The position numbers and the translations under genes are program-made. A stretch of 64,000 nt of DNA from the NCBI GenBank assembly GCA_947561395.2, contig OX387194.1:13626048-13690047 (forward strand), in the 5' to 3' direction. Source of the stretch: Buxus sempervirens (taxonomy: Eukaryota > Streptophyta > Magnoliopsida > Buxales > Buxaceae). This document shows positions 1 through 64,000 of this stretch, one piece after another; position 1 is the stretch's first letter, and each line of letters starts with the position of its first letter. Below the pieces are notes generated by a model, which worked only from the letters and a program-made list of their open reading frames with translations, was not told the DNA's origin and made no database searches.

Positions 1-498
1 TCCTTTGCGTACCATGGCAAGAAACCAATGGCGCTTAAGGAATCTAGAAACTTATGGAGATGGGTTTACCCTGCTTTCCCCTGCAAGCCACAGGAGCGTA
101 GAGCTAATACCATCCCAAAAGTAAGTTCGTCGTTTCAAGAAAGGTGGCTGCTAGAGAGATCAAGATTTTGGTTAAAAAGAGCATTCACAGATATTCGGAC
201 ATCATTCAGTTCGGATCATCCATGCAGACTCCCTCGTGCATGTCACCCCAAATAGTTAAAAATCCATTCACAGTGTAGTGAGGTGCTTGTATGTGCAGTG
301 GGGCAAAGTGCTGTGTCTATTCGGGTGATTCTTGGATAATGGGCCAATAAAGGGTTCCTTGATATCACTTTTATAGTGGAAGTACAGAACAATATGCAAT
401 ACGACGTCTGGGTGGCTCCCCAGGTAAGTGGGCGGGTTACATTGGTCCCTGTTAAAAACCACTTACCTTAGGCGATTATCATGTCCGTTTGACAGGAT
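1..498. other. Unassigned sequence left of LTR1
   Basis: No recognisable gene. A short open frame on the plus strand (28-255) has no family signature and no retained motif. By position this is probably internal or leader sequence of the minus-strand retroelement whose primer-binding site lies at 626-643, but no Gag or Pol signature is visible before the window edge. Confidence 0.4.
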
Positions 499-646
499 CC
501 CCCAATATCACGTAATTGCATAAGTTTCGTAAATCACTAAGGTTGGACAACAAGTACTTTCTAAACCAGCTTACATCCTCCTATGTTGACTCATTTCCTA
601 ACTAGGATCTGATTGGGTTGAGGGGTCCCCAGCAGAGTCGCCAAGC
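499..646 (-). other. Retroelement leader with tRNA-Arg-type primer-binding site (626-643)
   Basis: Reading the minus strand, LTR1 ends at 647. After a 3-nt spacer comes an 18-nt site beginning TGGCGACTCTGCTGGGGA, which looks complementary to a tRNA-Arg 3' end, the primer type known from Ogre/Tat Ty3-gypsy elements. The 148-bp leader 499-646 is a diverged duplicate of 3765-3912, and both copies have the same length and the same five-C left edge. The primer identity is inferred from family knowledge. Confidence 0.75.
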
Positions 647-1462
647 TGTGAGCACATAAAATCGGTCGCACGACGAGGCACACATGACGATGTGCGTGCC
701 TCGAGACTTTTGGAGTTGCTACTGCCTGAAAGGTGTAGACAGACACAAGGGGTGCCTATACATGTCTATTTTTACTGGTCTGCAGCTTTTAGAGATCCTG
801 GTTAAGTTCTTGGTTACGGTCCGAGGAAGTCCAAAAACACTCCGGTCCGCCTCGTCCGTTTGACGAGTCCCTCGGGTCTCCCTGGTTCGAATCAACTTTA
901 ATCTCACCCTTATCCTATACCAGCATGTATCTTTATTTGGTCTGAATGGGGACCACTGAAGGTGTAGGTCCCCTTCATTTGTTTGATTTTATCTTTTTAG
1001 TGAAATGGGACTGATATGGGCCCTGTTGGAAGGCCCATTGGTTACCAAGTTGGGCTTTAGTCAAGCCCAAGGCCCATTAGGGTTATTGGGTAACCCTATT
1101 GTTGGACTGAGTTATTTGATTTTTAAGTTAATTACATATATTCATTAATTAAGTGGGTAAAAGTCTTTTAGGGCCCAATGGGCTTGGTCTTGGCCCATGG
1201 GTAATTAATCAAGTGGCCTGGAGACCCATTTATTGAAATGGGCCTTGGTATGGGCCAGATTTAATGTGGGCCCCATTGGAAGGCCCACAATACCTCATTA
1301 GGTCCAAGTGGACCTAGGCTACTAAAAATGGGTTTAGGTTAACCTAAAGACCCAATGGGTTCAATTTAATTACAATCGGGTTAGTTCAAATGGGCCTGGG
1401 CCAAGAAAACTGATTTTGATGGTTAAACGGGTCAAACTGCACTTATCTTGCAAATTAAGGGT

Positions 1463-1541
1463 AACCGTGGAGTTGGTGCGGTTCAAGCCTAACCGCACCT
1501 ACCATGCGGTCAAGCCCGAACCACTTTGAGTATGCGGTTTG
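1463..1541. repeat. 28-bp-phased palindrome array in LTR1 (3 units)
   Basis: Imperfect palindromes with AACCG...CGGTT/CGGTC arms start at 1463, 1491 and 1519, exactly 28 bp apart. It occupies the same position relative to the LTR 3' end as the LTR2 and LTR3 arrays. Confidence 0.8.
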
Positions 1542-3260
1542 GGTCCAAGAACCTAAAATGTCCAAAAAATAAGCATGGGATTCCGTTTGCTTGCTTCTCT
1601 GGGGTATTCGCAATTTATTGTGAGTTCTGAAATGAACTCACAGTGACTCAGATCTTCACTCTTGGCTTAAAAGTCTCACTTTCTTCAAGCCATTCACATG
1701 CTTTTAAATCCACCAATAAGCAAGCACAAAAAAGAAACAAACTAACATGAATAATTATGCATGTAGATGTTATCAAAAATGATAGAAGGCATCTAAGAAA
1801 TCAAAGATGTTTCAGAAAGTTGATTTGAAATATTAGGGGTAATCCAAAGAGTATGTGTCATTGGACCAAGTAAGAATGAAATCATTAAATCCCATGTTAA
1901 GTGTTTATACCAAAAAAAATTAGTTAAAGCAAATCTGAAATATTACAAGTGAATATGTGTGTGTGTTATGCTTATTTCTATAAGAGAAAACATTTGGAGC
2001 ATCAAAATCAATGATGAAAGCATACTAAATGGAAATGATATCCATAAAGCAAAAAGTGATCAAGAGGAAACTTAATCTTATATGGAAATTACTCACGTGT
2101 GCACATAAAACTTGTTTTGATATAAAAATAATAATAATATGCTAAGCTATGCATATATGTGCATGATTAAATAAGTATATAGCTATGGATGTGCATGAGA
2201 AGGCATTAACAAACAAACACGTAGAATAACAACCACTAACTCTAGTTGAAAGGGAAGAGGGTAGGGAGATTAAGGGTACATGAGAAGTGTAAAGAGGACA
2301 AACCCCTCTTAAAATGGATTCATGAGAAAAAGGGTGAAGATTTTATTTAAACAAAACACTTTATATGGTGAAAGAGACTCTCCTCCTCCCATCCTTCGAA
2401 TGGAGATCCCCTTCTTACCAAGGAGATCTCATAGCATACACAAAAGAAACAAAAGTGGTGAGAAAAAGATAATGAATAACCAACCTAAATTAACATATTA
2501 AGAAACAAGCTTAATTAAAAGAAATTCATTTTATCATATATTGAATGGAAGATAACAAGCATGTTTACCTTGATATTACCTTAGCTTTTGGATTTGTGAT
2601 GGTTCTCCAAGTGACGTAGACAGCACCTTGGGAACCTCTTCTTGATCTCAAGTAACCTCCACGTAGTTCTCTTGTGATGGACAATATAGATGAAAGGAGA
2701 AAGGGTCTAGGGGTATTTTAGGAACTATATGGGGTATTGGGAGTGAGGGCTAAGTTTTGGACGGTTGCTGGTTTTGTAGGAGACAAGGTGGGGACAAAGA
2801 GTGGAGAAGGCTTGTGAATGGGAGAGAGGTGAGAAAGGGGGGTTTCGGCTCCTATTGAGAATGGGGCTGGACCCCCTATTTATAGAAGAAAAAAAATTGA
2901 AAAACAGGTGAACCAAAGAAGTATTTCGGTTTTGGTCACTTTAAGTGGATGGCTTATTGAGTGACATGTGTCCCTCTTTGAGCTTATCCATCTAGCACAT
3001 GGAGTTTCTAGAAACTCTATTTGTGCATATCCATTTTTTTATTTTCTTTTTAATTATTTTAATTGTTAGATTTTTTAGAATATATTAATATTTTATTCAT
3101 TGATCTTTTTGTACAAAACGCATATGCATTTTGATTTTCCATTTTATTTTTTATTTAACTTAATTATTAGATATTTACAAAATATTATTATTTTATTCTT
3201 AGATTTTAATTTTTGTCCTTTCTTTAATTTTTGCCACATGTGTAGATTTTTCGAAAATTT

Positions 3261-3700
3261 TTGACTGCTCATATCTTTCTCATTTGGTATCCGATTTTGG
3301 CAAACTCAATGGTGTTGGAATCAGCTCGAGATTCCCTATCCACTGAACTAGAGTTTAATAGCAAATTCGGGTTTTTTAGCAGAAGTGCAAAGTCGCGTTC
3401 CGGAGCCAGTTTTGCTCGTATCTCCTTATCCGGGACTCCGATTCCGACAAACTTAGTTGCGTCGGGATCGTGTCGAGATGCTCTTTCTACTGGTATAAAA
3501 TTGAGCAGCTAATTCAGAGTTTTGCAGAAAGCCGATTTCTGCTATTTCCAGATTTGACCAGCCCATAACTTCTTTATTCGGACTCCGATTTGAGCAAACT
3601 CAGTTGTGTTAGAATCATATCGAAGTCATCTTTCCAATGGTATGAAGTTTGGTGATCAATTTGTACCCAATCAAAAAGTCAAAATTTTGACCCTTCGGGG
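3261..3700 (-). repeat. Three degenerate internal repeats in LTR1
   Basis: Three diverged units of roughly 110-150 bp each contain 'cata(a)ctt', 'actccgatt' and 'ttggaatc/ttagaatc' motifs. LTR2 has two such units (5845-6110). They lie close to the LTR 5' end in both copies. Any function is unknown. Confidence 0.7.
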
Positions 3701-3764
3701 TTTGACTTTTCAATTAGGGTTTTCACTTGCGTCACTTTTGGTGCGCAAAAATGAGGTACTGACA

Positions 3765-3912
3765 CCCCCAATATCACATAATTGCAAAAGTTCCATAATT
3801 CACTAAAGTTGGACATAAAGTACTTCCTAGATCTGCCTATATCCATCTAAGTTGACTCTTTTCCTAACCAAGGTCTGATTAGGCTGAGAGATCCCCAGCA
3901 AAGTCGCCAAGC
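3765..3912 (-). other. Second leader with primer-binding site (3892-3909)
   Basis: A 148-bp diverged copy of 499-646. The primer-binding site reads TGGCGACTTTGCTGGGGA on the minus strand, immediately downstream of LTR2. The leader is cut exactly where LTR1 begins, so this LTR-leader-LTR arrangement has no coding interior. Confidence 0.75.
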
Positions 3913-4659
3913 TGTGCGCACCTAATTTCGGCCGCACGTGAGGTGCATGCAAAATGATGTGTGCCTCGGGACTATTTGGAGTCGCCACTGCCTGAGAGGT
4001 GCACGCAAACACAAAAGGGCACCTATTCGGGCCTAAATATTCTGGTCTGCGGCTTATTAGAGATCTGAGTAAGTTCTCGGTTATGTCTAGGAAAGTCCTA
4101 AGACACCCTAGCCCGCCCTGTCAATTGACAGGTCCCATGGGTCTCCTTGGTTTTGAGTCAACTTAGGTCTCACCCAATTCCTAGGCCAGCATGCACACTT
4201 ATTTGGTCTGATTGGGGACCACAGAAGGTGTGGGTCTGATTTTATCTTTTTATCAATTAATGAAGTGGGTCTAGTATGGGCCCCATTGGAGGGCCCAGTG
4301 GAATCCAAGTTGGGCTTAAGTCAAGCCCAAGGTCCAATTTGGGTTATTGGGTAACCCTTTTTGGAGTTGGTTATTTAGTTTAAAGATTGATTGAATATTT
4401 ACAAAATTAATGAGTTAAGGTTTTTAGGGCCCAATGGGCTTGGATTTAGCCCACTGGCAATTAATCAAGTGGCACTTAGCCCATTCGTCAAAACGGGCGT
4501 TGTTTGGGCCGGAGTGGATGTGGGCCCATTGGAGGGCCCAAGAAGCCTTGGTGGGCCCATAGTCACAAAATGGGCCTAGAAAAGCCCAAATGGGGTTGGG
4601 TCAAGCCTAAATGGGTCCAACCGGGTCGAAAAATCAGCTTTTTATTTAATTACAGATTT

Positions 4660-4766
4660 GACCACCCTTACAATGCGGTTTGAACTGAACCGCAGATCAA
4701 ATTCGGTTCAGGCCTGACCGCAAATGAAATGCGGTCATGCTTGAACCGCACTATAAGTGCGGTTTC
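4660..4766. repeat. 28-bp-phased palindrome array in LTR2 (4 units)
   Basis: Units start at 4660, 4688, 4716 and 4744, exactly 28 bp apart. Arms are of the AACCGCA/GACCGCA...TGCGGTC/TGCGGTT type, and the unit at 4744 has perfect 9-bp arms (AACCGCACT/AGTGCGGTT). Confidence 0.9.
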
Positions 4767-5387
4767 GGCTTAATTTTCCCAAAAGCGCTGCCACGACCTC
4801 GGGATTCGATTCGTTTCCTCCTTTTTGACGTCCGGCAATTTCGGTTGGTGATTTCAGCACTTTCGCTGCTGTCTTTGTGCTTGATTCACACACCATCCTT
4901 TCTCGGTATTTCAATTCTTCAACGTCCGCTTAAATCACAAACGTACGAGGATTTAATTGAGAAGGGAAAGAGGGAAGAGAGTTAAGGGTACAAAAGATTC
5001 TTCAAGGAGGACAATCCCCTCCCAAAATATGACGATCATATGAGCAGAAAAAGAGTTAAAACATAAAAGAAAAAATCTTGCTTTAAGCGATTTAATTCTT
5101 ATATATTTCAAATATAAAATCAATAAAAAGCTTACCGTGCTATTATTACCTTGTTCTGAGATGTTGAGGTTCTCCGGTTAACGCGGACAGCACCTTGGCA
5201 ACCTTCTCAATTTCAGAAATTGGGTTTTCAAGGGTCTTTATAGCGAAAACAGAGAAAGAAAAGGGTCTAGGGTATTTTGGGTATAAAAGAATGTTTGCAA
5301 AAAGGCAGGGGGTCGACCGGGCAGGGGTCTCTCTCTCTCTCTCCCTCTTTTTCTCTCCTTTCCTTTATTTATAGGCAAAAAACGCGT

Positions 5388-5620
5388 GAAGGCATTTGAA
5401 ATGCGCTCAAGCCGCCCACGTGCCAAATCTGGTCGCATGCCTTGACCGCATTTCAAATGCAGTTGTGCCTCAACCACATTTGGAATGCAGTCGAGCCGCC
5501 CACATGCCAAATTTGGCCGAATCGGACAGCTGGCGCCTTACAGAACGCGTGTCCCGCTTCTAGAAGCCCGTGACCGCATTTTAAGTGCGGTCGTGCCTTG
5601 ACCGCACTTAAAATGCGATT
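5388..5620. repeat. Second palindrome array in LTR2
   Basis: AATGCGGTC-type palindromic units occur at 5388, 5444 and 5472 (28-bp register) and at 5572 and 5600 (28 bp apart). They lie just upstream of the LTR TATA box in element orientation and have the same arm sequence as the array at 4660-4766. Confidence 0.8.
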
Positions 5621-6201
5621 AGGCACGTTTTTTAAATGCCGAAATTGAAATCTTTTATCAAATTTGATTTTTTAAGAGATTCTTATCCGATATTTTTGAT
5701 TATTATATTAAAAAATCTTAGATTTTTATTAAAATATTATTAAAAAATTAAGATATTTTCTAAAAACAATTATTTTATTTATTTTATTCATTTATTTTGC
5801 TTTTTGCTGCTGTGTTTGCCATATGGGCTGTTTTCTTGAAACTTCAACTATTCATAACTTTTTCATCCAATGTCCGATTTCAGCAAACTTAATGTCGTTG
5901 GAATCAGCTTGGAACACTCTATCCAATGAGATCAAATTAGTCAGTTGAATTGGGGTCTAGCAAAAAGTCAACTTTCGCTCCCCAAAAGTTTGACCAGCTC
6001 ATAACTTCATCATCTGGACTCCGAGTCTAGTAAACTCAGTTACGTTGGAATCGTGTCGAAATGCTCTTTTCAACGAGATGAAGTTTGATGGCCAATTATC
6101 CTTAGATCAAAAAGTCAAATTTTGGCCCCCCTAGGGTTTGACTTTTTAATTAAAATATTTATTTTCTGCGTTTTGGAGGGTGAAAAAATTAGGTGTCTAC
6201 A

Positions 6202-7248
6202 GAGCCATTTTTTGATACCACCTTATCAAAGTCGGCAGGTCAGTTTAGTTCAGATTGCTGAACTTGTCGCTTTGATTGAGTACCATTTGCTCATTATTAA
6301 TCTGTTTTGAATGATTTTAATCTCTATGTTTTCCTTGAGGAGTCTATTTTTGAATCCAATTGGTTTCAAGAGATTTTGTTTTGATTTGTGTCTTGTACGC
6401 TTGATTGACTCAGAGTTGCTCTGTAGCAGAGTTCTCGATTAATCTGTGATCCTCTAGGCATGTTCAGGAGGTCACACAAATCACAAATGGATGGAGTTTC
6501 GTGTGAGGCCTATTTCGTCTGAAAGATGGCTCCTCATACTTCATCCATGCAAGTTTTCATGGATTTATATGGAGCCAAACTCCACGAATAGAGTTTCAAA
6601 GTTGCTTACTAGCTGCTTTTTCTGATTTATAGCAGTAGATCTAATTGAGCATTTATCTCTTGTTTTAAATCGGATTGTGCTGAAATTTTAACTGAGTATT
6701 CTATTTCATACCAGCCTTCTAATGGCTTTAGTTTCATTTGATTTGAGTTTGAATTGAGAGATTTATGAGTGATTAAAGTTTTCAAGCTCTTATGATCTAA
6801 TTTGCCCAGATTTGTTTTAGCTTGATTTTCCTCAATCTTTATTTTGATTTTTACTTACTCATGAAGTTCTAAAGGTGATGTATCCACAGAGAGGGTCCAA
6901 GATTTATTGGACTACTCATGTGGAAGAATCACACATGTGTTTGGTTATTTTCAAGCACTTTTTGTTGATTTTATCTAGCAAACAATCTTTTTGAGTATGA
7001 ACGGCATATGGCAACTATCTTGTACGGATGAGTGGAGGTGCCTAACACCTTCCCCTGCTCATAACTTATTCCCCTTACCTGATCTCTGGATTTACCTTCG
7101 AATTAGAGCTACTTTGGCTCTATTTGACAATTTTATGATCCCTTTGTTGTCAATTCACACCTTAACTTGAATGGTGGTGACTCCTAATTTTTATAAACCC
7201 CGCGTGATGATTTCGGAAGTCATCTAGGTGACATTTCCATGTCTCACA
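6202..7248 (+). mobile_element. Partial LTR (3' portion), relative of solo LTR A
   Basis: Matches the 3' part of the LTR at 9170-11509 in order. Shared features include 'gagtctattttt/ttcaaatccaattggttt', 'gtgcctaacaccttcccc' and a GGTGGTGACTCC motif (7173-7184), and the segment ends ATGTCTCACA at 7248. Its 5' part is missing because the long tandem LTRs abut it at 6201/6202. I infer that the tandem element landed inside this LTR and that the remaining part lies left of the window. Confidence 0.75.
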
Positions 7249-7704
7249 ACTAGTTTGCTGACACAAATCGTTCAAACCTTCTTCCTCTGGTTTTTCAATA
7301 GATACCCAAGAGGTAAAACTGAACGGTATTAGAATTCTCAGAACGATAAAGGAAAAAATTGGACTCCATTTCTCTATAGTTAAGAAGTTGGTTAGTATTT
7401 TGCTTAAATGAATTAGAAAAACATTGTAGAAGCATTAAACTCAAAGATATACAAATTAATTAAATTGTCTTTATGTAATCCTAGCCATTAAAATGTTACA
7501 ACAAAATATATAAATAAAACAATTATTTTGATTTTCTAATAAAACTGATACAATTATAAGATTTGTTGGTTTCCTTTCCATCCTAGCAACATTTTTTTAT
7601 TTTCCATAAAATAATATATTTATAAAATTTTTCATTTTTATTACAATATTAAAGCATAAATATATGTTTATTTTTAAAACTGAAAAAAACGTCAAACATA
7701 TACT

Positions 7705-7744
<40 letters not shown>

Positions 7745-8607
7745 GAATTGAGCTATATTAGGAACTCATATTATTTTACCGTAGTAAAACAAAATTTTAT
7801 AGAGTTTCAATTGAGCTAGAAGACTAATAGCTCAGCTTTAGATAAAATTCCATTTAAATTTTAGTAGAAGATAGCCTTAAACTGAAAATATGTGTTTGTG
7901 ATGCGTTTTAGATTATTATCTAACTGTAATATAATATTAATTAACCTTGGTATTTACCCAAAATATAAAACTGTAATGGTATAATATTGATCAAGTTTAC
8001 TATTATACTATATCAGTATTATATAATATAATATAAATTTAGTATAAATTTAAGTCAGAGCGGAAACTTGTGCTTAAAATAAGAATTATATTTAAAAATA
8101 ATTTTTATATTAATTAAAAATATAAGCATTTAAAAGCATGCACTAAATTAAAAATTTTTTTTCTTTCATGTACCCAAGAAATAGAGTTTCAGTGAAATTT
8201 CGCCCATGCCAGTAGAAAGTGGCATCGAAACTATTTGGTTTTAGTGAACCACCAATTATGGGTAAAAAATGTGTATCATGGCCAGAATGTGCCACCCATT
8301 TTGCTCACTAAATGGGAGGCAAAGGATCTATGTTCTCATGTTAGCTAGTTTTTTAACGGCACAAGTTGAAATTCCACCCATGTAGTTAGAAAACTGATTG
8401 TTTTAACAATATGGGCTTCAAAACGCCCGTGTCGCTTTATACAATAATAAGAATGCTTGATCTACATAATGCTGTCTTGAACAATCTTAAAGCCTTTTAG
8501 ATTACTCTATTTACTGTTTGTGTTTTTCGTTTCCTGTGCTAGCCTTCAGAATTTCTGTGCTCTTGGAATTCAAGTTCTGCCCCTAGTGTCATCTTTATTT
8601 GTTTGTG
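7249..8607. other. AT-rich non-genic stretch
   Basis: No gene is visible. It contains a TA microsatellite (about 7706-7742). A segment at about 7400-7700 is an inverted relative of 13905-14110 and 17625-17815 (shared 'cctagccattaaaatgt' and 'aaaacaattattt' blocks). The last 100 bp are probably the leader of the copia element that begins coding at 8608. Confidence 0.6.
7706..7742. repeat. (TA)n microsatellite
   Basis: An uninterrupted TA dinucleotide run of about 35 bp. Confidence 0.95.
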
Positions 8608-9169
8608 ATGGACTCTATTAAATCTCTCAACCCATCTGTTCCCCCTACTATTGATCTCACTAAAGTTGAACCCTAAATTGGAGACAACTTTAAGAGATGG
8701 AAACAGAAAATAACATACCTATTTGAAACTTTGGAAATATTTTTTGTTCTCACAACTCCTAAACCCGAGGCTCCTTCTAATGGATTTGAATCCACAGCAT
8801 TGAACTCTTGGCTGAAAGCAAACTAGATATGCAAGCATTACTTGCTGAATGCACTATCTAATGACCTGTATGGCCTGTATTGTGGTTACGAGTATGTCGA
8901 GGATGTGTGGGATGCCTTGCATAAGAAGTATATAACCGAGGATGTGGGGGTAAAGAAGTTTGCCATTGGGAAATTTTTGGAGTTCTTAATGGTTGATGAG
9001 ATGTCCATTTTAGACCAGATCAATGAGTTCGAGAAAACTTTTAGAGACCTTACAAATGAGGGAATTATTTTGCCTGAGCCTTTTATGGTAGGAGCTCTTA
9101 TTGAGAAACTACCTCACTCTTGGAAGGTCCACAAGACCAACCTGAAACACAAGAGAAAAAACATGTCCC
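8608..9169 (+). pseudogene. Ty1/copia Gag, first part (interrupted)
   Basis: Starting at ATG 8608 the translation follows a plant Ty1/copia Gag of the UBN2/retrotran_gag type: a polar N-terminus, then 'NFKRWKQKITYLFETL', then 'EYVEDVWDALHKKY' and 'DQINEFEKTFRDLTNEG'. Gag packages element RNA into virus-like particles. Two in-frame stops (near 8672 and 8824) show decay. The frame breaks off at 9169, where a solo LTR is inserted, and resumes in phase at 11515. No LTR of the copia element itself is recognised upstream. Confidence 0.88.
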
Positions 9170-9271
9170 TGTAGACACCCCAAATTGCACAATAAAAATG
9201 ATCAATAATCAGTAAAAATCACTATCTCTTTGGAAACCGGCACAAAATTTGAGAAAATGAGTTTTTTCCTT

Positions 9272-9413
9272 GTATCCGGCAACTCAGGTCGGATACAAGC
9301 GTATTTCTTCGTATCCGATGGAAAATGCCGGATACAAGTAGCCCTTAATGTATCCGGCAACATATGCCGGATACACATAGGTGCTTGTGTATCCGACCTG
9401 ATATGTCGGATAC
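9272..9413. repeat. 39-bp-phased palindrome array in LTR A (4 units)
   Basis: GTATCCG...CGGATAC palindromes start at 9272, 9311, 9350 and 9389, exactly 39 bp apart. The unit at 9350 has perfect 10-bp arms (GTATCCGGCA/TGCCGGATAC). The array starts 102 nt from the LTR 5' end. Confidence 0.95.
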
Positions 9414-10454
9414 ATGTTTTTTGCTCAAATTTAGGGTTTTCCGAGAGTTTTCACATTTTACCATCATGTCCTTCATTAAATGAGTGGAAATCTCAGAAAT
9501 AGCCTTAGGGTTAAGGTTGGTGGGCTCTAGACATTGGTGTATGTCTACCATCCCACCAACCCTAACCCTAGCCTTTGCCTATAAATAGGAGGCTCCTCCT
9601 TAAGCAAATGGCCAACAATTCTTGCCAAGAATCTTTGCCAAGAAGAGCTCCGAGTGAAGAGGGGAACCGCTGCGGAAGTGCGTCCAGAACCCAGGTAAGC
9701 CTCAAACCTCTTCTTAATTTTCTGTCTTTACATTTCTAGATCTAGATCTCTTCTTCTACCTTTCTGTAAAATAAGGCCTTGTTGTGTGTATGAAAATCCT
9801 TCCCCGGCTCAAAGTATCTCAAGACTCCCCCTAGCCGTAAAACGTGAAGGCGGGATCTAGGAGAAACGAGACTGGGGATTGACCCTAGTACTAGAACCTA
9901 TTTAGAATAAGGCCTTTTGAATCTATGTAAACCGTTCCAATTTCAAAGTACCCCAAGATTATCTTGAAGAACCGTGTTTAACGGGGAGAGTGAACTAAGG
10001 AAAACGATAATGGAACGGAACCCTAGGTTGCTTTTAGAACCCTATTTTGATGAATATGAATGCATGCTATGTTGTTATATTGATCTTGAATGATTTTCAC
10101 ACGTTCACATACATAGCACATGTTTGGTAGGATAGACTCATATTTCGGGTTTATTGCATTTATTGTGATAAATCTGGAATAAAATGGCCTCAATCAATTC
10201 TGGAATGTTTTGAAATGGTTTTTAAAAGATTTGGATTCATCTTGCACGAATTGCATACACTTTGTCACAGTTTTGAATTGTTTTTCTCCAAAAAAGGCCT
10301 AACTTGACAGCAACTGTACCCTAACTTCGGACACTCATAACTTCATCGTCCGGATGAATTTTGGAGTGATTCCAGAACCATGGGAAAGGTGAGGCTGTCT
10401 AGTTTATTTCTACCAAATTTCATTAATTTCTATCAAGAAGAGTTTTGACACCTC

Positions 10455-10508
10455 TCTGTCGAAGTTGAGTGGACAGTTCAGGTTTAAATACCGAACTTGT
10501 CACTTCGA
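10455..10508 (+). other. Imperfect hairpin in LTR A
   Basis: The arms run CTGTCGAAGT...CAGTTCAGGT and ACCGAACTTGTC...ACTTCGACGG around an AT-rich loop. The partial LTR (about 6222-6280) has the equivalent stem with TCAAAGT/GCTTTGA in place of TCGAAGT/ACTTCGA, so pairing is kept while sequence changes. Confidence 0.6.
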
Positions 10509-11514
10509 CGGAGCGCCATGTGTTCGTTTTAAATCCGATTCGAGTGATTTTTGTTTCTGGGCACTCCTTTATGAGTCTATTTTCAAATCCAATTGGTTTC
10601 ATAATTTTTTTGACTCCATTTGTATTATTAGTAACAGATTTACTCAGAACTGCTCATCAGTACTTTTCTGGGTAAATCTGTGATCTTCGGCGCCTGTTCG
10701 GGAGACCACCCAAGGCACATCCGAATGAATTTTTGTATGAGGCTAGTTTTGTTTGAAATATGGCCATACAGACTTCAATCACACCAAATTTCATGGATTT
10801 TTATGTAGTGGTATTTCTAGGTGATTTTCCAAACTTGCCTACTTGCCACTTTTGATTTTCTCCAGCAGCAACTCTAAAAGAGGCATAACTCTTAGAATTT
10901 CAACCGGATTTAATTGAAATTTTGCATGAGACTATTATTTACCATAATCTTTCAAATGGATTTGGTTTGGTTCAATTTAAAATTGGATTTGAATGATTTC
11001 AAGACAAATGGCATTACTTTTCACCGAATTTTCCGGATTTGATTCAACTTGGCTTTGTGCAATCTTTTGCTTTGATTTCCATCCTTTTGTGATATTCCAG
11101 AAATGATATTGACATAAGAGAGGATCTAGAATCCATTTGGATCTTCATGTGGAAAGATCATACATTTGTTCAAATCCTTTTTCAAGTTTTTTTCAATGAT
11201 TTTTAGCAAGCTTTCTCTTTCTTTTGCATGAACAAACACTTGGAAACCACCTTGTGTGGGTGAATGGGGGTGCCTAACACCTTCCCCCGTTCATAATCTA
11301 ATTCCCTTACCTATCTCTGGATTTGATTTTCAAGTAGGGTTATTTTTACTCTAGAATTTGTCTTTTAGCTATTTTTGCTTATCTTTGAATCTTTTGGTGT
11401 CCATTCACACCCGAAATTTGAATGGTGGCGACTCTCCCACTTTTTTACTTTGAGCCCCGTGTGTTGACGGAGGGATGATCATTCCGGTGATTTTTTCCCG
11501 TGTCTCACAGTCCC

Positions 11515-11868
11515 TGGAAGAACTGATTGTGAATATCAGGATAGAGGAGCAAGCTCAGATCAGGGAGAAGGCCCAAAAGCTCAATTCCTTAGTTCCAGTC
11601 AGCAAAGCCAACATGATTGAGGATGGTTCTAGGAAAAAGCAAAGGTGGGATTCTCAGAAATCTTGAAAACCGGAGTTTAAGAGAGACTCAAGGAAAAAAG
11701 GGAATTGCTTTGTCCGTAGCAAGCTAGGCCACCATGTTGCTCAATGTAGACACAAGAAATGCAAAGACAAACCTCAAGTTAATCTTATTAAGCCTGACAT
11801 TATTGTGGCTGTGATTTCAAAGGTTAATCTGATCAGTAACCCTAAGGAGTTGGTGGTGGACACTGTGA
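11515..11868 (+). pseudogene. Copia Gag continuation with damaged zinc knuckle
   Basis: Continues the Gag frame directly after the second GTCCC, with 'LEELIVNIRIEEQAQIREKA' and then a lysine-rich linker. A CCHC knuckle follows at about 11707-11750, read as CFVRSKLGHHVAQC, in which the second cysteine is replaced by arginine. An in-frame stop follows 'QRWDSQKS' (about 11664). The frame then runs into 'LVVD' at the protease start, where solo LTR B is inserted. This is a non-functional remnant. Confidence 0.88.
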
Positions 11869-12829
11869 GACATGGGAAATCAAATCAATGACTTCCTATC
11901 ATTACACGAGATTCAAAAGGAGTCGCCATCATTCTGTTTAGGTGTGAATGGACACCAAAAATATCAAATAAAACAAAACAAAACAAAACTAGAGTAAAAA
12001 TAACTCTGCTTCAAAATAAACAAAACAAACCAGAGATGGGTAAGGGGATAAGGTTATGAATAAGGGAAGGTGTTAGGCACTCCTATGCATCCACACAAGG
12101 TGGTTGCCAGGTATTGTTCATGTTTGAAAAAGGCTTGCTACTGAACTTAATACAAAAGAACATGAAAAGAATAGAAAGTATATGGTTTTATCATACAAAT
12201 AGCCCGATTAATTCAGAACCTTACCTTCAATATGATCACACCATTCCTAGGGTTTCATGATTGAAATAAAATTGAGATAAAAAATCAAAGGAAACCAACC
12301 TAAAGTAAAACCTAGAAAATTAGCTTTAGGCTAAATCATTAAAATGTTGAAAAATCAAGTTGAAATTTTTTGATTAAAACATTGAGGAATAAAGTTTTAG
12401 GGTACAAATCTGATCCAGATCTTTCATTAGTTGAGAAATAGAACTCAAATCAACCCATGTTGATGAAAAAAACATCAAAAGGAAGAGTTTAGACCATAGG
12501 ATCCTCTCTTCAAGATTAAAACAACTTCAAAATCACCTCACAAAACCCTAGAGGTTACTTTAAAGCTTCTGATTTCAGATCTATCATATAGATCATGATA
12601 GATTCAGAATCCTAGCCAAATATAACTGAAATCAAGAAAACAATGATATAGGTGCAATGGTGTGCAAAAAACCAAAACTGTAGGAGGAAAGGGGGATCTT
12701 ATGCTATAAACAGCATGGATTCGTAGGATTCCTCCAGATTCAGAATAAAACATTTAAAACATGAACAGGGTAATAAAAGAAACCACATATTACAGATTAC
12801 AGCACATAGGGGTCTATCCTATGGATCCA

Positions 12830-13070
12830 TCTGTTCTCTTTTCCCCTAGCTCTCTCTTTACGTTTTACGGCTAGAGACGAGTCTTGAGGTACTTAGAGAT
12901 AGGTTTGGGAATACAAACACAATCAAATGGCCTTATTCTACTAAAAAGAGAAAAACATATTATAGGTTCTATTCTAAGGATCCATCTATTTTCTTTTCCC
13001 TTAGCTCTCTCTTCACGTTTTACGGCTAGAGAGGAGTCTTAAGGTACTTGGAGATAGGTTTGGGGATACA
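12830..13070. repeat. Tandem duplication inside LTR B
   Basis: Two copies of a roughly 150-bp unit containing 'ctctctcttcacgttttacggctagaga'-type sequence. The same duplication occurs in LTR C (about 61590-61840), so it predates their separation. Confidence 0.8.
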
Positions 13071-13466
13071 GACATAAACTAGGCCTTATTAGACAAAAAT
13101 GGAGAAGATCAGACTATCTTTAGAATTAAAAATAGAAAATAAAAGAGAAAAGGGACTTACCTGGATTGAGAAAGTAGAGAGGCAGGGGTTCCCTTCTTCA
13201 CTTGGAGCTCTTCAAGCTTCAGATTCTCAGCCATTTGCTTGAGGAGAGGCCCTCTATTTATAGGCAAACCCAGGGGCATGGTTGGTCCCAAGGGTATGCC
13301 AAAATAAGGTTTCATAATGTTCCAATTAAGTTTCAAAGCATGAGTTGAGGTAAATCAGTCAAACAACAGAGGGTGAAAAAGGGGATTCGGATCTCCCAGA
13401 GAGAGGTTTGAATATAAATAAGGCTCAGAAATAAAAAAAATGACGAATTTGCACAAAAAAGCCTGC

Positions 13467-13571
13467 GACTGCATACATAATGCGGTTGTGCCTTAACCGC
13501 ATTAATAATGCAGTCACGGCATGACTGCATATAAAATGCGGTCACCACCAGACCGCATTACTAATGCGGTC
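13467..13571. repeat. 28-bp-phased palindrome array in LTR B (4 units)
   Basis: Units start at 13467, 13495, 13523 and 13551, exactly 28 bp apart. The last has perfect 10-bp arms (GACCGCATTA/TAATGCGGTC). In element orientation the array starts 103 nt from the LTR 5' end. Confidence 0.95.
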
Positions 13572-13674
13572 AAAACAGGTTTGATCAATTTTTACACTTT
13601 TTGACCTGTTTCAAATCTCAATTAAATATTTTTCCTTATTTTCTCATCTTGTAGTGTAATTTGGGGCGTTTATA

Positions 13675-13908
13675 GACACAGGTGCCACCAAGCATATCTG
13701 TAGAGAATGTACTATGCTCATGTACTACCAGCCCGTGGGAGAGGGTGAGTAGGTGTACTTGGCTGATTCTCGCACTTCTCCAGTTGCTGGAAAGGGAAAT
13801 GTGAAAATCAAGCTCACTTCTGGGAAGCAGTTGGCTTTGAATGATGTGTTGCATGTACCAGGCATCTAAAGGAATCTAGTGTCAAGGTACTTGTTGAACA
13901 AGGTTGGG
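13675..13908 (+). pseudogene. Copia protease fragment
   Basis: The frame resumes after LTR B. With the residues before the insertion it encodes the aspartic protease active-site region (VVDTGATKHI). 'VYLADSRTSPVAGKGNVKIK' and 'LNDVLHVPG' follow, the usual copia protease order. In-frame stops occur after 'GEGE' and 'VPGI'. The homology ends at about 13908, where unrelated dispersed repeat begins, so integrase and reverse transcriptase are absent. Confidence 0.9.
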
Positions 13909-14344
13909 ATTAGAAAACAACAAACCTTATAAATGTATTACTTTTATTAGCAAATACGAATAATTGTTTTATTTATATGTTTTTGTGACATTTTAATGGC
14001 TAGGATTACGAAAGGAGATTTTCTTTAATTTATATCTTTGAAGTTAATGTCTCTAGAATTAATGTTCTTCTATTTCATTCATGAAAAAATTAACGATTTT
14101 TTTTTTTAAAGTATAGAAAAATGTATCCAAGTATTTTCTTTTTCTAGTTAACACCGTTAGAGATGACAACGGGTCGGGCTGGTTTATGGTGGGTTTTGGT
14201 GAACCCAAACCTGCCCCCTAGAAGTTTAGCCAATACCAAACCCTAACATGCCCCTATTAAAATAATAATTTAATATATGATACATACTAAAATAATATTT
14301 TAAACATATAAAAAATAATAATTTAATGTACTAAGGTAGGGTTA
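13909..14344. repeat. Dispersed AT-rich repeat and hAT-like end
   Basis: Related to 17625-18120 (same orientation) and, in part, to 44755-44840 (inverted). It includes 'gatgacaacgggtcggg...gaacccaaacctgccccctagaagtttagccaata', typical of terminal sequence of small plant hAT-like elements. No coding capacity. Confidence 0.6.
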
Positions 14345-16640
14345 GGGGCGGCACAATACCAAACCATAATCATTAGGGGTGGGTGGGGCGCCCCATGCAT
14401 TGATAAGTTAGGGGGGGGGGGGGAGATGCTAGATATATAACAGGGAAGGGATGAGATATATTATCTGCACTTTTTTCTTGCATTTAAGGGAGATACTGCT
14501 TGATTTTTTTCAAAAAGAAAAAGCTTAAATGCATTCTAGCGACTTGCTATTAGTAATGGCTCATGTAGTTGAGCTCAATGGGTCCAAATTAAAGTTTGGA
14601 TACACATCTGCATATCCAAAGAAGAGCAATATAGAGGCATTGAAGGAGATATTTGTAGTTGCATCTGGAAGATTGAGATTGAAGGCAACCAAACTTTCGA
14701 CGATAATCAATACCATCGTACTTTGCATTAGATAGAAGCTGATCCCACGGTGGGGAGATGATACTTTTAACACTCAGCCAAAAGGAGTTCATCAACTTTT
14801 CACAAGTTCAGAGTTTTATTTGGCTCGATGCAATTGTCTGTGAATAGGGGTGGCAATCAGTCGAATACGGATAAGATATATGTATATTCATATTTGAATC
14901 CGAATTTTATCGGATCTTAGATTTCGGATCCGTATTCGAACCACGGATCTAAATCCTATATTTGAATTTGCCAATTTCGGTTTCGGATCGGATTCGGATC
15001 GAATTCGGATATATATCCCAATCATTGCTAGCCCTACTCAGAGAGGGATTTAAATGAGAAATGGGTTTGAACTTCAAATTTGAAGCACCACGCAACAGTG
15101 GATATTGAGCGACTGACAAAAAAAATCGTACCCCAGAACTTAGAACAACCGGCCTATTTTGGACAATGGAATTTCAGAGCAAAAAAGGTTTCAAAATAGG
15201 GTGTTTTGGAATTGGTTCTTTAAGTGGGTTTGCAGGTACCAGTCGCTAGAGGGTGACAGCGACAAAGAGGATAGAAAGTTTAGATTTAGGGCAAATCGTT
15301 CTCTAAAAGGTTTTTGGTTTTAGTTATGATGGTTCAACCGTAGTTTATAAATGGTCTACATTCTAACCAATGTCTACTCTGGGTTTATGTAAAAGATATA
15401 TATGATTTCGGTCGGATCTTATTCGGATCAGATATATGTATATTCGTATTTGAATCCGAATTTTTTCGGATCTTAGATTTCATATCTGTATTCGAACTAC
15501 GGATCTTAGATTTCGGATCAGATTCGCCAATTTCGGATCGGATTCGGATCGAATTCGGATATATATCCGACCCATTGCTAGCCCTATCTGTGAATCCATA
15601 GCGGCGCCCATGAAGGTATTATGATCATTAATTACCTTCAATCTCAGTCTTTCGGATGCAACTACAAAATATCTCCTTCAATACCTCCATATCGCTCTTC
15701 CTTGGACATGCAGATTTGTATGCAGCAGAAGCAATGGAAATGTTTCCAAACTTTAATTTGGACCCATTGAGTTCAACTCCATGAGCCGTACATTAGAGGG
15801 ATCAGACTCCTGTAAGTCGCGACAGTTCGGGGCATTTGGCAAATACAGAATTTGAGTCAGTGGGTTCTTAAGTCTTTGGTTTGGTTTTTTGGTTTTAAAA
15901 ATGTAGAACTAAATTAAAGGCCTCGGTAAACCGAACCGAACTGAAAATCGAACAAAATATCCTAAACTTAAAACTGAACCGAACCGAACCGAAATATATA
16001 ATATTATATATAAAATATATAATAGATATAATTTATATAATAATATTCAACTTATTAAATGACATTAACTCATAAGTCTTTACTTTTTAGGTTTACTCTT
16101 CTAAGTCTTTTAATGGTTTCAAAGTTCCAACAATAAATGTTTTATCATGTTTTACTATGTGAATATCAAGTTTTTATATTTAAAATACTTTATTTGAATA
16201 AATTACGGGTTTTACCATGTGATCGGTTTGGTTTTCCATATATGATCTGTTCAGTTACGGGTTTTTCATATATGATCGGTTTGGTTTAGATACTCTGGTT
16301 CCACGGTCGGTTCGGTTTGGTTTTAGGTCTACCATCAATAACCTCCATTTGGTCTTGGGCTAAGACTAACCCGCACCAAACTGCACCGAATTGCAGCCCT
16401 ACCCTCTACTGGTATAAGCAAAGCATGGTTGATTGATTGAGAAATTAGGAAGTCCCCGGAACATGTTATTAGTTCTCTAATGGCCAAATCAAAAATTCCC
16501 AACTATAAAAGCCTGCCGCTAACACCCATTTTGAAAACTCTTAGCGCTCGGCTCTAAGAAATCAAGAAGCTTTGTAGACCCAATTTGTTCTCTCTTTCCA
16601 GATATCCAAGGAAACCTCAGCACTTTGAGTCTGGTAACCC
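14345..16640 (+). repeat. Dispersed segment D1 with internal inverted repeat
   Basis: Inverted relative of D2 (about 43100-44520), with which it shares nearly every block in reverse order. It contains an inverted repeat of about 150-190 bp (14550-14735 against 15640-15790). Its spacer is interrupted by the hAT-like element 14845-15586. The right part (15880-16400) is rich in 'accgaaccgaac', and 16470-16630 has a TATA-like and splice-donor-like stretch repeated at about 52880-53320. Short open frames in the arms resemble no family I recognise. Confidence 0.75.
14845..15586. mobile_element. Non-autonomous hAT-like element (742 bp)
   Basis: The ends are TAGGGGTGGCAA (14845) and TTGCTAGCCCTA (15586), imperfect inverted repeats. 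The 8-bp target duplication TCTGTGAA is intact at 14837-14844 and 15587-15594. D2 keeps the unoccupied site with a single copy (44051-44058, inverted). Inside, an approximately 190-bp module rich in 'ggatc/ggattcgga' occurs twice (14850-15033 and 15405-15586). No transposase is encoded. Confidence 0.9.
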
Positions 16641-17196
16641 CTCTCTCTCTATCTCTAACTCCATGTTTGGACTTTCAAGTATCCTATGAGTTCTAATTTC
16701 TATTTCTTCACTGATTCAATGTGATATAGTTGAAGATTTCTTTGTAATTTCGTTGAATTCTTGTTATTGATTTCCTTATTAGCGCTGTCTCTTCAATGAA
16801 ATCTCAAAAAATATTGGTTTCCTTTCGGGTTTTATTGTGAGTTCTTTATGCTGTTTTGCTTTCTGGAAATGTTTTTTGCAAAATTCTCACAAATTTTCTT
16901 CTAATCTTTGTTTTAGAAAAAAAAAAAAGGAAAAAGGTTTATGTGAGTACAGCATATTTATATCTATAATTTTATACTTTTTTCCATCGAATTCTGGTTG
17001 GTTTTTGCCATCTGGATTTCTTTCTTCGACTTCCACAAGTGTTAATATAATACGGAAGAATCCATATTTATATTCGAATTTAACCAGATCTGAAAATTGG
17101 AATCCATATTTAGTTCGTCAGTTAAGACTCGGATTTCATATTCGAAAATTCAGATCGGAATACAGATCTAAAATCTAATCCATTGATATCGTTGAA

Positions 17197-17253
<57 letters not shown>

Positions 17254-18355
17254 GAAAACATTAGATGATATTGATTATTATCTATATTATTATTAAAGTA
17301 TATTATTATTAAAGAAAAGAGGGGGAAATATTCTTTGATTCTGGCCTGCCCCCGCCGTTTTTTTTTTCCAAACTTTGTCTTCCACAAACAAAACTATGCC
17401 ATCATATAACTACCAAAACTACCTCTCCTTCCACTCTTTAGGTTTAAACTGTGGACAGTTGCAACTCTTCCCTCCCCTATGTGTAGTTATGCACATGCAT
17501 CCTATTAGTAGTTATTAAATAAACATATATTTATGGTTTAACATTGTATTAAAAATGAAGAATTTTAGAAATATTTATTTTTTTAGAAAACAAAAATAGT
17601 TTCTTTTTCATAGTAGGATAAAATGGAAAACGGCAAACCTTATAAATTTATTATTTTTATTAGAAAATAATAATAATTGTTTTATTTATATTTTTTGTGA
17701 CATTTTAATGGATAGGATTACATAAAGAGATTTTGTCTAATTTGTATATTTTTGAATTTAATGCCTCTAAATGCTTTTCTATTTCATTTATGAAAAATTT
17801 ATGATTTTTTTATTTTTCGATCTAAGAATTCTAGTAGCGTTAGGAATAGTAACGTGGTGGTTTTTGATGAACCCAAACCCGCCCCTATAGAAGTTTAGCC
17901 AATATCAAACCCTAGCCCACCCCCCACCCCCTTATCATGTTGGTAACAGGGGTGAGACTAGTTTGACTTGACAACATTAAAAGATGAAAAAATAAATGTT
18001 TTTAAATGGAATATATTAATTAAAACATTTTTATCTATTAAATATGTATTTCTTAACATATGATATATAGAAAATAATATTTTAAATATATAAAATAAAT
18101 AATTTAATAGGCTACGGTCGGGTTTTGGGTAGGGTTAGGGCAGGGTGGGGCAACTTACCCGTTTAACCAGTCCCATCGCCATCCCTAAATACCGTTTTGA
18201 GTTTACCTTTTGGGTTTTTTTAAGGGCCCGGCAACTAGCAGTTGTGTATGCTTCGCATGTCAGCATAGGAATCAGCAGTTTGATGCCCAATTGTGCTCGC
18301 ATGCGGGCCAACACGTTACGGCCCGTTTGAGCTAGACATCTATGTTGGGCTGTGC
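16641..18355. other. AT-rich non-genic stretch
   Basis: No supported gene. It contains a TA microsatellite (about 17202-17250), a Helitron-like end motif at 17281-17400 ('ttattaaagaaaagaggg' and 'attctggc') repeated at 40785-40860 and 41985-42070, and a copy (17625-18120) of the repeat at 13909-14344. Confidence 0.6.
17202..17250. repeat. (TA)n microsatellite
   Basis: A TA dinucleotide run of about 49 bp. Confidence 0.95.
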
Positions 18356-18363
18356 CTACACAG

Positions 18364-21300
18364 TAGGGATGGGTGGCGGGCCGGCCCGGCACGCCTGAGG
18401 CGTGCTCGGGCGGGCTGAGGGACTGACGTGCCGCGGGCCTGGCGGGCCACGGCATGCCAGGCTCGTTTGCCCATTACACCAGCCCGGCGGGCCGGCGGGC
18501 CAATTAATTTAAATTTTTTAAAAAAACTTTAAAAAATCCCAAAAAATTTCTGTAATATACTTTTATTGTTCACAAAATTGTCTTACACATATTGAGATAA
18601 ATTTTGCTCAAAAAAATATAAATTCATTAATTATCACAAGTACACTTACAACTTTGCAAAAATTACATAATTACTTGAACAAATAATACTGCATCACTAT
18701 AGTATAAGCACATCCCAATTAGGTTGGCACCCACTCATCTATCTATCATTTGCAGTTTAAAAGAAACAAAAAAAAAAAAAGAGAAAGTACAATTCCTATA
18801 CTTTGATTACAAAAATTATATCAAAACTTATACTACTCTGGTTGACTAAAATCAATATTCAAATCATCAAAGTCTCCAGCAAGTTGATCATCTTCATATT
18901 CCTGTTCTCTCAGTTCTGCCCTTAACCAATCTGTAAGACTGACACATGCTTGCACCATCTCCGGCGTTAATCTGCTCCTGTAATCATCCACGATTCGTCC
19001 ACCTGCGCTAAAAGCTGATTCCGATGCAACTGTGGACACCGGAACCGTTAGTAGATCACGTGCCATGGCGGAAAGTACAGGATAATTAACCTGATTTTGC
19101 TTCCACCATGTCAAAATGTTAAAAGCATTATGCTCTTCTATGGTATTGAAACTCATTGGGGGGCTTTCTAAGAAAATCATTAATTCAGATGATCCCCCAC
19201 TACTAGATGCTGGTTGTTTTCTCTTTCTTCTCCCACTTAAAAAATTCCAAGGGGAATTATCTGATAGTGTTTGTTGGGTTCGCGTATGACCTTGTATACT
19301 ACTACTAGTATCGTATTCACAAAAAAGTCTTTCTAATAGATTTCTTATTTTACTTATATCTATTTGAAAAGTAGAATTCATATTCTTATTTATTCCATCT
19401 ATCAAGTCTTCAACTCCTAATTTAACCCTAGGGTCTATTGTAGTAGTTAAACAATATAAATTAGGCATCTCTTGCCAATATTTTAAAATTTTAGTTTCCA
19501 TTGCAGGGATAATTTCCTTAGCAATTGGTACATTTCTATATTGTTTAAAACAAATACTTATTTGATATAAACAAGTTATAATACTTGAGGATGTTGGGTA
19601 ATAAACTACTGATAAATACCTTGTTGCATCATAAAAAACTTTTAAAAAATCTCTAAAAATTTCGGCTATTTGCCAATCAAGATCCTCTAAGTCACTTTCA
19701 GGCATTTTACTTTTATAAAATATTGTAATTTCTTGTTTTAATCCTAGTGCAGCTTCTAGCATTAAATATGTTGAGTTCCACCTATGTTCAACATCTAGGG
19801 TAATTTTTTAATATTGCTTTCCTAAAGTTTCACAATAATATTTAAATTCTCTAGCGGGTGTGCTAGATTGTTTTATAAATCTTATTGCATCTCTAATATT
19901 TATTAAATGATATTGAACAATTTTTAATCCATCTTGCACAACTAAATTAAGAATATGACAAGCACACCTAACATGAAATAAACTTCCATCTATATTTAAG
20001 TTTAATTGTTGTCTTAATATTCCTACTGCAACATTATTAGCACTTGCATTATCAAGTGCTAGAGCCATTATTTTATTGTGTATTTTATAATTTCTTAGAT
20101 TTCTACTTATAGCATTTGATATATTTATTCCAGTATGGCTAGCATCTAATGGTTCAAAAGTTATTATTCTTTTTTCCATATTCCAATTTTCATCAATATA
20201 ATGTGCAGTTATAGCTAAATAACTTATTTGTTGTCTACTTGTCCAAATATCTGAGGTTAAAGCTATCTTACAAGTACTGTTTGACAAAGTTTCTATTAAT
20301 GCAGTTTTCATTTTTCCATATAATTTTATAGCATCCTTTCTTAAAGTGTGGCGTGAAAAAGGTTTAAATTGTGTTGCTAAATATTTAGTTATTAAACGGT
20401 GAAATCTTTTAGAATCTATTAATCTAAAGGGTAATTCTTCTTGAATTACCCACTTTACCATTTCAAGCCTAGTTCCTTCTTGATTAAAAATAAAATTACT
20501 CATAGCAACACTACTAGTAGAAATTTGGGTTTGCCTAGGGTCAATTTGGCCATGTTTTGGAAAGCATTTCTGCAAATGCCGGTTCAAGTGGCCTGTAAAC
20601 ACCTTTGCCTTTACAACTAAAATGTTTTTTGCAATGGTTACACACTGCCTTCTCTTCAGTCCCTACACTTTCAATTGTAAAATTAAGCCAAACACCGGAG
20701 GTTCTACTCCTCTTGGTGCTCCTAGGTGGTAGAGAAGACGATCCCATATCTTGTGAAGGTAATTCTGTTTCAAGATCTTGGATGGGAGGATCATTATATT
20801 GGGGTTGGGTTATATCATCAGAAAATACTGGGTCAGAAAGGGGTCTAAGATATTCCCTTTCTTCAGTGTCAAAAAACATAGGATACCTAGGGTCCATTAA
20901 CAAATTTTTGGAAAAAAAAATTCTTAATAAATAATATTATAATAAATATTTGGTGATACTAATTTATAAGAAAAGTAGAAGGAGAGACTTACTTATAATA
21001 ATAATATTTATACTAATTTTAAAATCGGAAAATTAAATAGAAGAATACCTCTTTAGAATGAATCTTGAACTTTGCAATTGAAGCTTTCAACCTCCAAAGT
21101 CCAATTTCCCACTTTTAATGCTTGAACAATTAGAAGAGATCGAATATCACCAATTTCCAATTACAACAATTAGAGCAAAGAAACTATTTGATAATCAATT
21201 AGAAGAGAGTAGGAGATTGTAGAAGTGGTGTGGTTTGGAGTGGGAAAGGGAGTGGCTATTTATAGAAAATTAAAAGTGGCATTTTACCACCTCTACCCTT

Positions 21301-21565
21301 CAATATGACTGTTATTTTGTAGTTGGAAGGGTAGAAAAGGTCTTTTAATCATCAATTACAATTATAGCCCCCCAATATAGCTGTTATATGGCTGTTGGGG
21401 GGGTAAAATGGGCATGTGGCTAAAAGCCACTTTTATGGAGGGAAAAGAGTTGGCTAGCTCTCTGGCGGGTCGGCCCGCGTGCCCAGGATGGCACGCGGGC
21501 CGCGTGCCACGTGCCCTGGCGGGCCGTGCCGTGCTCGGGTCGGCACGGCCCGTTGCTCATGCCTA
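18364..21565 (-). mobile_element. hAT transposon, complete ends (3,202 bp)
   Basis: The 8-bp target duplication CTACACAG is perfect at 18356-18363 and 21566-21573. The ends TAGGGATG and CATGCCTA are short imperfect inverted repeats. Subterminal regions (18376-18500, 21465-21555) are strongly GC-rich, with repeated GGCCCG/GGCACG words that contrast with the AT-rich interior. The transposase is read from the minus strand. Perfect duplication plus few disabling changes suggests a fairly recent insertion. Confidence 0.95.
18833..20903 (-). pseudogene. hAT transposase (BED zinc finger, RNase-H-like core, hATC), broken
   Basis: Three frames join in order on the minus strand. (1) 20903-20541: an acidic N-terminus, then a BED zinc finger begun by 'CNHCKKHFSCKGKG' and completed in the next frame by 'GHLNRHLQKC'. 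(2) 20602-19808: the RNase-H-like region, with 'LTSDIWTSRQQISYLAITAH' and 'RCACHILNLVVQDGLK'. (3) 19762-18833: a helical region ending in the hATC dimerisation domain, with 'ASESAFSAGGRIVDDYRSRL' and 'LTDWLRAE'. Frames 1 and 2 are separated by a frameshift inside the BED finger (about 20585). Frames 2 and 3 share one frame and are split by a single TAA just before the family motif 'RWNSTYLMLEAAL'. Hence two lesions in about 690 codons. It would have cut and pasted elements sharing these ends. Confidence 0.93.
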
Positions 21566-21573
21566 CTACACAG

Positions 21574-22768
21574 TAAGGGATGGCTACAGTGCTTGGGCAT
21601 TGTCGTGCCTAATTGGTGAATTGATTTTTTATTTTATTTAATTGGAGAAGAAAATAGATTCACGTCAATAGTAAAAGGATAAAAAAAGAAAAGATAATTT
21701 TGAAATTAGATATTTTAAAACTATTAGTAAATATACGAAATCATTATCATGAAATCATGAATTAGTAATTATTACATTAAAGTATAATTTTTAGATAAGT
21801 ATAAGTATTAGGGAATTGGTTTGATTCACTAAAAAAAAAAGTGAAATAGCAACGCCTCTTAGAACAGCACTTAATAGAAAAGTGCCGTTACAAATGCCTT
21901 AATACGGCATTTCAATAAATTATCTTATAGAGGCATTTTTTCTATAAATTACGGTAATAATAAGTATTTTAATAATAATTTTAAATACTTATACTTATTT
22001 ATTTTTTATTTTATTTAATTTGAGAAGAAATATGATTTTATTATATTCACGCCAATTGTAAAATGAAAAAAAATACAGCCTTGAAATTATATATTTTAGA
22101 ACTATTATTAAATGCACAAAATCATTATCATGAAATCATTAATTAATAAATGTTACACTAAACAACAATTTCTAATAATTAATTGAATTCTCTTATAAAT
22201 TTATTAATATACATCTAATTTAGATAGATGAATATGTAAAATTAAAATTACAAAGAAGAATATTTTAGTTATTAGAACATAAAAAACACTTTAAATAGTT
22301 TGTGCTTTTACTAGTAGTATAGATATAGATATAGATTAAATAGTGCATTAAAAATAATGCTTAAATTTTATGTATCATTCTCATCTTCTTCCAGAATCAT
22401 TATTTAATTATAACTAAAAAGTACTCTAAAAAATCCTCATAGGTAAGTGTTATATAAAATTAGAAAAAAGAGCAACGTTTTTTTTTTCTTTTTTTAACTA
22501 CACTTTAAGGATATACATGGATATTTTAGCTTCGTGAAAGCAAAAAAAAAAAAAAAAATACTTTGGGATATATATGGATTTCCAATTATTAGAATTTCAT
22601 TTTCTGTAAGATTTTATTAGTAAAAGAGTTATTTTTCATATTAAAGATTGATTTGACATAGATATAATAAATTTATTAGATATATATATATAGAATAAAA
22701 TATTTAGTAGACCTACTAAATTTCTAGCACGTTCATATGCACGCTTTATTGATTCGTATTTAAGAATA
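21574..22768. other. AT-rich non-genic stretch
   Basis: No gene. It contains short repeats around 21845-21960 ('gcctta...cggcattt') and a Helitron-like end motif near 22295-22337. Confidence 0.6.
22295..22337 (-). repeat. Helitron-like 5'-end motif
   Basis: On the minus strand it reads ATCTATACTACTAGTAAAAGCAC, the form seen at five other places in this window. This resembles plant Helitron 5' ends (TC-starting, AT-rich). No partner 3' end was established. Confidence 0.35.
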
Positions 22769-23140
22769 GGGTAAATTACACTTACCTCCCTTGAGGTATG
22801 ACATAATTACACTTACCTCCATTGGGGTTTCAGATATAACACTTACCTCCCTTGACGTTTATGTGTGGGTCACACTAACACCCCCTCACTACATTTTCCA
22901 TACTAAAAAATAAATAACTTTTGAATGTATGACTAAAAATTAATTTTCTAAATTAATTTTTAGTCATACATTCATAAGTTATTTATTTTTTAAAATTAAT
23001 TTTTAGTCATACATTCAAAAGTTATTTATTTTTTAGTACGGAAAATGTAGTGAGGGGGTGTTAGTGTGACCCACACATAAACGTCAAGGGAGGTAAGTGT
23101 AATTATGTCATACCTCAAGGGAGGTAAGTGTAATTTGCCC
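22769..23140. mobile_element. Mutator-type MITE (372 bp)
   Basis: Long inverted repeats of about 130-170 bp begin GGGTAAATTACACTTACC (22769) and end in the complement GGTAAGTGTAATTTGCCC (23140). They are bounded by a perfect 9-bp target duplication TTAAGAATA (22760-22768, 23141-23149), the size expected of Mutator-like elements. The centre holds extra copies of 'attaatttttagtcatacattc'. It is non-coding and the whole element could fold into one long hairpin. Confidence 0.93.
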
Positions 23141-23317
23141 TTAAGAATATTGAATCTACGTTTTGCTAATTGTTGGAAAAGAGTTGTAATGTGGTAAGAT
23201 CTTATTAGAGAAAGATTCTACACATCGATAACAATGAAGTTTAGATGTTTAATAGATGTTAAATATGTGGAATTAGAAATTACAAGAAAGGACATTTTAG
23301 GTATGTGAAAATTGAAA

Positions 23318-23358
23318 CATTAAAGGTAGTTCGTGCTTTTAATAGTAGTATATATTTA
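23318..23358 (-). repeat. Helitron-like 5'-end motif
   Basis: Complement of 'aaaggtagttcgtgcttttaatagtagtat'. Same family as 22295-22337, 34535-34576, 36362-36400, 37205-37245 and 40722-40775. Confidence 0.35.
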
Positions 23359-23703
23359 TACTTATATCCCTTCATTTAGCATAATTGTTGGTGTAACTTA
23401 ATGTTAAAGTTTGTTAATTTTGTTATTTATTGTTATTAAATAACTAAGAGAGACCATTTGGTAGTGTTTATGAAAAACCTTTCTTTTCTTTTTTTTTTTT
23501 GTTTTTTAAAAACAAAAGTCTCAAAATCTCGTTTGGTAAGCATAGTTTTCAAATTGTTTTTAAGAAAAATGATTCAAAAAGAGCCTTGTTTTTTTGAATC
23601 TAGAAAATTCAATTGCTAAAAAAAAAAAGAATCGTTTTCAATTTTTTTTGCAATTTGTAAAATCTTGTAGATTAATCAAATCACTCATGCGTTCATTTAT
23701 CAC

Positions 23704-24002
23704 CGCTACAACCATTGCATCAACTGCCAGTGTCAACGCCACCTCCACCACCAACTTGACCACTACAATCATAACTACCATCAACATCACTACCACCAAC
23801 TCCATAATTACAAAGCCGACCTTGAGCACCACCAATTCCACCACCACAACTACAACTACAACCACAACCACGATCACCGCTGCCAAGACCTCTACTACCA
23901 TCACCACCAACTCTACCACCACGCCCATGACCAACATCACCACCACCACCATCACTACCTCAACCTTTGCCACCACAACCATCACTGCCACCTCCACCAC
24001 CT
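23704..24002. repeat. ACC/CCA-rich trinucleotide tract
   Basis: About 300 bp of imperfect ACC, ACT and ATC triplets. It is open in several frames (Thr-rich forward, Val-rich reverse) only because of its composition. There is no sign of a gene. Confidence 0.9.
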
Positions 24003-24059
24003 GCTACCTCGAACATCTCCGTCTCTTCTGGTTAATTCTCAGCTTTAAGTAATAGGTTT

Positions 24060-25060
24060 TGCCTGCTGTTCACAAGTTGAGAAAGTAAGTAAACAGAGAG
24101 ATAGAGGATGTGCCTAACATGCTTAACAAACCATGTCCTTGCGTTTGGTTTAGCTAAGACAGTTTGTTATAAGTTATTTTACATGAATTTGATTTTTTGA
24201 AAAATACGTAGCTTTAAATTTGTTTAGGAGAAACATGGAAAACAAATTGAAAGCACTTTCATATATTTGCATTCATAGGAAAAATAGTTTGGATCTTATA
24301 AAACTGTTATTATGTTGTTGGTTATTTGGTGGGGGTGAGGTGAGGGCTGCAGCGGGGGGTATTTTTTTTTTCCTTTTTTAGGTGTTGTTTGGGGCTTGAA
24401 GGAAGGGAGGGGCATGATTGGGTTGGGGTTGGTGGTGGTGCATCCTTAATTGGGGTGTTTCACTTAATTTTGATTCTCTTAAATCTCACATTCAAGTTTA
24501 TTCAATTTTTTAATTTAATGGAATTCATGGCGACCCCATAAATCAAAATGTCTGTAAGCTTCATTTTTAATACAATAAAACCTGAATCTATTTACCGATA
24601 CAAGCCATTTGATCCATGACCAAACTAAAGTGATGCTAGTTAGGAGCTCCAAACTAGTTCATCCATTGCCTGTTTGGGCAGTAAATGATTAAAACGAACA
24701 ATATTTCTCTCCAAATCAAAGATGATTGAGCAGTTGATAAACAAGAGCAAATGACTATAAGGCTCCAAAAAGTTGTCACCCAGTGGATTCAATTTAGACT
24801 TCCGTCTTCTCCTTATAAATGGAGCACCAATTCTTACTCATAAACTTGAGGCACTGCAACGCTGTGTTGACTAAGCATTCAATAAATAAACAGTGCAAGT
24901 GATAGTAGCTAATCTATTATCCAATCTTGAAAATTACAGAGGGTATGATGATAATTCAGCATACCTCAAAGGCCAATTTTATACCGATCCCTGTTTATAT
25001 TGGCATATATATTGAGATTTTTCATTGATTCCACTCTTTATTTTTATTTTTTTATTACAG
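24060..25060. other. Non-genic stretch
   Basis: No gene recognised. It includes a G-rich patch at about 24320-24450. Confidence 0.5.
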
Positions 25061-25267
25061 TTCCATTAATGAAAGTGAATGGTGCCAGAGTTCCAGGCAT
25101 GTATCCCGGTCCCTGTAGATAAAGTAGGTTTTCTCTCAAGGCACTATGCGGATATACTTGAAAGGGTCTCAAGGGCTGAAGTTGCACATGAGCTACTCAA
25201 AAAGAAGTTGAAAGACAAAAATGAGCTAGTTGAAATTGTACATGTGAAGCATCAACTTGAGAATCAG
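25061..25267 (+). pseudogene. Exon-like coiled-coil fragment
   Basis: A polypyrimidine tract and AG (25060) precede a frame with strong codon-like character (from 'PVPVDKVGFLSRHYADILER' to 'HVKHQLENQ'), closed by CAG/GTTAGA at 25267. The charged heptad-like sequence suggests a coiled coil. In-frame stops lie between the acceptor and the first Met (25079), and no matching neighbouring exon was found. I do not recognise the gene; it may be a relic exon. Confidence 0.4.
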
Positions 25268-25299
25268 GTTAGAGGGTTCCAAATCTTTTGATGGTGCTC

Positions 25300-27240
25300 T
25301 AAACTTTTATAGGTAGTTTAACAGCAGAAATGCATTTGATAGATCTTCAATATATGTGTGCTTTATTATCCAACAACTTATTGAGCCTGGATGTTCTTAT
25401 TCTGTTTTTAGGCCACTTCTTACAAGAGAACAGACTGCTTTGAAAAATTTTAATTGCCTTAATATGAAAAAATTTTATTTCAACCACAGCTGTGAGTTCT
25501 ATTGTCTTAAGCCTTATGCCTATGCTCATATTTTGGGGGGAAAGTGTCCTTCAATTAGCCATATATGGTGATGTATCATTCAAGAAAAGACTCACTATCT
25601 TTGCCTGAGTGTGCATTTATCGTTTAAGATTCAATCCACCTAAATGAATATTGAAGTCACCCATTTTAGCCAGCACGGCATGGCCCATTTGACAACCAAG
25701 TTGAATTTCTATAAGATACGTTATAGTTAAGTAATGACAATAAAAAAATGCGATAATTATTGGCCTTTGGACAAGATTGAATGGATAAACCAGCTATCTA
25801 GGTGGTCCAATCAAAAACTTTATAATGGACAGAAAGAAAACAAGGAAAATAAAGGCTTGTCATATCTCAAGATACTAGAAGAGGAAGAAATCTACCCAAG
25901 ATAGTAAATATAGAATGAAGTTGATACAGGGATGATGATGATGTTGAAACCTTAATAGAATGAATGCTGAATTTATAAGTCTTTTTAAATACAAGTTTCA
26001 CTGTGCTTGTGATACAAACACTTCTGCCAAGGAACTGATGGTCATCTAGAAAAAGTGAAAAACCTATACCATTGGAGTGTCCTTAGGTATACAGATTTCG
26101 GGGTGTCACAAATAATGAAATTCTGGCACTTGCCATTGAATGTGCCCATTATATGTTTATAAGTTCTTGCAGTGAATGAGTGGTTTGATGAAATAGAAAA
26201 TTTTTCCATATAAATATATCTCAAAGTGTTTGTAGTCAATTTTATGAACTTTTCTGTCAGTTCAATTGGGAATATTCCTCAATAGAACACCTTTCCTGAG
26301 TTTTCTTGAGCCATACATGTTTTGTAGGCTGATCCTAAAGAAGGGTCAAGCATTACAGATAAATAATTGAGATTCTGCGTCACTGTGAAGCGAAGTGATC
26401 ATTGATTGGACTTGATAGAGCAATCAAAAAAAATAAATAAATGACTTAAATATATTATTAATCTACTTGGAAGGTCACGTGAAGTAATATATTATTAGGA
26501 GTTTCTGGGATGAGTTTGGATTCCTTAAATATTTCTCTTTTCTTCATCTTGAGACATGGTTTTTATGGCATGAAAACTTATTTTCTCATAAGTTTTCATG
26601 CCATGATTCTCTTTGACTAGCAACTGCAAGCCTCAACTATTTCAATATTGAATCCCTGCTTGGATATTCAGCAGTTATGGTGTGGCCATTTAAAACATTT
26701 CAGATTACATATGGAATGTTTAAAATCTTCTGTCAAGTAATTCAGTTAGATTAGAAGATCCAGAAAATTATAATCTGGCCACACTATGTGGGCCATTATT
26801 TCATCCAGCAATTCAGAAGTCATATGTGAAGAAAATGCTATGACATAAGCAGAAGATGGAAATTCTGACTCAATGCACTAAATGAAAATTTAGAGTCGTC
26901 ATAAACTCTTTTTTTTTTTTGCCTAGACACTCGATCATCATGACCCTAGAGTGCAAAACTGCCCCACATAATCTTGATAGTCCAACAACTAGTAATGACT
27001 CTGTAATTAGCAGCAACTTTAGGCTTGAAGATCAGGCAATTATTAAGAAAAATTCTCATTAGATGAGTGTAGTCTAGATGGTGGTGTTGAAATGTGTGAA
27101 TGGGAGAAATATGATTTTAAGAAAATCATTGTATAGAGTCAAGTACTAGCCAAAGTAGAAGAACTAATAAAGGATCAGCTAAGATTGTTTTGGCATGTAA
27201 GTGATTAGAGTTGGAGCAAAGAGATCTGTAAAAAGGCATG
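25300..27240. other. Non-genic stretch
   Basis: No supported gene. It contains the perfect stem-loop at 26565-26604. A short open frame at 27238-27426 has no family signature. Confidence 0.5.
26565..26604. other. Perfect 17-bp stem-loop
   Basis: Arms ATGGCATGAAAACTTAT (26565-26581) and its exact complement (26588-26604) flank a 6-nt loop. It is too short for a plant pre-miRNA of usual size. It may be a cruciform or relic element. Confidence 0.8.
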
Positions 27241-27440
27241 GACTTTAATGGGATGAAGTTTCACAACAGAGTGTACTTTGATGATGAATGGTTTATTAGT
27301 CAACCAACTGATTGGTTGTACGAGACTGAGAATACAAATGACTTACAGGAAGAATACAGGATTGTGACCCATCGATTAAGGCCGATGCACCTGCTTTCAA
27401 ACTTTACCTTTCACTCTGCCACCTGATATTTGTTGCAACA

Positions 27441-27665
27441 GGCTGGGCCCTCAAGTTGTTTAAAATGCATATCTGTCTCAGTTCAAAGCAAAAATTTCTA
27501 CAATGCATATCTGTCTTGGGCCCTCAAGTTGTTTCAAATGCATATCTGTCTCAATTGGAAGAAAAATTTCTACAATGTATATCTGTCTTGGGCCCTCAAG
27601 TTGTTTAAAATGCATATCTGTCTTAGTTCGAAGCAAAAATTTCTACAATGCATATCTGTCTCACT
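27441..27665. repeat. Minisatellite, 3 x about 73 bp
   Basis: GGGCCCTCAAGTTGTTT recurs at 27445, 27518 and 27590 (periods 73 and 72). A sub-repeat 'atgcatatctgtct' occurs twice per unit. Confidence 0.95.
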
Positions 27666-27669
27666 TTGA

Positions 27670-28070
27670 AGATAAAATTTCTTCAAAATAGAGGATTCCT
27701 TTTCATGGCTTTAGTTGTTTCTTTTTAAATAGTTCATTTCTTTTTTTTTTTTTTGGTAAAGTAAATAGTTCATTTCTAATGTTATTCTCATTATTCAATC
27801 AAATTAATCACTCTTGAATCCTCAAATTTTCAAGATAATGTGCTCAATTGCAGTTGATTGGGGTGAGTCTTTAATTTAAGCATTAAAAGTTAAAATCTAC
27901 TAGATGATTAGAAATATTAAGAAATCATCCTGTTTATTGAGTCATTAAAAATATAAAACTCCCTTACATGAGATATTATCACTGATAATGATTCTTTGAT
28001 TTGAATGAATGATTTACATATGATATGTCTTGCAACTCTTGTGTTTCCTAACCAAAAAATGAGAGTTAAA
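27670..28070. other. AT-rich spacer
   Basis: No features seen. It lies downstream of the B3 pseudogene. Confidence 0.5.
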
Positions 28071-28074
28071 AACA

Positions 28075-28742
28075 CTAATCTTCATCATCTTCTTTTGAAG
28101 ACGAAACAAGCGTAATCTCTTCCAACGTTAAATGTAAAACAAAGCTTGTCATTCTAATGAGAAATTCTAAAAGTCCATATCTGTAGTATATTACCTTCTT
28201 GGAATCGATTCTCCACAGCCAATTCATACCATGATTTGAGCAACGCGGCTGCTTCATGCTTGGCCAAATATTTAGTGTTGTGTTCAGCCAATCCTTAGCC
28301 CTTGGATCCACTACTATTATATTCATTCCTGCATTTCTCTCTTTACTCAATGCAATCTTTCTTCTTCTTCTATTAACATGCTTTTTAGTTTTCTTGGAAA
28401 GAACAAACGGCGATGTATCTCACCTAAATCCGTTTTATATAGCTCCTTGTAATTGAACCAAATAGATTTGGCCTCTGTACCTACCAACTCATCAATGTTG
28501 CTTCGAATCTGAATTGGCATTGGGGGTTTTGGCACCAGATCTAACTCAGCTTTTCTCTCTGGAACTCTGTTTCCCTTCATGGATTTCACTACTTCGGTTT
28601 CTTCCACGTTACGTTTTAAACTTTTTTGAATTGCAACTGAGTCATTTTCCAGTAGTAGAATCATTAACTCCTCTTTGTGCAACTCTGGGAAAGTAGGCTC
28701 AAAATCTTCTTCAAGTAGTTCATATTCCAGTCCTGTACTCAT
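28075..28742 (-). pseudogene. B3-domain (DUF313-type) protein, frameshifted
   Basis: Start ATG at 28742. The first frame (to 28347) holds an acidic N-terminus and then the segment that precedes the DNA-binding fold in DUF313/B3 proteins: 'PPMPIQIRSNIDELVGTEAK', a basic 'KELYKTDLGEIHRRL' and 'EEEERLH'. The second frame (28350-28075) continues it with 'GMNIIVVDPRAKDW' and 'LEFLIRMTSFVLHLTLEE', the C-terminal half of the domain. The two frames differ, so one frameshift near 28348 breaks the protein. The central Trp-Asp-Met-type stretch is also altered. The family is plant-specific and DNA-binding. The assignment rests on motif order and is moderately sure. Confidence 0.65.
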
Positions 28743-29112
28743 TAATTCTTGTTTGTTGAACCCTTGGATAGAAACTTCTATTGGAAATAGAAGCCCAAAA
28801 AGCTGTAAGGTTCGTACCTTTAATCGCTACAATAAAACTGAAATTTAAGACTGACCGGATATTTGTTGAAGTAGGCAGGGATGAGGCGCATACTAGTTCG
28901 CTCTCGTTAGGACATTTGTGTCTCTGTGGATAATATTTGATGCACTAGATGATCAACGCGATGTCCCTAAGATATAACAGCTAGTAAATCGTAGGAATGA
29001 GGAAGAGATAATTTTGTAGTCTTTTGAAAAAATAATGATCAAAGAGATTGTAAGGATATATTTTACCGAAACCGAAACATAGTATTTATAGAAGAGATAA
29101 AAGCATCCGTTG

Positions 29113-29252
29113 CAAAATAAACGTTGTGAAGACACCCCAAAATTATTATGTTATGGAGAATAAAAGTACACACACCAAAACCCCAAAATAAACGTTGGGA
29201 AGACACCCCAAAATCATGGAGAATAATATAACTACACACACCAAAACCGCAT
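29113..29252. repeat. Tandem duplication (about 71 bp x 2)
   Basis: 'aaataaacgttg-gaagacaccccaaaat...cacacaccaaaacc' occurs twice (from 29113 and from about 29184), upstream of the B3 pseudogene start. Confidence 0.9.
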
Positions 29253-30790
29253 TAGAAAAAGGTACCGTTTCCCAAACGGTTTGGGCGATTGTAAACAGAA
29301 GCATTTAGCGGGGAATAAAACAAAAGGTTCTCTCCGATTTGTGCTTTCTGCTAAGGGGGTTTCGGAATTCTACGAAGGGGTTCAAAACCTTTCGTTTCCA
29401 TTTGCCTTCGCCGCCATTGGGAATAGGATTTTCGGAAACCGTTACTTTCCATTCGCATCTGTTTTTTTGTAGTGACCGAAGTTCTGCGACAGAGGCATTC
29501 TGCAATAAGGGTTTTCTGAAACCCTTCGTCTCCATTCCAGTTCTAACTTCTAGCACTGTCTTTTACGCGAATCTTTTATCAGATTCAAGGTTTGTGGTTT
29601 AGATCCGTATCACTTTTGTTATGAATTTATTTATTTTGTTTCGGCCATTTTTTATTGGGTTTGTATAGTCCAAGTTATCCATTTCGCACCAGCGATCCAA
29701 GTTCTTGTAAAAATATATCATTCAGCTATCCATGACCGAGAGGCAAATCAGCCCATCAGAATTCTATTTTTTCTGTTTCGATTTTTAATTTGTTTTTCCG
29801 TAAAGTTACAGTTTCAATTTTTCCATGCTAACATTTTCCATTATCTCCACTTCTATAGGTTATCATTTTTATCAAGTTTGATTGTATGTTTTTCACACCT
29901 AAATGAAATATTCATAATAAATTTTCTTTCTAATTTATTAACTACCATATGTTAGATAGTTGTAAGTTTTTAATGATATACTTCGGAACCCCATGCTTTT
30001 TGGCACCAGTTTTTGAGTATTCTTCATGATTTCTACATTGCTTAGGCACCATCTTTTTTTTGAAAGGGACTCTGAAACCCTTAATGTTTGATTTTCTTGC
30101 AATAAACACCTATTTGTTCTATCTGAACTGGTTGTCATGATTATTTTGAGATTGTTATGGCAAATCAACAAACTATTTGTTCTGCTAATGACTTGTATGT
30201 CAAGTCAGAATTTATTAGATGGAGATGAACCTTGTTAGACATTGTCATTTTTCTCGAATCTTATAGGTTCTGTGTCTTGATCATATTTTGAAATAAAATA
30301 TGCAGAACAATTATTTTCTTTAGCATAGTATCTATATTTTTATCTTGTTTTCTCATAAGTATATTGTTGTTATGTTAGAATACATTTGACTGACCTGTCC
30401 TTGAATGTAAATAGGGCAAGATGGTTAAAAAATTTAGCCCTAGCTGAACCAGTTTTGGCTTAAGATAACCTGTCCCGATACTGGTGAGGTGGGCCAAGAT
30501 GCCTCTTTCACCTTGAATGTTCACATCGTTAGTGTTGTGAAATGATTTTCTGTCTTATTGCCCACATTTAAATTTTACTTGAGCATCGATTATTTTGGTT
30601 ACTTCAGCATTCAGATTGGAGCACCAAGACTGTTTCTAGGTGCCAAAGAATTGTATTACTTTTTAATTCTCTTGATACCCAAGCATAAGTTCTTTTTATG
30701 TTATGTTATTCATCAAAAGGAGTTCCTTTTATTATATTTTCAATTCTTTTTCTTCTTTTTATTGTAACTCCATTCTTAAATAATTTTGCT
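29253..30790. other. Region without a supported gene
   Basis: 29281-29602 is more GC-rich than its surroundings and is open in both strands, but no frame shows a family signature. The remainder is AT-rich. Confidence 0.4.
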
Positions 30791-30794
30791 GCAG

Positions 30795-31053
30795 GTTATT
30801 TTCTTCACAGATCCAGTTTATGAGTACCTGATGCAACATGAAGATACGAAATTGCAGAATGTATCCAAGGATGGGCTGAAATATCGATTATGATTTCCAT
30901 CATTCTTCTTGAATTCCCGACATTCTACACAATAATGAGTCTATGAGTTGAAATTTGTTATAATATAATAATTTAAAAATTTTATCATGGTTCAGGTTAT
31001 TCAACTACATGCGATCAGAGGATTCGTTGGTTTAGTCTGGCATCATGAAGAAG
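30795..31053 (+). pseudogene. Two exon-like fragments, unknown gene
   Basis: After AG at 30794 the frame reads 'VIFFTDPVYEYLMQHEDTKL' and more, ending near 30890 without a clear donor. A second piece, 30996-31053, lies between CAG and GTAACT and reads 'VIQLHAIRGFVGLVWHHEE'. The splice context suggests relics of one plus-strand gene. I do not recognise the protein. Confidence 0.3.
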
Positions 31054-31784
31054 GTAACTATTAAATATTTGCACAATAAATTGCCTTTGAAAAGAGTTAA
31101 TATTGCTGGTTATGTAATATTTTGTGTGGATTACAGTGATGAACTAGGTTCAGGTGTGAGAGCCCAACATACAATGAAATATTGCCTCTTCTCCATCATG
31201 TTCTGGAACTTGATAAGTATACATGTGATCACATTTTATACTTTTATTATGGTGGTACCTTCTACTAGTCGTATCATGTTAATTTTTTAATCATTAAGCC
31301 TCAGATGCACTAATTTGTAGCTCTATTTGCATCTACGGCTGAATTTTTTCTCTTTGGCACAGTATTAATGTCCAATATCAAGTTCTGGAATTACTTGAAC
31401 TTCTAAATACTGTCAATCTTGTGCTGCAATTGGCTCTTGAGCTCATCCCCTTCAGGCCTTCTCATGCATTGATTCTACATCATCTTTGTTCAACATCTAT
31501 GAATCTAAGTACACCAACATAATTAGTTTGTTATCACTTTTAACCACACCCTACATCTCCTTTTCTGATTTTGTTCAGTATTTTGGTCACAATTTTAGTT
31601 TGATGGTTCTTTTAAAAGCTGCAATATAGTAAATGTAGTAATTGTGATTTGAAGTTAATATCTAGTCATTAGAAGCATGCTTTGGGGGTATATAGTGTTT
31701 TATACTTAAATGTGTGTCATTTTCTGCTATAACAATGACTCAAGTTTATCTAGGCCTTGTTTTGACATATTTTTACTTTTCTAG

Positions 31785-31877
31785 ACAAATAACAAGGTGA
31801 ATACGAAATTTCGTAGCCATTTGAGAATAAGTCATACATGTGGAAGTAGAAGCTATGCTCAAGTAGTGGAAATTGAG
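31785..31877 (+). pseudogene. CACTA (En/Spm) Ptta-type transposase exon remnant
   Basis: A 31-codon, phase-0 exon between AG (31784) and GTAAAT. It reads 'NKVNTKFRSHLRISHTCGSR' followed by 'SYAQVVEIE', matching the plant En/Spm-associated transposase (Ptta) pattern 'N..NR.K....HTLGS.SFA....E'. No other transposase exon is intact here. The following 700 bp hold degenerate repeats that could be subterminal sequence of the same element. Confidence 0.6.
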
Positions 31878-32339
31878 GTAAATTCAAAATGTTTGTAAAG
31901 GGCTTTGATTTATTAGCTTTCATATGTGAAAACCCATAAGTATGCACTAATTATTTGTCCACCTTACTTTCTCTTACATCTATAGCAGCCTTTGTTTATG
32001 CTTAACTTTTTTTTTCTTTCTTTCTTTAAAGTTCTTCATTGATAATTAAAGTTTGTTTTTCTTTTCCTTCATTGTGCTGGGTATCAACTACTTTGATCCA
32101 CTTTAAGACCATATTATATTTTTTATTTGTGTATATTTTTTTTCCATGTTTCTTTGTTTGGACTTCAAATGTATTTGATATTGATTCAAACATAAAAATG
32201 TATGTGATTTTTTATTTGGAAATAGAAACTTTGTCTTTTTATGCGAAGGGTATGATTGACATGATTTAATTTATTATGCTTCGAATGTAATTAGATCGAA
32301 TTGTGAAATATTAATAAGGATGGTCTATGAAGGTAAAAC

Positions 32340-33000
32340 TTTTCAAAATGTAATCATTAAAAGTTTAAAAGATAAATTTAGTCATCGCTAAAAAAAGCAT
32401 TAAATTATAAGATTAGTGATGCTTTATTATGAATGTCTTTTATAAATTATTTTATTGACCTTTTATAAACATCACTAAAGAAAATTTAAGTATTATTTCT
32501 AATATAATGCTTAGAAATGTCACTAAATATCCAAACAAGCATGATTAATAACAAACGTATTTAATGACATTTTGCAAGAGCATCACTATAATAATTCGTG
32601 AATTATTTTAGTGGCATTTCTTAGACATCACTAGAGAAAATTTTATGGCTTTTTGCAAGTGTTACCGTAGGGAATTGTATATCATTTTTAATAAATTCGT
32701 GATGTTAAAAAACATCACTAAATACCGAAACAAACGTCACTTATACTTATTTTAGTGGCACTTTATATATATCACGAAAGAAAATTTAGTGACATTTTGT
32801 AAACATCACTATAAAGAGTTAAAGTATAGTTTGTAAGATATCCATGATGCTAAAAAACGTTGCTAAATACCTAAACAAACATCACAAATAACCTACGTAA
32901 TTGATGACGTTTTATATAAGTGTCATTAAAACAATTCGTGATGGCATTAGTGGCGTTTGATAAATGTCGCTAAAAGATGCATTTCTTGTACAACTTTTCA
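32340..33000. repeat. Degenerate 'CATCACTAAA' repeats
   Basis: Repeated diverged words of the form 'gtgatgctttataaacatcactaaa' recur in both orientations every 50-90 bp. The pattern is like subterminal repeats of CACTA elements. No clean terminal CACTA was located. Confidence 0.5.
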
Positions 33001-33005
33001 AACAA

Positions 33006-33115
33006 GATGGCCCTTTAGAAGATTTTATCCTTTCTGCATATTTGAACAATTGGTGAAAAGACGGCCCTCTAGAAGATTTTATCCTTTCTGCATATTTGAA
33101 TAGTTGGTGAATTGA
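33006..33115. repeat. 54-bp tandem duplication
   Basis: 'ggccctttagaagattttatcctttctgcatatttgaa' occurs at 33006 and again from 33060, immediately before the aldo-keto reductase fragment. Confidence 0.9.
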
Positions 33116-33134
33116 TGGCTGTTTCCTTTGTTAG

Positions 33135-33290
33135 GCTTATCTTCTTAGGTTAAAAGGAGAGAACTTAGAAAAGAATAAGCGCCTTTATGCTCGAATTGGG
33201 AACTTGGCTATCAAGCATAAATGTATCCCTGCTCAATTAGGCCTAGCATGGGTTCTGAATCAAGGAGACATTGTCTTTTTTATTGGAAGG
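33135..33290 (+). pseudogene. Aldo-keto reductase C-terminal exon fragment
   Basis: The translation reads 'RLKGENLEKNKRLYARIGNL', then 'AIKHKCIPAQLGLAWVLNQG' and 'DIVFFIG'. This is the conserved C-terminal helix-strand segment of plant AKR4-type reductases (perakine reductase/IN2-2-like), in which the last motif is normally VVPIPGT, part of the NADPH pocket. That motif is lost here and the frame then closes. The catalytic Asp/Tyr/Lys/His half is absent. It may have been carried by the neighbouring CACTA-like remnant. Confidence 0.75.
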
Positions 33291-34260
33291 ATAATCCTTA
33301 CAGCAACAATGTGGTTGATACAAAACATGAGTTGCCATTTTTCAATGTCCATTATGTACATATTGTAGTCCTAATAGAGCCACAGTGACAGTTAACCATC
33401 TTAGGCTCTACAAAGACTCCATGTAATGGTGTAGGTGAGGTTTTCTAATTCTTCCATTTGATTCTTGAATTGAATTGATTATGTTCTGGTCTATTTTATT
33501 CCAGTTTTCTTAATGTTTAATCTCATTTTGCTTGGTCAATATGATGCTTTTGCTTTTGGTTCATTTGGAATCATCTTAGCTCTCAATATTTAATTCTTAA
33601 AGATATCATGGTCATTCTGTTACATGAACTTTTGTTGTAAATTAGATGATAGCAAATTTGTCTCAAGGATTAATGCAGTCATTTGTAGTTCTGCTTTGGA
33701 TGGCTAATGGAATGTGTAGTTGTTTTGGAATGGTGCCTGCTACAAGTAAGAGGTGGAGTTTTGGGTCTTTAGTGGCTATTGGGAGATGAGTGCTAGGTCA
33801 GGAGTTATAAGTTTCTTAGTTGTTTATTCACCCTGCTAGACAAATTCTCAAACCATGTCTTTCCTCTAAAAGATGGGTTTGTTTCCATATTATCAATTTT
33901 AAAAAGCTATTTTCAAACTTTCTAACCACCTCTTTGGTGTGTAAAAAATGGTTTTGTTTCTATATTATCAATATTGGAAAAGCCAGTTTGAGTATCATTA
34001 CTGTTAACATAGTCATGATGGATCTAATTTTCATGGTTATATTTTAATATTGAACAACACCGAATTCCATGAATTAGTTGATCAAGTCAATGAAAAGATT
34101 TGTTTAGTGCCTCCAGTACGGAATTTCTTCATGTTTCGTATGTGTGTAAATTTGAGAAAATAATCTGTTCTTTTTACCTTACCTGTATTGCTCATTGGGC
34201 CATTTGCCATTTGCCAGTTAAACATAAATTCCTTATCATAGCGAAAATATGTTTATGTTA
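33291..34260. other. Non-genic stretch
   Basis: No supported gene. Includes a short direct repeat around 33830-33980 ('aaaaatggtttgtttc...atattatcaat'). Confidence 0.5.
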
Positions 34261-34284
34261 TCATGTGTATTGAATTCTACATGC

Positions 34285-34318
34285 ATGACCATGCATCGCA
34301 CCGGTTGTCCACTACTTA
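34285..34318 (+). other. Possible Helitron 3' end
   Basis: 'catgcatcgcaccggttgtccacta' resembles the GC-rich hairpin 'GTGCATCGCACGGGTTGT' that precedes CTAGT at many plant Helitron 3' ends. The hairpin arms are decayed. No matching 5' end was paired. Confidence 0.4.
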
Positions 34319-34520
34319 GAGAGGTAAAATACAATTTACTTTTATATTTTTTTATTAAAATACTTTTAAATAGATAAGTACTAGAGAAGATAAATATAAA
34401 CATGTAACCCCTAGTTAGAGTGATAAAATAAAATTTATATTTATATTTTTTATTAAAATACTTTTAAATAGATAAGTACTAAAGAAGATAACTATAAACA
34501 TGCAATGTTATGACATTAGT
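34319..34520. repeat. Tandem duplication (about 98 bp x 2)
   Basis: 'ttattaaaatacttttaaatagataagtacta' occurs near 34349 and 34449 with similar flanks. Confidence 0.85.
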
Positions 34521-34534
34521 AAATATGTGAAAAT

Positions 34535-34576
34535 AAAAAGCATTTAAGGTAGTTTTCGTGCTTTTAATAGTAATAA
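34535..34576 (-). repeat. Helitron-like 5'-end motif
   Basis: The plus strand reads 'gcatttaaggtagttttcgtgcttttaatagtaata'. Same family as the copy at 40722-40775. Confidence 0.35.
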
Positions 34577-34739
34577 CCAATTATTTCATAAATAGAAAAA
34601 TGCTCCCAGATTTTATTTTATTTTATTTTTATCATAAAAAAAAACTCACAGTTTTACTTCACTTTAAATCTATCTTCCAAGCAATAAGAAATCTAACAGA
34701 ATGATGAAACTTTCCAATATATTGATTAAAAAAAAAAGA

Positions 34740-35895
34740 TTATATATACATGCCAATAGTACTTGGCAGATATGGCTTGAGAGACACTAATGTTTCTACA
34801 TAACTATCCAAATAGCTCCAATTTCCAATAGTACTTGGCAGATATTCAACACTTTCTGTTTCTGTGTTATAGGAAATCAGTCCTATATCCAACAACACTG
34901 CCAGTTTATTTTTTTGAAAATTCACTGGTTGTATCCAAGGAGATTCAAAAATTTGGTTAGTCATATTTGACCTTTTAATAGAGAATTGCTTGGACCAGGA
35001 GTCCTCTACTCTATACCTTCTCATAATCCATACATCTATCTGTTCTTGAGAAATATTTTTCCAAACCACAGACACGCACAGGCATTCTTGCAACACCCCC
35101 ATGAAAACAGAAGAATCAGTTTTCTCGGCCTCATTTTTGTATTCAGGCAGATGTATCTCTTTAAACTCTTCCTTCCCCATATCATACGAAAGAATCATGT
35201 CACAGAAACTGTACGAATTGAATTTCCTCACCAACCAATGTAGACATCCTTTGAAAAACTTTGACCGACGTGTTTTAAAATAGAAGTTGGTAAAGGAGGA
35301 TTGACTGAGCTCTCTCCATGAATTGGTTCTTAAACTGTACACAACGAGGGAGGATTGACTGAGCTCTCTCCATGAATTGTTTCTTAAAGCTTGCGCAAAC
35401 GAGTTTAGGATCTTCTGTTTTCCAGCAAATTTGTTTTCCAAGAACCTTGTAATCATCTTTCATGGCATCCCAACCGAACCCCATGACCCAAAAGGGGGAC
35501 TTCAAATTCACTGCTGTGGGGTTGGCGAGAGGAGGTGACGACAACTTGTATTCTCTTGTGATGGGATTCCTTAACTTTATAGATCTCCCCTGAGATGTGC
35601 ATATCAACCCGTTGCAGCTACTAATAAAATTAAAGTAAGGCAAGTTTTCCAGCAGTTTTAATGGCTCGCCCCATGTTGCAGGATCAACACAGTAGCAGCT
35701 GGTCTCGTCAGTGTGGCTGTAGAGGATGGAAAGAGCAGGGTTGCTATGATTTGCTCGAAGAAGATGCAACTTGATGAATCTAGGTTCGTCAAGCAACGCA
35801 TACCAAGATCTGCATACACATCTAAAACTTAAAAGAGATCTGGTTGGTACCCATGAAAGGATTTCAGTTACCATATCAAACGGGATATTCACCAT
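34740..35895 (-). pseudogene. F-box protein with F-box-associated domain, frameshifted
   Basis: Start ATG at 35895. Residues 1-45 form an F-box ('MVTEILSWVPTRSLLSFRCV', then 'CRSWYALLDEPRF'), the Skp1-binding part of an SCF ubiquitin ligase. An F-box-associated domain follows ('SCNGLICTS', 'LRNPITREYKLSSPP', 'GFGWDAMKDDYKV'). The frame shifts after 'DDYKV' near 35445, and the rest continues in another frame (35456-34740): 'VVYSLRTNSWREL', 'GCLHWLVRKFNSYSFCDMIL' and 'SYDMGKEEFKEI', ending near the usual family C-terminus. A 54-bp in-frame duplication (35295 and 35349) repeats 'NSWRELSQSS'. One shift plus the duplication makes a functional product doubtful unless splicing removes it. Confidence 0.85.
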
Positions 35896-36360
35896 GTTGC
35901 TTTCTTTCTCTTGAACTTCTTTTCTCTCTCTTAATTCAAAATTTTGCAGTCAACAATGGTTGTTCTTACCTGAAGTAATCAAATATATAAATAAGCCAAT
36001 AAATTTTTTTTTTTGTGAATTCAATTTTAAAATAATAACCCGAATCCCTCTTATGAATCAAAAACATTAGAGCAGAGCAAAACTAAAAGAGATAAGAGAG
36101 TTTGGGAAATAAAAGATTACCTCTACTCCTCCCTCCAAACCTTAGCTTCCTTCAGGATTTCACTTCTTTCCCTCTTCAAATCTTCCTTTCTTTCGTTTTT
36201 TTTCCTTCTTAAGAAAAGCCACTCAGTATGACCGTGAGTCTCTCTTTATAGAGGGCGACTCCAGTATCACAAATCACAAGGAGGTCTCCTACTCTAACTA
36301 GTAAACCACAACTCTTACGGTATTGATTTATACTATTTTATTTTTATTATTACTGGTCTA
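35896..36360 (-). other. Upstream region of the F-box gene
   Basis: 5' flank of the F-box gene on the minus strand, including a CT-rich tract at 36120-36215 that could be leader sequence. No TATA box was firmly assigned. Confidence 0.4.
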
Positions 36361-36361
36361 T

Positions 36362-36400
36362 ATCTATACTACAATTTTAAAAGCACACGCTACCTTAAAA
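36362..36400 (+). repeat. Helitron-like 5'-end motif
   Basis: Reads 'atctatactacaattttaaaagcacacgctacctt' on the plus strand. Confidence 0.4.
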
Positions 36401-38190
36401 AGTGTTTTTTATTAGTGAAAACATCAAAATAAATTATTTTACAATTCTCATAAACGTTAAAATTGGATAAAACTTGCACAAAAGTTACGAAATAGTACAA
36501 ATTTAGGTACAATTGTTGCCATTTTGATTTTCCAAAATAAAAAAAAAACATAAATAAAACAATTATTTATATTTATAATAGAAATAATATATTTATAAAA
36601 TAAAATTTTTTTTTTTTTTTACCTTTTCTTCCTACGAAAACAAATATTTTTATTTTCCAATAAAAATAACAAATTTATAAAATTTTCCATTTTTATTACA
36701 ATATTAAAGTATACCACAAAAAAATCACAAATCGAAATCTTAACGCACGCTCACAATTAATAATAGTAATTAGAAAAGTAACAATTATATTTATCTATTA
36801 AAAGAGCTTTCTAAACTAATTTAGGATACTTATAATAAAAGAATTGGATAAAATGCTAAATATTTTTATAATACGTTCGTGATTTTGTTAGTCTTTAAAG
36901 ACGGCAAGACTCCTCATAATAATCGTTAGAGTCCTAATTTATTGGCAAAATCCTTTTATCCTATTTAGAGTCCTAAATTAGTTTAGACAAATCTTAATGA
37001 AAGAGAAAAAGAAAGTTCGACTATACTAAAATAACTATTATATTTTCTACAAATATTAATATATCTAAAAAATATTTAAATTTTGTTATGCCATACAAAG
37101 CTTAATATATGTTTATTTCCAAAATATAAACACATAAAATTGGGGCATAACTGATATCCATGCCTAGGGAAAACTTTAAAGTAGCAAGAAACACTTTAAA
37201 TTTATTTATACTACTATTAAAAGCACGAACTACCTTAAGTGTTTTTTTATTTTCACATACTTAAAATAGCTTTCCTTATATTCTGTAATTTCATACATTT
37301 ATCTACTTAAAAAAACTTTTAGAAAAAACATAAAAGTAAATTACTAATCTCATCAATTTACATATTTAATGTTATCTTTCTAAACTACTTATCTACTTGC
37401 AGAAAAGCATGTCATGTTAATGAGATAATAATAAACATGTAAATCAATGTTTATCTAATAATTAATTAAGTCCGTAATACATCTTAATTAATAGATTTTA
37501 TAAAATTATATTTAATAGGCTTAAGGTTCGTATGGTCAAATTACTATTTGAATTACTACTTGCAAATAAGCATATCCAATCTTGTAGCAATGGAACAAAA
37601 TAATAATTATTTAAAAGAACTTTTTTTTGTTATTTAAGTGAGACATTTACTTATTTAATTATAGTTTAATTAATTAAAAAGGAAAACAAACAAAAAAAAA
37701 TCCAATATATCAATCAATGACGAGAAGGCATATTTCTTAGAGTTCTATATCATAATAAAAATAATCTCCATTACTACCATATGAGGATATTTCTTACTTA
37801 GTATTTATTTTTTTCAAATAAAATACTAATAACACATTAGTTCTAATAATTGGAAATCCATATATATTATTTGTAAGATCCTAGCTCCCTAATCAATGTT
37901 TAAGTTATAATTGTGATATTATAACTGACACAGGGTTTATGTTATGAAGGTGAGCCTTTAGAGGTCTAAATTTGGAATTATGAAGCAAAGAGTCTTCAAA
38001 TTAAGAAGGGATCATAAGGTGAGTTTTAATTGTAATTGGGAGATTAATTAGAGTGTTAATAAACAATTAAAATCATGTAAAATTATATAAATGAGGAATA
38101 ATGGCAGTTTGGTAAATATAAGGAGAGATTATAAGTATAATGGCATAATTGTAAAAATATGTTGCTGTAAATGTAATGGCATAAGAGTAA
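36400..38190. other. AT-rich non-genic stretch
   Basis: No gene. It carries relatives of the 7400-7700 repeat (36530-36720) and another Helitron-like end motif (37205-37245). Confidence 0.55.
37205..37245 (+). repeat. Helitron-like 5'-end motif
   Basis: Reads 'tatactactattaaaagcacgaactaccttaagtg'. This is the best preserved copy of the motif family in the window. Confidence 0.4.
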
Positions 38191-38195
38191 ATATA

Positions 38196-38582
38196 ATGAA
38201 CTAAGGGAGAAGGATAGGGAAGTAATTAGCTTTAAATTTTAAGGATAAGTTGGGAATGAGTAGAATTGATATAAAAGCTAACTTCAATCTTTAGCCTAAA
38301 CTCTAACTCTAGAGAATTGATGGGGGATTTGCTGGAATTGAAAGAAGAAAGGGCTGCCTTCAGTTGGGAAGTTGTACTAGAAGCTTGAATCGGGGTTTTG
38401 TTGTTGATTTCAAGCTTGGAGAGAAGAACCAAGCTGGAAAAGAGAAGAGAAAAGCCCCAATGCCTTATACGAATAAGGCTAAGGATTTAAGTTAGCTTTT
38501 ATATCAATTTTCCTAATTCCCAACTTACCCTTAAAATTTAAAGCTAATTACCTCCCTATCCTTCTCCCTATAGTTCCCTTAA
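38196..38582. repeat. Inverted repeat, about 90-bp arms
   Basis: 38196-38286 and 38484-38582 are near-exact complements separated by about 200 bp. Each arm carries a TATA-like 'gatataaaagctaac' pointing into the spacer. A transcript through it would form a long hairpin. No target duplication was found. Confidence 0.85.
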
Positions 38583-38589
38583 TGGGCCG

Positions 38590-39738
38590 CGATCGTATGG
38601 ATATGGATTTTCTTAGGATATTGATATTAGCTATATACTCTTTTTTATTAGACATTCAATAATTATCAAAACTATTTTAGTTTAATATTAGTTTATTTGA
38701 TTTGATTTTAATATTGTTTTAGTTAAGGTAATCTATTTTTGAGTTTATTAATTAATAATTTAACAATCTCTTGTTAATTAGATTCTTTCTGTTATTAACT
38801 AATAATCTCAATAATCTCTTATTAATAAATGTGGATATTCAGCTATTATAATTCCAATTCCATTATGATTTTATTAGTAAAAAACTTTGAGCAAAATAAA
38901 AACTCTAAATTCCATTTTTTTTTCATGTTCTTTTCTATCTTATCAAATTATGGTTAGCATAAGTATTGGAGAAGAAGTCTAGATGGCAAAAATAATTTAT
39001 TTTATAAAATTCATATATCTGTGATTTCAATTATTGGTAAAAATTCATTTAAAAAAATAAATTTATAAAACTGAAAATCGTAGTAAGAGATTGTTTTAGT
39101 AGATTACAATTCTTATTAATCAGAAATATGTCTTTAATTAGGATGATAACCATGATCCTTATTAATAAGAAATATATCATTTATTAAGATAATAATCATA
39201 ATAGGATGCTTATCAATTAGAGAATATATCCTAAAATCCTATTGATTCTTATTAATTTGAGATTTATCTTTATTTATGATCATACGATCCTAATAATCAT
39301 ATTTGGATTCTTATCAATTAGAAATATCTTTAATTAGGAGTCTGAAATCCTAATAATCATATCATAATTCTTTGATTATTAGGATTCTTTTAATTAGATT
39401 ATTAAATATCTTTAAAGTATATTGAATATTTAATATACTTTAAAGATAATTTAATAATCAATACACCTAAGCCTAATAATTTAATAATAAATATATCATA
39501 TTTCGATTCTTACTAATTAGAAATATACTTTCATTAGAAATAAACCATAATAATCATGTTAGGATTCTTTTAATCATAAATGTATCTAAGTACTCTTACT
39601 AATTAGATTTCTTAATTTTTATTTGATCTGTTTATTTTTGTTCATAATCAATTAGATCATAAATTTTTTTTATTTGTTGTTTGTTCAATGTTTTAATTGA
39701 GTTGTGCAATCCAATCTCTTTATTTATTTTAATTTTGA
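38590..39738. other. AT-rich degenerate repeat tract
   Basis: Irregular repeats of 'ttcttattaattagaaatatatctttaattaggat' at 39080-39640. A 22-24-bp-arm palindrome lies at about 39408-39470 (ATTAAATATCTTTAAAG and complement). No gene. Confidence 0.7.
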
Positions 39739-39739
39739 T

Positions 39740-40445
39740 CATATCTAGACACCATAATTCTTTGGGGGTGGTGGTGGTCGGGGTTTGGTCTCATTTTCTA
39801 TGAGCAAATGTATGGATACTTGTTCATCATTCGGACGACCCATTCGTAATAATTTTCCTTTATTAATTCTGTCTTCCTCTATGAACTTCTCCAATCTATG
39901 GATAAAATACAATAAACAACAATATTCTTTTCTCCCTCCAGAATAATAAAGTATAAGCATTTCCCTCTATCGTTATAATTTTCTGAAAGGTAACTATCTT
40001 GGTATCATATAAAAATTCATATAGAATCCTTGAAAAAGAATTTCCTTCATAAGAAAGAAACGATGGAATTGTCCATTGCAATATATAAAAATGATAGATT
40101 TGAGAATGCTGTAAGAAATGAAATGTCACAATGCTTTTTTTATACATGTAAAAATGATGGAAAACAAAAAATCGAAAGATTTTTATTATTTCAAACTCTT
40201 GTTTATGCTTATTTTGACCAAAGGACAAATTTTTTTCTGAATTTTAGGCATTAAATATTTCTTTTTTGATCAAAAGTACTATGTGAAATCTTCGGGTTTT
40301 TTCCTCTTCCTCTATCCTTATCCCATAGGTACAACATTTGGATCAATAAAGAACCCTTTCTTCTATATGAATTGAATTTGGTACCTCTCAAGGAGCGAGA
40401 ACTGCCATTCTAACCCTTCTCGGGGGATTCCATCCACAAACGCAA
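39740..40445. other. Organellar (plastid-derived) DNA insertion
   Basis: Recognised through its ycf1 segment (40060-40160). The flanking sequence has plastid-like composition and ends with 'ctcggggga...ccatccacaaacgc', but I could not place these flanks in a specific plastid locus. The abrupt loss of ycf1 homology on both sides suggests a rearranged or composite insertion. Confidence 0.6.
40050..40165 (+). pseudogene. ycf1: ycf1 (TIC214) fragment of plastid origin
   Basis: Encodes 'KRWNCPLQY' and then, after loss of one base in the A-rich 'atataaaaat' stretch, '[20 protein letters not shown]' followed by 'CKNDGKQKI'. This is the well conserved ycf1 segment ('[20 protein letters not shown]'). 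Ycf1 is a plastid-encoded envelope protein import component. The fragment is about 35 codons, frameshifted and joined to unrelated sequence on both sides, so it is a nuclear plastid-DNA relic. Confidence 0.85.
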
Positions 40446-40721
40446 AGTTTATAATTTTATTTTGATTTTGTTAAAATTCTTTTAAGTAATTAAGTATTAG
40501 AGAAGGAAAAAAGTCTACACGCCTAATATAATTATGTATATACACATAGACAACTTTTATTTTATTCTTCAAAATTTAGATAAGTATTTAAAAAGATAAC
40601 AATAAGTATTGAGAATATTTAATCTAAGTTTTGCTACTAATTGGAGAAGAGTTGTAATGTGATAGGATTTTAAATATGTGAAATTAAAGATTATAGGGAA
40701 GGACATTTTAGGTATGTGAAA

Positions 40722-40775
40722 ATTGAAAACACTTAAAGGTCGTTTGTGCTTTTAATAGTAGTATAGATATAGATA
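40722..40775 (-). repeat. Helitron-like 5'-end motif
   Basis: The complement reads 'atctatatctatactactattaaaagcacaaacgacc'. A second related end-like motif follows at 40785-40860 on the plus strand. Confidence 0.4.
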
Positions 40776-41013
40776 TGTATATCTAAACTATTAATAAAGA
40801 AAAGAGGGTGGAATATTCCTTCCAGATTCTGGCTTCCTTTTCTTTTTCTAAACATTGCCCGTCCCAAACAAAAAAGTTCTCCACTATTTTGAACATGTTG
40901 TAACTACCTCGTGTAGCGCGTGTAGCCCCCTCGTGTATATTAAGGCTGTCAATGGATTGGATTTTAGATTTGTATTTGATATGAATTGTCGAATATGAAA
41001 ACAGAGTCTTATT

Positions 41014-41477
41014 CAAGGATTGACTTTTCGGGCGTGCCAGGCGGCTGAAACGGTTTGCCGGCGAGATGCCGGCAAAAAGTTCTGAAAAAGCTTTTTTTAT
41101 CGAAATCTGCGAAATGTCATTTTTTGCGTAAAAAAAACATAAATAAGTTAAAAAATATATAATAGACATGATTCTATACAATTTATATGCGAAAAATAGA
41201 TAAAATAAGGAAGTATTTTATCTAATTTATGAACAAATACAAGCACATGAACATAAACAATTACAAGGCTACAACTACAAGCACAATAGACCAATTTTGC
41301 GAAATTGGAGAAATTCTGGCAAAATGTTGGCAAAATTAGCGAAATTGGCAGCACGCCGGCAACACCCAGGCAAAATGTTGGGGATACTATTTCGGAGTCA
41401 TTTTTCGTTCCGCTAAGGGCACGAAAAGCGAAATTTCGGTGGCACCTCTTGAGGTGCCGCCGAAATGTCAAACCTTG
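41014..41477. mobile_element. Small TIR element (464 bp), hAT-like
   Basis: Begins CAAGGATTGACTTTTCGG and ends with the near complement CCGAAATGTCAAACCTTG. It is flanked by the 8-bp direct repeats GTCTTATT (41006-41013) and GTCTTATC (41478-41485), which differ at one base. The interior is rich in 'gccggcaaa' words. A strong palindrome (41433-41466, arms ATTTCGG.GGCACCTC) lies just inside the right end. Non-coding. Confidence 0.8.
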
Positions 41478-41587
41478 GTCTTATCTAACGGATTGAATAT
41501 GAATTCTAATTTTCAGCTCTAATTAAATTCAAATGTGAATATGGATTTTTCCATATTAGAGTGGATTGATCCTTATTTGATCCAAAT

Positions 41588-41867
41588 AAGCTTTTGGGTT
41601 GAATGGCAAGCGCCCAGCTCGTGACAAGTGGTATTGGAGTAGCCTAATTCTTGATCTGATTCCACACCAAGCACTTCAAAGGGAAGCAAGCAAGGTGGTC
41701 CAACCCGCTCCGAGGGCAAAGCCAGATTTGGGTGGGGGAGAATGTCACAGGTCTCCGTCCCACATAGGATAGGAAAATGGAGATCTTGGGCCATATAAGG
41801 GTGGGTAAGCAGCATCACCTAACAGCTTAAGCTTTTGGGTTGAATGGCAAGCACCCAGCCCGTGACA
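41588..41867 (+). mobile_element. TRIM retroelement, 5' LTR truncated
   Basis: The 3' LTR is 41743-41867 (125 bp), TGTCACAGG to CCCGTGACA. The last 39 bp of the 5' LTR remain at 41588-41626. Between them lie a decayed tRNA-Met primer site (41629-41644, TGGTATTGGAGTAGCC against the usual TGGTATCAGAGCC) and a purine tract GGGTGGGGGAGAA directly before the 3' LTR. The total interior is about 116 bp, with no coding. This matches terminal-repeat retrotransposons in miniature, which rely on enzymes of other elements. Confidence 0.88.
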
Positions 41868-42249
41868 AGTATTTATATATATCATATATACATTTTATAT
41901 AATAAATCTTTTAGTTTAAGCTTAAAGGGCTTTAGGTGTTGCTATACGCCTTTAATTATATTATTTAGTAATTTTTTTAACCATCAATACTATAAAAACG
42001 AGGAATATTCTCCCTAGATTCTGGCTCCCTTTTTTTTTTTTTTTCCAATCATTGCACATCCAAACAAAACAATCCCCTACTACTCTTCCCACGTTTAAAT
42101 TTAAACACGTTAACTATTTAAAATAACATGATATCTATTAGAGCGGACTGCTATCTAAGTGGGCCCCACAAATTTACTACGCGTGCAGTCCCCTAGTTTA
42201 AATGATTCCAAAAGGCATAAGCCTTTTTTAGTCGCACCCAACCCATTCA

Positions 42250-42299
42250 ATCCCACATCGGTTGGAAAGGATTTCTCCTTCCCAACTGTGCCTATAAAA
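42250..42299 (+). promoter_or_regulatory. snRNA-type promoter: USE plus TATA
   Basis: ATCCCACATCG (42250-42260) matches the plant snRNA upstream sequence element RTCCCACATCG exactly. A TATA box (TATAAA, 42293-42298) follows after 32 nt, the longer spacing known for RNA polymerase II snRNA genes (polymerase III genes use about 10 bp less). A short inverted repeat GTTGGAAAGGA/TCCTTCCCAAC lies between them. USE-like words also occur in dispersed plant repeats, so promoter function is inferred. Confidence 0.55.
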
Positions 42300-42322
42300 C
42301 GCTTACCGCCTTCCCTCTTAGC

Positions 42323-42388
42323 TTCTATAAAGTTGGTTCGAGAGTGCAAGAATTGGTCCAACCTTAAGCCGTATGGTCCAGGCACAAA
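42323..42388 (+). ncRNA. Candidate small RNA of unknown class
   Basis: The predicted start is about 30 nt after the TATA box. The predicted end is at the plant snRNA 3' box, CA-N7-AGTGGAA (42385-42400, consensus CA-N3-10-AGTNNAA). The roughly 65-nt product contains a GTTGG/CCAAC stem. I see no Sm site and no match to U1, U2, U4, U5, U6, U11 or U12, and no clear C/D or H/ACA box set. It may be a relic or a repeat. Confidence 0.3.
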
Positions 42389-42400
42389 TACTGAGTGGAA

Positions 42401-43100
42401 CTTGTATTTGCACGTGTAGGTCCCATCGGAACCCTCGCACGTATTAGAGATCGTTAACAATCTTAAATAAATCTATGGGTTCTAGTACCACTTGCTTTTA
42501 TGGGGTCCACTACATCATTAGGGGTCCTTAATATCAATTTAGAAGAAGCGTGTCAAAGAAGGCAGGAACAACGCTATCGATGGACACAACAGCTCAAACC
42601 AGGCACAGGCATAGCAGCCCCCACAAGTATACTCCTTAACAGTGGTCTCTTTCTGTAAGATATTCATAGATAGCTTTCTTCTTAAGGTAAATTGAAACAG
42701 ATGATTCATAGATAGCATCGATTGGGGATAGATAGCATCGATTGGGGATTTATCCATATTTTTTGAATCTATACATATGAGAAAACGACTTTCTAAACAA
42801 TTGGCCAAGTTTTCCTATCCAATAAGCAAAGTAAATTGGTGAGACTGAAAATCCAATCCATTGCGCCAGAAACATGGATTGGAATGAGAAAAAATCACTT
42901 ATTCTTACTAGAATACTATCAAATAATTCAGTAACTTGGCATTTTTAATGATTCTGCAGGTTGAAGGCAAAGTCAAGAGAACTAGAAGGAAGATAATGCA
43001 AACAAGACCATGCTTTGCCTTCTTCGACAAGATTCTTCCAAATTGTTATTAGGGATCCCTAATAATGCAGTTTACTTCCTGAAAACAAGTGGCACCCATA
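42401..43100. other. Non-genic stretch
   Basis: Contains an 18-bp tandem duplication 'gatagcatcgattgggga' (about 42711-42746) and a perfect 20-bp palindrome (43046-43065). No supported gene. Confidence 0.5.
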
Positions 43101-44520
43101 GATTTATTCAAGATTGTTTTGGGGAATGAGGAAATGAGAGAGAGAGAAAGATTCAGAGTGAGAATACCCAAACCGAAAACCAAACTGATCACATGTGGAA
43201 AACCCGGAACCCAACCCAAGCCAAAGCGAATTGCAAATTTAGTTTGGTTTGGGTCAGTTTCACATGATAAAACCGGTCATTCATTAAAATAAAGTATTTT
43301 AAATAATAAAACTTGATATTCACATAGTAAAACATGATCAAACATTTTTCGTTGGAACTTTCCCTTAAAAGACTTACAAAAATAAACCTAAAAATTAAAG
43401 ACTTATGAGTTAACATAATTTAATAAGTTAAATATTATTATATAAATTATATCTATTATATTTTATATATAATATTATATATTTCGGTTCAGTTGGATTT
43501 TAAGCTTAGAATATTTGGTTCGATTTTTGGTTCAGTTCTGTTTACCGAAGCCTTCAACCCAAAAAAATTTGGTTCTACATTTTTAGAACCAAAACCAAAC
43601 CAAAGACTTAAGAAACCAACCCAAAACTGACTCAAATTATGTATTAGCCAATTGCCCCGAACTCCCATGACTTACAGGAGTCTGATCCTTCTACTAGGGC
43701 TGCAACTTCTCTCCTCTTTTTTTTTTTTCATGTTTACTGTCTATTAATTTTTAAAAAAAATATCTACAAGAACTCTCTCTCTCTCTTTCTCTCTCGTATT
43801 AGCAATTTTGAACATGCGTTCGCATGTTGAAAATGGTTTCATGGTTTACTAACGTACGGCTCATGGAGTTGAACTCAATGGGTCTAGATTAAAGTTTGGA
43901 AACATTTCCATTGCTTTTGCTGGATACAAATCTGCGTGTCCAAGGAAGAGCGATATGGAGGTATTGAAGGAGATATTTTGTAGTTGCATCTGAAAGACTG
44001 AGATTGAAGGTAATTAATGATCATAATACCTTCATGGGCGCCGCTATGGATTCACAGACAACTGCATCGAGCCAAATAAAACTCTGAACTTGTGAAAAGT
44101 TGATGAACTCCTTTTGGCTGTGTGTTAAAAGTATCATCTACCCACCATGGGATCAGCTTCTATCTAATGCAAAGTACGATGATATTGATTATCGTCGAAA
44201 GTTTGGTTGCCTTCAATCTCAATCTTCCAGATGCAACTACAAATATCTCCTTCAATGCCTCCATACTGCTCTTCTTTGGATATGCAGATCTGTATCCAAA
44301 CTTTAATTTGGACCCATTGAGCTCAACTCCATGAGCCATTACTAATAGCAAGTCGCTAGAATGCATTTAAGCTTTTTCTTTTTGAAAAAACTCATGCAGT
44401 ATCTCCCTTAAATGCAAGAAAAAAGTGCAGATAATATATCTCATCCCTGTTATGTAGCATCTACCCCCTAAATTATCAATGCATGGGGCGCCCCACCCGC
44501 CCCTAACCCAACCTTAGTAT
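43100..44520 (-). repeat. Dispersed segment D2 with internal inverted repeat
   Basis: Inverted relative of D1 (14345-16640). Inverted arms of about 150 bp lie at 43857-44010 and 44200-44342, separated by roughly 190 bp. It retains the unoccupied site (TTCACAGA, 44051-44058) of the element inserted in D1. Homology to D1 extends weakly to 44840. Confidence 0.8.
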
Positions 44521-45170
44521 ATTAAATTATTATTTTAGTATGTATCATACATTAAAAAATAGGTATTTAATAACGATCCAACCCAGTGAGGTATTGTTTA
44601 CTTTGAGCTTAAGCTTGCATGGTTTTTTCCTCAAAAGGTGCTACGCTAGTTAGAATGTTCTTCCTGTCTCTTATACCATACCAAGGTTTCATCTGTTTTT
44701 GATGTGGGATTGAAATGTCACAAACCCCAACTTGTCCTGTTACCTATCCGATAAGGATGGATTAAGGTTTGGTATTGGCTAAACTTCTACAGGTTCACCA
44801 AAACCACCCTAAACCTGTCCTGTTGCCATTCCCAATGGTGCTAGAATTCTAAGAATGAAAAAGAAGCACGTAAAGCATAATGTGAGCTTACTTGTCCAAA
44901 TGTAATTTGGATAATGAAATATTTAAAGAATAATTTATTATTAAAAATTTTCAAAATTCGAAAAATAAAAGTACTAGAAGATTGTAAAATCCTCAAGTCT
45001 CCTTCTTTTTCAATTTTCTGATTCTTGTTACAATTTTTTTTTGGCTTCGTTACAATATTTGAATTTTTTGGGATATCGGTAGGTGGCACAAAACATGCGA
45101 CGGCAGGATTAGTACGCCGGCAAAATTCTGACAAAACAACATGGCATGTGACTCATTTCTTCTGTTGCTA
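44521..45170. other. Non-genic stretch left of the RPS20 module
   Basis: 44755-44840 is an inverted copy of 14165-14245. 45060-45130 has 'gccggcaaaattctgacaaaa' like the interior of 41014-41477. No gene. Confidence 0.5.
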
Positions 45171-45171
45171 A

Positions 45172-45410
45172 TGGTATAACGAATTTCAACGACGCGACAC
45201 ACGTCCTAATAGTTTAAAAATCCAAATAACGCTAATGTCCCAAGTAAGGAAACAGCGAATGACGAAAACTAACGATGCCGTTCCGTCGTTAGCGTCGTTC
45301 GTCGAGATTAAAAATATTGCGTCCAAATTTGAAAATTTCAAAAGCCCTCTTTTTCAAAACCCCTGTCGTTCTTCTTCCTCCTCAACCTAAACCCCTTTCG
45401 TTCTTCTTAC
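45172..45410 (+). promoter_or_regulatory. Promoter-like module upstream of RPS20
   Basis: About 240 bp with repeated 'acgacg/cgtcgtt' words and a pyrimidine-rich end ('ttcttcttcctcctcaacctaaacccc'). An inverted copy at 51448-51680 precedes the MACPF pseudogene. It probably supplied the promoter and leader of the RPS20 copy. Confidence 0.6.
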
Positions 45411-45489
45411 GAAAGACCATTCGTAACACCATTAGCGATAGAGGAAATCGGTTGTAAGATTAGAGGAGTTGTGCTAGGGATAGAAGGGA

Positions 45490-45957
45490 ATGGCCACTGT
45501 TCACTATCTTTCTTCTTCTTTTACTCTTCCTTGCAAACCCAGAAACTGCTCCATCTCCATTTCTTCTTGTACTCGGTCAAACTCTGCCACTTTTAGGTCT
45601 CTCAGTTTCTCTGTAAATCTATCATGGAGTGCCTTCATTAATGGTAAAAAAAAGCTCTACGAACACCTCAACTTTTTCTCTCTCCTTATCTCTTTTCCCT
45701 TGCAATTTGGGTTCAGAACAAGAATCCCTCTTTGCGTATATATGATTACGGGATTTTGAAATGTGGGATTCGCCTCTTGCAGGGATCGAGTTTACCAATG
45801 AGAGCAATCGAGAGGCCCATACACCGGCGTTCTGTTGTTTGCGAAGTGGCTCCAAATAAAAAGACCGATTCAGTTGCAAAGAGAGCTCGGCAAGCTGAGA
45901 AAAGGCGCATCTACAACAAAGCCCGGAAATCTGAAGTTAGAACTCGCATGAAAAAGG
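45490..45957 (+). pseudogene. RPS20: Plastid 30S ribosomal protein S20, 5' exons only
   Basis: Start ATG 45490. Exon 1 encodes a Ser/Thr-rich plastid transit peptide (from MATVHYLSSSFTLPCKPRN). Exon 2 (from 45783, after TTGCAG) encodes 'RRSVVCEVAPNKK' and the bS20 core 'AKRARQAEKRRIYNKARKSE', then VRTRMKK, to a donor at 45957. bS20 binds 16S rRNA in the small ribosomal subunit. The natural-looking donor at 45643 is out of phase with exon 2 by one base; a donor at 45612 (TCT/GTAAAT) would keep phase. I find no third exon (the rest of bS20) in the next several kb, so this is probably a truncated copy. Confidence 0.8.
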
Positions 45958-46313
45958 TATCCCTCTTCTTTTTTTCCTTTCAATTTGGTGTTTGATTTGA
46001 TGATTTCTCTCTTCCACATACCCCTTCGACCGATGTGAAATCAGTTTTGTTTTCCTCAATTATTTATTGAACGTGGTATAGATTTTGTCAAGTTTCTGGG
46101 TTTCCTTTTCATTTTATGGCTTGCATGGTGGTGTTCACTAATATACGTATTAGTGCAGTTTTTCTGGCTTAGATTAGAAGTTTGCTTAAAGGTGCAAATA
46201 GATAACTAGAAGTTAGTAAATTGTTGCCAGGTATTTAATGCTATGCTTTCTTGAAATGGTTTATTATTGACTATTTAGATACTTCTCTTTTCATAATTAA
46301 CTGAGAAGCTTGA

Positions 46314-46318
<5 letters not shown>

Positions 46319-46391
<73 letters not shown>
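46319..46391. repeat. (GT)n(GA)n microsatellite
   Basis: A short GT run passes into about 60 bp of GA. Confidence 0.95.
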
Positions 46392-46395
<4 letters not shown>

Positions 46396-48380
46396 AATAT
46401 TTGAGAATAGGATACTTATGAAATCAAAGATTGGAGCAGTTGAGTGAGTTGTGAAGTTGTCTGATTACAGTTTTAAAGTAGCATTTGTGTTGATAATGTG
46501 GGTTAGTTCATTGGAATGAAAAAGGGCAAGAAAGAATATTAAGTAAAAAATGCAAATAAATAGATTAACTTCATCAATAGAGGATTCCTCTTTTCTCTCC
46601 CATTGAGTTTTTGGGAGAAAAAAACTCATGGCGAAGAAGAAGCAGAAAACAGGGCCTAAAATAAGTTCAATGACAATTTTTATGGTGGAATCCTTCTTCG
46701 TTCTTTCCCAGAACACGAGGATTATCAAGTTGATGTGTAAGCTAGTGTTTTGGAAATTTAGAACAGAATTCTTGGTATAAATGAATAATAATATGTGTAT
46801 ATAAATGTTTTGTGCATACCATTATAATTGAAAATTATTCAAACTGGGTCTGTAAACATTTAGCTGATGAAATTCCGTGGTGACACCTGAACTTGTAATT
46901 GTATTTAAAACCTACGACAAAGTAAATCTGTTGGTACTTAAAATCCTCTAAAAACAAATCCTGCAAAGATAGTGTTCATTTGAAGAAACCTGGATAAAAT
47001 AAGTGGTTGTGGCTTTATGAACATTAAGGTGGAAAGTGATTTGGAATATCGCTGGTTCTGGGCAACGATTCATGCAGTTATTACTTGTAGGAACCTTGAA
47101 TATGATTTTGAACATTATTTTGTTCAGTGAATTAAAATGGAGATTAAAATCATTGCAGATTGTTGGTTTTTTAGTATCGGTGCAATGGTTTTACAAAATA
47201 TTTTGTTGATAATACAGTCTAGTCTCCCATGCAAGGATTGAGTATTAAAAATAATTGTTGTAGATGTAAGGCATGATGGAAGGGGCTTTACCCGCCTAAT
47301 ACCATGCCTGAGCCATAATGCAATTAGCTGCAAGATAATTAAAAGCAATTTAGGGGGGAAGTAAACGGTAGGGCAAAAGCCATTCAAACGTCAATCTTTA
47401 TCATTGCTGTTAATATGTAGGTTCTTATAGACTGAAAATGTTAATATGTAGGTTCTTATAGATCTATCTAGAGTAGTCAGTGTAAGAAAGCAAAGTTTTA
47501 AAGTTATTCATAGCCTTTATTATTCAATTGACGCTTGCCAGTGATATTATGAATTTTCGAGCTTTTTCGTTGGGAGTTACTGTGTTTTTATTTTAAATTT
47601 TTTTTATTCCATGCCTGCCATTCATATGTTCATACTTCATACACACTTCACGACACATATTTTTGCAATTATTTTTTATATCGAATTTATACCATTCTTC
47701 AGAAATTATAAGTTAGGAAAAGAAGGACATTGGGCTATGACTATTTATTTTATCTTTTCCTCTTCTTCTTCTTCTTTTTTTTTTAATTTCTATGCAGGTC
47801 ATTTGCTTCTTGCCTATGGATATAGAGGGACGAACTTCCAAGAGAATGAATTCCACAACTGCATTAGCATCCTTGGAGTGTTCAATAGCAACAGCTTTTA
47901 GTGTTGTATAATCATTCTAAACGGTCTCTTCCTTTTTGTGGAGCTCATGTAAACATGAATTTTTGTATTTTAGTTCACAATGAGCATTGGTGGGATTACG
48001 TTTCGTGCCTTGGAACTTGGAAGCTTGTTTTTCAGTTTATTACTTTCAAGCAACCTTATCCATGTTTAAGGAAACATGTGAGAATGTTGTACATAATTTG
48101 TGTCTACTATCTATCAGTGGTTAATTGAAGACCATCAGAGAGTGGCAGAGTTTCCAGATATTAGAATGATTATACAATACATATTGTAATTCACCACAAT
48201 TCATCCCTGTGCCTCACCTCTACCCACCCCTCCCCTCCTCTCCCCTTCCTGTGGCAACAGAAAATGAAAAAAATAGAGGTACAGGATCACTGTTGCAGGA
48301 TCTTTGGGGTTCTTCCCTTCCAACAATATTTATTTTTGAGAATGTTTGCAAAAAAAGTAAGTATTGTTTGCAATTAGAAA
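46392..48380. other. Region downstream of the RPS20 fragment
   Basis: No bS20 exon is recognised. 47807-47901 follows a pyrimidine tract and CAG like a terminal exon, but gives no known protein. A 32-bp tandem duplication 'aatatgtaggttcttatagactgaaaatgtt' lies at about 47410-47466. Confidence 0.45.
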
Positions 48381-48384
48381 TGCA

Positions 48385-48715
48385 CCTGTGGCATTCGAAC
48401 ACAAGTCCAACGATTTTGAACGCTATTCTCAAGTTTCTTTGCACCTGATATTAACAATTAACGTTTGAACTACACCTCTAACGGTCACAAACGCTACTCT
48501 CGGGTCAAGTTTCTCTGCACCTGATATTGACAATTAACGTTCGAACAACACCTCTAATGGTCTCAAACGCTACTCTTGGGTTTCCTATAAATCAGAACTA
48601 CACTTGTGGCATTTGAACGACACATCTAACGTTCTTTAACGGTACTCTCAGCTTTCTCTGCAACTGGAATTAACATTGAACGTTCGAATGGTGCCTCCAA
48701 CGCTTTCAAACGACA
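48385..48715. repeat. Degenerate tandem repeat, about 4-5 units
   Basis: Units of about 75-80 bp contain 'ctgatatt(a/g)acaattaacgtt(c/t)gaac', 'cacctctaacggtc' and 'aacgctactctcggg'. Confidence 0.85.
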
Positions 48716-49470
48716 ACCATAAAATCTTCATTTCCACTCCGATTTGGATGCCGTTTGGACCATAACTTCTATAACTTATTCTAACCAACTTAGACACTGT
48801 AAACACAAACTTTTTGATATGGAATTTAGGCGACGTATAACAATAGTAGTAACAACTATTTGAAATCATTCATATGGTATTCAAACACATTCAGGTTATT
48901 GTTGCTTTCTTCTCAGGTTATTGTTGCTTTCTTGATTCCATTTTAGAAATTAAATTATTTTATTCAAAGTGTTAATAATATCCTTAAATATAATAAATAA
49001 TTAAAGATGAGATTCCCATGGATCGTTCCATGCACTTAAATACACTCCAAGGAATGTGATTAAATAATTTGGAAATTCTTTCTTAGCAAATTCTACATTC
49101 ACATATCTATGCAACAATACTTACATATCCTTAGATTCAGAACAATGTAGATGAGGTAGACAGAGAAAAACCAGATAGGAAGGAAACTAATGCACTTAAA
49201 GTTATGAGAATTTATCTGAAACAGGCTATACATTTATTCAAAGACCAAAAGTGACCAGAATACAAGGAGATGGACATTGTTTCTGGAAGTGCAAGGTGAA
49301 CTTAAACTTGTTCGTTAATGATTGGACTATTCCATGCATGACCTGAACAAGTATGTTAATTAAAATTTTGGAACCAAAGTAACAAACATATACAATCCTT
49401 CCATGATAAAAAATATACATCGACATCCAAAAAACCTACATCCACATCCAAAAAAGAGGGAAGTACACTC
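48716..49470. other. Non-genic stretch
   Basis: Includes a 22-bp tandem duplication 'aggttattgttgctttcttctc' (48893-48935) and a small LTR-like patch at 48735-48780. Confidence 0.5.
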
Positions 49471-51276
49471 AAGAAGTGGAGGATCCCATGAAGATGGAAC
49501 TTCTTGTTTCACATGATCACATAGTACTATTTGGGATCTTGCCAATTCAATGTTATACATGGTTATGAACCAACCATCAAATGCAAGACTTTTTGTGGCC
49601 ACTGCATCCTTCTGCAAGCAACCATGGAAATCAAACATTGCATTGAATAGGCCAAAGGGAATTTTACTGGACAAAGACAGCTCCTAATTGAATTGTTCTG
49701 ACGTCTAAGTTGAACAAAAAGGAAAATATAGTTTAGAGAAAGCAGTGAGTAGTTCACTAAATTATGAGCTTTCTTAATATAACTCACAAATTATCAAAGC
49801 TTAAAAAGACTCCAATAGCCATATAAACCCACATAATCACAATATATTAGCATAAGAATGAAGTGAAAGACAATTAAGAACGAATAATGAAAACCATTAG
49901 CCACATGTGAAGACAAAACTCCAACGTTAAGCGGGAACATGAACCATTTGAAACAAGTTAAATGATGATGATTGAAAAAGAGGTAGCATTATCTAGAGGG
50001 GAGATCGGGTTAAGGCAAAGACAAAGAGTTGTGCCAGCAAGTCAACTTCAACATTTAAAGCATCTGTATGAAAGTTCATATCTGGAGGAATCTCGACTAC
50101 AAATATCAACTGGGATGCCATTAAAACTAATACAGAGCCTATGCAAAGAGTTAAGGTTATTACTGGTAGAAGTACCAATTACATCATCTTGGATTAATAT
50201 TGTTTTTGGTGAGTTGATTTTTATTGGGCCTAATTCACACTTTAAACTCCATGTAACAAGTCAGACAGACCACTAATAGATTGGTTTCCGCCAATTAGAT
50301 CTTTAATTTCTTTTTTTATAACAAGTATGTGAATATATACTAAGAAAGTGCTTGCTATTCTATTTTCCACTTAAGGACTAAATTAATTGCATAAGCCTTT
50401 CTACTTTTGACTTGGCTTCTCACACAGTTCCTTCAATTTTTTCTCATCAGGACCACTTTTGCTTCACCAATATCAAACAATTGATATCTAAACTGAATAG
50501 TGTCCCAGTAAACATTTAAAGGAAAAGATAAAAAAAAAAAGGCCCCATAATCCGGTTTATCTCCACCAAAGCAAGGTCTCGAAATGGGTACACTAGCATT
50601 TGAAATTTTTTCACAAAGTGATCTAACCTGCATTCTGATGGTAACATCCCAAGGCTTTTATCATCACACGAAGAGACAGATTATAGTTAATTAACTTCAC
50701 ATAACGGATTAAGCAAAAACTCTTTGGAATAAATATATCCAAAAATGAGAGGATAGGAAAATCAGATTGAGCAGAAAATTAGCCAATTCCAGAAAAGTAT
50801 CTATGTTGTGAATATTTTTAGGAAAGCAAGGATAAAGAATGAAGCAGCGATGGAAGCTTAAACATTTGAGTTTTGACTTACTATTTCCAATCAGTAAATT
50901 CATAGCGACAGAAGCCAGAGCACGAGAAAATAAAAACAAACAAAAAGGGAAAAATAAGTCTTCGAATTACTATCAAATTCACCTGATTAAATGAAAGAAC
51001 ATCGGACCGAAAGTGCATGCGCCCTCCCTTGTCGCATTTATTCGAACTCGATACATTTCGAACGACGATTCCACCAGGCAGCACGAGGTCTCTAGCTGTG
51101 GTATCGTCGAGCCCAATCAGTCGTGAACCTTTCAGACCTGGTTTGTAGTACGAGAGACGAACATCGTTCAATAGATCATAACCGTAATCGATTACAGAAA
51201 CTGCCCTCTCAGTTGCAGATTGGGATCGATTCGGCTGGCATCGACCACCATTGGTTTCAGTTAGAGATGAGATCGA
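49471..51276 (-). pseudogene. MACPF-domain protein (CAD1/NSL1-like), truncated
   Basis: Minus strand. Exon 1 (about 51221-50983) reads 'ERAVSVIDYGYDLLNDVRLS', then 'GSRLIGLDD', 'DLVLPGGIVV' and 'FRSDVLSFNQ', closed by CAG/GTGAAT. Exon 2 starts after AG at 49704 and reads 'SEQFN*ELSLSSKIPFGLFN', 'AMFDFHGCLQKDAVATKSLA', 'FDGWFITMYNIELARSQIVL' and 'PSSWDPPLL', then leaves the family at 49471. This order matches the N-terminal third of plant CAD1/NSL1 proteins, membrane-attack-complex/perforin-domain regulators of cell death and immunity. No start codon precedes exon 1 (in-frame TAG at 51277-51279), the usual ATG of exon 2 is ACG, CAG has become TAG at 49684-49686, and the rest of the domain is missing. 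Confidence 0.88.
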
Positions 51277-51447
51277 CTAAGACTCCGACGCGTTCTAGAG
51301 TTACGAAGGTCTGGTTTTCTAGGGCTTGCGACGATGGAACAATAGAAATCCATGGAATTGGTCTCGTGATCAAAGCTGACTTTTTACATCTGGTTTCCAT
51401 GTCAAAAACAATGAACATTTGACAAGAATGAAAGGGGAAGAAGATCA

Positions 51448-51680
51448 GTTGAAGGGGTTTAGGTTGAGGAGAAAGAAGAATGAAAGGGGTTTTGAAAAGA
51501 GGGCTTTTGAAATTTTCAGATTTGGGTGCAATATTTTTAATCTTGACGAAGGAAGATAACGACGGAATGGCGTCGTTAGTTTTCGTCGTTCGCCATTTCC
51601 TTGTTTGGGACGTTAGCATTATTTCGATTTTTAAACCATTAGGACGCGTGTCGCGTCGTTGAAATTCGTTATACCTTTCG
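51448..51680 (-). promoter_or_regulatory. Inverted copy of the RPS20 promoter-like module
   Basis: The reverse complement matches 45172-45410 over its length, including 'acgaatttcaacgacgcgacac' and 'ccctctttttcaaaacccc'. It sits just upstream of the MACPF pseudogene on that gene's strand. Confidence 0.7.
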
Positions 51681-51689
51681 TTATACCGT

Positions 51690-52850
51690 TAGCGACAGAA
51701 GAAATCGGTCGCACAGCATGACTCACGCTAACGTCATGGCGAACATTTCTTTACCAAAAATATCCTTGCATAACTTCTATTGCAAAAGTGTCTATCATAT
51801 TTAAAGTCCAAATTCGGTGGACCGAATCTTTAACAAAAAGAAAGAAGTATATATCAAATAAATTTTCAACATAAATTTTCATAAATAGTCTAAAAGAAAA
51901 GTGTAATCAAAAGAATCAATTAAGTAATCTATGACTTTAGATTTCTATAAGACACATAATTTTAAAATAAATAAGGAGAAATTGACAATATATAGCATCT
52001 AATTTTAATCTCACTTGTCTATGTGGCCTAAGGGGACCCTTGTAAGTTAAACGGTATGAGTTTGCCACAGAAATCCCATGACTTTAGGAGTCTGATCTTG
52101 GTAATCATGGAGAAGCCTTGTTGATTGATTGAGAAATAATGAAGCCTGATGGTATAATATAAGATCATTAAATATTATAATATTATTATAAATTAATATT
52201 TTCTATTTCTAATATTATTTTCGTAATATCTAAAATTAAATATTATAATAATACAATATTCATTAAAATATGCAATTTATTTTATTTATTATTATTTATA
52301 CTATCGCTTTATTTATAATATAATATTTATATTATGGTTCTAATCATAATAATTATACAATATTATATAATTTAATTAAATAATAATATAATATAAATAT
52401 GATTCAATATTATTTATTGTAATAATAACATTTTATGTTTACAATAATTATGATATTACTATAATGTAATATTATGATTAAATGTTATTATAATACACTA
52501 AACTAAATATTAATAATTTCATACAAGAAATATTATATAATATATGGATATATATTATATAATAGATTATATTATATATATTTATATATTTATTGTATAT
52601 AATATTTATATGACATAATTATTTTAGTTAGAATACTGAAATTTCAATTTTTGGAGATTTTAAGTAACGCACCGAGAATCCAGGCAAGAATCCATAATCC
52701 ACCTCCAAAGAGGATTCGGATTAGAAAGTTGATTATATAATCTTATTCTCTAACAATTTCAATGGTTATATGAACCAAACAATCCGCTTGGATTTTAAAA
52801 TCGAGCAGAATCCATAATCCAGAATGACCATGAAATGCCCCATGTGGTCA
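51690..52850. other. Non-genic stretch with an extremely AT-rich core
   Basis: 52155-52625 is almost entirely A and T with 'aatattat/ataatatt' repeats. 52030-52150 and 52640-52850 resemble parts of the D family. Confidence 0.6.
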
Positions 52851-52879
52851 TCAGTAAGCCCCGACAGAAATAATCACTT

Positions 52880-53067
52880 GTTAGTTTGCCTAACGGCCAA
52901 ATCAAAACCTCCCAACTCTCAATTGCCAATGCCACTTTTAGAAAACTCTCAGCTCTATTTTGAAGAAATCAAGATGCTCAGTAGATCTAATTTGTTTTCT
53001 ACACTGAATCAGTGAACAAAAAGAAATTCGAGCTGATAAGAGCTCATAGGATTCTTGACAGCCCAAA

Positions 53068-53106
<39 letters not shown>

Positions 53107-53320
53107 TTCCAGACTAAAAAATGCTGAGGTTTTTCTTTGATATCTTGAAAGAGAGAAAACAAATTGTGTCTACAGATCTTCTTGATTTCTTAAAGCAGAG
53201 CTGAGAGTTTTCAAAATGGGTGTTAGCGGTCGACTTTTATAAGGTGGGGAAGTTTTGCTTTGGCCGTTAGAGAACTAATAACATGTTCTGGGGGGGGGGG
53301 CTTCCTAATTTCTCAATCAG
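52880..53320. repeat. Head-to-head inverted copies of a D-family block
   Basis: 52880-53005 (plus) and about 53165-53320 (minus) both match 16470-16630, giving an inverted repeat around a GA microsatellite. Confidence 0.75.
53072..53103. repeat. (GA)n microsatellite
   Basis: A GA dinucleotide run of about 32 bp at the centre of the inverted D-family blocks. Confidence 0.95.
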
Positions 53321-54340
53321 TCAACCATGCTTAAATACTGGAGCTGTAAGTTTGGCCCGGACCGCCCAACCCAGCCCGAATAACAGCCCGATTTAAGAAA
53401 TAAGTTTGGGTTTGGGTTTGGGCTGGGCTCAATCTTGAGCTCGAAGTTGAGTTCGGGCTAGGCTCGGACTCACAAGGTACAGCTCGAAAAAACCCGAATA
53501 ACCCGAAATATATATACCACTAAAACCCCTTCCTGCAAACCTCCATGCAATTGTCTCCTACAAACCTAAAAGTTTCTTGTCCTCTCCCATATCTCTACCA
53601 CAGAAGTTGGAATTGCTCGCCCCTCTCACTGACTCACTGTCCCTCTCTTCTATTATCAATACCTCATATCTCAAAGACAACCTAGCTAGAGAAACCCCCA
53701 ACAAAGGAGCTCAATCGGCAGGAGCTAGCAATACAGTTGCCGTCGGTGTCGCCGTCAATACGGTGGGATACAGTTCCGATAGCAAGGGATTTGCGATTGC
53801 TCACAAGGGATTTGCGATACAATTCCATCGCTCACAAGTCACAAGGGATTTGCGATTGCTATTTTTGTCAAATCAGGCATCTCTCTTTAAATCGTGCATC
53901 TCATCTTTCCCCATTTGTTCACTGCTTTCAGGTACTATTTAATTCCTCTCTTTTCTAGTACTCGATCTGGATGAGATCCATTAATGTGTGCTTGGGAGGG
54001 TTTGTTTCTCTTCCTCGGCTATGCACCATATAATCTAAAACTATATACCTACCTTTGACTACAAAGTTAGTTTAGATATTTCAATCCCCAGTATTTTACT
54101 GCTGGATGCAAAATTTCATTAAAATTTGATTTCCGATAAGGTAGCAAAACAGAAAATCTTATTACTTTAGTAGTATTTTATTTATGTTATTTTTAACATC
54201 AATATATATCCCCTAAAATCTTGATTTATTGTTCTTGTTTGGTCATATGCAAATGAGTTATGTGTTTCTTACATAATTTCGTGGTTCTAATATTTGAAAC
54301 GTAGATTCTAACTCAGCAAAAAAAAAAAAAAAATGTAGAT

Positions 54341-57300
54341 TGTAAAAGCCCTAATTTTTATGAAAATAAAAAAATTATAGGTTTAGTGATTAAAATAAAG
54401 TTAATTGGTAAATTTTGCAGGAAAGAAGATCATATGGGACTAAATTAAGATCCGAGTGAATCAGATCAGAAAAGAATTCATTTGTGTAGGCCAGGTAAAA
54501 TTTTATTTAATTTTTATTTGGGAATTAAGTTGGATGGTGATGTGGCAATTTAGGGTTTAATTAATCAAACAAGGTTGCTGGTGTAGGGAGTTTTGTAGTG
54601 TGGCATAACAGGGGAGTGTGATTTAAGTGGTTTGAGCGGCAACTATAAATACAAGGAAGAGATCTCGTTGGTTTTGTTTGAGGAATTGAACGACTAAAGA
54701 GGAGATCTCGAGAAGGAGAAGAAGTTGAGCTAGGGTTTCTAGTTCCGATTTGGAAGAATTGCTGGAGATCAAGGGTTGCTGTTGTGGACGTTGAGTTACT
54801 GTTAGACGAGAATTGTAGATCAAGTTGCGGCAATTTCCAATTGAGAGTGAGAGTTGGAAATGGAGCTGTGGTGATTCGAATCCAGGTAAGTCTAGTAAAA
54901 TAGCTGCTAATTAGTTGTGTCAATCAAGAAGAGGGCAGACCTGATGAGATCTGACTTGGAATTGGAATGTTTCAGAGATCTGTCCATTCGTCCAATTCTA
55001 GAAGCAGTAGATCAAAATTGTTTGAGGATTTGAAGAGGTTTCCAATCGCAGCCTTGCTTCTATCAAGTAAGTAGCACAATCAAATTTCGGTTTAGCTGTT
55101 TTAATCGAGAAATTGATTTAGTCTTAAAACCTAAGAACAACTGAATTCTATGTATACTAATTTGGGCGTTTTAGATCTGTTTAGTAGTTAGTTTTTTATT
55201 ACATTCAAGTCTACAGCATGATGGTCGGTTGGTTAGATGATTTCTGAACTGCTGGAGGTGCTAAGATGAATAAAATATGGTTAGATTACATATATAAGGG
55301 TGTCTACGAATGTTTCTGGAGAAATTGCATTTTAGTTTATGCATGGACGGCTAATGTATGATAAAATGTTTTTGTAATTCAAGTAAATTCAAATTCGTGT
55401 CTAATTGAAACCTATTGTTATTCATATGTGAGTGACTAATTGCATTTTTCTGGTTGAATGTTTAAATATGGATCCAAACATGTCTAAATGTGATAGTTGA
55501 GGGTTAAACTCAGATCGATGGCATTGGGAATGTACTGAGTTTGGTAATCTAGCGCCTACCTCTGTAGAGGTCAGTGACAGCTCCTCTTTTCAAACCAAAT
55601 ATATGCTATGATTGTTGGCATATATGTATATATATTGTATATGTTAAAACTTATGATAGTAGTTGTATTATCTAATCAGATACTTGTGATACAGTTAAGG
55701 GATTGTTAGTATAGCTGCTGGTTAGTAGAGTCATGGGCATTTGCTGCTAGTGCCTACCTCTTTAGAGGTCAGCAGCAACTCAATCATTAATATTGGTATT
55801 GGTTATTAAATTCAGTTAGGGGTTGTTCTCATAAGACTCAACTAGAAGTTGTATTAAGGTAGGTATGAGCGAATGTGCTAAATTTGACAGCATAGTTGAA
55901 GTCATAAGTTCTAAAATCTGAACCTGTGTGTGGATACCAAGTGCTGTTGGGGTTGGTAACAGCACTTGTTCAATACTTTATTAACTGTTTTAACTTCTAA
56001 TTGTGGGAAAATAATTAGGGAATTAATCAGTGGTATTAAGGAACTATTGGGAAGCAGCAGAGGCTGAATTTGGGAAAAACATTTCAGGTATTATGATGTG
56101 AAAAACCAGCAAACTGTTTAATGGAGGTTTTGAGTGACTTTTAGGTGCTGAATACTTCTCCAGTACGTGCACCTCTTGCATGGTTCACTAAATTGGAGAG
56201 AGTGAGTAAAGAACTAGTTAGAGATAAATAAATGAGTTTTGAATGAACTTTAGGAGGCTGAAGTAAGTATTTAAACAAGGAAGTAAACATAAATGGAAGG
56301 GTTAAAGATAGGCATTGAGAACTGGAGTAAAGAAAGTTGGTTGGATTATAAAACAAAAGTAGGAGCTGCTGTTTTGGGCATGAATCATATAGTATCATGA
56401 TTTAATTCAAAATGGAGTTAATGTTCAGTTTCTAATTTAGAATTGCTGGTTTAACCGAGATTTGTCGGTTTTGCAAACTTTTGACTAAAAAGGTACTTTA
56501 TGTAGTATTTTGGAAAAATGACTTTAAAACAAATTGCTTTGGGAATAAATCGGTTAATGGTTCTCCATATATTTGAAGGATAGTTTTATCGTTTCTAATG
56601 CGAAGATGTTATTTTACTTCCGTGTATCTCGGAATGAATTTGGAACCTCTCCATGTACCTTGGAAAGTAGATTTGTTTGCTCGATGTATCTTGGAGGGTG
56701 ATGATTATTGATTGGCACTATTAAATTTGTTTGGTTATTTTGATTGTTGGTTTTTTAGTCTAGATGGCATAGCTCGGTGTGGATCCACATTTGTCAAGTT
56801 AAGAGCTAGATAGTGGAATAGATTGATCTTTGCTAGTTGTAATACCTTGTTCGTGCACGTGTTTCCATCGTGTAGCTCGATGATGCCTTCTTTGTATCTG
56901 GTTGGCTGCGGCTATGTTAGGATGGTACATGCCAACCCATTACTGTATTTGGATGGGTTCTCCCGTAATAAGTCGATGACCGTGTAGCTCGGCTTCACAC
57001 ATAAGCCGGGAGGTGGCATAGTGAGCTTGGTTTTACACTAGTTAAAGGCGGTTTATTTCATGAGTCCACCATGAACTTTCTTCTAATTATTGCACGTTAT
57101 GGATTTCTGTTATACAGGGATTGTAATCTTTTTCTTTTATAAGTATATATGTTGGTTTCGGATTATTCAGTTTACTCAGTAAGATGAGTTATCGTTATTA
57201 ATGCATGTTTATTTCGGAAGCATGTTTTAGAACTATTAATAAATGTTTTATGCATGCATATGCTACTTGCTGGGATATTCGTATCTCATTAAGTTTTGTT

Positions 57301-57640
57301 TTGTTTTGCTTTCAGATCCTAGTGAGGACGATATCCGTGGGGTTGTGCCAGTCGCGGATTACCTCGAGTATAGGGGAGAGGATAATTTTGTTGAGTGACA
57401 TTTGAGAGATATCTTTAGTTGTTGATTACATTTGATATGTGAGTAAACTTTGAATTGTAATTCTTTCTTTAATTGTGGATTGGTGATTTGGTATTAGTAG
57501 CAAACTCTGATATTGATGTTGATATACATAAAATGCTTTTCATGTTGTCTTATACTTTGATATAGATCCTGCGGTTTAAATATCTAACCCTTGGTTACGA
57601 GTTACGTTTCCACTACGTAACCCGGATTTGGGGCGTTACA
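54341..57640 (+). mobile_element. Solo LTR of a Ty3/gypsy element (3,300 bp, TAGAT duplication)
   Basis: Runs from TGTAAAAGCCCTAA (54341) to GATTTGGGGCGTTACA (57640), with the 5-mer TAGAT at 54336-54340 and 57641-57645. The end matches the 'GGGGCGTGACA' type of plant Tekay/del LTRs. A TATA box (CTATAAATA, about 54646) on the plus strand lies 305 nt from the start and supports plus orientation. Internal repeats include 'gcctacctct-tagaggtcag' (55555, 55758) and 'tgtagctcg' words (56600-57000). No primer site follows, so it is a solo LTR. Confidence 0.88.
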
Positions 57641-57645
57641 TAGAT

Positions 57646-58300
57646 TCTAAAGTAATTGGAAGAGATAGGAAACATGAATATAAAGTCTATTTAAAATTAA
57701 TAAAGTTGATTGATTTTGTAAAAGGTATTATTTTTAGATTAAGGTTTGAATACTTAAACAATGTGAAAATGCAATGAAACTAATTCTGGAATTTCAAAGG
57801 TATTCTTTTAGAATTGTGAAACTTCACTGTAGCCATGCTCTTTGCAGTTACAAAGACTTAACTATAGCCATGCTGTTTGATACTGAAGATCTTTGTTCAT
57901 TAGAGGATGCTGTAATTGTAAGGCTTTGCTTTCAAATGCATTGGTTTGGGCTTGTAACCAGGTATGTAATATATTTAAATTTTGCCTGCTTAATACCAAG
58001 AAATGAACTTTAAGTTTGAGTTGAATTACCTTGCTTTAATATGTTCTAAAATTTCTGTTTGTTTGAAAGTAGTTCTTATGTCTAAATATCCTTGCTTTAT
58101 TGTGCTACTTAGTTTCATAAGTTAGTTTACTTGATACCATAGGTCCACAACAAACTCAAAAGTTTGGTGGACTTATAGAGATCATTTTTTAACCTAATAC
58201 ACAAACAAATCAATGTATGCCAATAAACTTTATTATATATATCGAAATATTGTAGTCTTATATATGTGAATGTATCATTGTATCAAGTAGAAAAAAAAGT
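57646..58300. other. Interior of the hAT-like element, right part
   Basis: AT-rich with no transposase motif. A short open frame at 57774-58013 has no family signature. Confidence 0.5.
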
Positions 58301-58477
58301 TTGGGCTAGCCCAAACCCAACCCGAACTCAAGAAATAATTTTAGGGTTGGGTTTGGGCTCAAAGAGTTTGGTTTAGGGCGGGCCGAGGAGAGTTTGGGTT
58401 CATCAAATTTAGTGGGGTTGAGCCTGAACTCATTGAAACCCAGCCCGACCCGCCCTACTTACAGCTCTATTAGATAC

Positions 58478-58681
58478 TAGTAGAGGGATCAGACTCTTGT
58501 AAGTCATTAGAGCTCGTGGCAAATGGCAATTGGCAAATACAGACCGTGGTCCACTAAGCCTTATGGACCCTTGAGATGGGACTTGTATGTTATATATTGT
58601 CAATTTCTCCTTTTTTTTTTCTTTAATGTTTTTTTTAATGTTTACTGTCTATTATTATTATTTTTAAAAAATATCTACAAT

Positions 58682-58743
<62 letters not shown>

Positions 58744-58775
58744 GCAATTTTGAATGTGCGTTTGTATGTTGAACT
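58478..58775 (+). repeat. D-family fragment
   Basis: Matches D2 at about 43690-43840 ('gtttactgtctatta', then CT repeats and 'attagcaattttgaa.atgcg'). Together with 53165-53338 it forms the copy into which the hAT-like element was inserted. Confidence 0.7.
58686..58739. repeat. (CT)n microsatellite
   Basis: An uninterrupted CT run of about 54 bp, longer than the CT run at the equivalent place in D2 (43775-43795). Confidence 0.95.
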
Positions 58776-59358
58776 CTAGTAGTCTCCCCCAACGGTATGT
58801 GCACAATCATAGTAGCATCCAATGTGTCAGGTACTAATCCAATTCGACATGCACAACATGGAGTGATAAAAGAAATAGATGCTCCAGCTTCAAACAAACA
58901 AATCGCAAATTGACAGGAAATGTAAATAATACCTCCAACCAAGTGTGGGGCCTCATGCTCCTCCTCCTCCTGAGCATCAATAGCAAAAACCATAGTCTAC
59001 TATGCCGGTGGAATCGGTGCAGGCTGTCTCTGTCCAACCCTAGGTGGATCACCTCTACCTCCACCATACTGTACTCTAACCTGCTACCTCTACTCAGTAG
59101 GTGCCAGCTGTACTGTCCTCTCAGTACTCGGCCTTTGTGTTTGAAACCTATACGGAGTCTGGGCCTCCCTCTACTGTACCGGTCTAGTCTCTGTCTGTAA
59201 AAGCTAATAGGTAGTCGAGTAAGAACACTCTGCTACTCGGTCCTCTCTGGCCACACCTGAAACAAGCACCTGGTGGGGCGATGCATGGTCCAGGAACATG
59301 TGCTCTACCACAACTCTGACATCTATCTCCGATCTGTGTAACTCCATAACTCTCCATC
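58776..59358 (-). pseudogene. Ty3/gypsy Gag zinc knuckle and protease remnant
   Basis: Minus strand. A Gag C-terminus with a CCHC-like pair ('RCQSCGRAHVPGPC' and 'CFRCGQRGP') is followed by a Gln/Arg/Gly-rich linker. The retropepsin start comes next: 'LVGGIIYISCQFAICLFEAG', 'ASISFITPCCACRIGLVPDT'. The catalytic DTGAS has become EAGAS, so it is inactive. Several stops and shifts lie between the two parts. The left end joins D-family repeat and the right end is broken by LTR3 at 59359. The motif order is that of plant chromovirus-type Gag-Pol. Confidence 0.85.
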
Positions 59359-60430
59359 TGTGCGCACGAGGGGTCGCACAGCGGGGCGCACGGATTAGCG
59401 TGCGTGCCTTCGGGAGGGTAAAACGGGAAGGTTGGAGTCGCCACCACCTGATGGGGTGCAGGTGGACACCTGGGTGCCTGAGTTTGTCTATCAGGCTGGT
59501 CTGCGGCTTGAGATTCTAGGTAAGGTCTCGATTACTGTCCGGGAAAGTCCGTAGACACCCCAGTCCACCCCGTCGGTTGACGAGTCCCATAGGTTTCTCC
59601 TGGTTTGAGTCAACTCACTGTTTTCTCACCCGATTCCTAATCCAGCATGCAACTTGTTTAAGGCTGGTGGGATCACCTAAGTGGTGTGGGTCCCTTTAAT
59701 TAATTTTATCTTGTTCAATTAGTGTGAACTGGGTCAGATTGGGTGGGCCCCGTTGGAAGGCCCACGGTGTCCTTGGTGGGCTTGGTTAAGCCCACATGCC
59801 CTTGGTGGGCCTCAGTCTAACCTGAGAGGCCCTTTGGGCTTTGGTGAGTTTGATTGATTTTACTTATGGTTTAGTTTGGAGGTTTAAGTGATTTTTCATG
59901 CAAAGTGGGCCGGGATTGCTATGTGAGCCCATTGGGCAAGCCCACAGAGGTAGCCAAGTGATTTATTTGAATTTATCTTCTTTTAAGTTCCCAAAGTGGG
60001 CTAGACATTGGGCTTTGGGGCCCATTAGTCTAGCCTTGGACCAGATGGTCCATGGTTCAAAAGGGGTTAGGGTGTTGGACCCTACCCAGTTAGGTTAACA
60101 GGCTTAGTGGGCCCAACAGGCCCGCACCCTCGGTCGCGGCCAAACCATGCTTACACTAGCCATCATGCTTCATTTTTGGGCTTTGGTGGGCCACATAGGG
60201 TTCAGCCCACTTAGCTATCTAATTATCTTGTTTTATTTTCAAAAGGTGATCTTAGGCTGGGGTGGTCCCCGTTGGAAGGCCCACCAAAGGATCCAATTGG
60301 GCTTGGAAGCCCACGTACCATTTTGGGTTTCCGGTTGACCCAGAAACCCGGTTGGTTCAACCGGTTCGGCTTAAACAACATGGCAAACCAACCAACACGC
60401 ACAATCAGGTTTTTATTGCATTTTTAAAGT

Positions 60431-60570
60431 AACTGAAATGGAATTTCGGTCAAGCATGAAACACAGTATAACCAAAAACACATTTCGGTTATACTGTGTT
60501 TCTAGCTTAACCGAAATTTAATTTTGGTTAAGCCAGAAAACACACATAACTGATCTATGTTTTCGGGCAA
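60431..60570. repeat. 39-bp-phased palindrome array in LTR3 (4 units)
   Basis: AACCGAAA/AACTGAAA...TTTCGGTT-type palindromes start at 60431, 60470, 60509 and 60548, exactly 39 bp apart. The unit at 60470 has extended arms (ACAGTATAACC/GGTTATACTGT). Confidence 0.9.
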
Positions 60571-60638
60571 CCTGCAGAAACTCATTTTTTGCATTTTTTC
60601 GATAGAGAAGCAATTCCTGAGGTTTGTGGACATGTATA

Positions 60639-62446
60639 TGTGACACATAGGAAAAAATCAAAATCCATTGACTTCTTCGATCATCACACGGGATTGAATA
60701 AAACAAAGAGTCGCCACCATTCAATTTAGGTGTGAATGGACACCAAAATATTAAATAAGCACAAAAGGCAATTTTAGGGTAAAAATAACCCTCCTAAAAA
60801 AACAACCAGAGATGGATAAGGGGATTAGGTTATGAACAGGGGAAGGTGTTAGGCACCCCTATTCATCCACACAAGGTGGTTGCCAGGTATTGTTCATGTT
60901 AAAATAAAGGAAAAAAGCTTGCTATAAAAATCAGGAAAAATCATAAAAAAGACAAAATTGTATGGGTTTTTCATATGAATAGTCTGATTGATCCAGAACT
61001 TTCAAATATGATCATACCATTCCTAGGGTTTCATGATCAAAATAAAATCAAGATAAAATCAAATAAAATCAATTTAAAGTGAAAAATAGAAAAATCTGGC
61101 TTCAAGTCAAATTCTAGAAATCTAGAAAAATATGATTTTTATAAAATATTTCAAAATTGAACTTGAATAGTCCAGTACATGGATAAAGCCCAAATTTCAC
61201 ATTAAATCTGAAAATACAAACCAAAAAATACCCACGTTGAGGAAGAACATCAAAAGGGGAGAACTTAGACCGTAGGGTCTTCTCTCAATAATGAAAAACA
61301 ACTCAAAAACCATATCATGAAACCCTAGAATTTGCTTTCAGGCTTCTGGATCCAGATCTACCATATTGATCATGATAAATCCAGGATCCTAGCCTAAAAT
61401 CACAAAAATCACGAAAACAGTGCTGTAGGTGCAAATATGTGAAAAATCCAAATTTTATAAAAAAGCGGGGATCTCATGCTATAAACACCATAGATTCATG
61501 TTATTCATTCAGATTCATCATAAAAACAATTAAAACATGATCAGGATATTCAAAGCAGCCACATCTCACAGATTATAGCACATGGGGGTCTACCCTACGG
61601 ATCCACCTGTTCTCTTTTCCCTTAGCTCTCTCTTCACGTTTTACGGCTAGAGAGGATTCTTGAGGTACTTGGAGATAGGTTTGGTTACACAAACACAATC
61701 AAAGGCTTTATTCTAGAAAAAGGAAAAAACAGATATGGGGTTCTATTATAGGGATCCACCTATTCTCTTTTCCCCTAGCTCTCTCTTCACGTTTTACGGC
61801 TAGAGAGACTCTTGAGGTACTTAGAGGCAAGTTTAGGAATACTAGATACAAAAGATGGCCTTATTCTACAGCAATAGAGATGATCCTATTACATCTAGAA
61901 TTGAAGACAGAAAATAAAAGGGAAAAGGGACTTACCTGGATTGAGCAAGCAAAGTAGCAGGGGTTCCTCTTCTTCTCTTGGAGCTCCTTGGACTTCAAAA
62001 TTTCGTGGCCTTTTGCTTGAGGAAAGGCCCTCTATTTATAGGCAAATACAGGGGTAAGGTTGGTCCAAGGTTTGGCAAGATAGAGTTTCAGTTTGAGTTA
62101 AACACAAGATCATGTCCATCCTTTATCCACAAAGATATTTCACACGAATAAAATATATAATTCGCTAATTTAAAGGGATATTGGACTAAAGATAAGGCTC
62201 AGAAATCGAGAGAAGAATAAAACTCGCATGAGTCTAGAATGCCCATAAATGATTTACGGTCCCACGATGTCCGTATATGTATTACGGGCGCTGCGTGCCC
62301 GTATTCAAAATTCGGGCGCACTTAGCCCGTAGATACAATACGGTCCAGGCTCAAATTATCCATTTTCATACATTTTTGGCCTGTTTTAAATCCCAATTAA
62401 TGTTTTCATTATTTTCTCATTTTTAGTGTAATTTGGGGTGTCTACA
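60639..62446 (-). mobile_element. Solo LTR C (1,808 bp, target duplication GTATA)
   Basis: The plus strand starts TGTGACACA (60639) and ends GGTGTCTACA (62446). GTATA flanks it at 60634-60638 and 62447-62451. It is a close relative of LTR B: 4x28-bp palindrome array (62241-62345), TATA box (62032-62040, about 410 nt from the 5' end), splice-donor-like CCAG/GTAAG (about 61930-61938, minus), a roughly 150-bp tandem duplication (61590-61840) and a GAGTCGCCA core (60708-60716). Confidence 0.95.
62241..62345. repeat. 28-bp-phased palindrome array in LTR C (4 units)
   Basis: GCCCGTA/GTCCGTA...TACGGGC/TACGGTC palindromes start at 62241, 62269, 62297 and 62325, exactly 28 bp apart. The array starts 101 nt from the LTR 5' end. 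Confidence 0.95.
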
Positions 62447-63681
62447 GTATAGGGTCTCTGTGGGCCCCTGTGTGGGCCCACAGTGGTCCAAATGAGGCCA
62501 TGGGCTCTTCCTTTAGGGTTTTCCAAGATCAAACACAAGGGAATGGGAGGGGGTTCCCTTCATCCTTCTTTCTCTTGTAGTGAACAGCTCTAAAACAGGG
62601 ATCAAGCATCCCTGTTTTGGTCTTTGGCTCTCCGAAAAAGGAACAAATATTCATGCACATAGAGGGACATCAAACCAAGACAAAACACATTTTTCAAAGC
62701 ATGATTGGATCATATGAGAAAATAAGCAACCTAAGAGTAAAAATCTGATTTTCATGGCATGCATATCTCACCCAAACAGCACCCTACTTAAAGAGACTAA
62801 ACATGCTTCTATCTAACTAGGGGATGATCATGCAAGGGAGACTTATGCGAAAGCTAACGGGGTGATCTCATGTACTAAAAAATAGCAACTTTAAGGGAAG
62901 CAAAACCATGCTGGGACATGCAAAGATACGAACCGAAACCTCATGCTCATGAATCTACAACATATTAGCATGCATTCTTTAACTGACTATGAACCCTTGC
63001 ATGTCAAGAGCAAGGAGATGGTTTAAGGATACTTAAAGAAGGGGGGTTACATTAAGGGGTACATTACATTTATGTAGGAGGAACAAGCTCCTCATTTTGG
63101 TAAAAACAAAACAAAATGGGAACCAGCCAAAACAGTGGTCGAATGGGGGTTGCATGACCCCTTTTTACCCACCAAACTACTCTCTAACCTTTCTTTATTC
63201 TACCGGTATCCTACCTTTCTTGCCATGTGGGAATAACCATCCATCAAGTGAGCATGAGAAGATGACAACAATGACAAGAGGACATTCACATGGTGAGCAA
63301 CATGACTTTATAGCATGCTTGAAAACTAACATGCTCCAAACAACCTCATATTGATATATGTTGAATAAAACTTAGTGGGGAATCATACCTTAAGGTTGAA
63401 ACCTCCTAGGATGATGTTGAAGTTCACTTGAAGCCTCCACAGCACTAGTGTACCTCCTCCAAGCTCCAGCAAACTCTCCAAGATCTCCTCCAAGGCTCCC
63501 AAGAGAAGAAGGAAAGGGTGGGGGAGGGTTTGAAGTGGTTTAGGAAGGGATTTGGGGTGTTAGGAAGGGTTGAGAGGGTAGAGAAGGGAGGTGCGAGCAG
63601 GGTGGGGTGGGGGAAAATTTCAGCAAGCAACAACCTCAAGCCAAGTGGCTGGGGTTGCTATTTATAGAAAAAATTTTGAGT

Positions 63682-63882
63682 AACCGAAATTGATTTTCGG
63701 TTACACTGTTTTTTTGTCTAACCAAAATTCAATTTTGGTTACTTTTGCACTTAATTAACAATTAAGTCCTATCAGGTACAGAATCAGAGAATCTGTCGGG
63801 CGATCTTTGATTTCACTTTATGAACCGGAATTGGATTTCGGTTATACACAAATTGTGTATAATCGAAATTTATTTCCGGTCA
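63682..63882. repeat. Second palindrome array in LTR3
   Basis: Pairs at 63682 and 63720, and at 63823 and 63861 (38 bp apart in each pair), have AACCGAAAT...ATTTCGGTT-type arms like those of 60431-60570. The array lies just upstream of the TATA box in element orientation. Confidence 0.85.
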
Positions 63883-64000
63883 TTCTGCTAATATTTTTGA
63901 TATTTACAGATTATCCCCTGGATTTGACCGATTTGACACTTGAGATAACTGCAGATTGCTCCCTGCGCCATTTTAGTTTAATCCCTGAGATATTTTTCAG

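Follow-up and report, generated by a model that had tools for sequence, protein, structure and literature searches.

A 64-kb window of Buxus sempervirens DNA (the whole stretch analysed, 64,000 nucleotides) had been predicted to hold six LTRs with rows of imperfect palindromes on strict periods, yet with different sequence in each, which raises the question of what could hold spacing and symmetry in place while the letters change. On direct reading, the palindromes lie where the original prediction put them, 28 or 39 bp apart. A strict scan of the 64 kb, which called CCG-N11-CGG with at most one mismatch in the six triplet bases and at least 5 of 7 symmetric positions per arm, and clustered at least three units no more than 60 bp apart, returned six clusters at the six named places and no others (first to last triplet starts 1465-1521, 4690-4746, 9276-9393, 13469-13553, 60433-60511 and 62243-62327). 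The units at 4660 (first of its array) and 60548 (last of its array) are too degenerate for this rule. The elements and their features are listed below by position.

626-643, minus strand: PBS-like motif TGGCGACTCTGCTGGGGA after the E5 LTR (motif search)
647-3764, minus strand: E5 LTR, about 3.1 kb; start read from the sequence and approximate, two genome copies aligning down to 647
1463-1539, minus strand: E5 palindrome array, 3 units, period 28, half-site AACCGCA/GACCGCA (direct reading and scans)
3913-6201, minus strand: E6 LTR, ends approximate; starts TGTAGACACC, PBS-like motif at 3909-3892
4660-4764, minus strand: E6 palindrome array, 4 units (first degenerate), period 28, half-site AACCGCA/GACCGCA (reading and scans)
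5444-5620, minus strand: extra E6 array units, half-site GACCGCA (looser cut-off)
9170-11509, plus strand: E3 solo LTR, flanked on both sides by the 5-bp target-site duplication GTCCC
9272-9413, plus strand: E3 palindrome array, 4 units, period 39, half-site GTATCCG (reading and strict scan)
9577-9590, plus strand: TATA-box-like GCCTATAAATAGGA, about 165 bp downstream of the E3 array
11864-13674, minus strand: E1 solo LTR between two copies of the target-site duplication GTGTC (LTR strand)
13252-13265, minus strand: TATA-box-like GCCTATAAATAGAG, about 200 bp downstream of the E1 array
13467-13571, minus strand: E1 palindrome array, 4 units, period 28, half-site GACCGCA (reading and strict scan)
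60431-60568, minus strand: E7 palindrome array, 4 units (last degenerate), period 39, half-site AACCGAA (reading and strict scan)
60639-62446, minus strand: E2 solo LTR adjoining the E7 array, target-site duplication TATAC (LTR strand) on both sides
62030-62043, minus strand: TATA-box-like GCCTATAAATAGAG, about 200 bp downstream of the E2 array
62241-62345, minus strand: E2 palindrome array, 4 units, period 28, half-site GCCCGTA (reading and scans)
63682-63881, minus strand: further AACCGAA palindromes, pairs 38 bp apart (looser cut-off)

In E1, E2 and E3 some 100 bp of LTR precede the array, and a TATA-like box follows 160-200 bp downstream of it; at a further locus, L136, the array is likewise upstream of such a box. 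Looser cut-offs added the arrays at 5444-5620 and 63682-63881, both absent from the original prediction; the latter palindromes probably belong to the same E7 element, and an LTR start was sought for them and none found. The predicted six LTRs thus correspond to the insertions bearing the listed arrays, two of which (the one at about 4660 and, probably, the one at 60431) carry more arrays than had been listed.

The geometry common to all six listed arrays is CCG-N11-CGG. Period 28 equals CCG-N11-CGG-N11 and period 39 equals CCG-N11-CGG-N22; the predicted 11-bp difference between the periods lies entirely in the gap between units (CGG-N11-CCG against CGG-N22-CCG). The bases around the triplets vary by family (GACCGCA, GCCCGTA, AACCGCA, GTATCCG and AACCGAA), whereas the triplet core and the N11 gap are constant, and this common pattern rules out complete sequence replacement between arrays. 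What had been called a different sequence in each array is therefore a difference of flanks, and spacing and dyad symmetry do persist while part of the sequence changes. The periods are strict in the window arrays, but related arrays elsewhere in the genome also step 27, 38, 40 and 41, and an LTR array with half-site AACCGC is irregularly spaced, its five CCG-N11-CGG palindromes following at steps of 38, 23, 117 and 68.

The preference for N11 is marked. Among spacings from 5 to 25 in the window, 11 has 31 triplet pairs with symmetric flanks and every other one has between 1 and 9. Exact CCG-Nk-CGG pooled over 124 sequences occurs 335 times at k = 11 and 5-43 times at most other k from 0 to 40, the two exceptions being 153 at k = 39, a harmonic that period 28 produces with the next unit, and 77 at k = 37, without explanation. 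The array caller is noisy, with 139 clusters for N11 against 7-31 at six other spacings; the strict scan gave no cluster in 1,500 mononucleotide shuffles of 2-kb sequences. Rfam gave no match within the window at gathering scores.

Sequence features place the arrays in LTRs belonging to Ogre/Tat-like Ty3/gypsy elements, as had been guessed; domain order, LTR size and a plant mobile domain (PMD) gene fit, and a PBS-like motif may do so as well. The E3-type element L105 has the Pfam order RVT_1, RT_RNaseH, RVT_3, Integrase_H2C2, rve, where RVT_3 would be the additional RNase H that Ogre/Tat elements have between RH and integrase (PMC6317226). A PBS-like motif, picked up with a probe sequence, follows two LTRs (E5 and E6) and is a candidate PBS; the PBS of Ogre/Tat elements is for tRNA-Arg (PMC9289625). 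A PMD extra ORF is found in 57% of Ogre elements (PMC6317226) and is present in elements here, and PMD-A clades occur only in Gypsy (PMC5418596). The 5-bp target-site duplications at E1, E2 and E3 are a trait of LTR retrotransposons, and same-strand LTR pairs lie 19.3 and 22.0 kb apart.

The PMD gene (PMD/DUF7745) is carried by some of these elements in antisense between pol and the 3' LTR, and in the E3-type element antisense DUF7745 frames adjoin a GTATCCG array. Fifteen PMD loci were picked for variety in open-frame length and profile coverage, before array inspection, from the 118 scored of 5,750 candidates in a genome search. In 10 of the 15, an array precedes the first matched domain base by about 290-425 bp, compared with none of four reverse-transcriptase loci (about 3.75 kb each, strict scan). 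The ten are not independent, since they fall into two element families, seven in one (79-99% alike) and three in another. Of the five PMD loci without an array, the two that were typed encode proteins with no more than 35-42% identity to those of the array-bearing type. These counts are not genome-wide frequencies, since only part of the candidates was scored, both here and in the DNA copy searches (40 of 1,566-4,286 candidates per query; these included the E1 LTR and the first 501 bases of the E3 LTR, for which the next best copy is 95% identical).

A TATA-like box lies downstream of the array in a PMD gene as well. The PMD exons are under constraint, with dN/dS of 0.06-0.12 in pairs of the array-bearing families with estimable dS (21 exon pairs, a number of them inestimable, dS being poorly bounded above about 1.5). 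In a fold model of the PMD protein, the confident part falls only within residues 434-526, a predicted C-terminal coiled coil; as the model is poor outside it (mean pLDDT 40) and a profile search for solved relatives found none, no DNA-binding surface was seen. Next to the internal array of E1 and the additional palindromes of E7, the listed frames (largest 176 aa) include no long PMD-like one. E1 and E7 are thus without a known PMD, their flanks were dropped as proof of a PMD link, and the PMD case rests on the E3, GCCCGTA and AACCGC elements. At loci L109 and L111, the LTR starts close to the PMD gene have no polypurine tract before them and were for that reason judged nested insertions and left unused. 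One E5-type LTR match lies 17 kb from a PMD match of the array-less length class; it was given no weight.

The LTR array and the PMD-promoter array have the same half-site in all three elements examined (GTATCCG, GCCCGTA and AACCGC). For the AACCGC element, both place and half-site had been anticipated from the alignment, an expectation without written record. When E1 is added (internal arrays at 10 hand-picked loci, no PMD found adjoining), the matched arrangement ranks first of 24 permutations, for a sample of three elements and one family. Common ancestry of an element's two arrays, or sequence exchange between them, could contribute to the matching; in the GCCCGTA element, LTR and PMD promoter resemble each other only within the array (96 bp at 68%). 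Half-sites can also coincide between unlike elements, since the E2 LTR of the window reads GCCCGTA, as does a PMD element with which the window has no DNA similarity over the 5 kb compared.

We give a probability of about 0.55 to the reading that the arrays are operators of a self-encoded, family-specific regulator circuit with PMD as the likely binder. The rows of inverted half-site pairs would be operator sites for a dimeric protein, which would recognise them in double-stranded DNA; it would require CCG-N11-CGG in every case and, in each family, would also read specific bases around the triplets. Such operators would sit in the LTR upstream of the TATA box and just upstream of the antisense PMD gene, and a PMD dimer would most likely bind at both places, coupling the element's main promoter to PMD's own expression. 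We infer that binding would activate the promoter or lift host silencing. Half-site divergence between families would then lead each regulator to act on its own family. The earlier suggestion that the sequence tracks a co-evolving partner has thereby become the leading idea, with a candidate partner found in PMD, presumed here to be the binder.

Plant LTRs that use host factors are known, and host dimeric factors with a CCG core might instead drive both the LTR and the PMD gene, different element families using different members of a host family. The promoter-like position of the arrays upstream of TATA-like boxes, in the LTR and in a PMD gene, would be expected of such factors, as would the common core with its fixed triplet spacing. 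However, the two arrays within an element vary together in half-site, which a single host factor of fixed specificity would not require and which therefore counts against this explanation. The half-sites of E1 and E2 also differ (GACCGCA against GCCCGTA) though their LTR bodies are alike (identity of 77% to one side of the array and 83% to the other). We consider control by host factors unlikely, though it is the best placed of the alternatives.

Far less probable is a purely mutational origin, in which the likeness of the units would come from tandem duplication and sequence exchange and serve no function. Tandem arrays are common in plant retroelements (PMC11963269), but homogenisation would spread whole units, and here the arms are kept and the linkers are not, which disfavours plain tandem duplication. 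Between units of an array, E3 has arms 0.98 and linkers 0.29 identical (20/20 loci), and E7 has arms 0.85 and linkers 0.31 identical (15/20 loci, the other five dropped for too few units under the rule). The constancy of N11 across families and the similar places of the arrays upstream of two promoters argue against this origin as well.

The pairing of arms within a unit bears on the choice between a DNA site and a folded RNA. Left and right arms agree at positions -2 and +3 with a frequency of 0.73 within a unit and 0.68 across units of an array; across units of one array, agreement at -2, -1, +3 and +4 is 0.67-0.70, compared with 0.26-0.42 between arrays of different groups (rough labels, some mixing half-site types). 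The paired arm substitutions expected by the original prediction are thus present at the level of the family, but the excess within single units is small. The central bases are asymmetric (0.38-0.42 at positions 8-10, in an analysis where triplet-position symmetry is partly built in by the search, and 0.28-0.42 at +5 to +7), and sense-strand G-T mismatches (349) are not in excess of A-C mismatches (368). Since the arms in an array have a half-site in common, pair little better inside units than across them and show no G-T excess, the arrays look more like sites where a dimeric protein would bind DNA than like RNA hairpins. That the units of the 3' LTR fold in genomic RNA for packaging, stability or 3'-end formation is the least probable explanation and can be set aside, for although every unit is a short inverted repeat with a slight excess of within-unit pairing, central pairing and wobble bias are absent, arms match about equally well across units, and the same arrays stand upstream of a gene read in the opposite direction.

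A wider form of the regulator-circuit reading is more tentative, its chances falling somewhat short of even. Ogre-type PMD may represent a new class of dimeric DNA-binding regulators, with a fixed CCG core and N11 gap and a fast-changing flank specificity, and each family may form a closed circuit, its PMD recognising both the LTR array and the one at the PMD promoter. The half-sites would serve as DNA address codes keeping the families apart, and families lacking PMD may ride on a matching code.

VANDALs are DNA transposons of the MULE type, and VANC binds its motif and removes methylation. By analogy, the putative circuit, with PMD as its presumed binder, can be likened to that of VANC, a VANDAL-encoded anti-silencing protein with sequence-specific targets in the non-coding parts of its own element (PMC5735166). 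VANC targets are often tandem repeats that vary considerably between related elements (PMC5735166), a trait found again in the arrays here as putative targets. Unlike the present case, VANC carries DUF1985 and DUF287 (PMC5735166), whereas Pfam gives DUF7745 and PMD here; its motif, YAGTATTAC (PMC5735166), has no CCG-N11-CGG dyad; and the element here is a Ty3/gypsy LTR retrotransposon with PMD as candidate protein, not a VANDAL transposon with a DUF1985/DUF287 protein. The extra PMD ORF of Ogre has the same domain in the same element group, but the accounts of it in PMC6317226 and PMC5418596 report no cis-regulatory array or half-site matching in the parts that concern us. TRP28 of Retand is likewise encoded in antisense between pol and the 3' LTR and is a proposed DNA-binding regulator (PMC11963269), but its domain PF04195 is absent from the Pfam matches of the antisense proteins scanned here, and the Retand repeats, placed between pol and LTR, are not presented as palindromic operators in the account cited (PMC11963269). 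The Arabidopsis PMD proteins MAIN and MAIL1 are tied to a DOWN motif in promoters of genes down in the mutants, yet are host genes, and the parallel concerns the link of PMD proteins to a promoter motif (PMC7156037). Palindromes known as insertion targets (PMC6911290) concern short sites at insertion points and have no bearing on the arrays.

The function of the PMD domain is recorded as undetermined, although transposon silencing in Arabidopsis involves two PMD proteins (PMC5418596). The family-specific half-site arrays in both the LTR and the PMD promoter of these elements offer a concrete, testable target for the domain. If the regulator-circuit reading is true, they would be a further case, beside VANC and here in retrotransposons, of private regulator-target codes of transposons, and would supply matched protein-site pairs from which the rules of recognition could be worked out.

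The six palindrome arrays listed in the original prediction are real, and no other strict clusters occur across the 64 kb of the window. When the units were written out, each was seen to carry the triplets CCG and CGG separated by 11 bases, with scattered mismatches, and this spacing is enriched in the window (31 occurrences, vs. 1–9 for any other spacing). In the period-28 arrays, 11 bases likewise separate one unit from the next, so that the triplets alternate each 14 bp; in the period-39 arrays, the separation is 22 bases, one helical turn more. The genome searched comprises 676.5 Mb (the window there being C21:13626048-13690047), and the N11 spacing was counted 335 times in 124 pooled sequences. 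N11 is kept in related arrays elsewhere, but the strict period of the original prediction does not always hold there (steps of 27, 38, 40, and 41). The pooled spectrum of the 124 sequences also has a secondary CCG-N37-CGG peak (77), which fits neither the period-28 nor the period-39 pattern.

Three of the arrays are located in solo long terminal repeats (LTRs) of Ogre/Tat-like insertions:

13674-11864, solo LTR of E1, with a 5-bp target-site duplication
62446-60639, solo LTR of E2, with a 5-bp target-site duplication
9170-11509, solo LTR of E3, with a 5-bp target-site duplication

The LTR ends of E1 are common to many genome copies, and the LTRs of two further insertions, E5 (∼3.1 kb) and E6 (∼2.3 kb), are each followed by a PBS-like motif. 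Because TATA-like boxes lie ∼160–200 bp downstream of the arrays in E1, E2, and E3, these arrays are placed in the U3 promoter region. The E1 and E2 LTRs are 77% and 83% identical on either side of the array, and their alignment is interrupted at the array itself, so this stretch evolves faster than its flanks. Downstream of the TATA-like box, both LTRs contain a ∼150-bp duplication (12810-13117 and 61582-61869), of which some E1 genome copies apparently have an extra copy. Elsewhere in the window are a hAT-type transposase remnant (Dimer_Tnp_hAT, RNase H-like; 18833-19807, minus strand; best relative found 43% identical), two overlapping frames with an F-box domain and a weak match, short of the cut-off, to an F-box associated domain (34740-35949, minus strand), and 72- and 76-bp tandem repeats (27444-27661 and 48429-48581). 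The F-box and hAT genes point to a plant genome. Many of the best reverse-transcriptase matches in the genome concentrate in one short zone per contig (C1 30.2–30.8 Mb, C10 3.8–4.4 Mb, C14 30.4–31.0 Mb, and others), as expected of centromere-homing elements.

The spacing and symmetry of the palindromes had been proposed to be under selection, for example for a dimeric protein or a folded RNA. Arrays of at least three units were found in 50 of 60 E1- and E5-family loci (81 arrays, 289 units). In these units, arm positions 1–7 are symmetric (0.74–0.92, the triplet symmetry partly reflecting the selection of units by triplets) and the center is not (0.38–0.42). Left-right arm agreement at two positions is 0.73 inside a unit vs. 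0.68 between units, and G-T mismatches are about as frequent as A-C mismatches (349 vs. 368). With an asymmetric center, between-unit agreement close to that within units, and no excess of G-T over A-C, the reading as an RNA hairpin falls. Half-sites differ among elements: GTATCCG occupies most arms in 20 of 20 E3 copies, the arms of E7 copies are AACCGAA, and further LTRs have GCCCGTA, ATCCGCA, and others. Arm agreement between different groups (0.26–0.42) is far below that within an array. When units were compared, arm and linker identities were 0.98 and 0.29 in E3, and 0.85 and 0.31 in E7. Arms alike across units, linkers unlike, and similar numbers of G-T and A-C mismatches are as expected of a shared half-site read from DNA. 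Of the two proposals, the dimeric protein is thus favored, and the arrays are very probably sites for a dimeric DNA-binding protein (probability about 0.85).

Arrays also occur inside elements, beside a gene for a plant mobile domain (PMD) protein. In one E3-type element, whose two LTRs are separated by 22.0 kb, the 9 kb preceding the 3' LTR (L105) encode reverse transcriptase, RNase H, another domain resembling RNase H, and integrase. Beyond these come broken frames in antisense orientation, of which one scores above the cut-off for DUF7745 and below that for PMD. A second period-39 GTATCCG array lies ∼400 bp upstream of the DUF7745 match. A genome search with DUF7745 scored 118 of 5,750 first-look candidates, and 2 kb upstream was taken for 15 of the 118, chosen blind to arrays. 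Arrays were present in 10 of the 15, in every case with the first matched base of the domain following ∼290–425 bp downstream; three have AACCGC and seven GCCCGTA, each set representing one element family. At one locus (L124), the array ends ∼25 bp ahead of a TATA-like box and ∼120 bp ahead of the first ATG. Five loci are array-less, and the two typed have proteins that share 35–42% identity with the array-bearing type. Another, distant type of PMD has frames of ∼498 aa, many uninterrupted, and no CCG-N11-CGG array was found upstream in the two loci checked (L128, L129). Among the open frames listed, neither the E1 internal array nor the E7 extra palindromes had a long PMD-like frame next to them.

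Half-sites of LTR and PMD-promoter arrays were compared within families. In the GCCCGTA element, another array, located 4.4 kb beyond the first, has the identical half-site and step order, and the similarity between the two is limited to the array itself. The GCCCGTA block is LTR-like, occurring twice on the same strand at a distance of 19,288 bp and flanking an antisense PMD gene on C8; four scored PMD genes, all antisense, lie 5.0–5.4 kb from such a block. The family looks very young, since 8 of 40 scored copies of the LTR block (the query's own included; C22, C8, C4, C21, and C6) are reported as 100% identical. The window showed no DNA similarity to this PMD element over the 5 kb compared, though the E2 LTR has GCCCGTA. 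The AACCGC LTR was found through its similarity to E1 and E4, and the place of its array was reasoned before 671 bases were taken; these contain a polypurine tract, the LTR start, five irregularly spaced AACCGC palindromes, and then a TATA-like box. The matched pairing ranks best of 24 permutations across four families: E3, GCCCGTA, AACCGC, and E1, the last entered via its internal array as read at 10 loci.

First-exon pieces of PMD from array-bearing families have dN of 0.03–0.20 and, where dS could be estimated, dN/dS of 0.06–0.12; selection therefore maintains the protein. Confidence in the fold model is confined to a C-terminal coiled coil, which fits a dimer, and no DNA-binding surface is visible in it. 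No solved structure was matched in a profile search. In the sections consulted of the cited sources, PMD is present in 57% of Ogre elements (PMC6317226), PMD-A clades are confined to Gypsy, the domain's function is recorded as undetermined, and an anti-silencing role is speculated for MULE-captured PMD (PMC5418596); extra antisense genes whose function is unknown (PMC7264820, PMC11963269) and VANC, whose repeat targets differ between elements (PMC5735166), are also described there. No report tying LTR palindrome arrays to PMD was found in searches of open-licence papers. That PMD is itself the binder of the arrays stands at roughly even odds.
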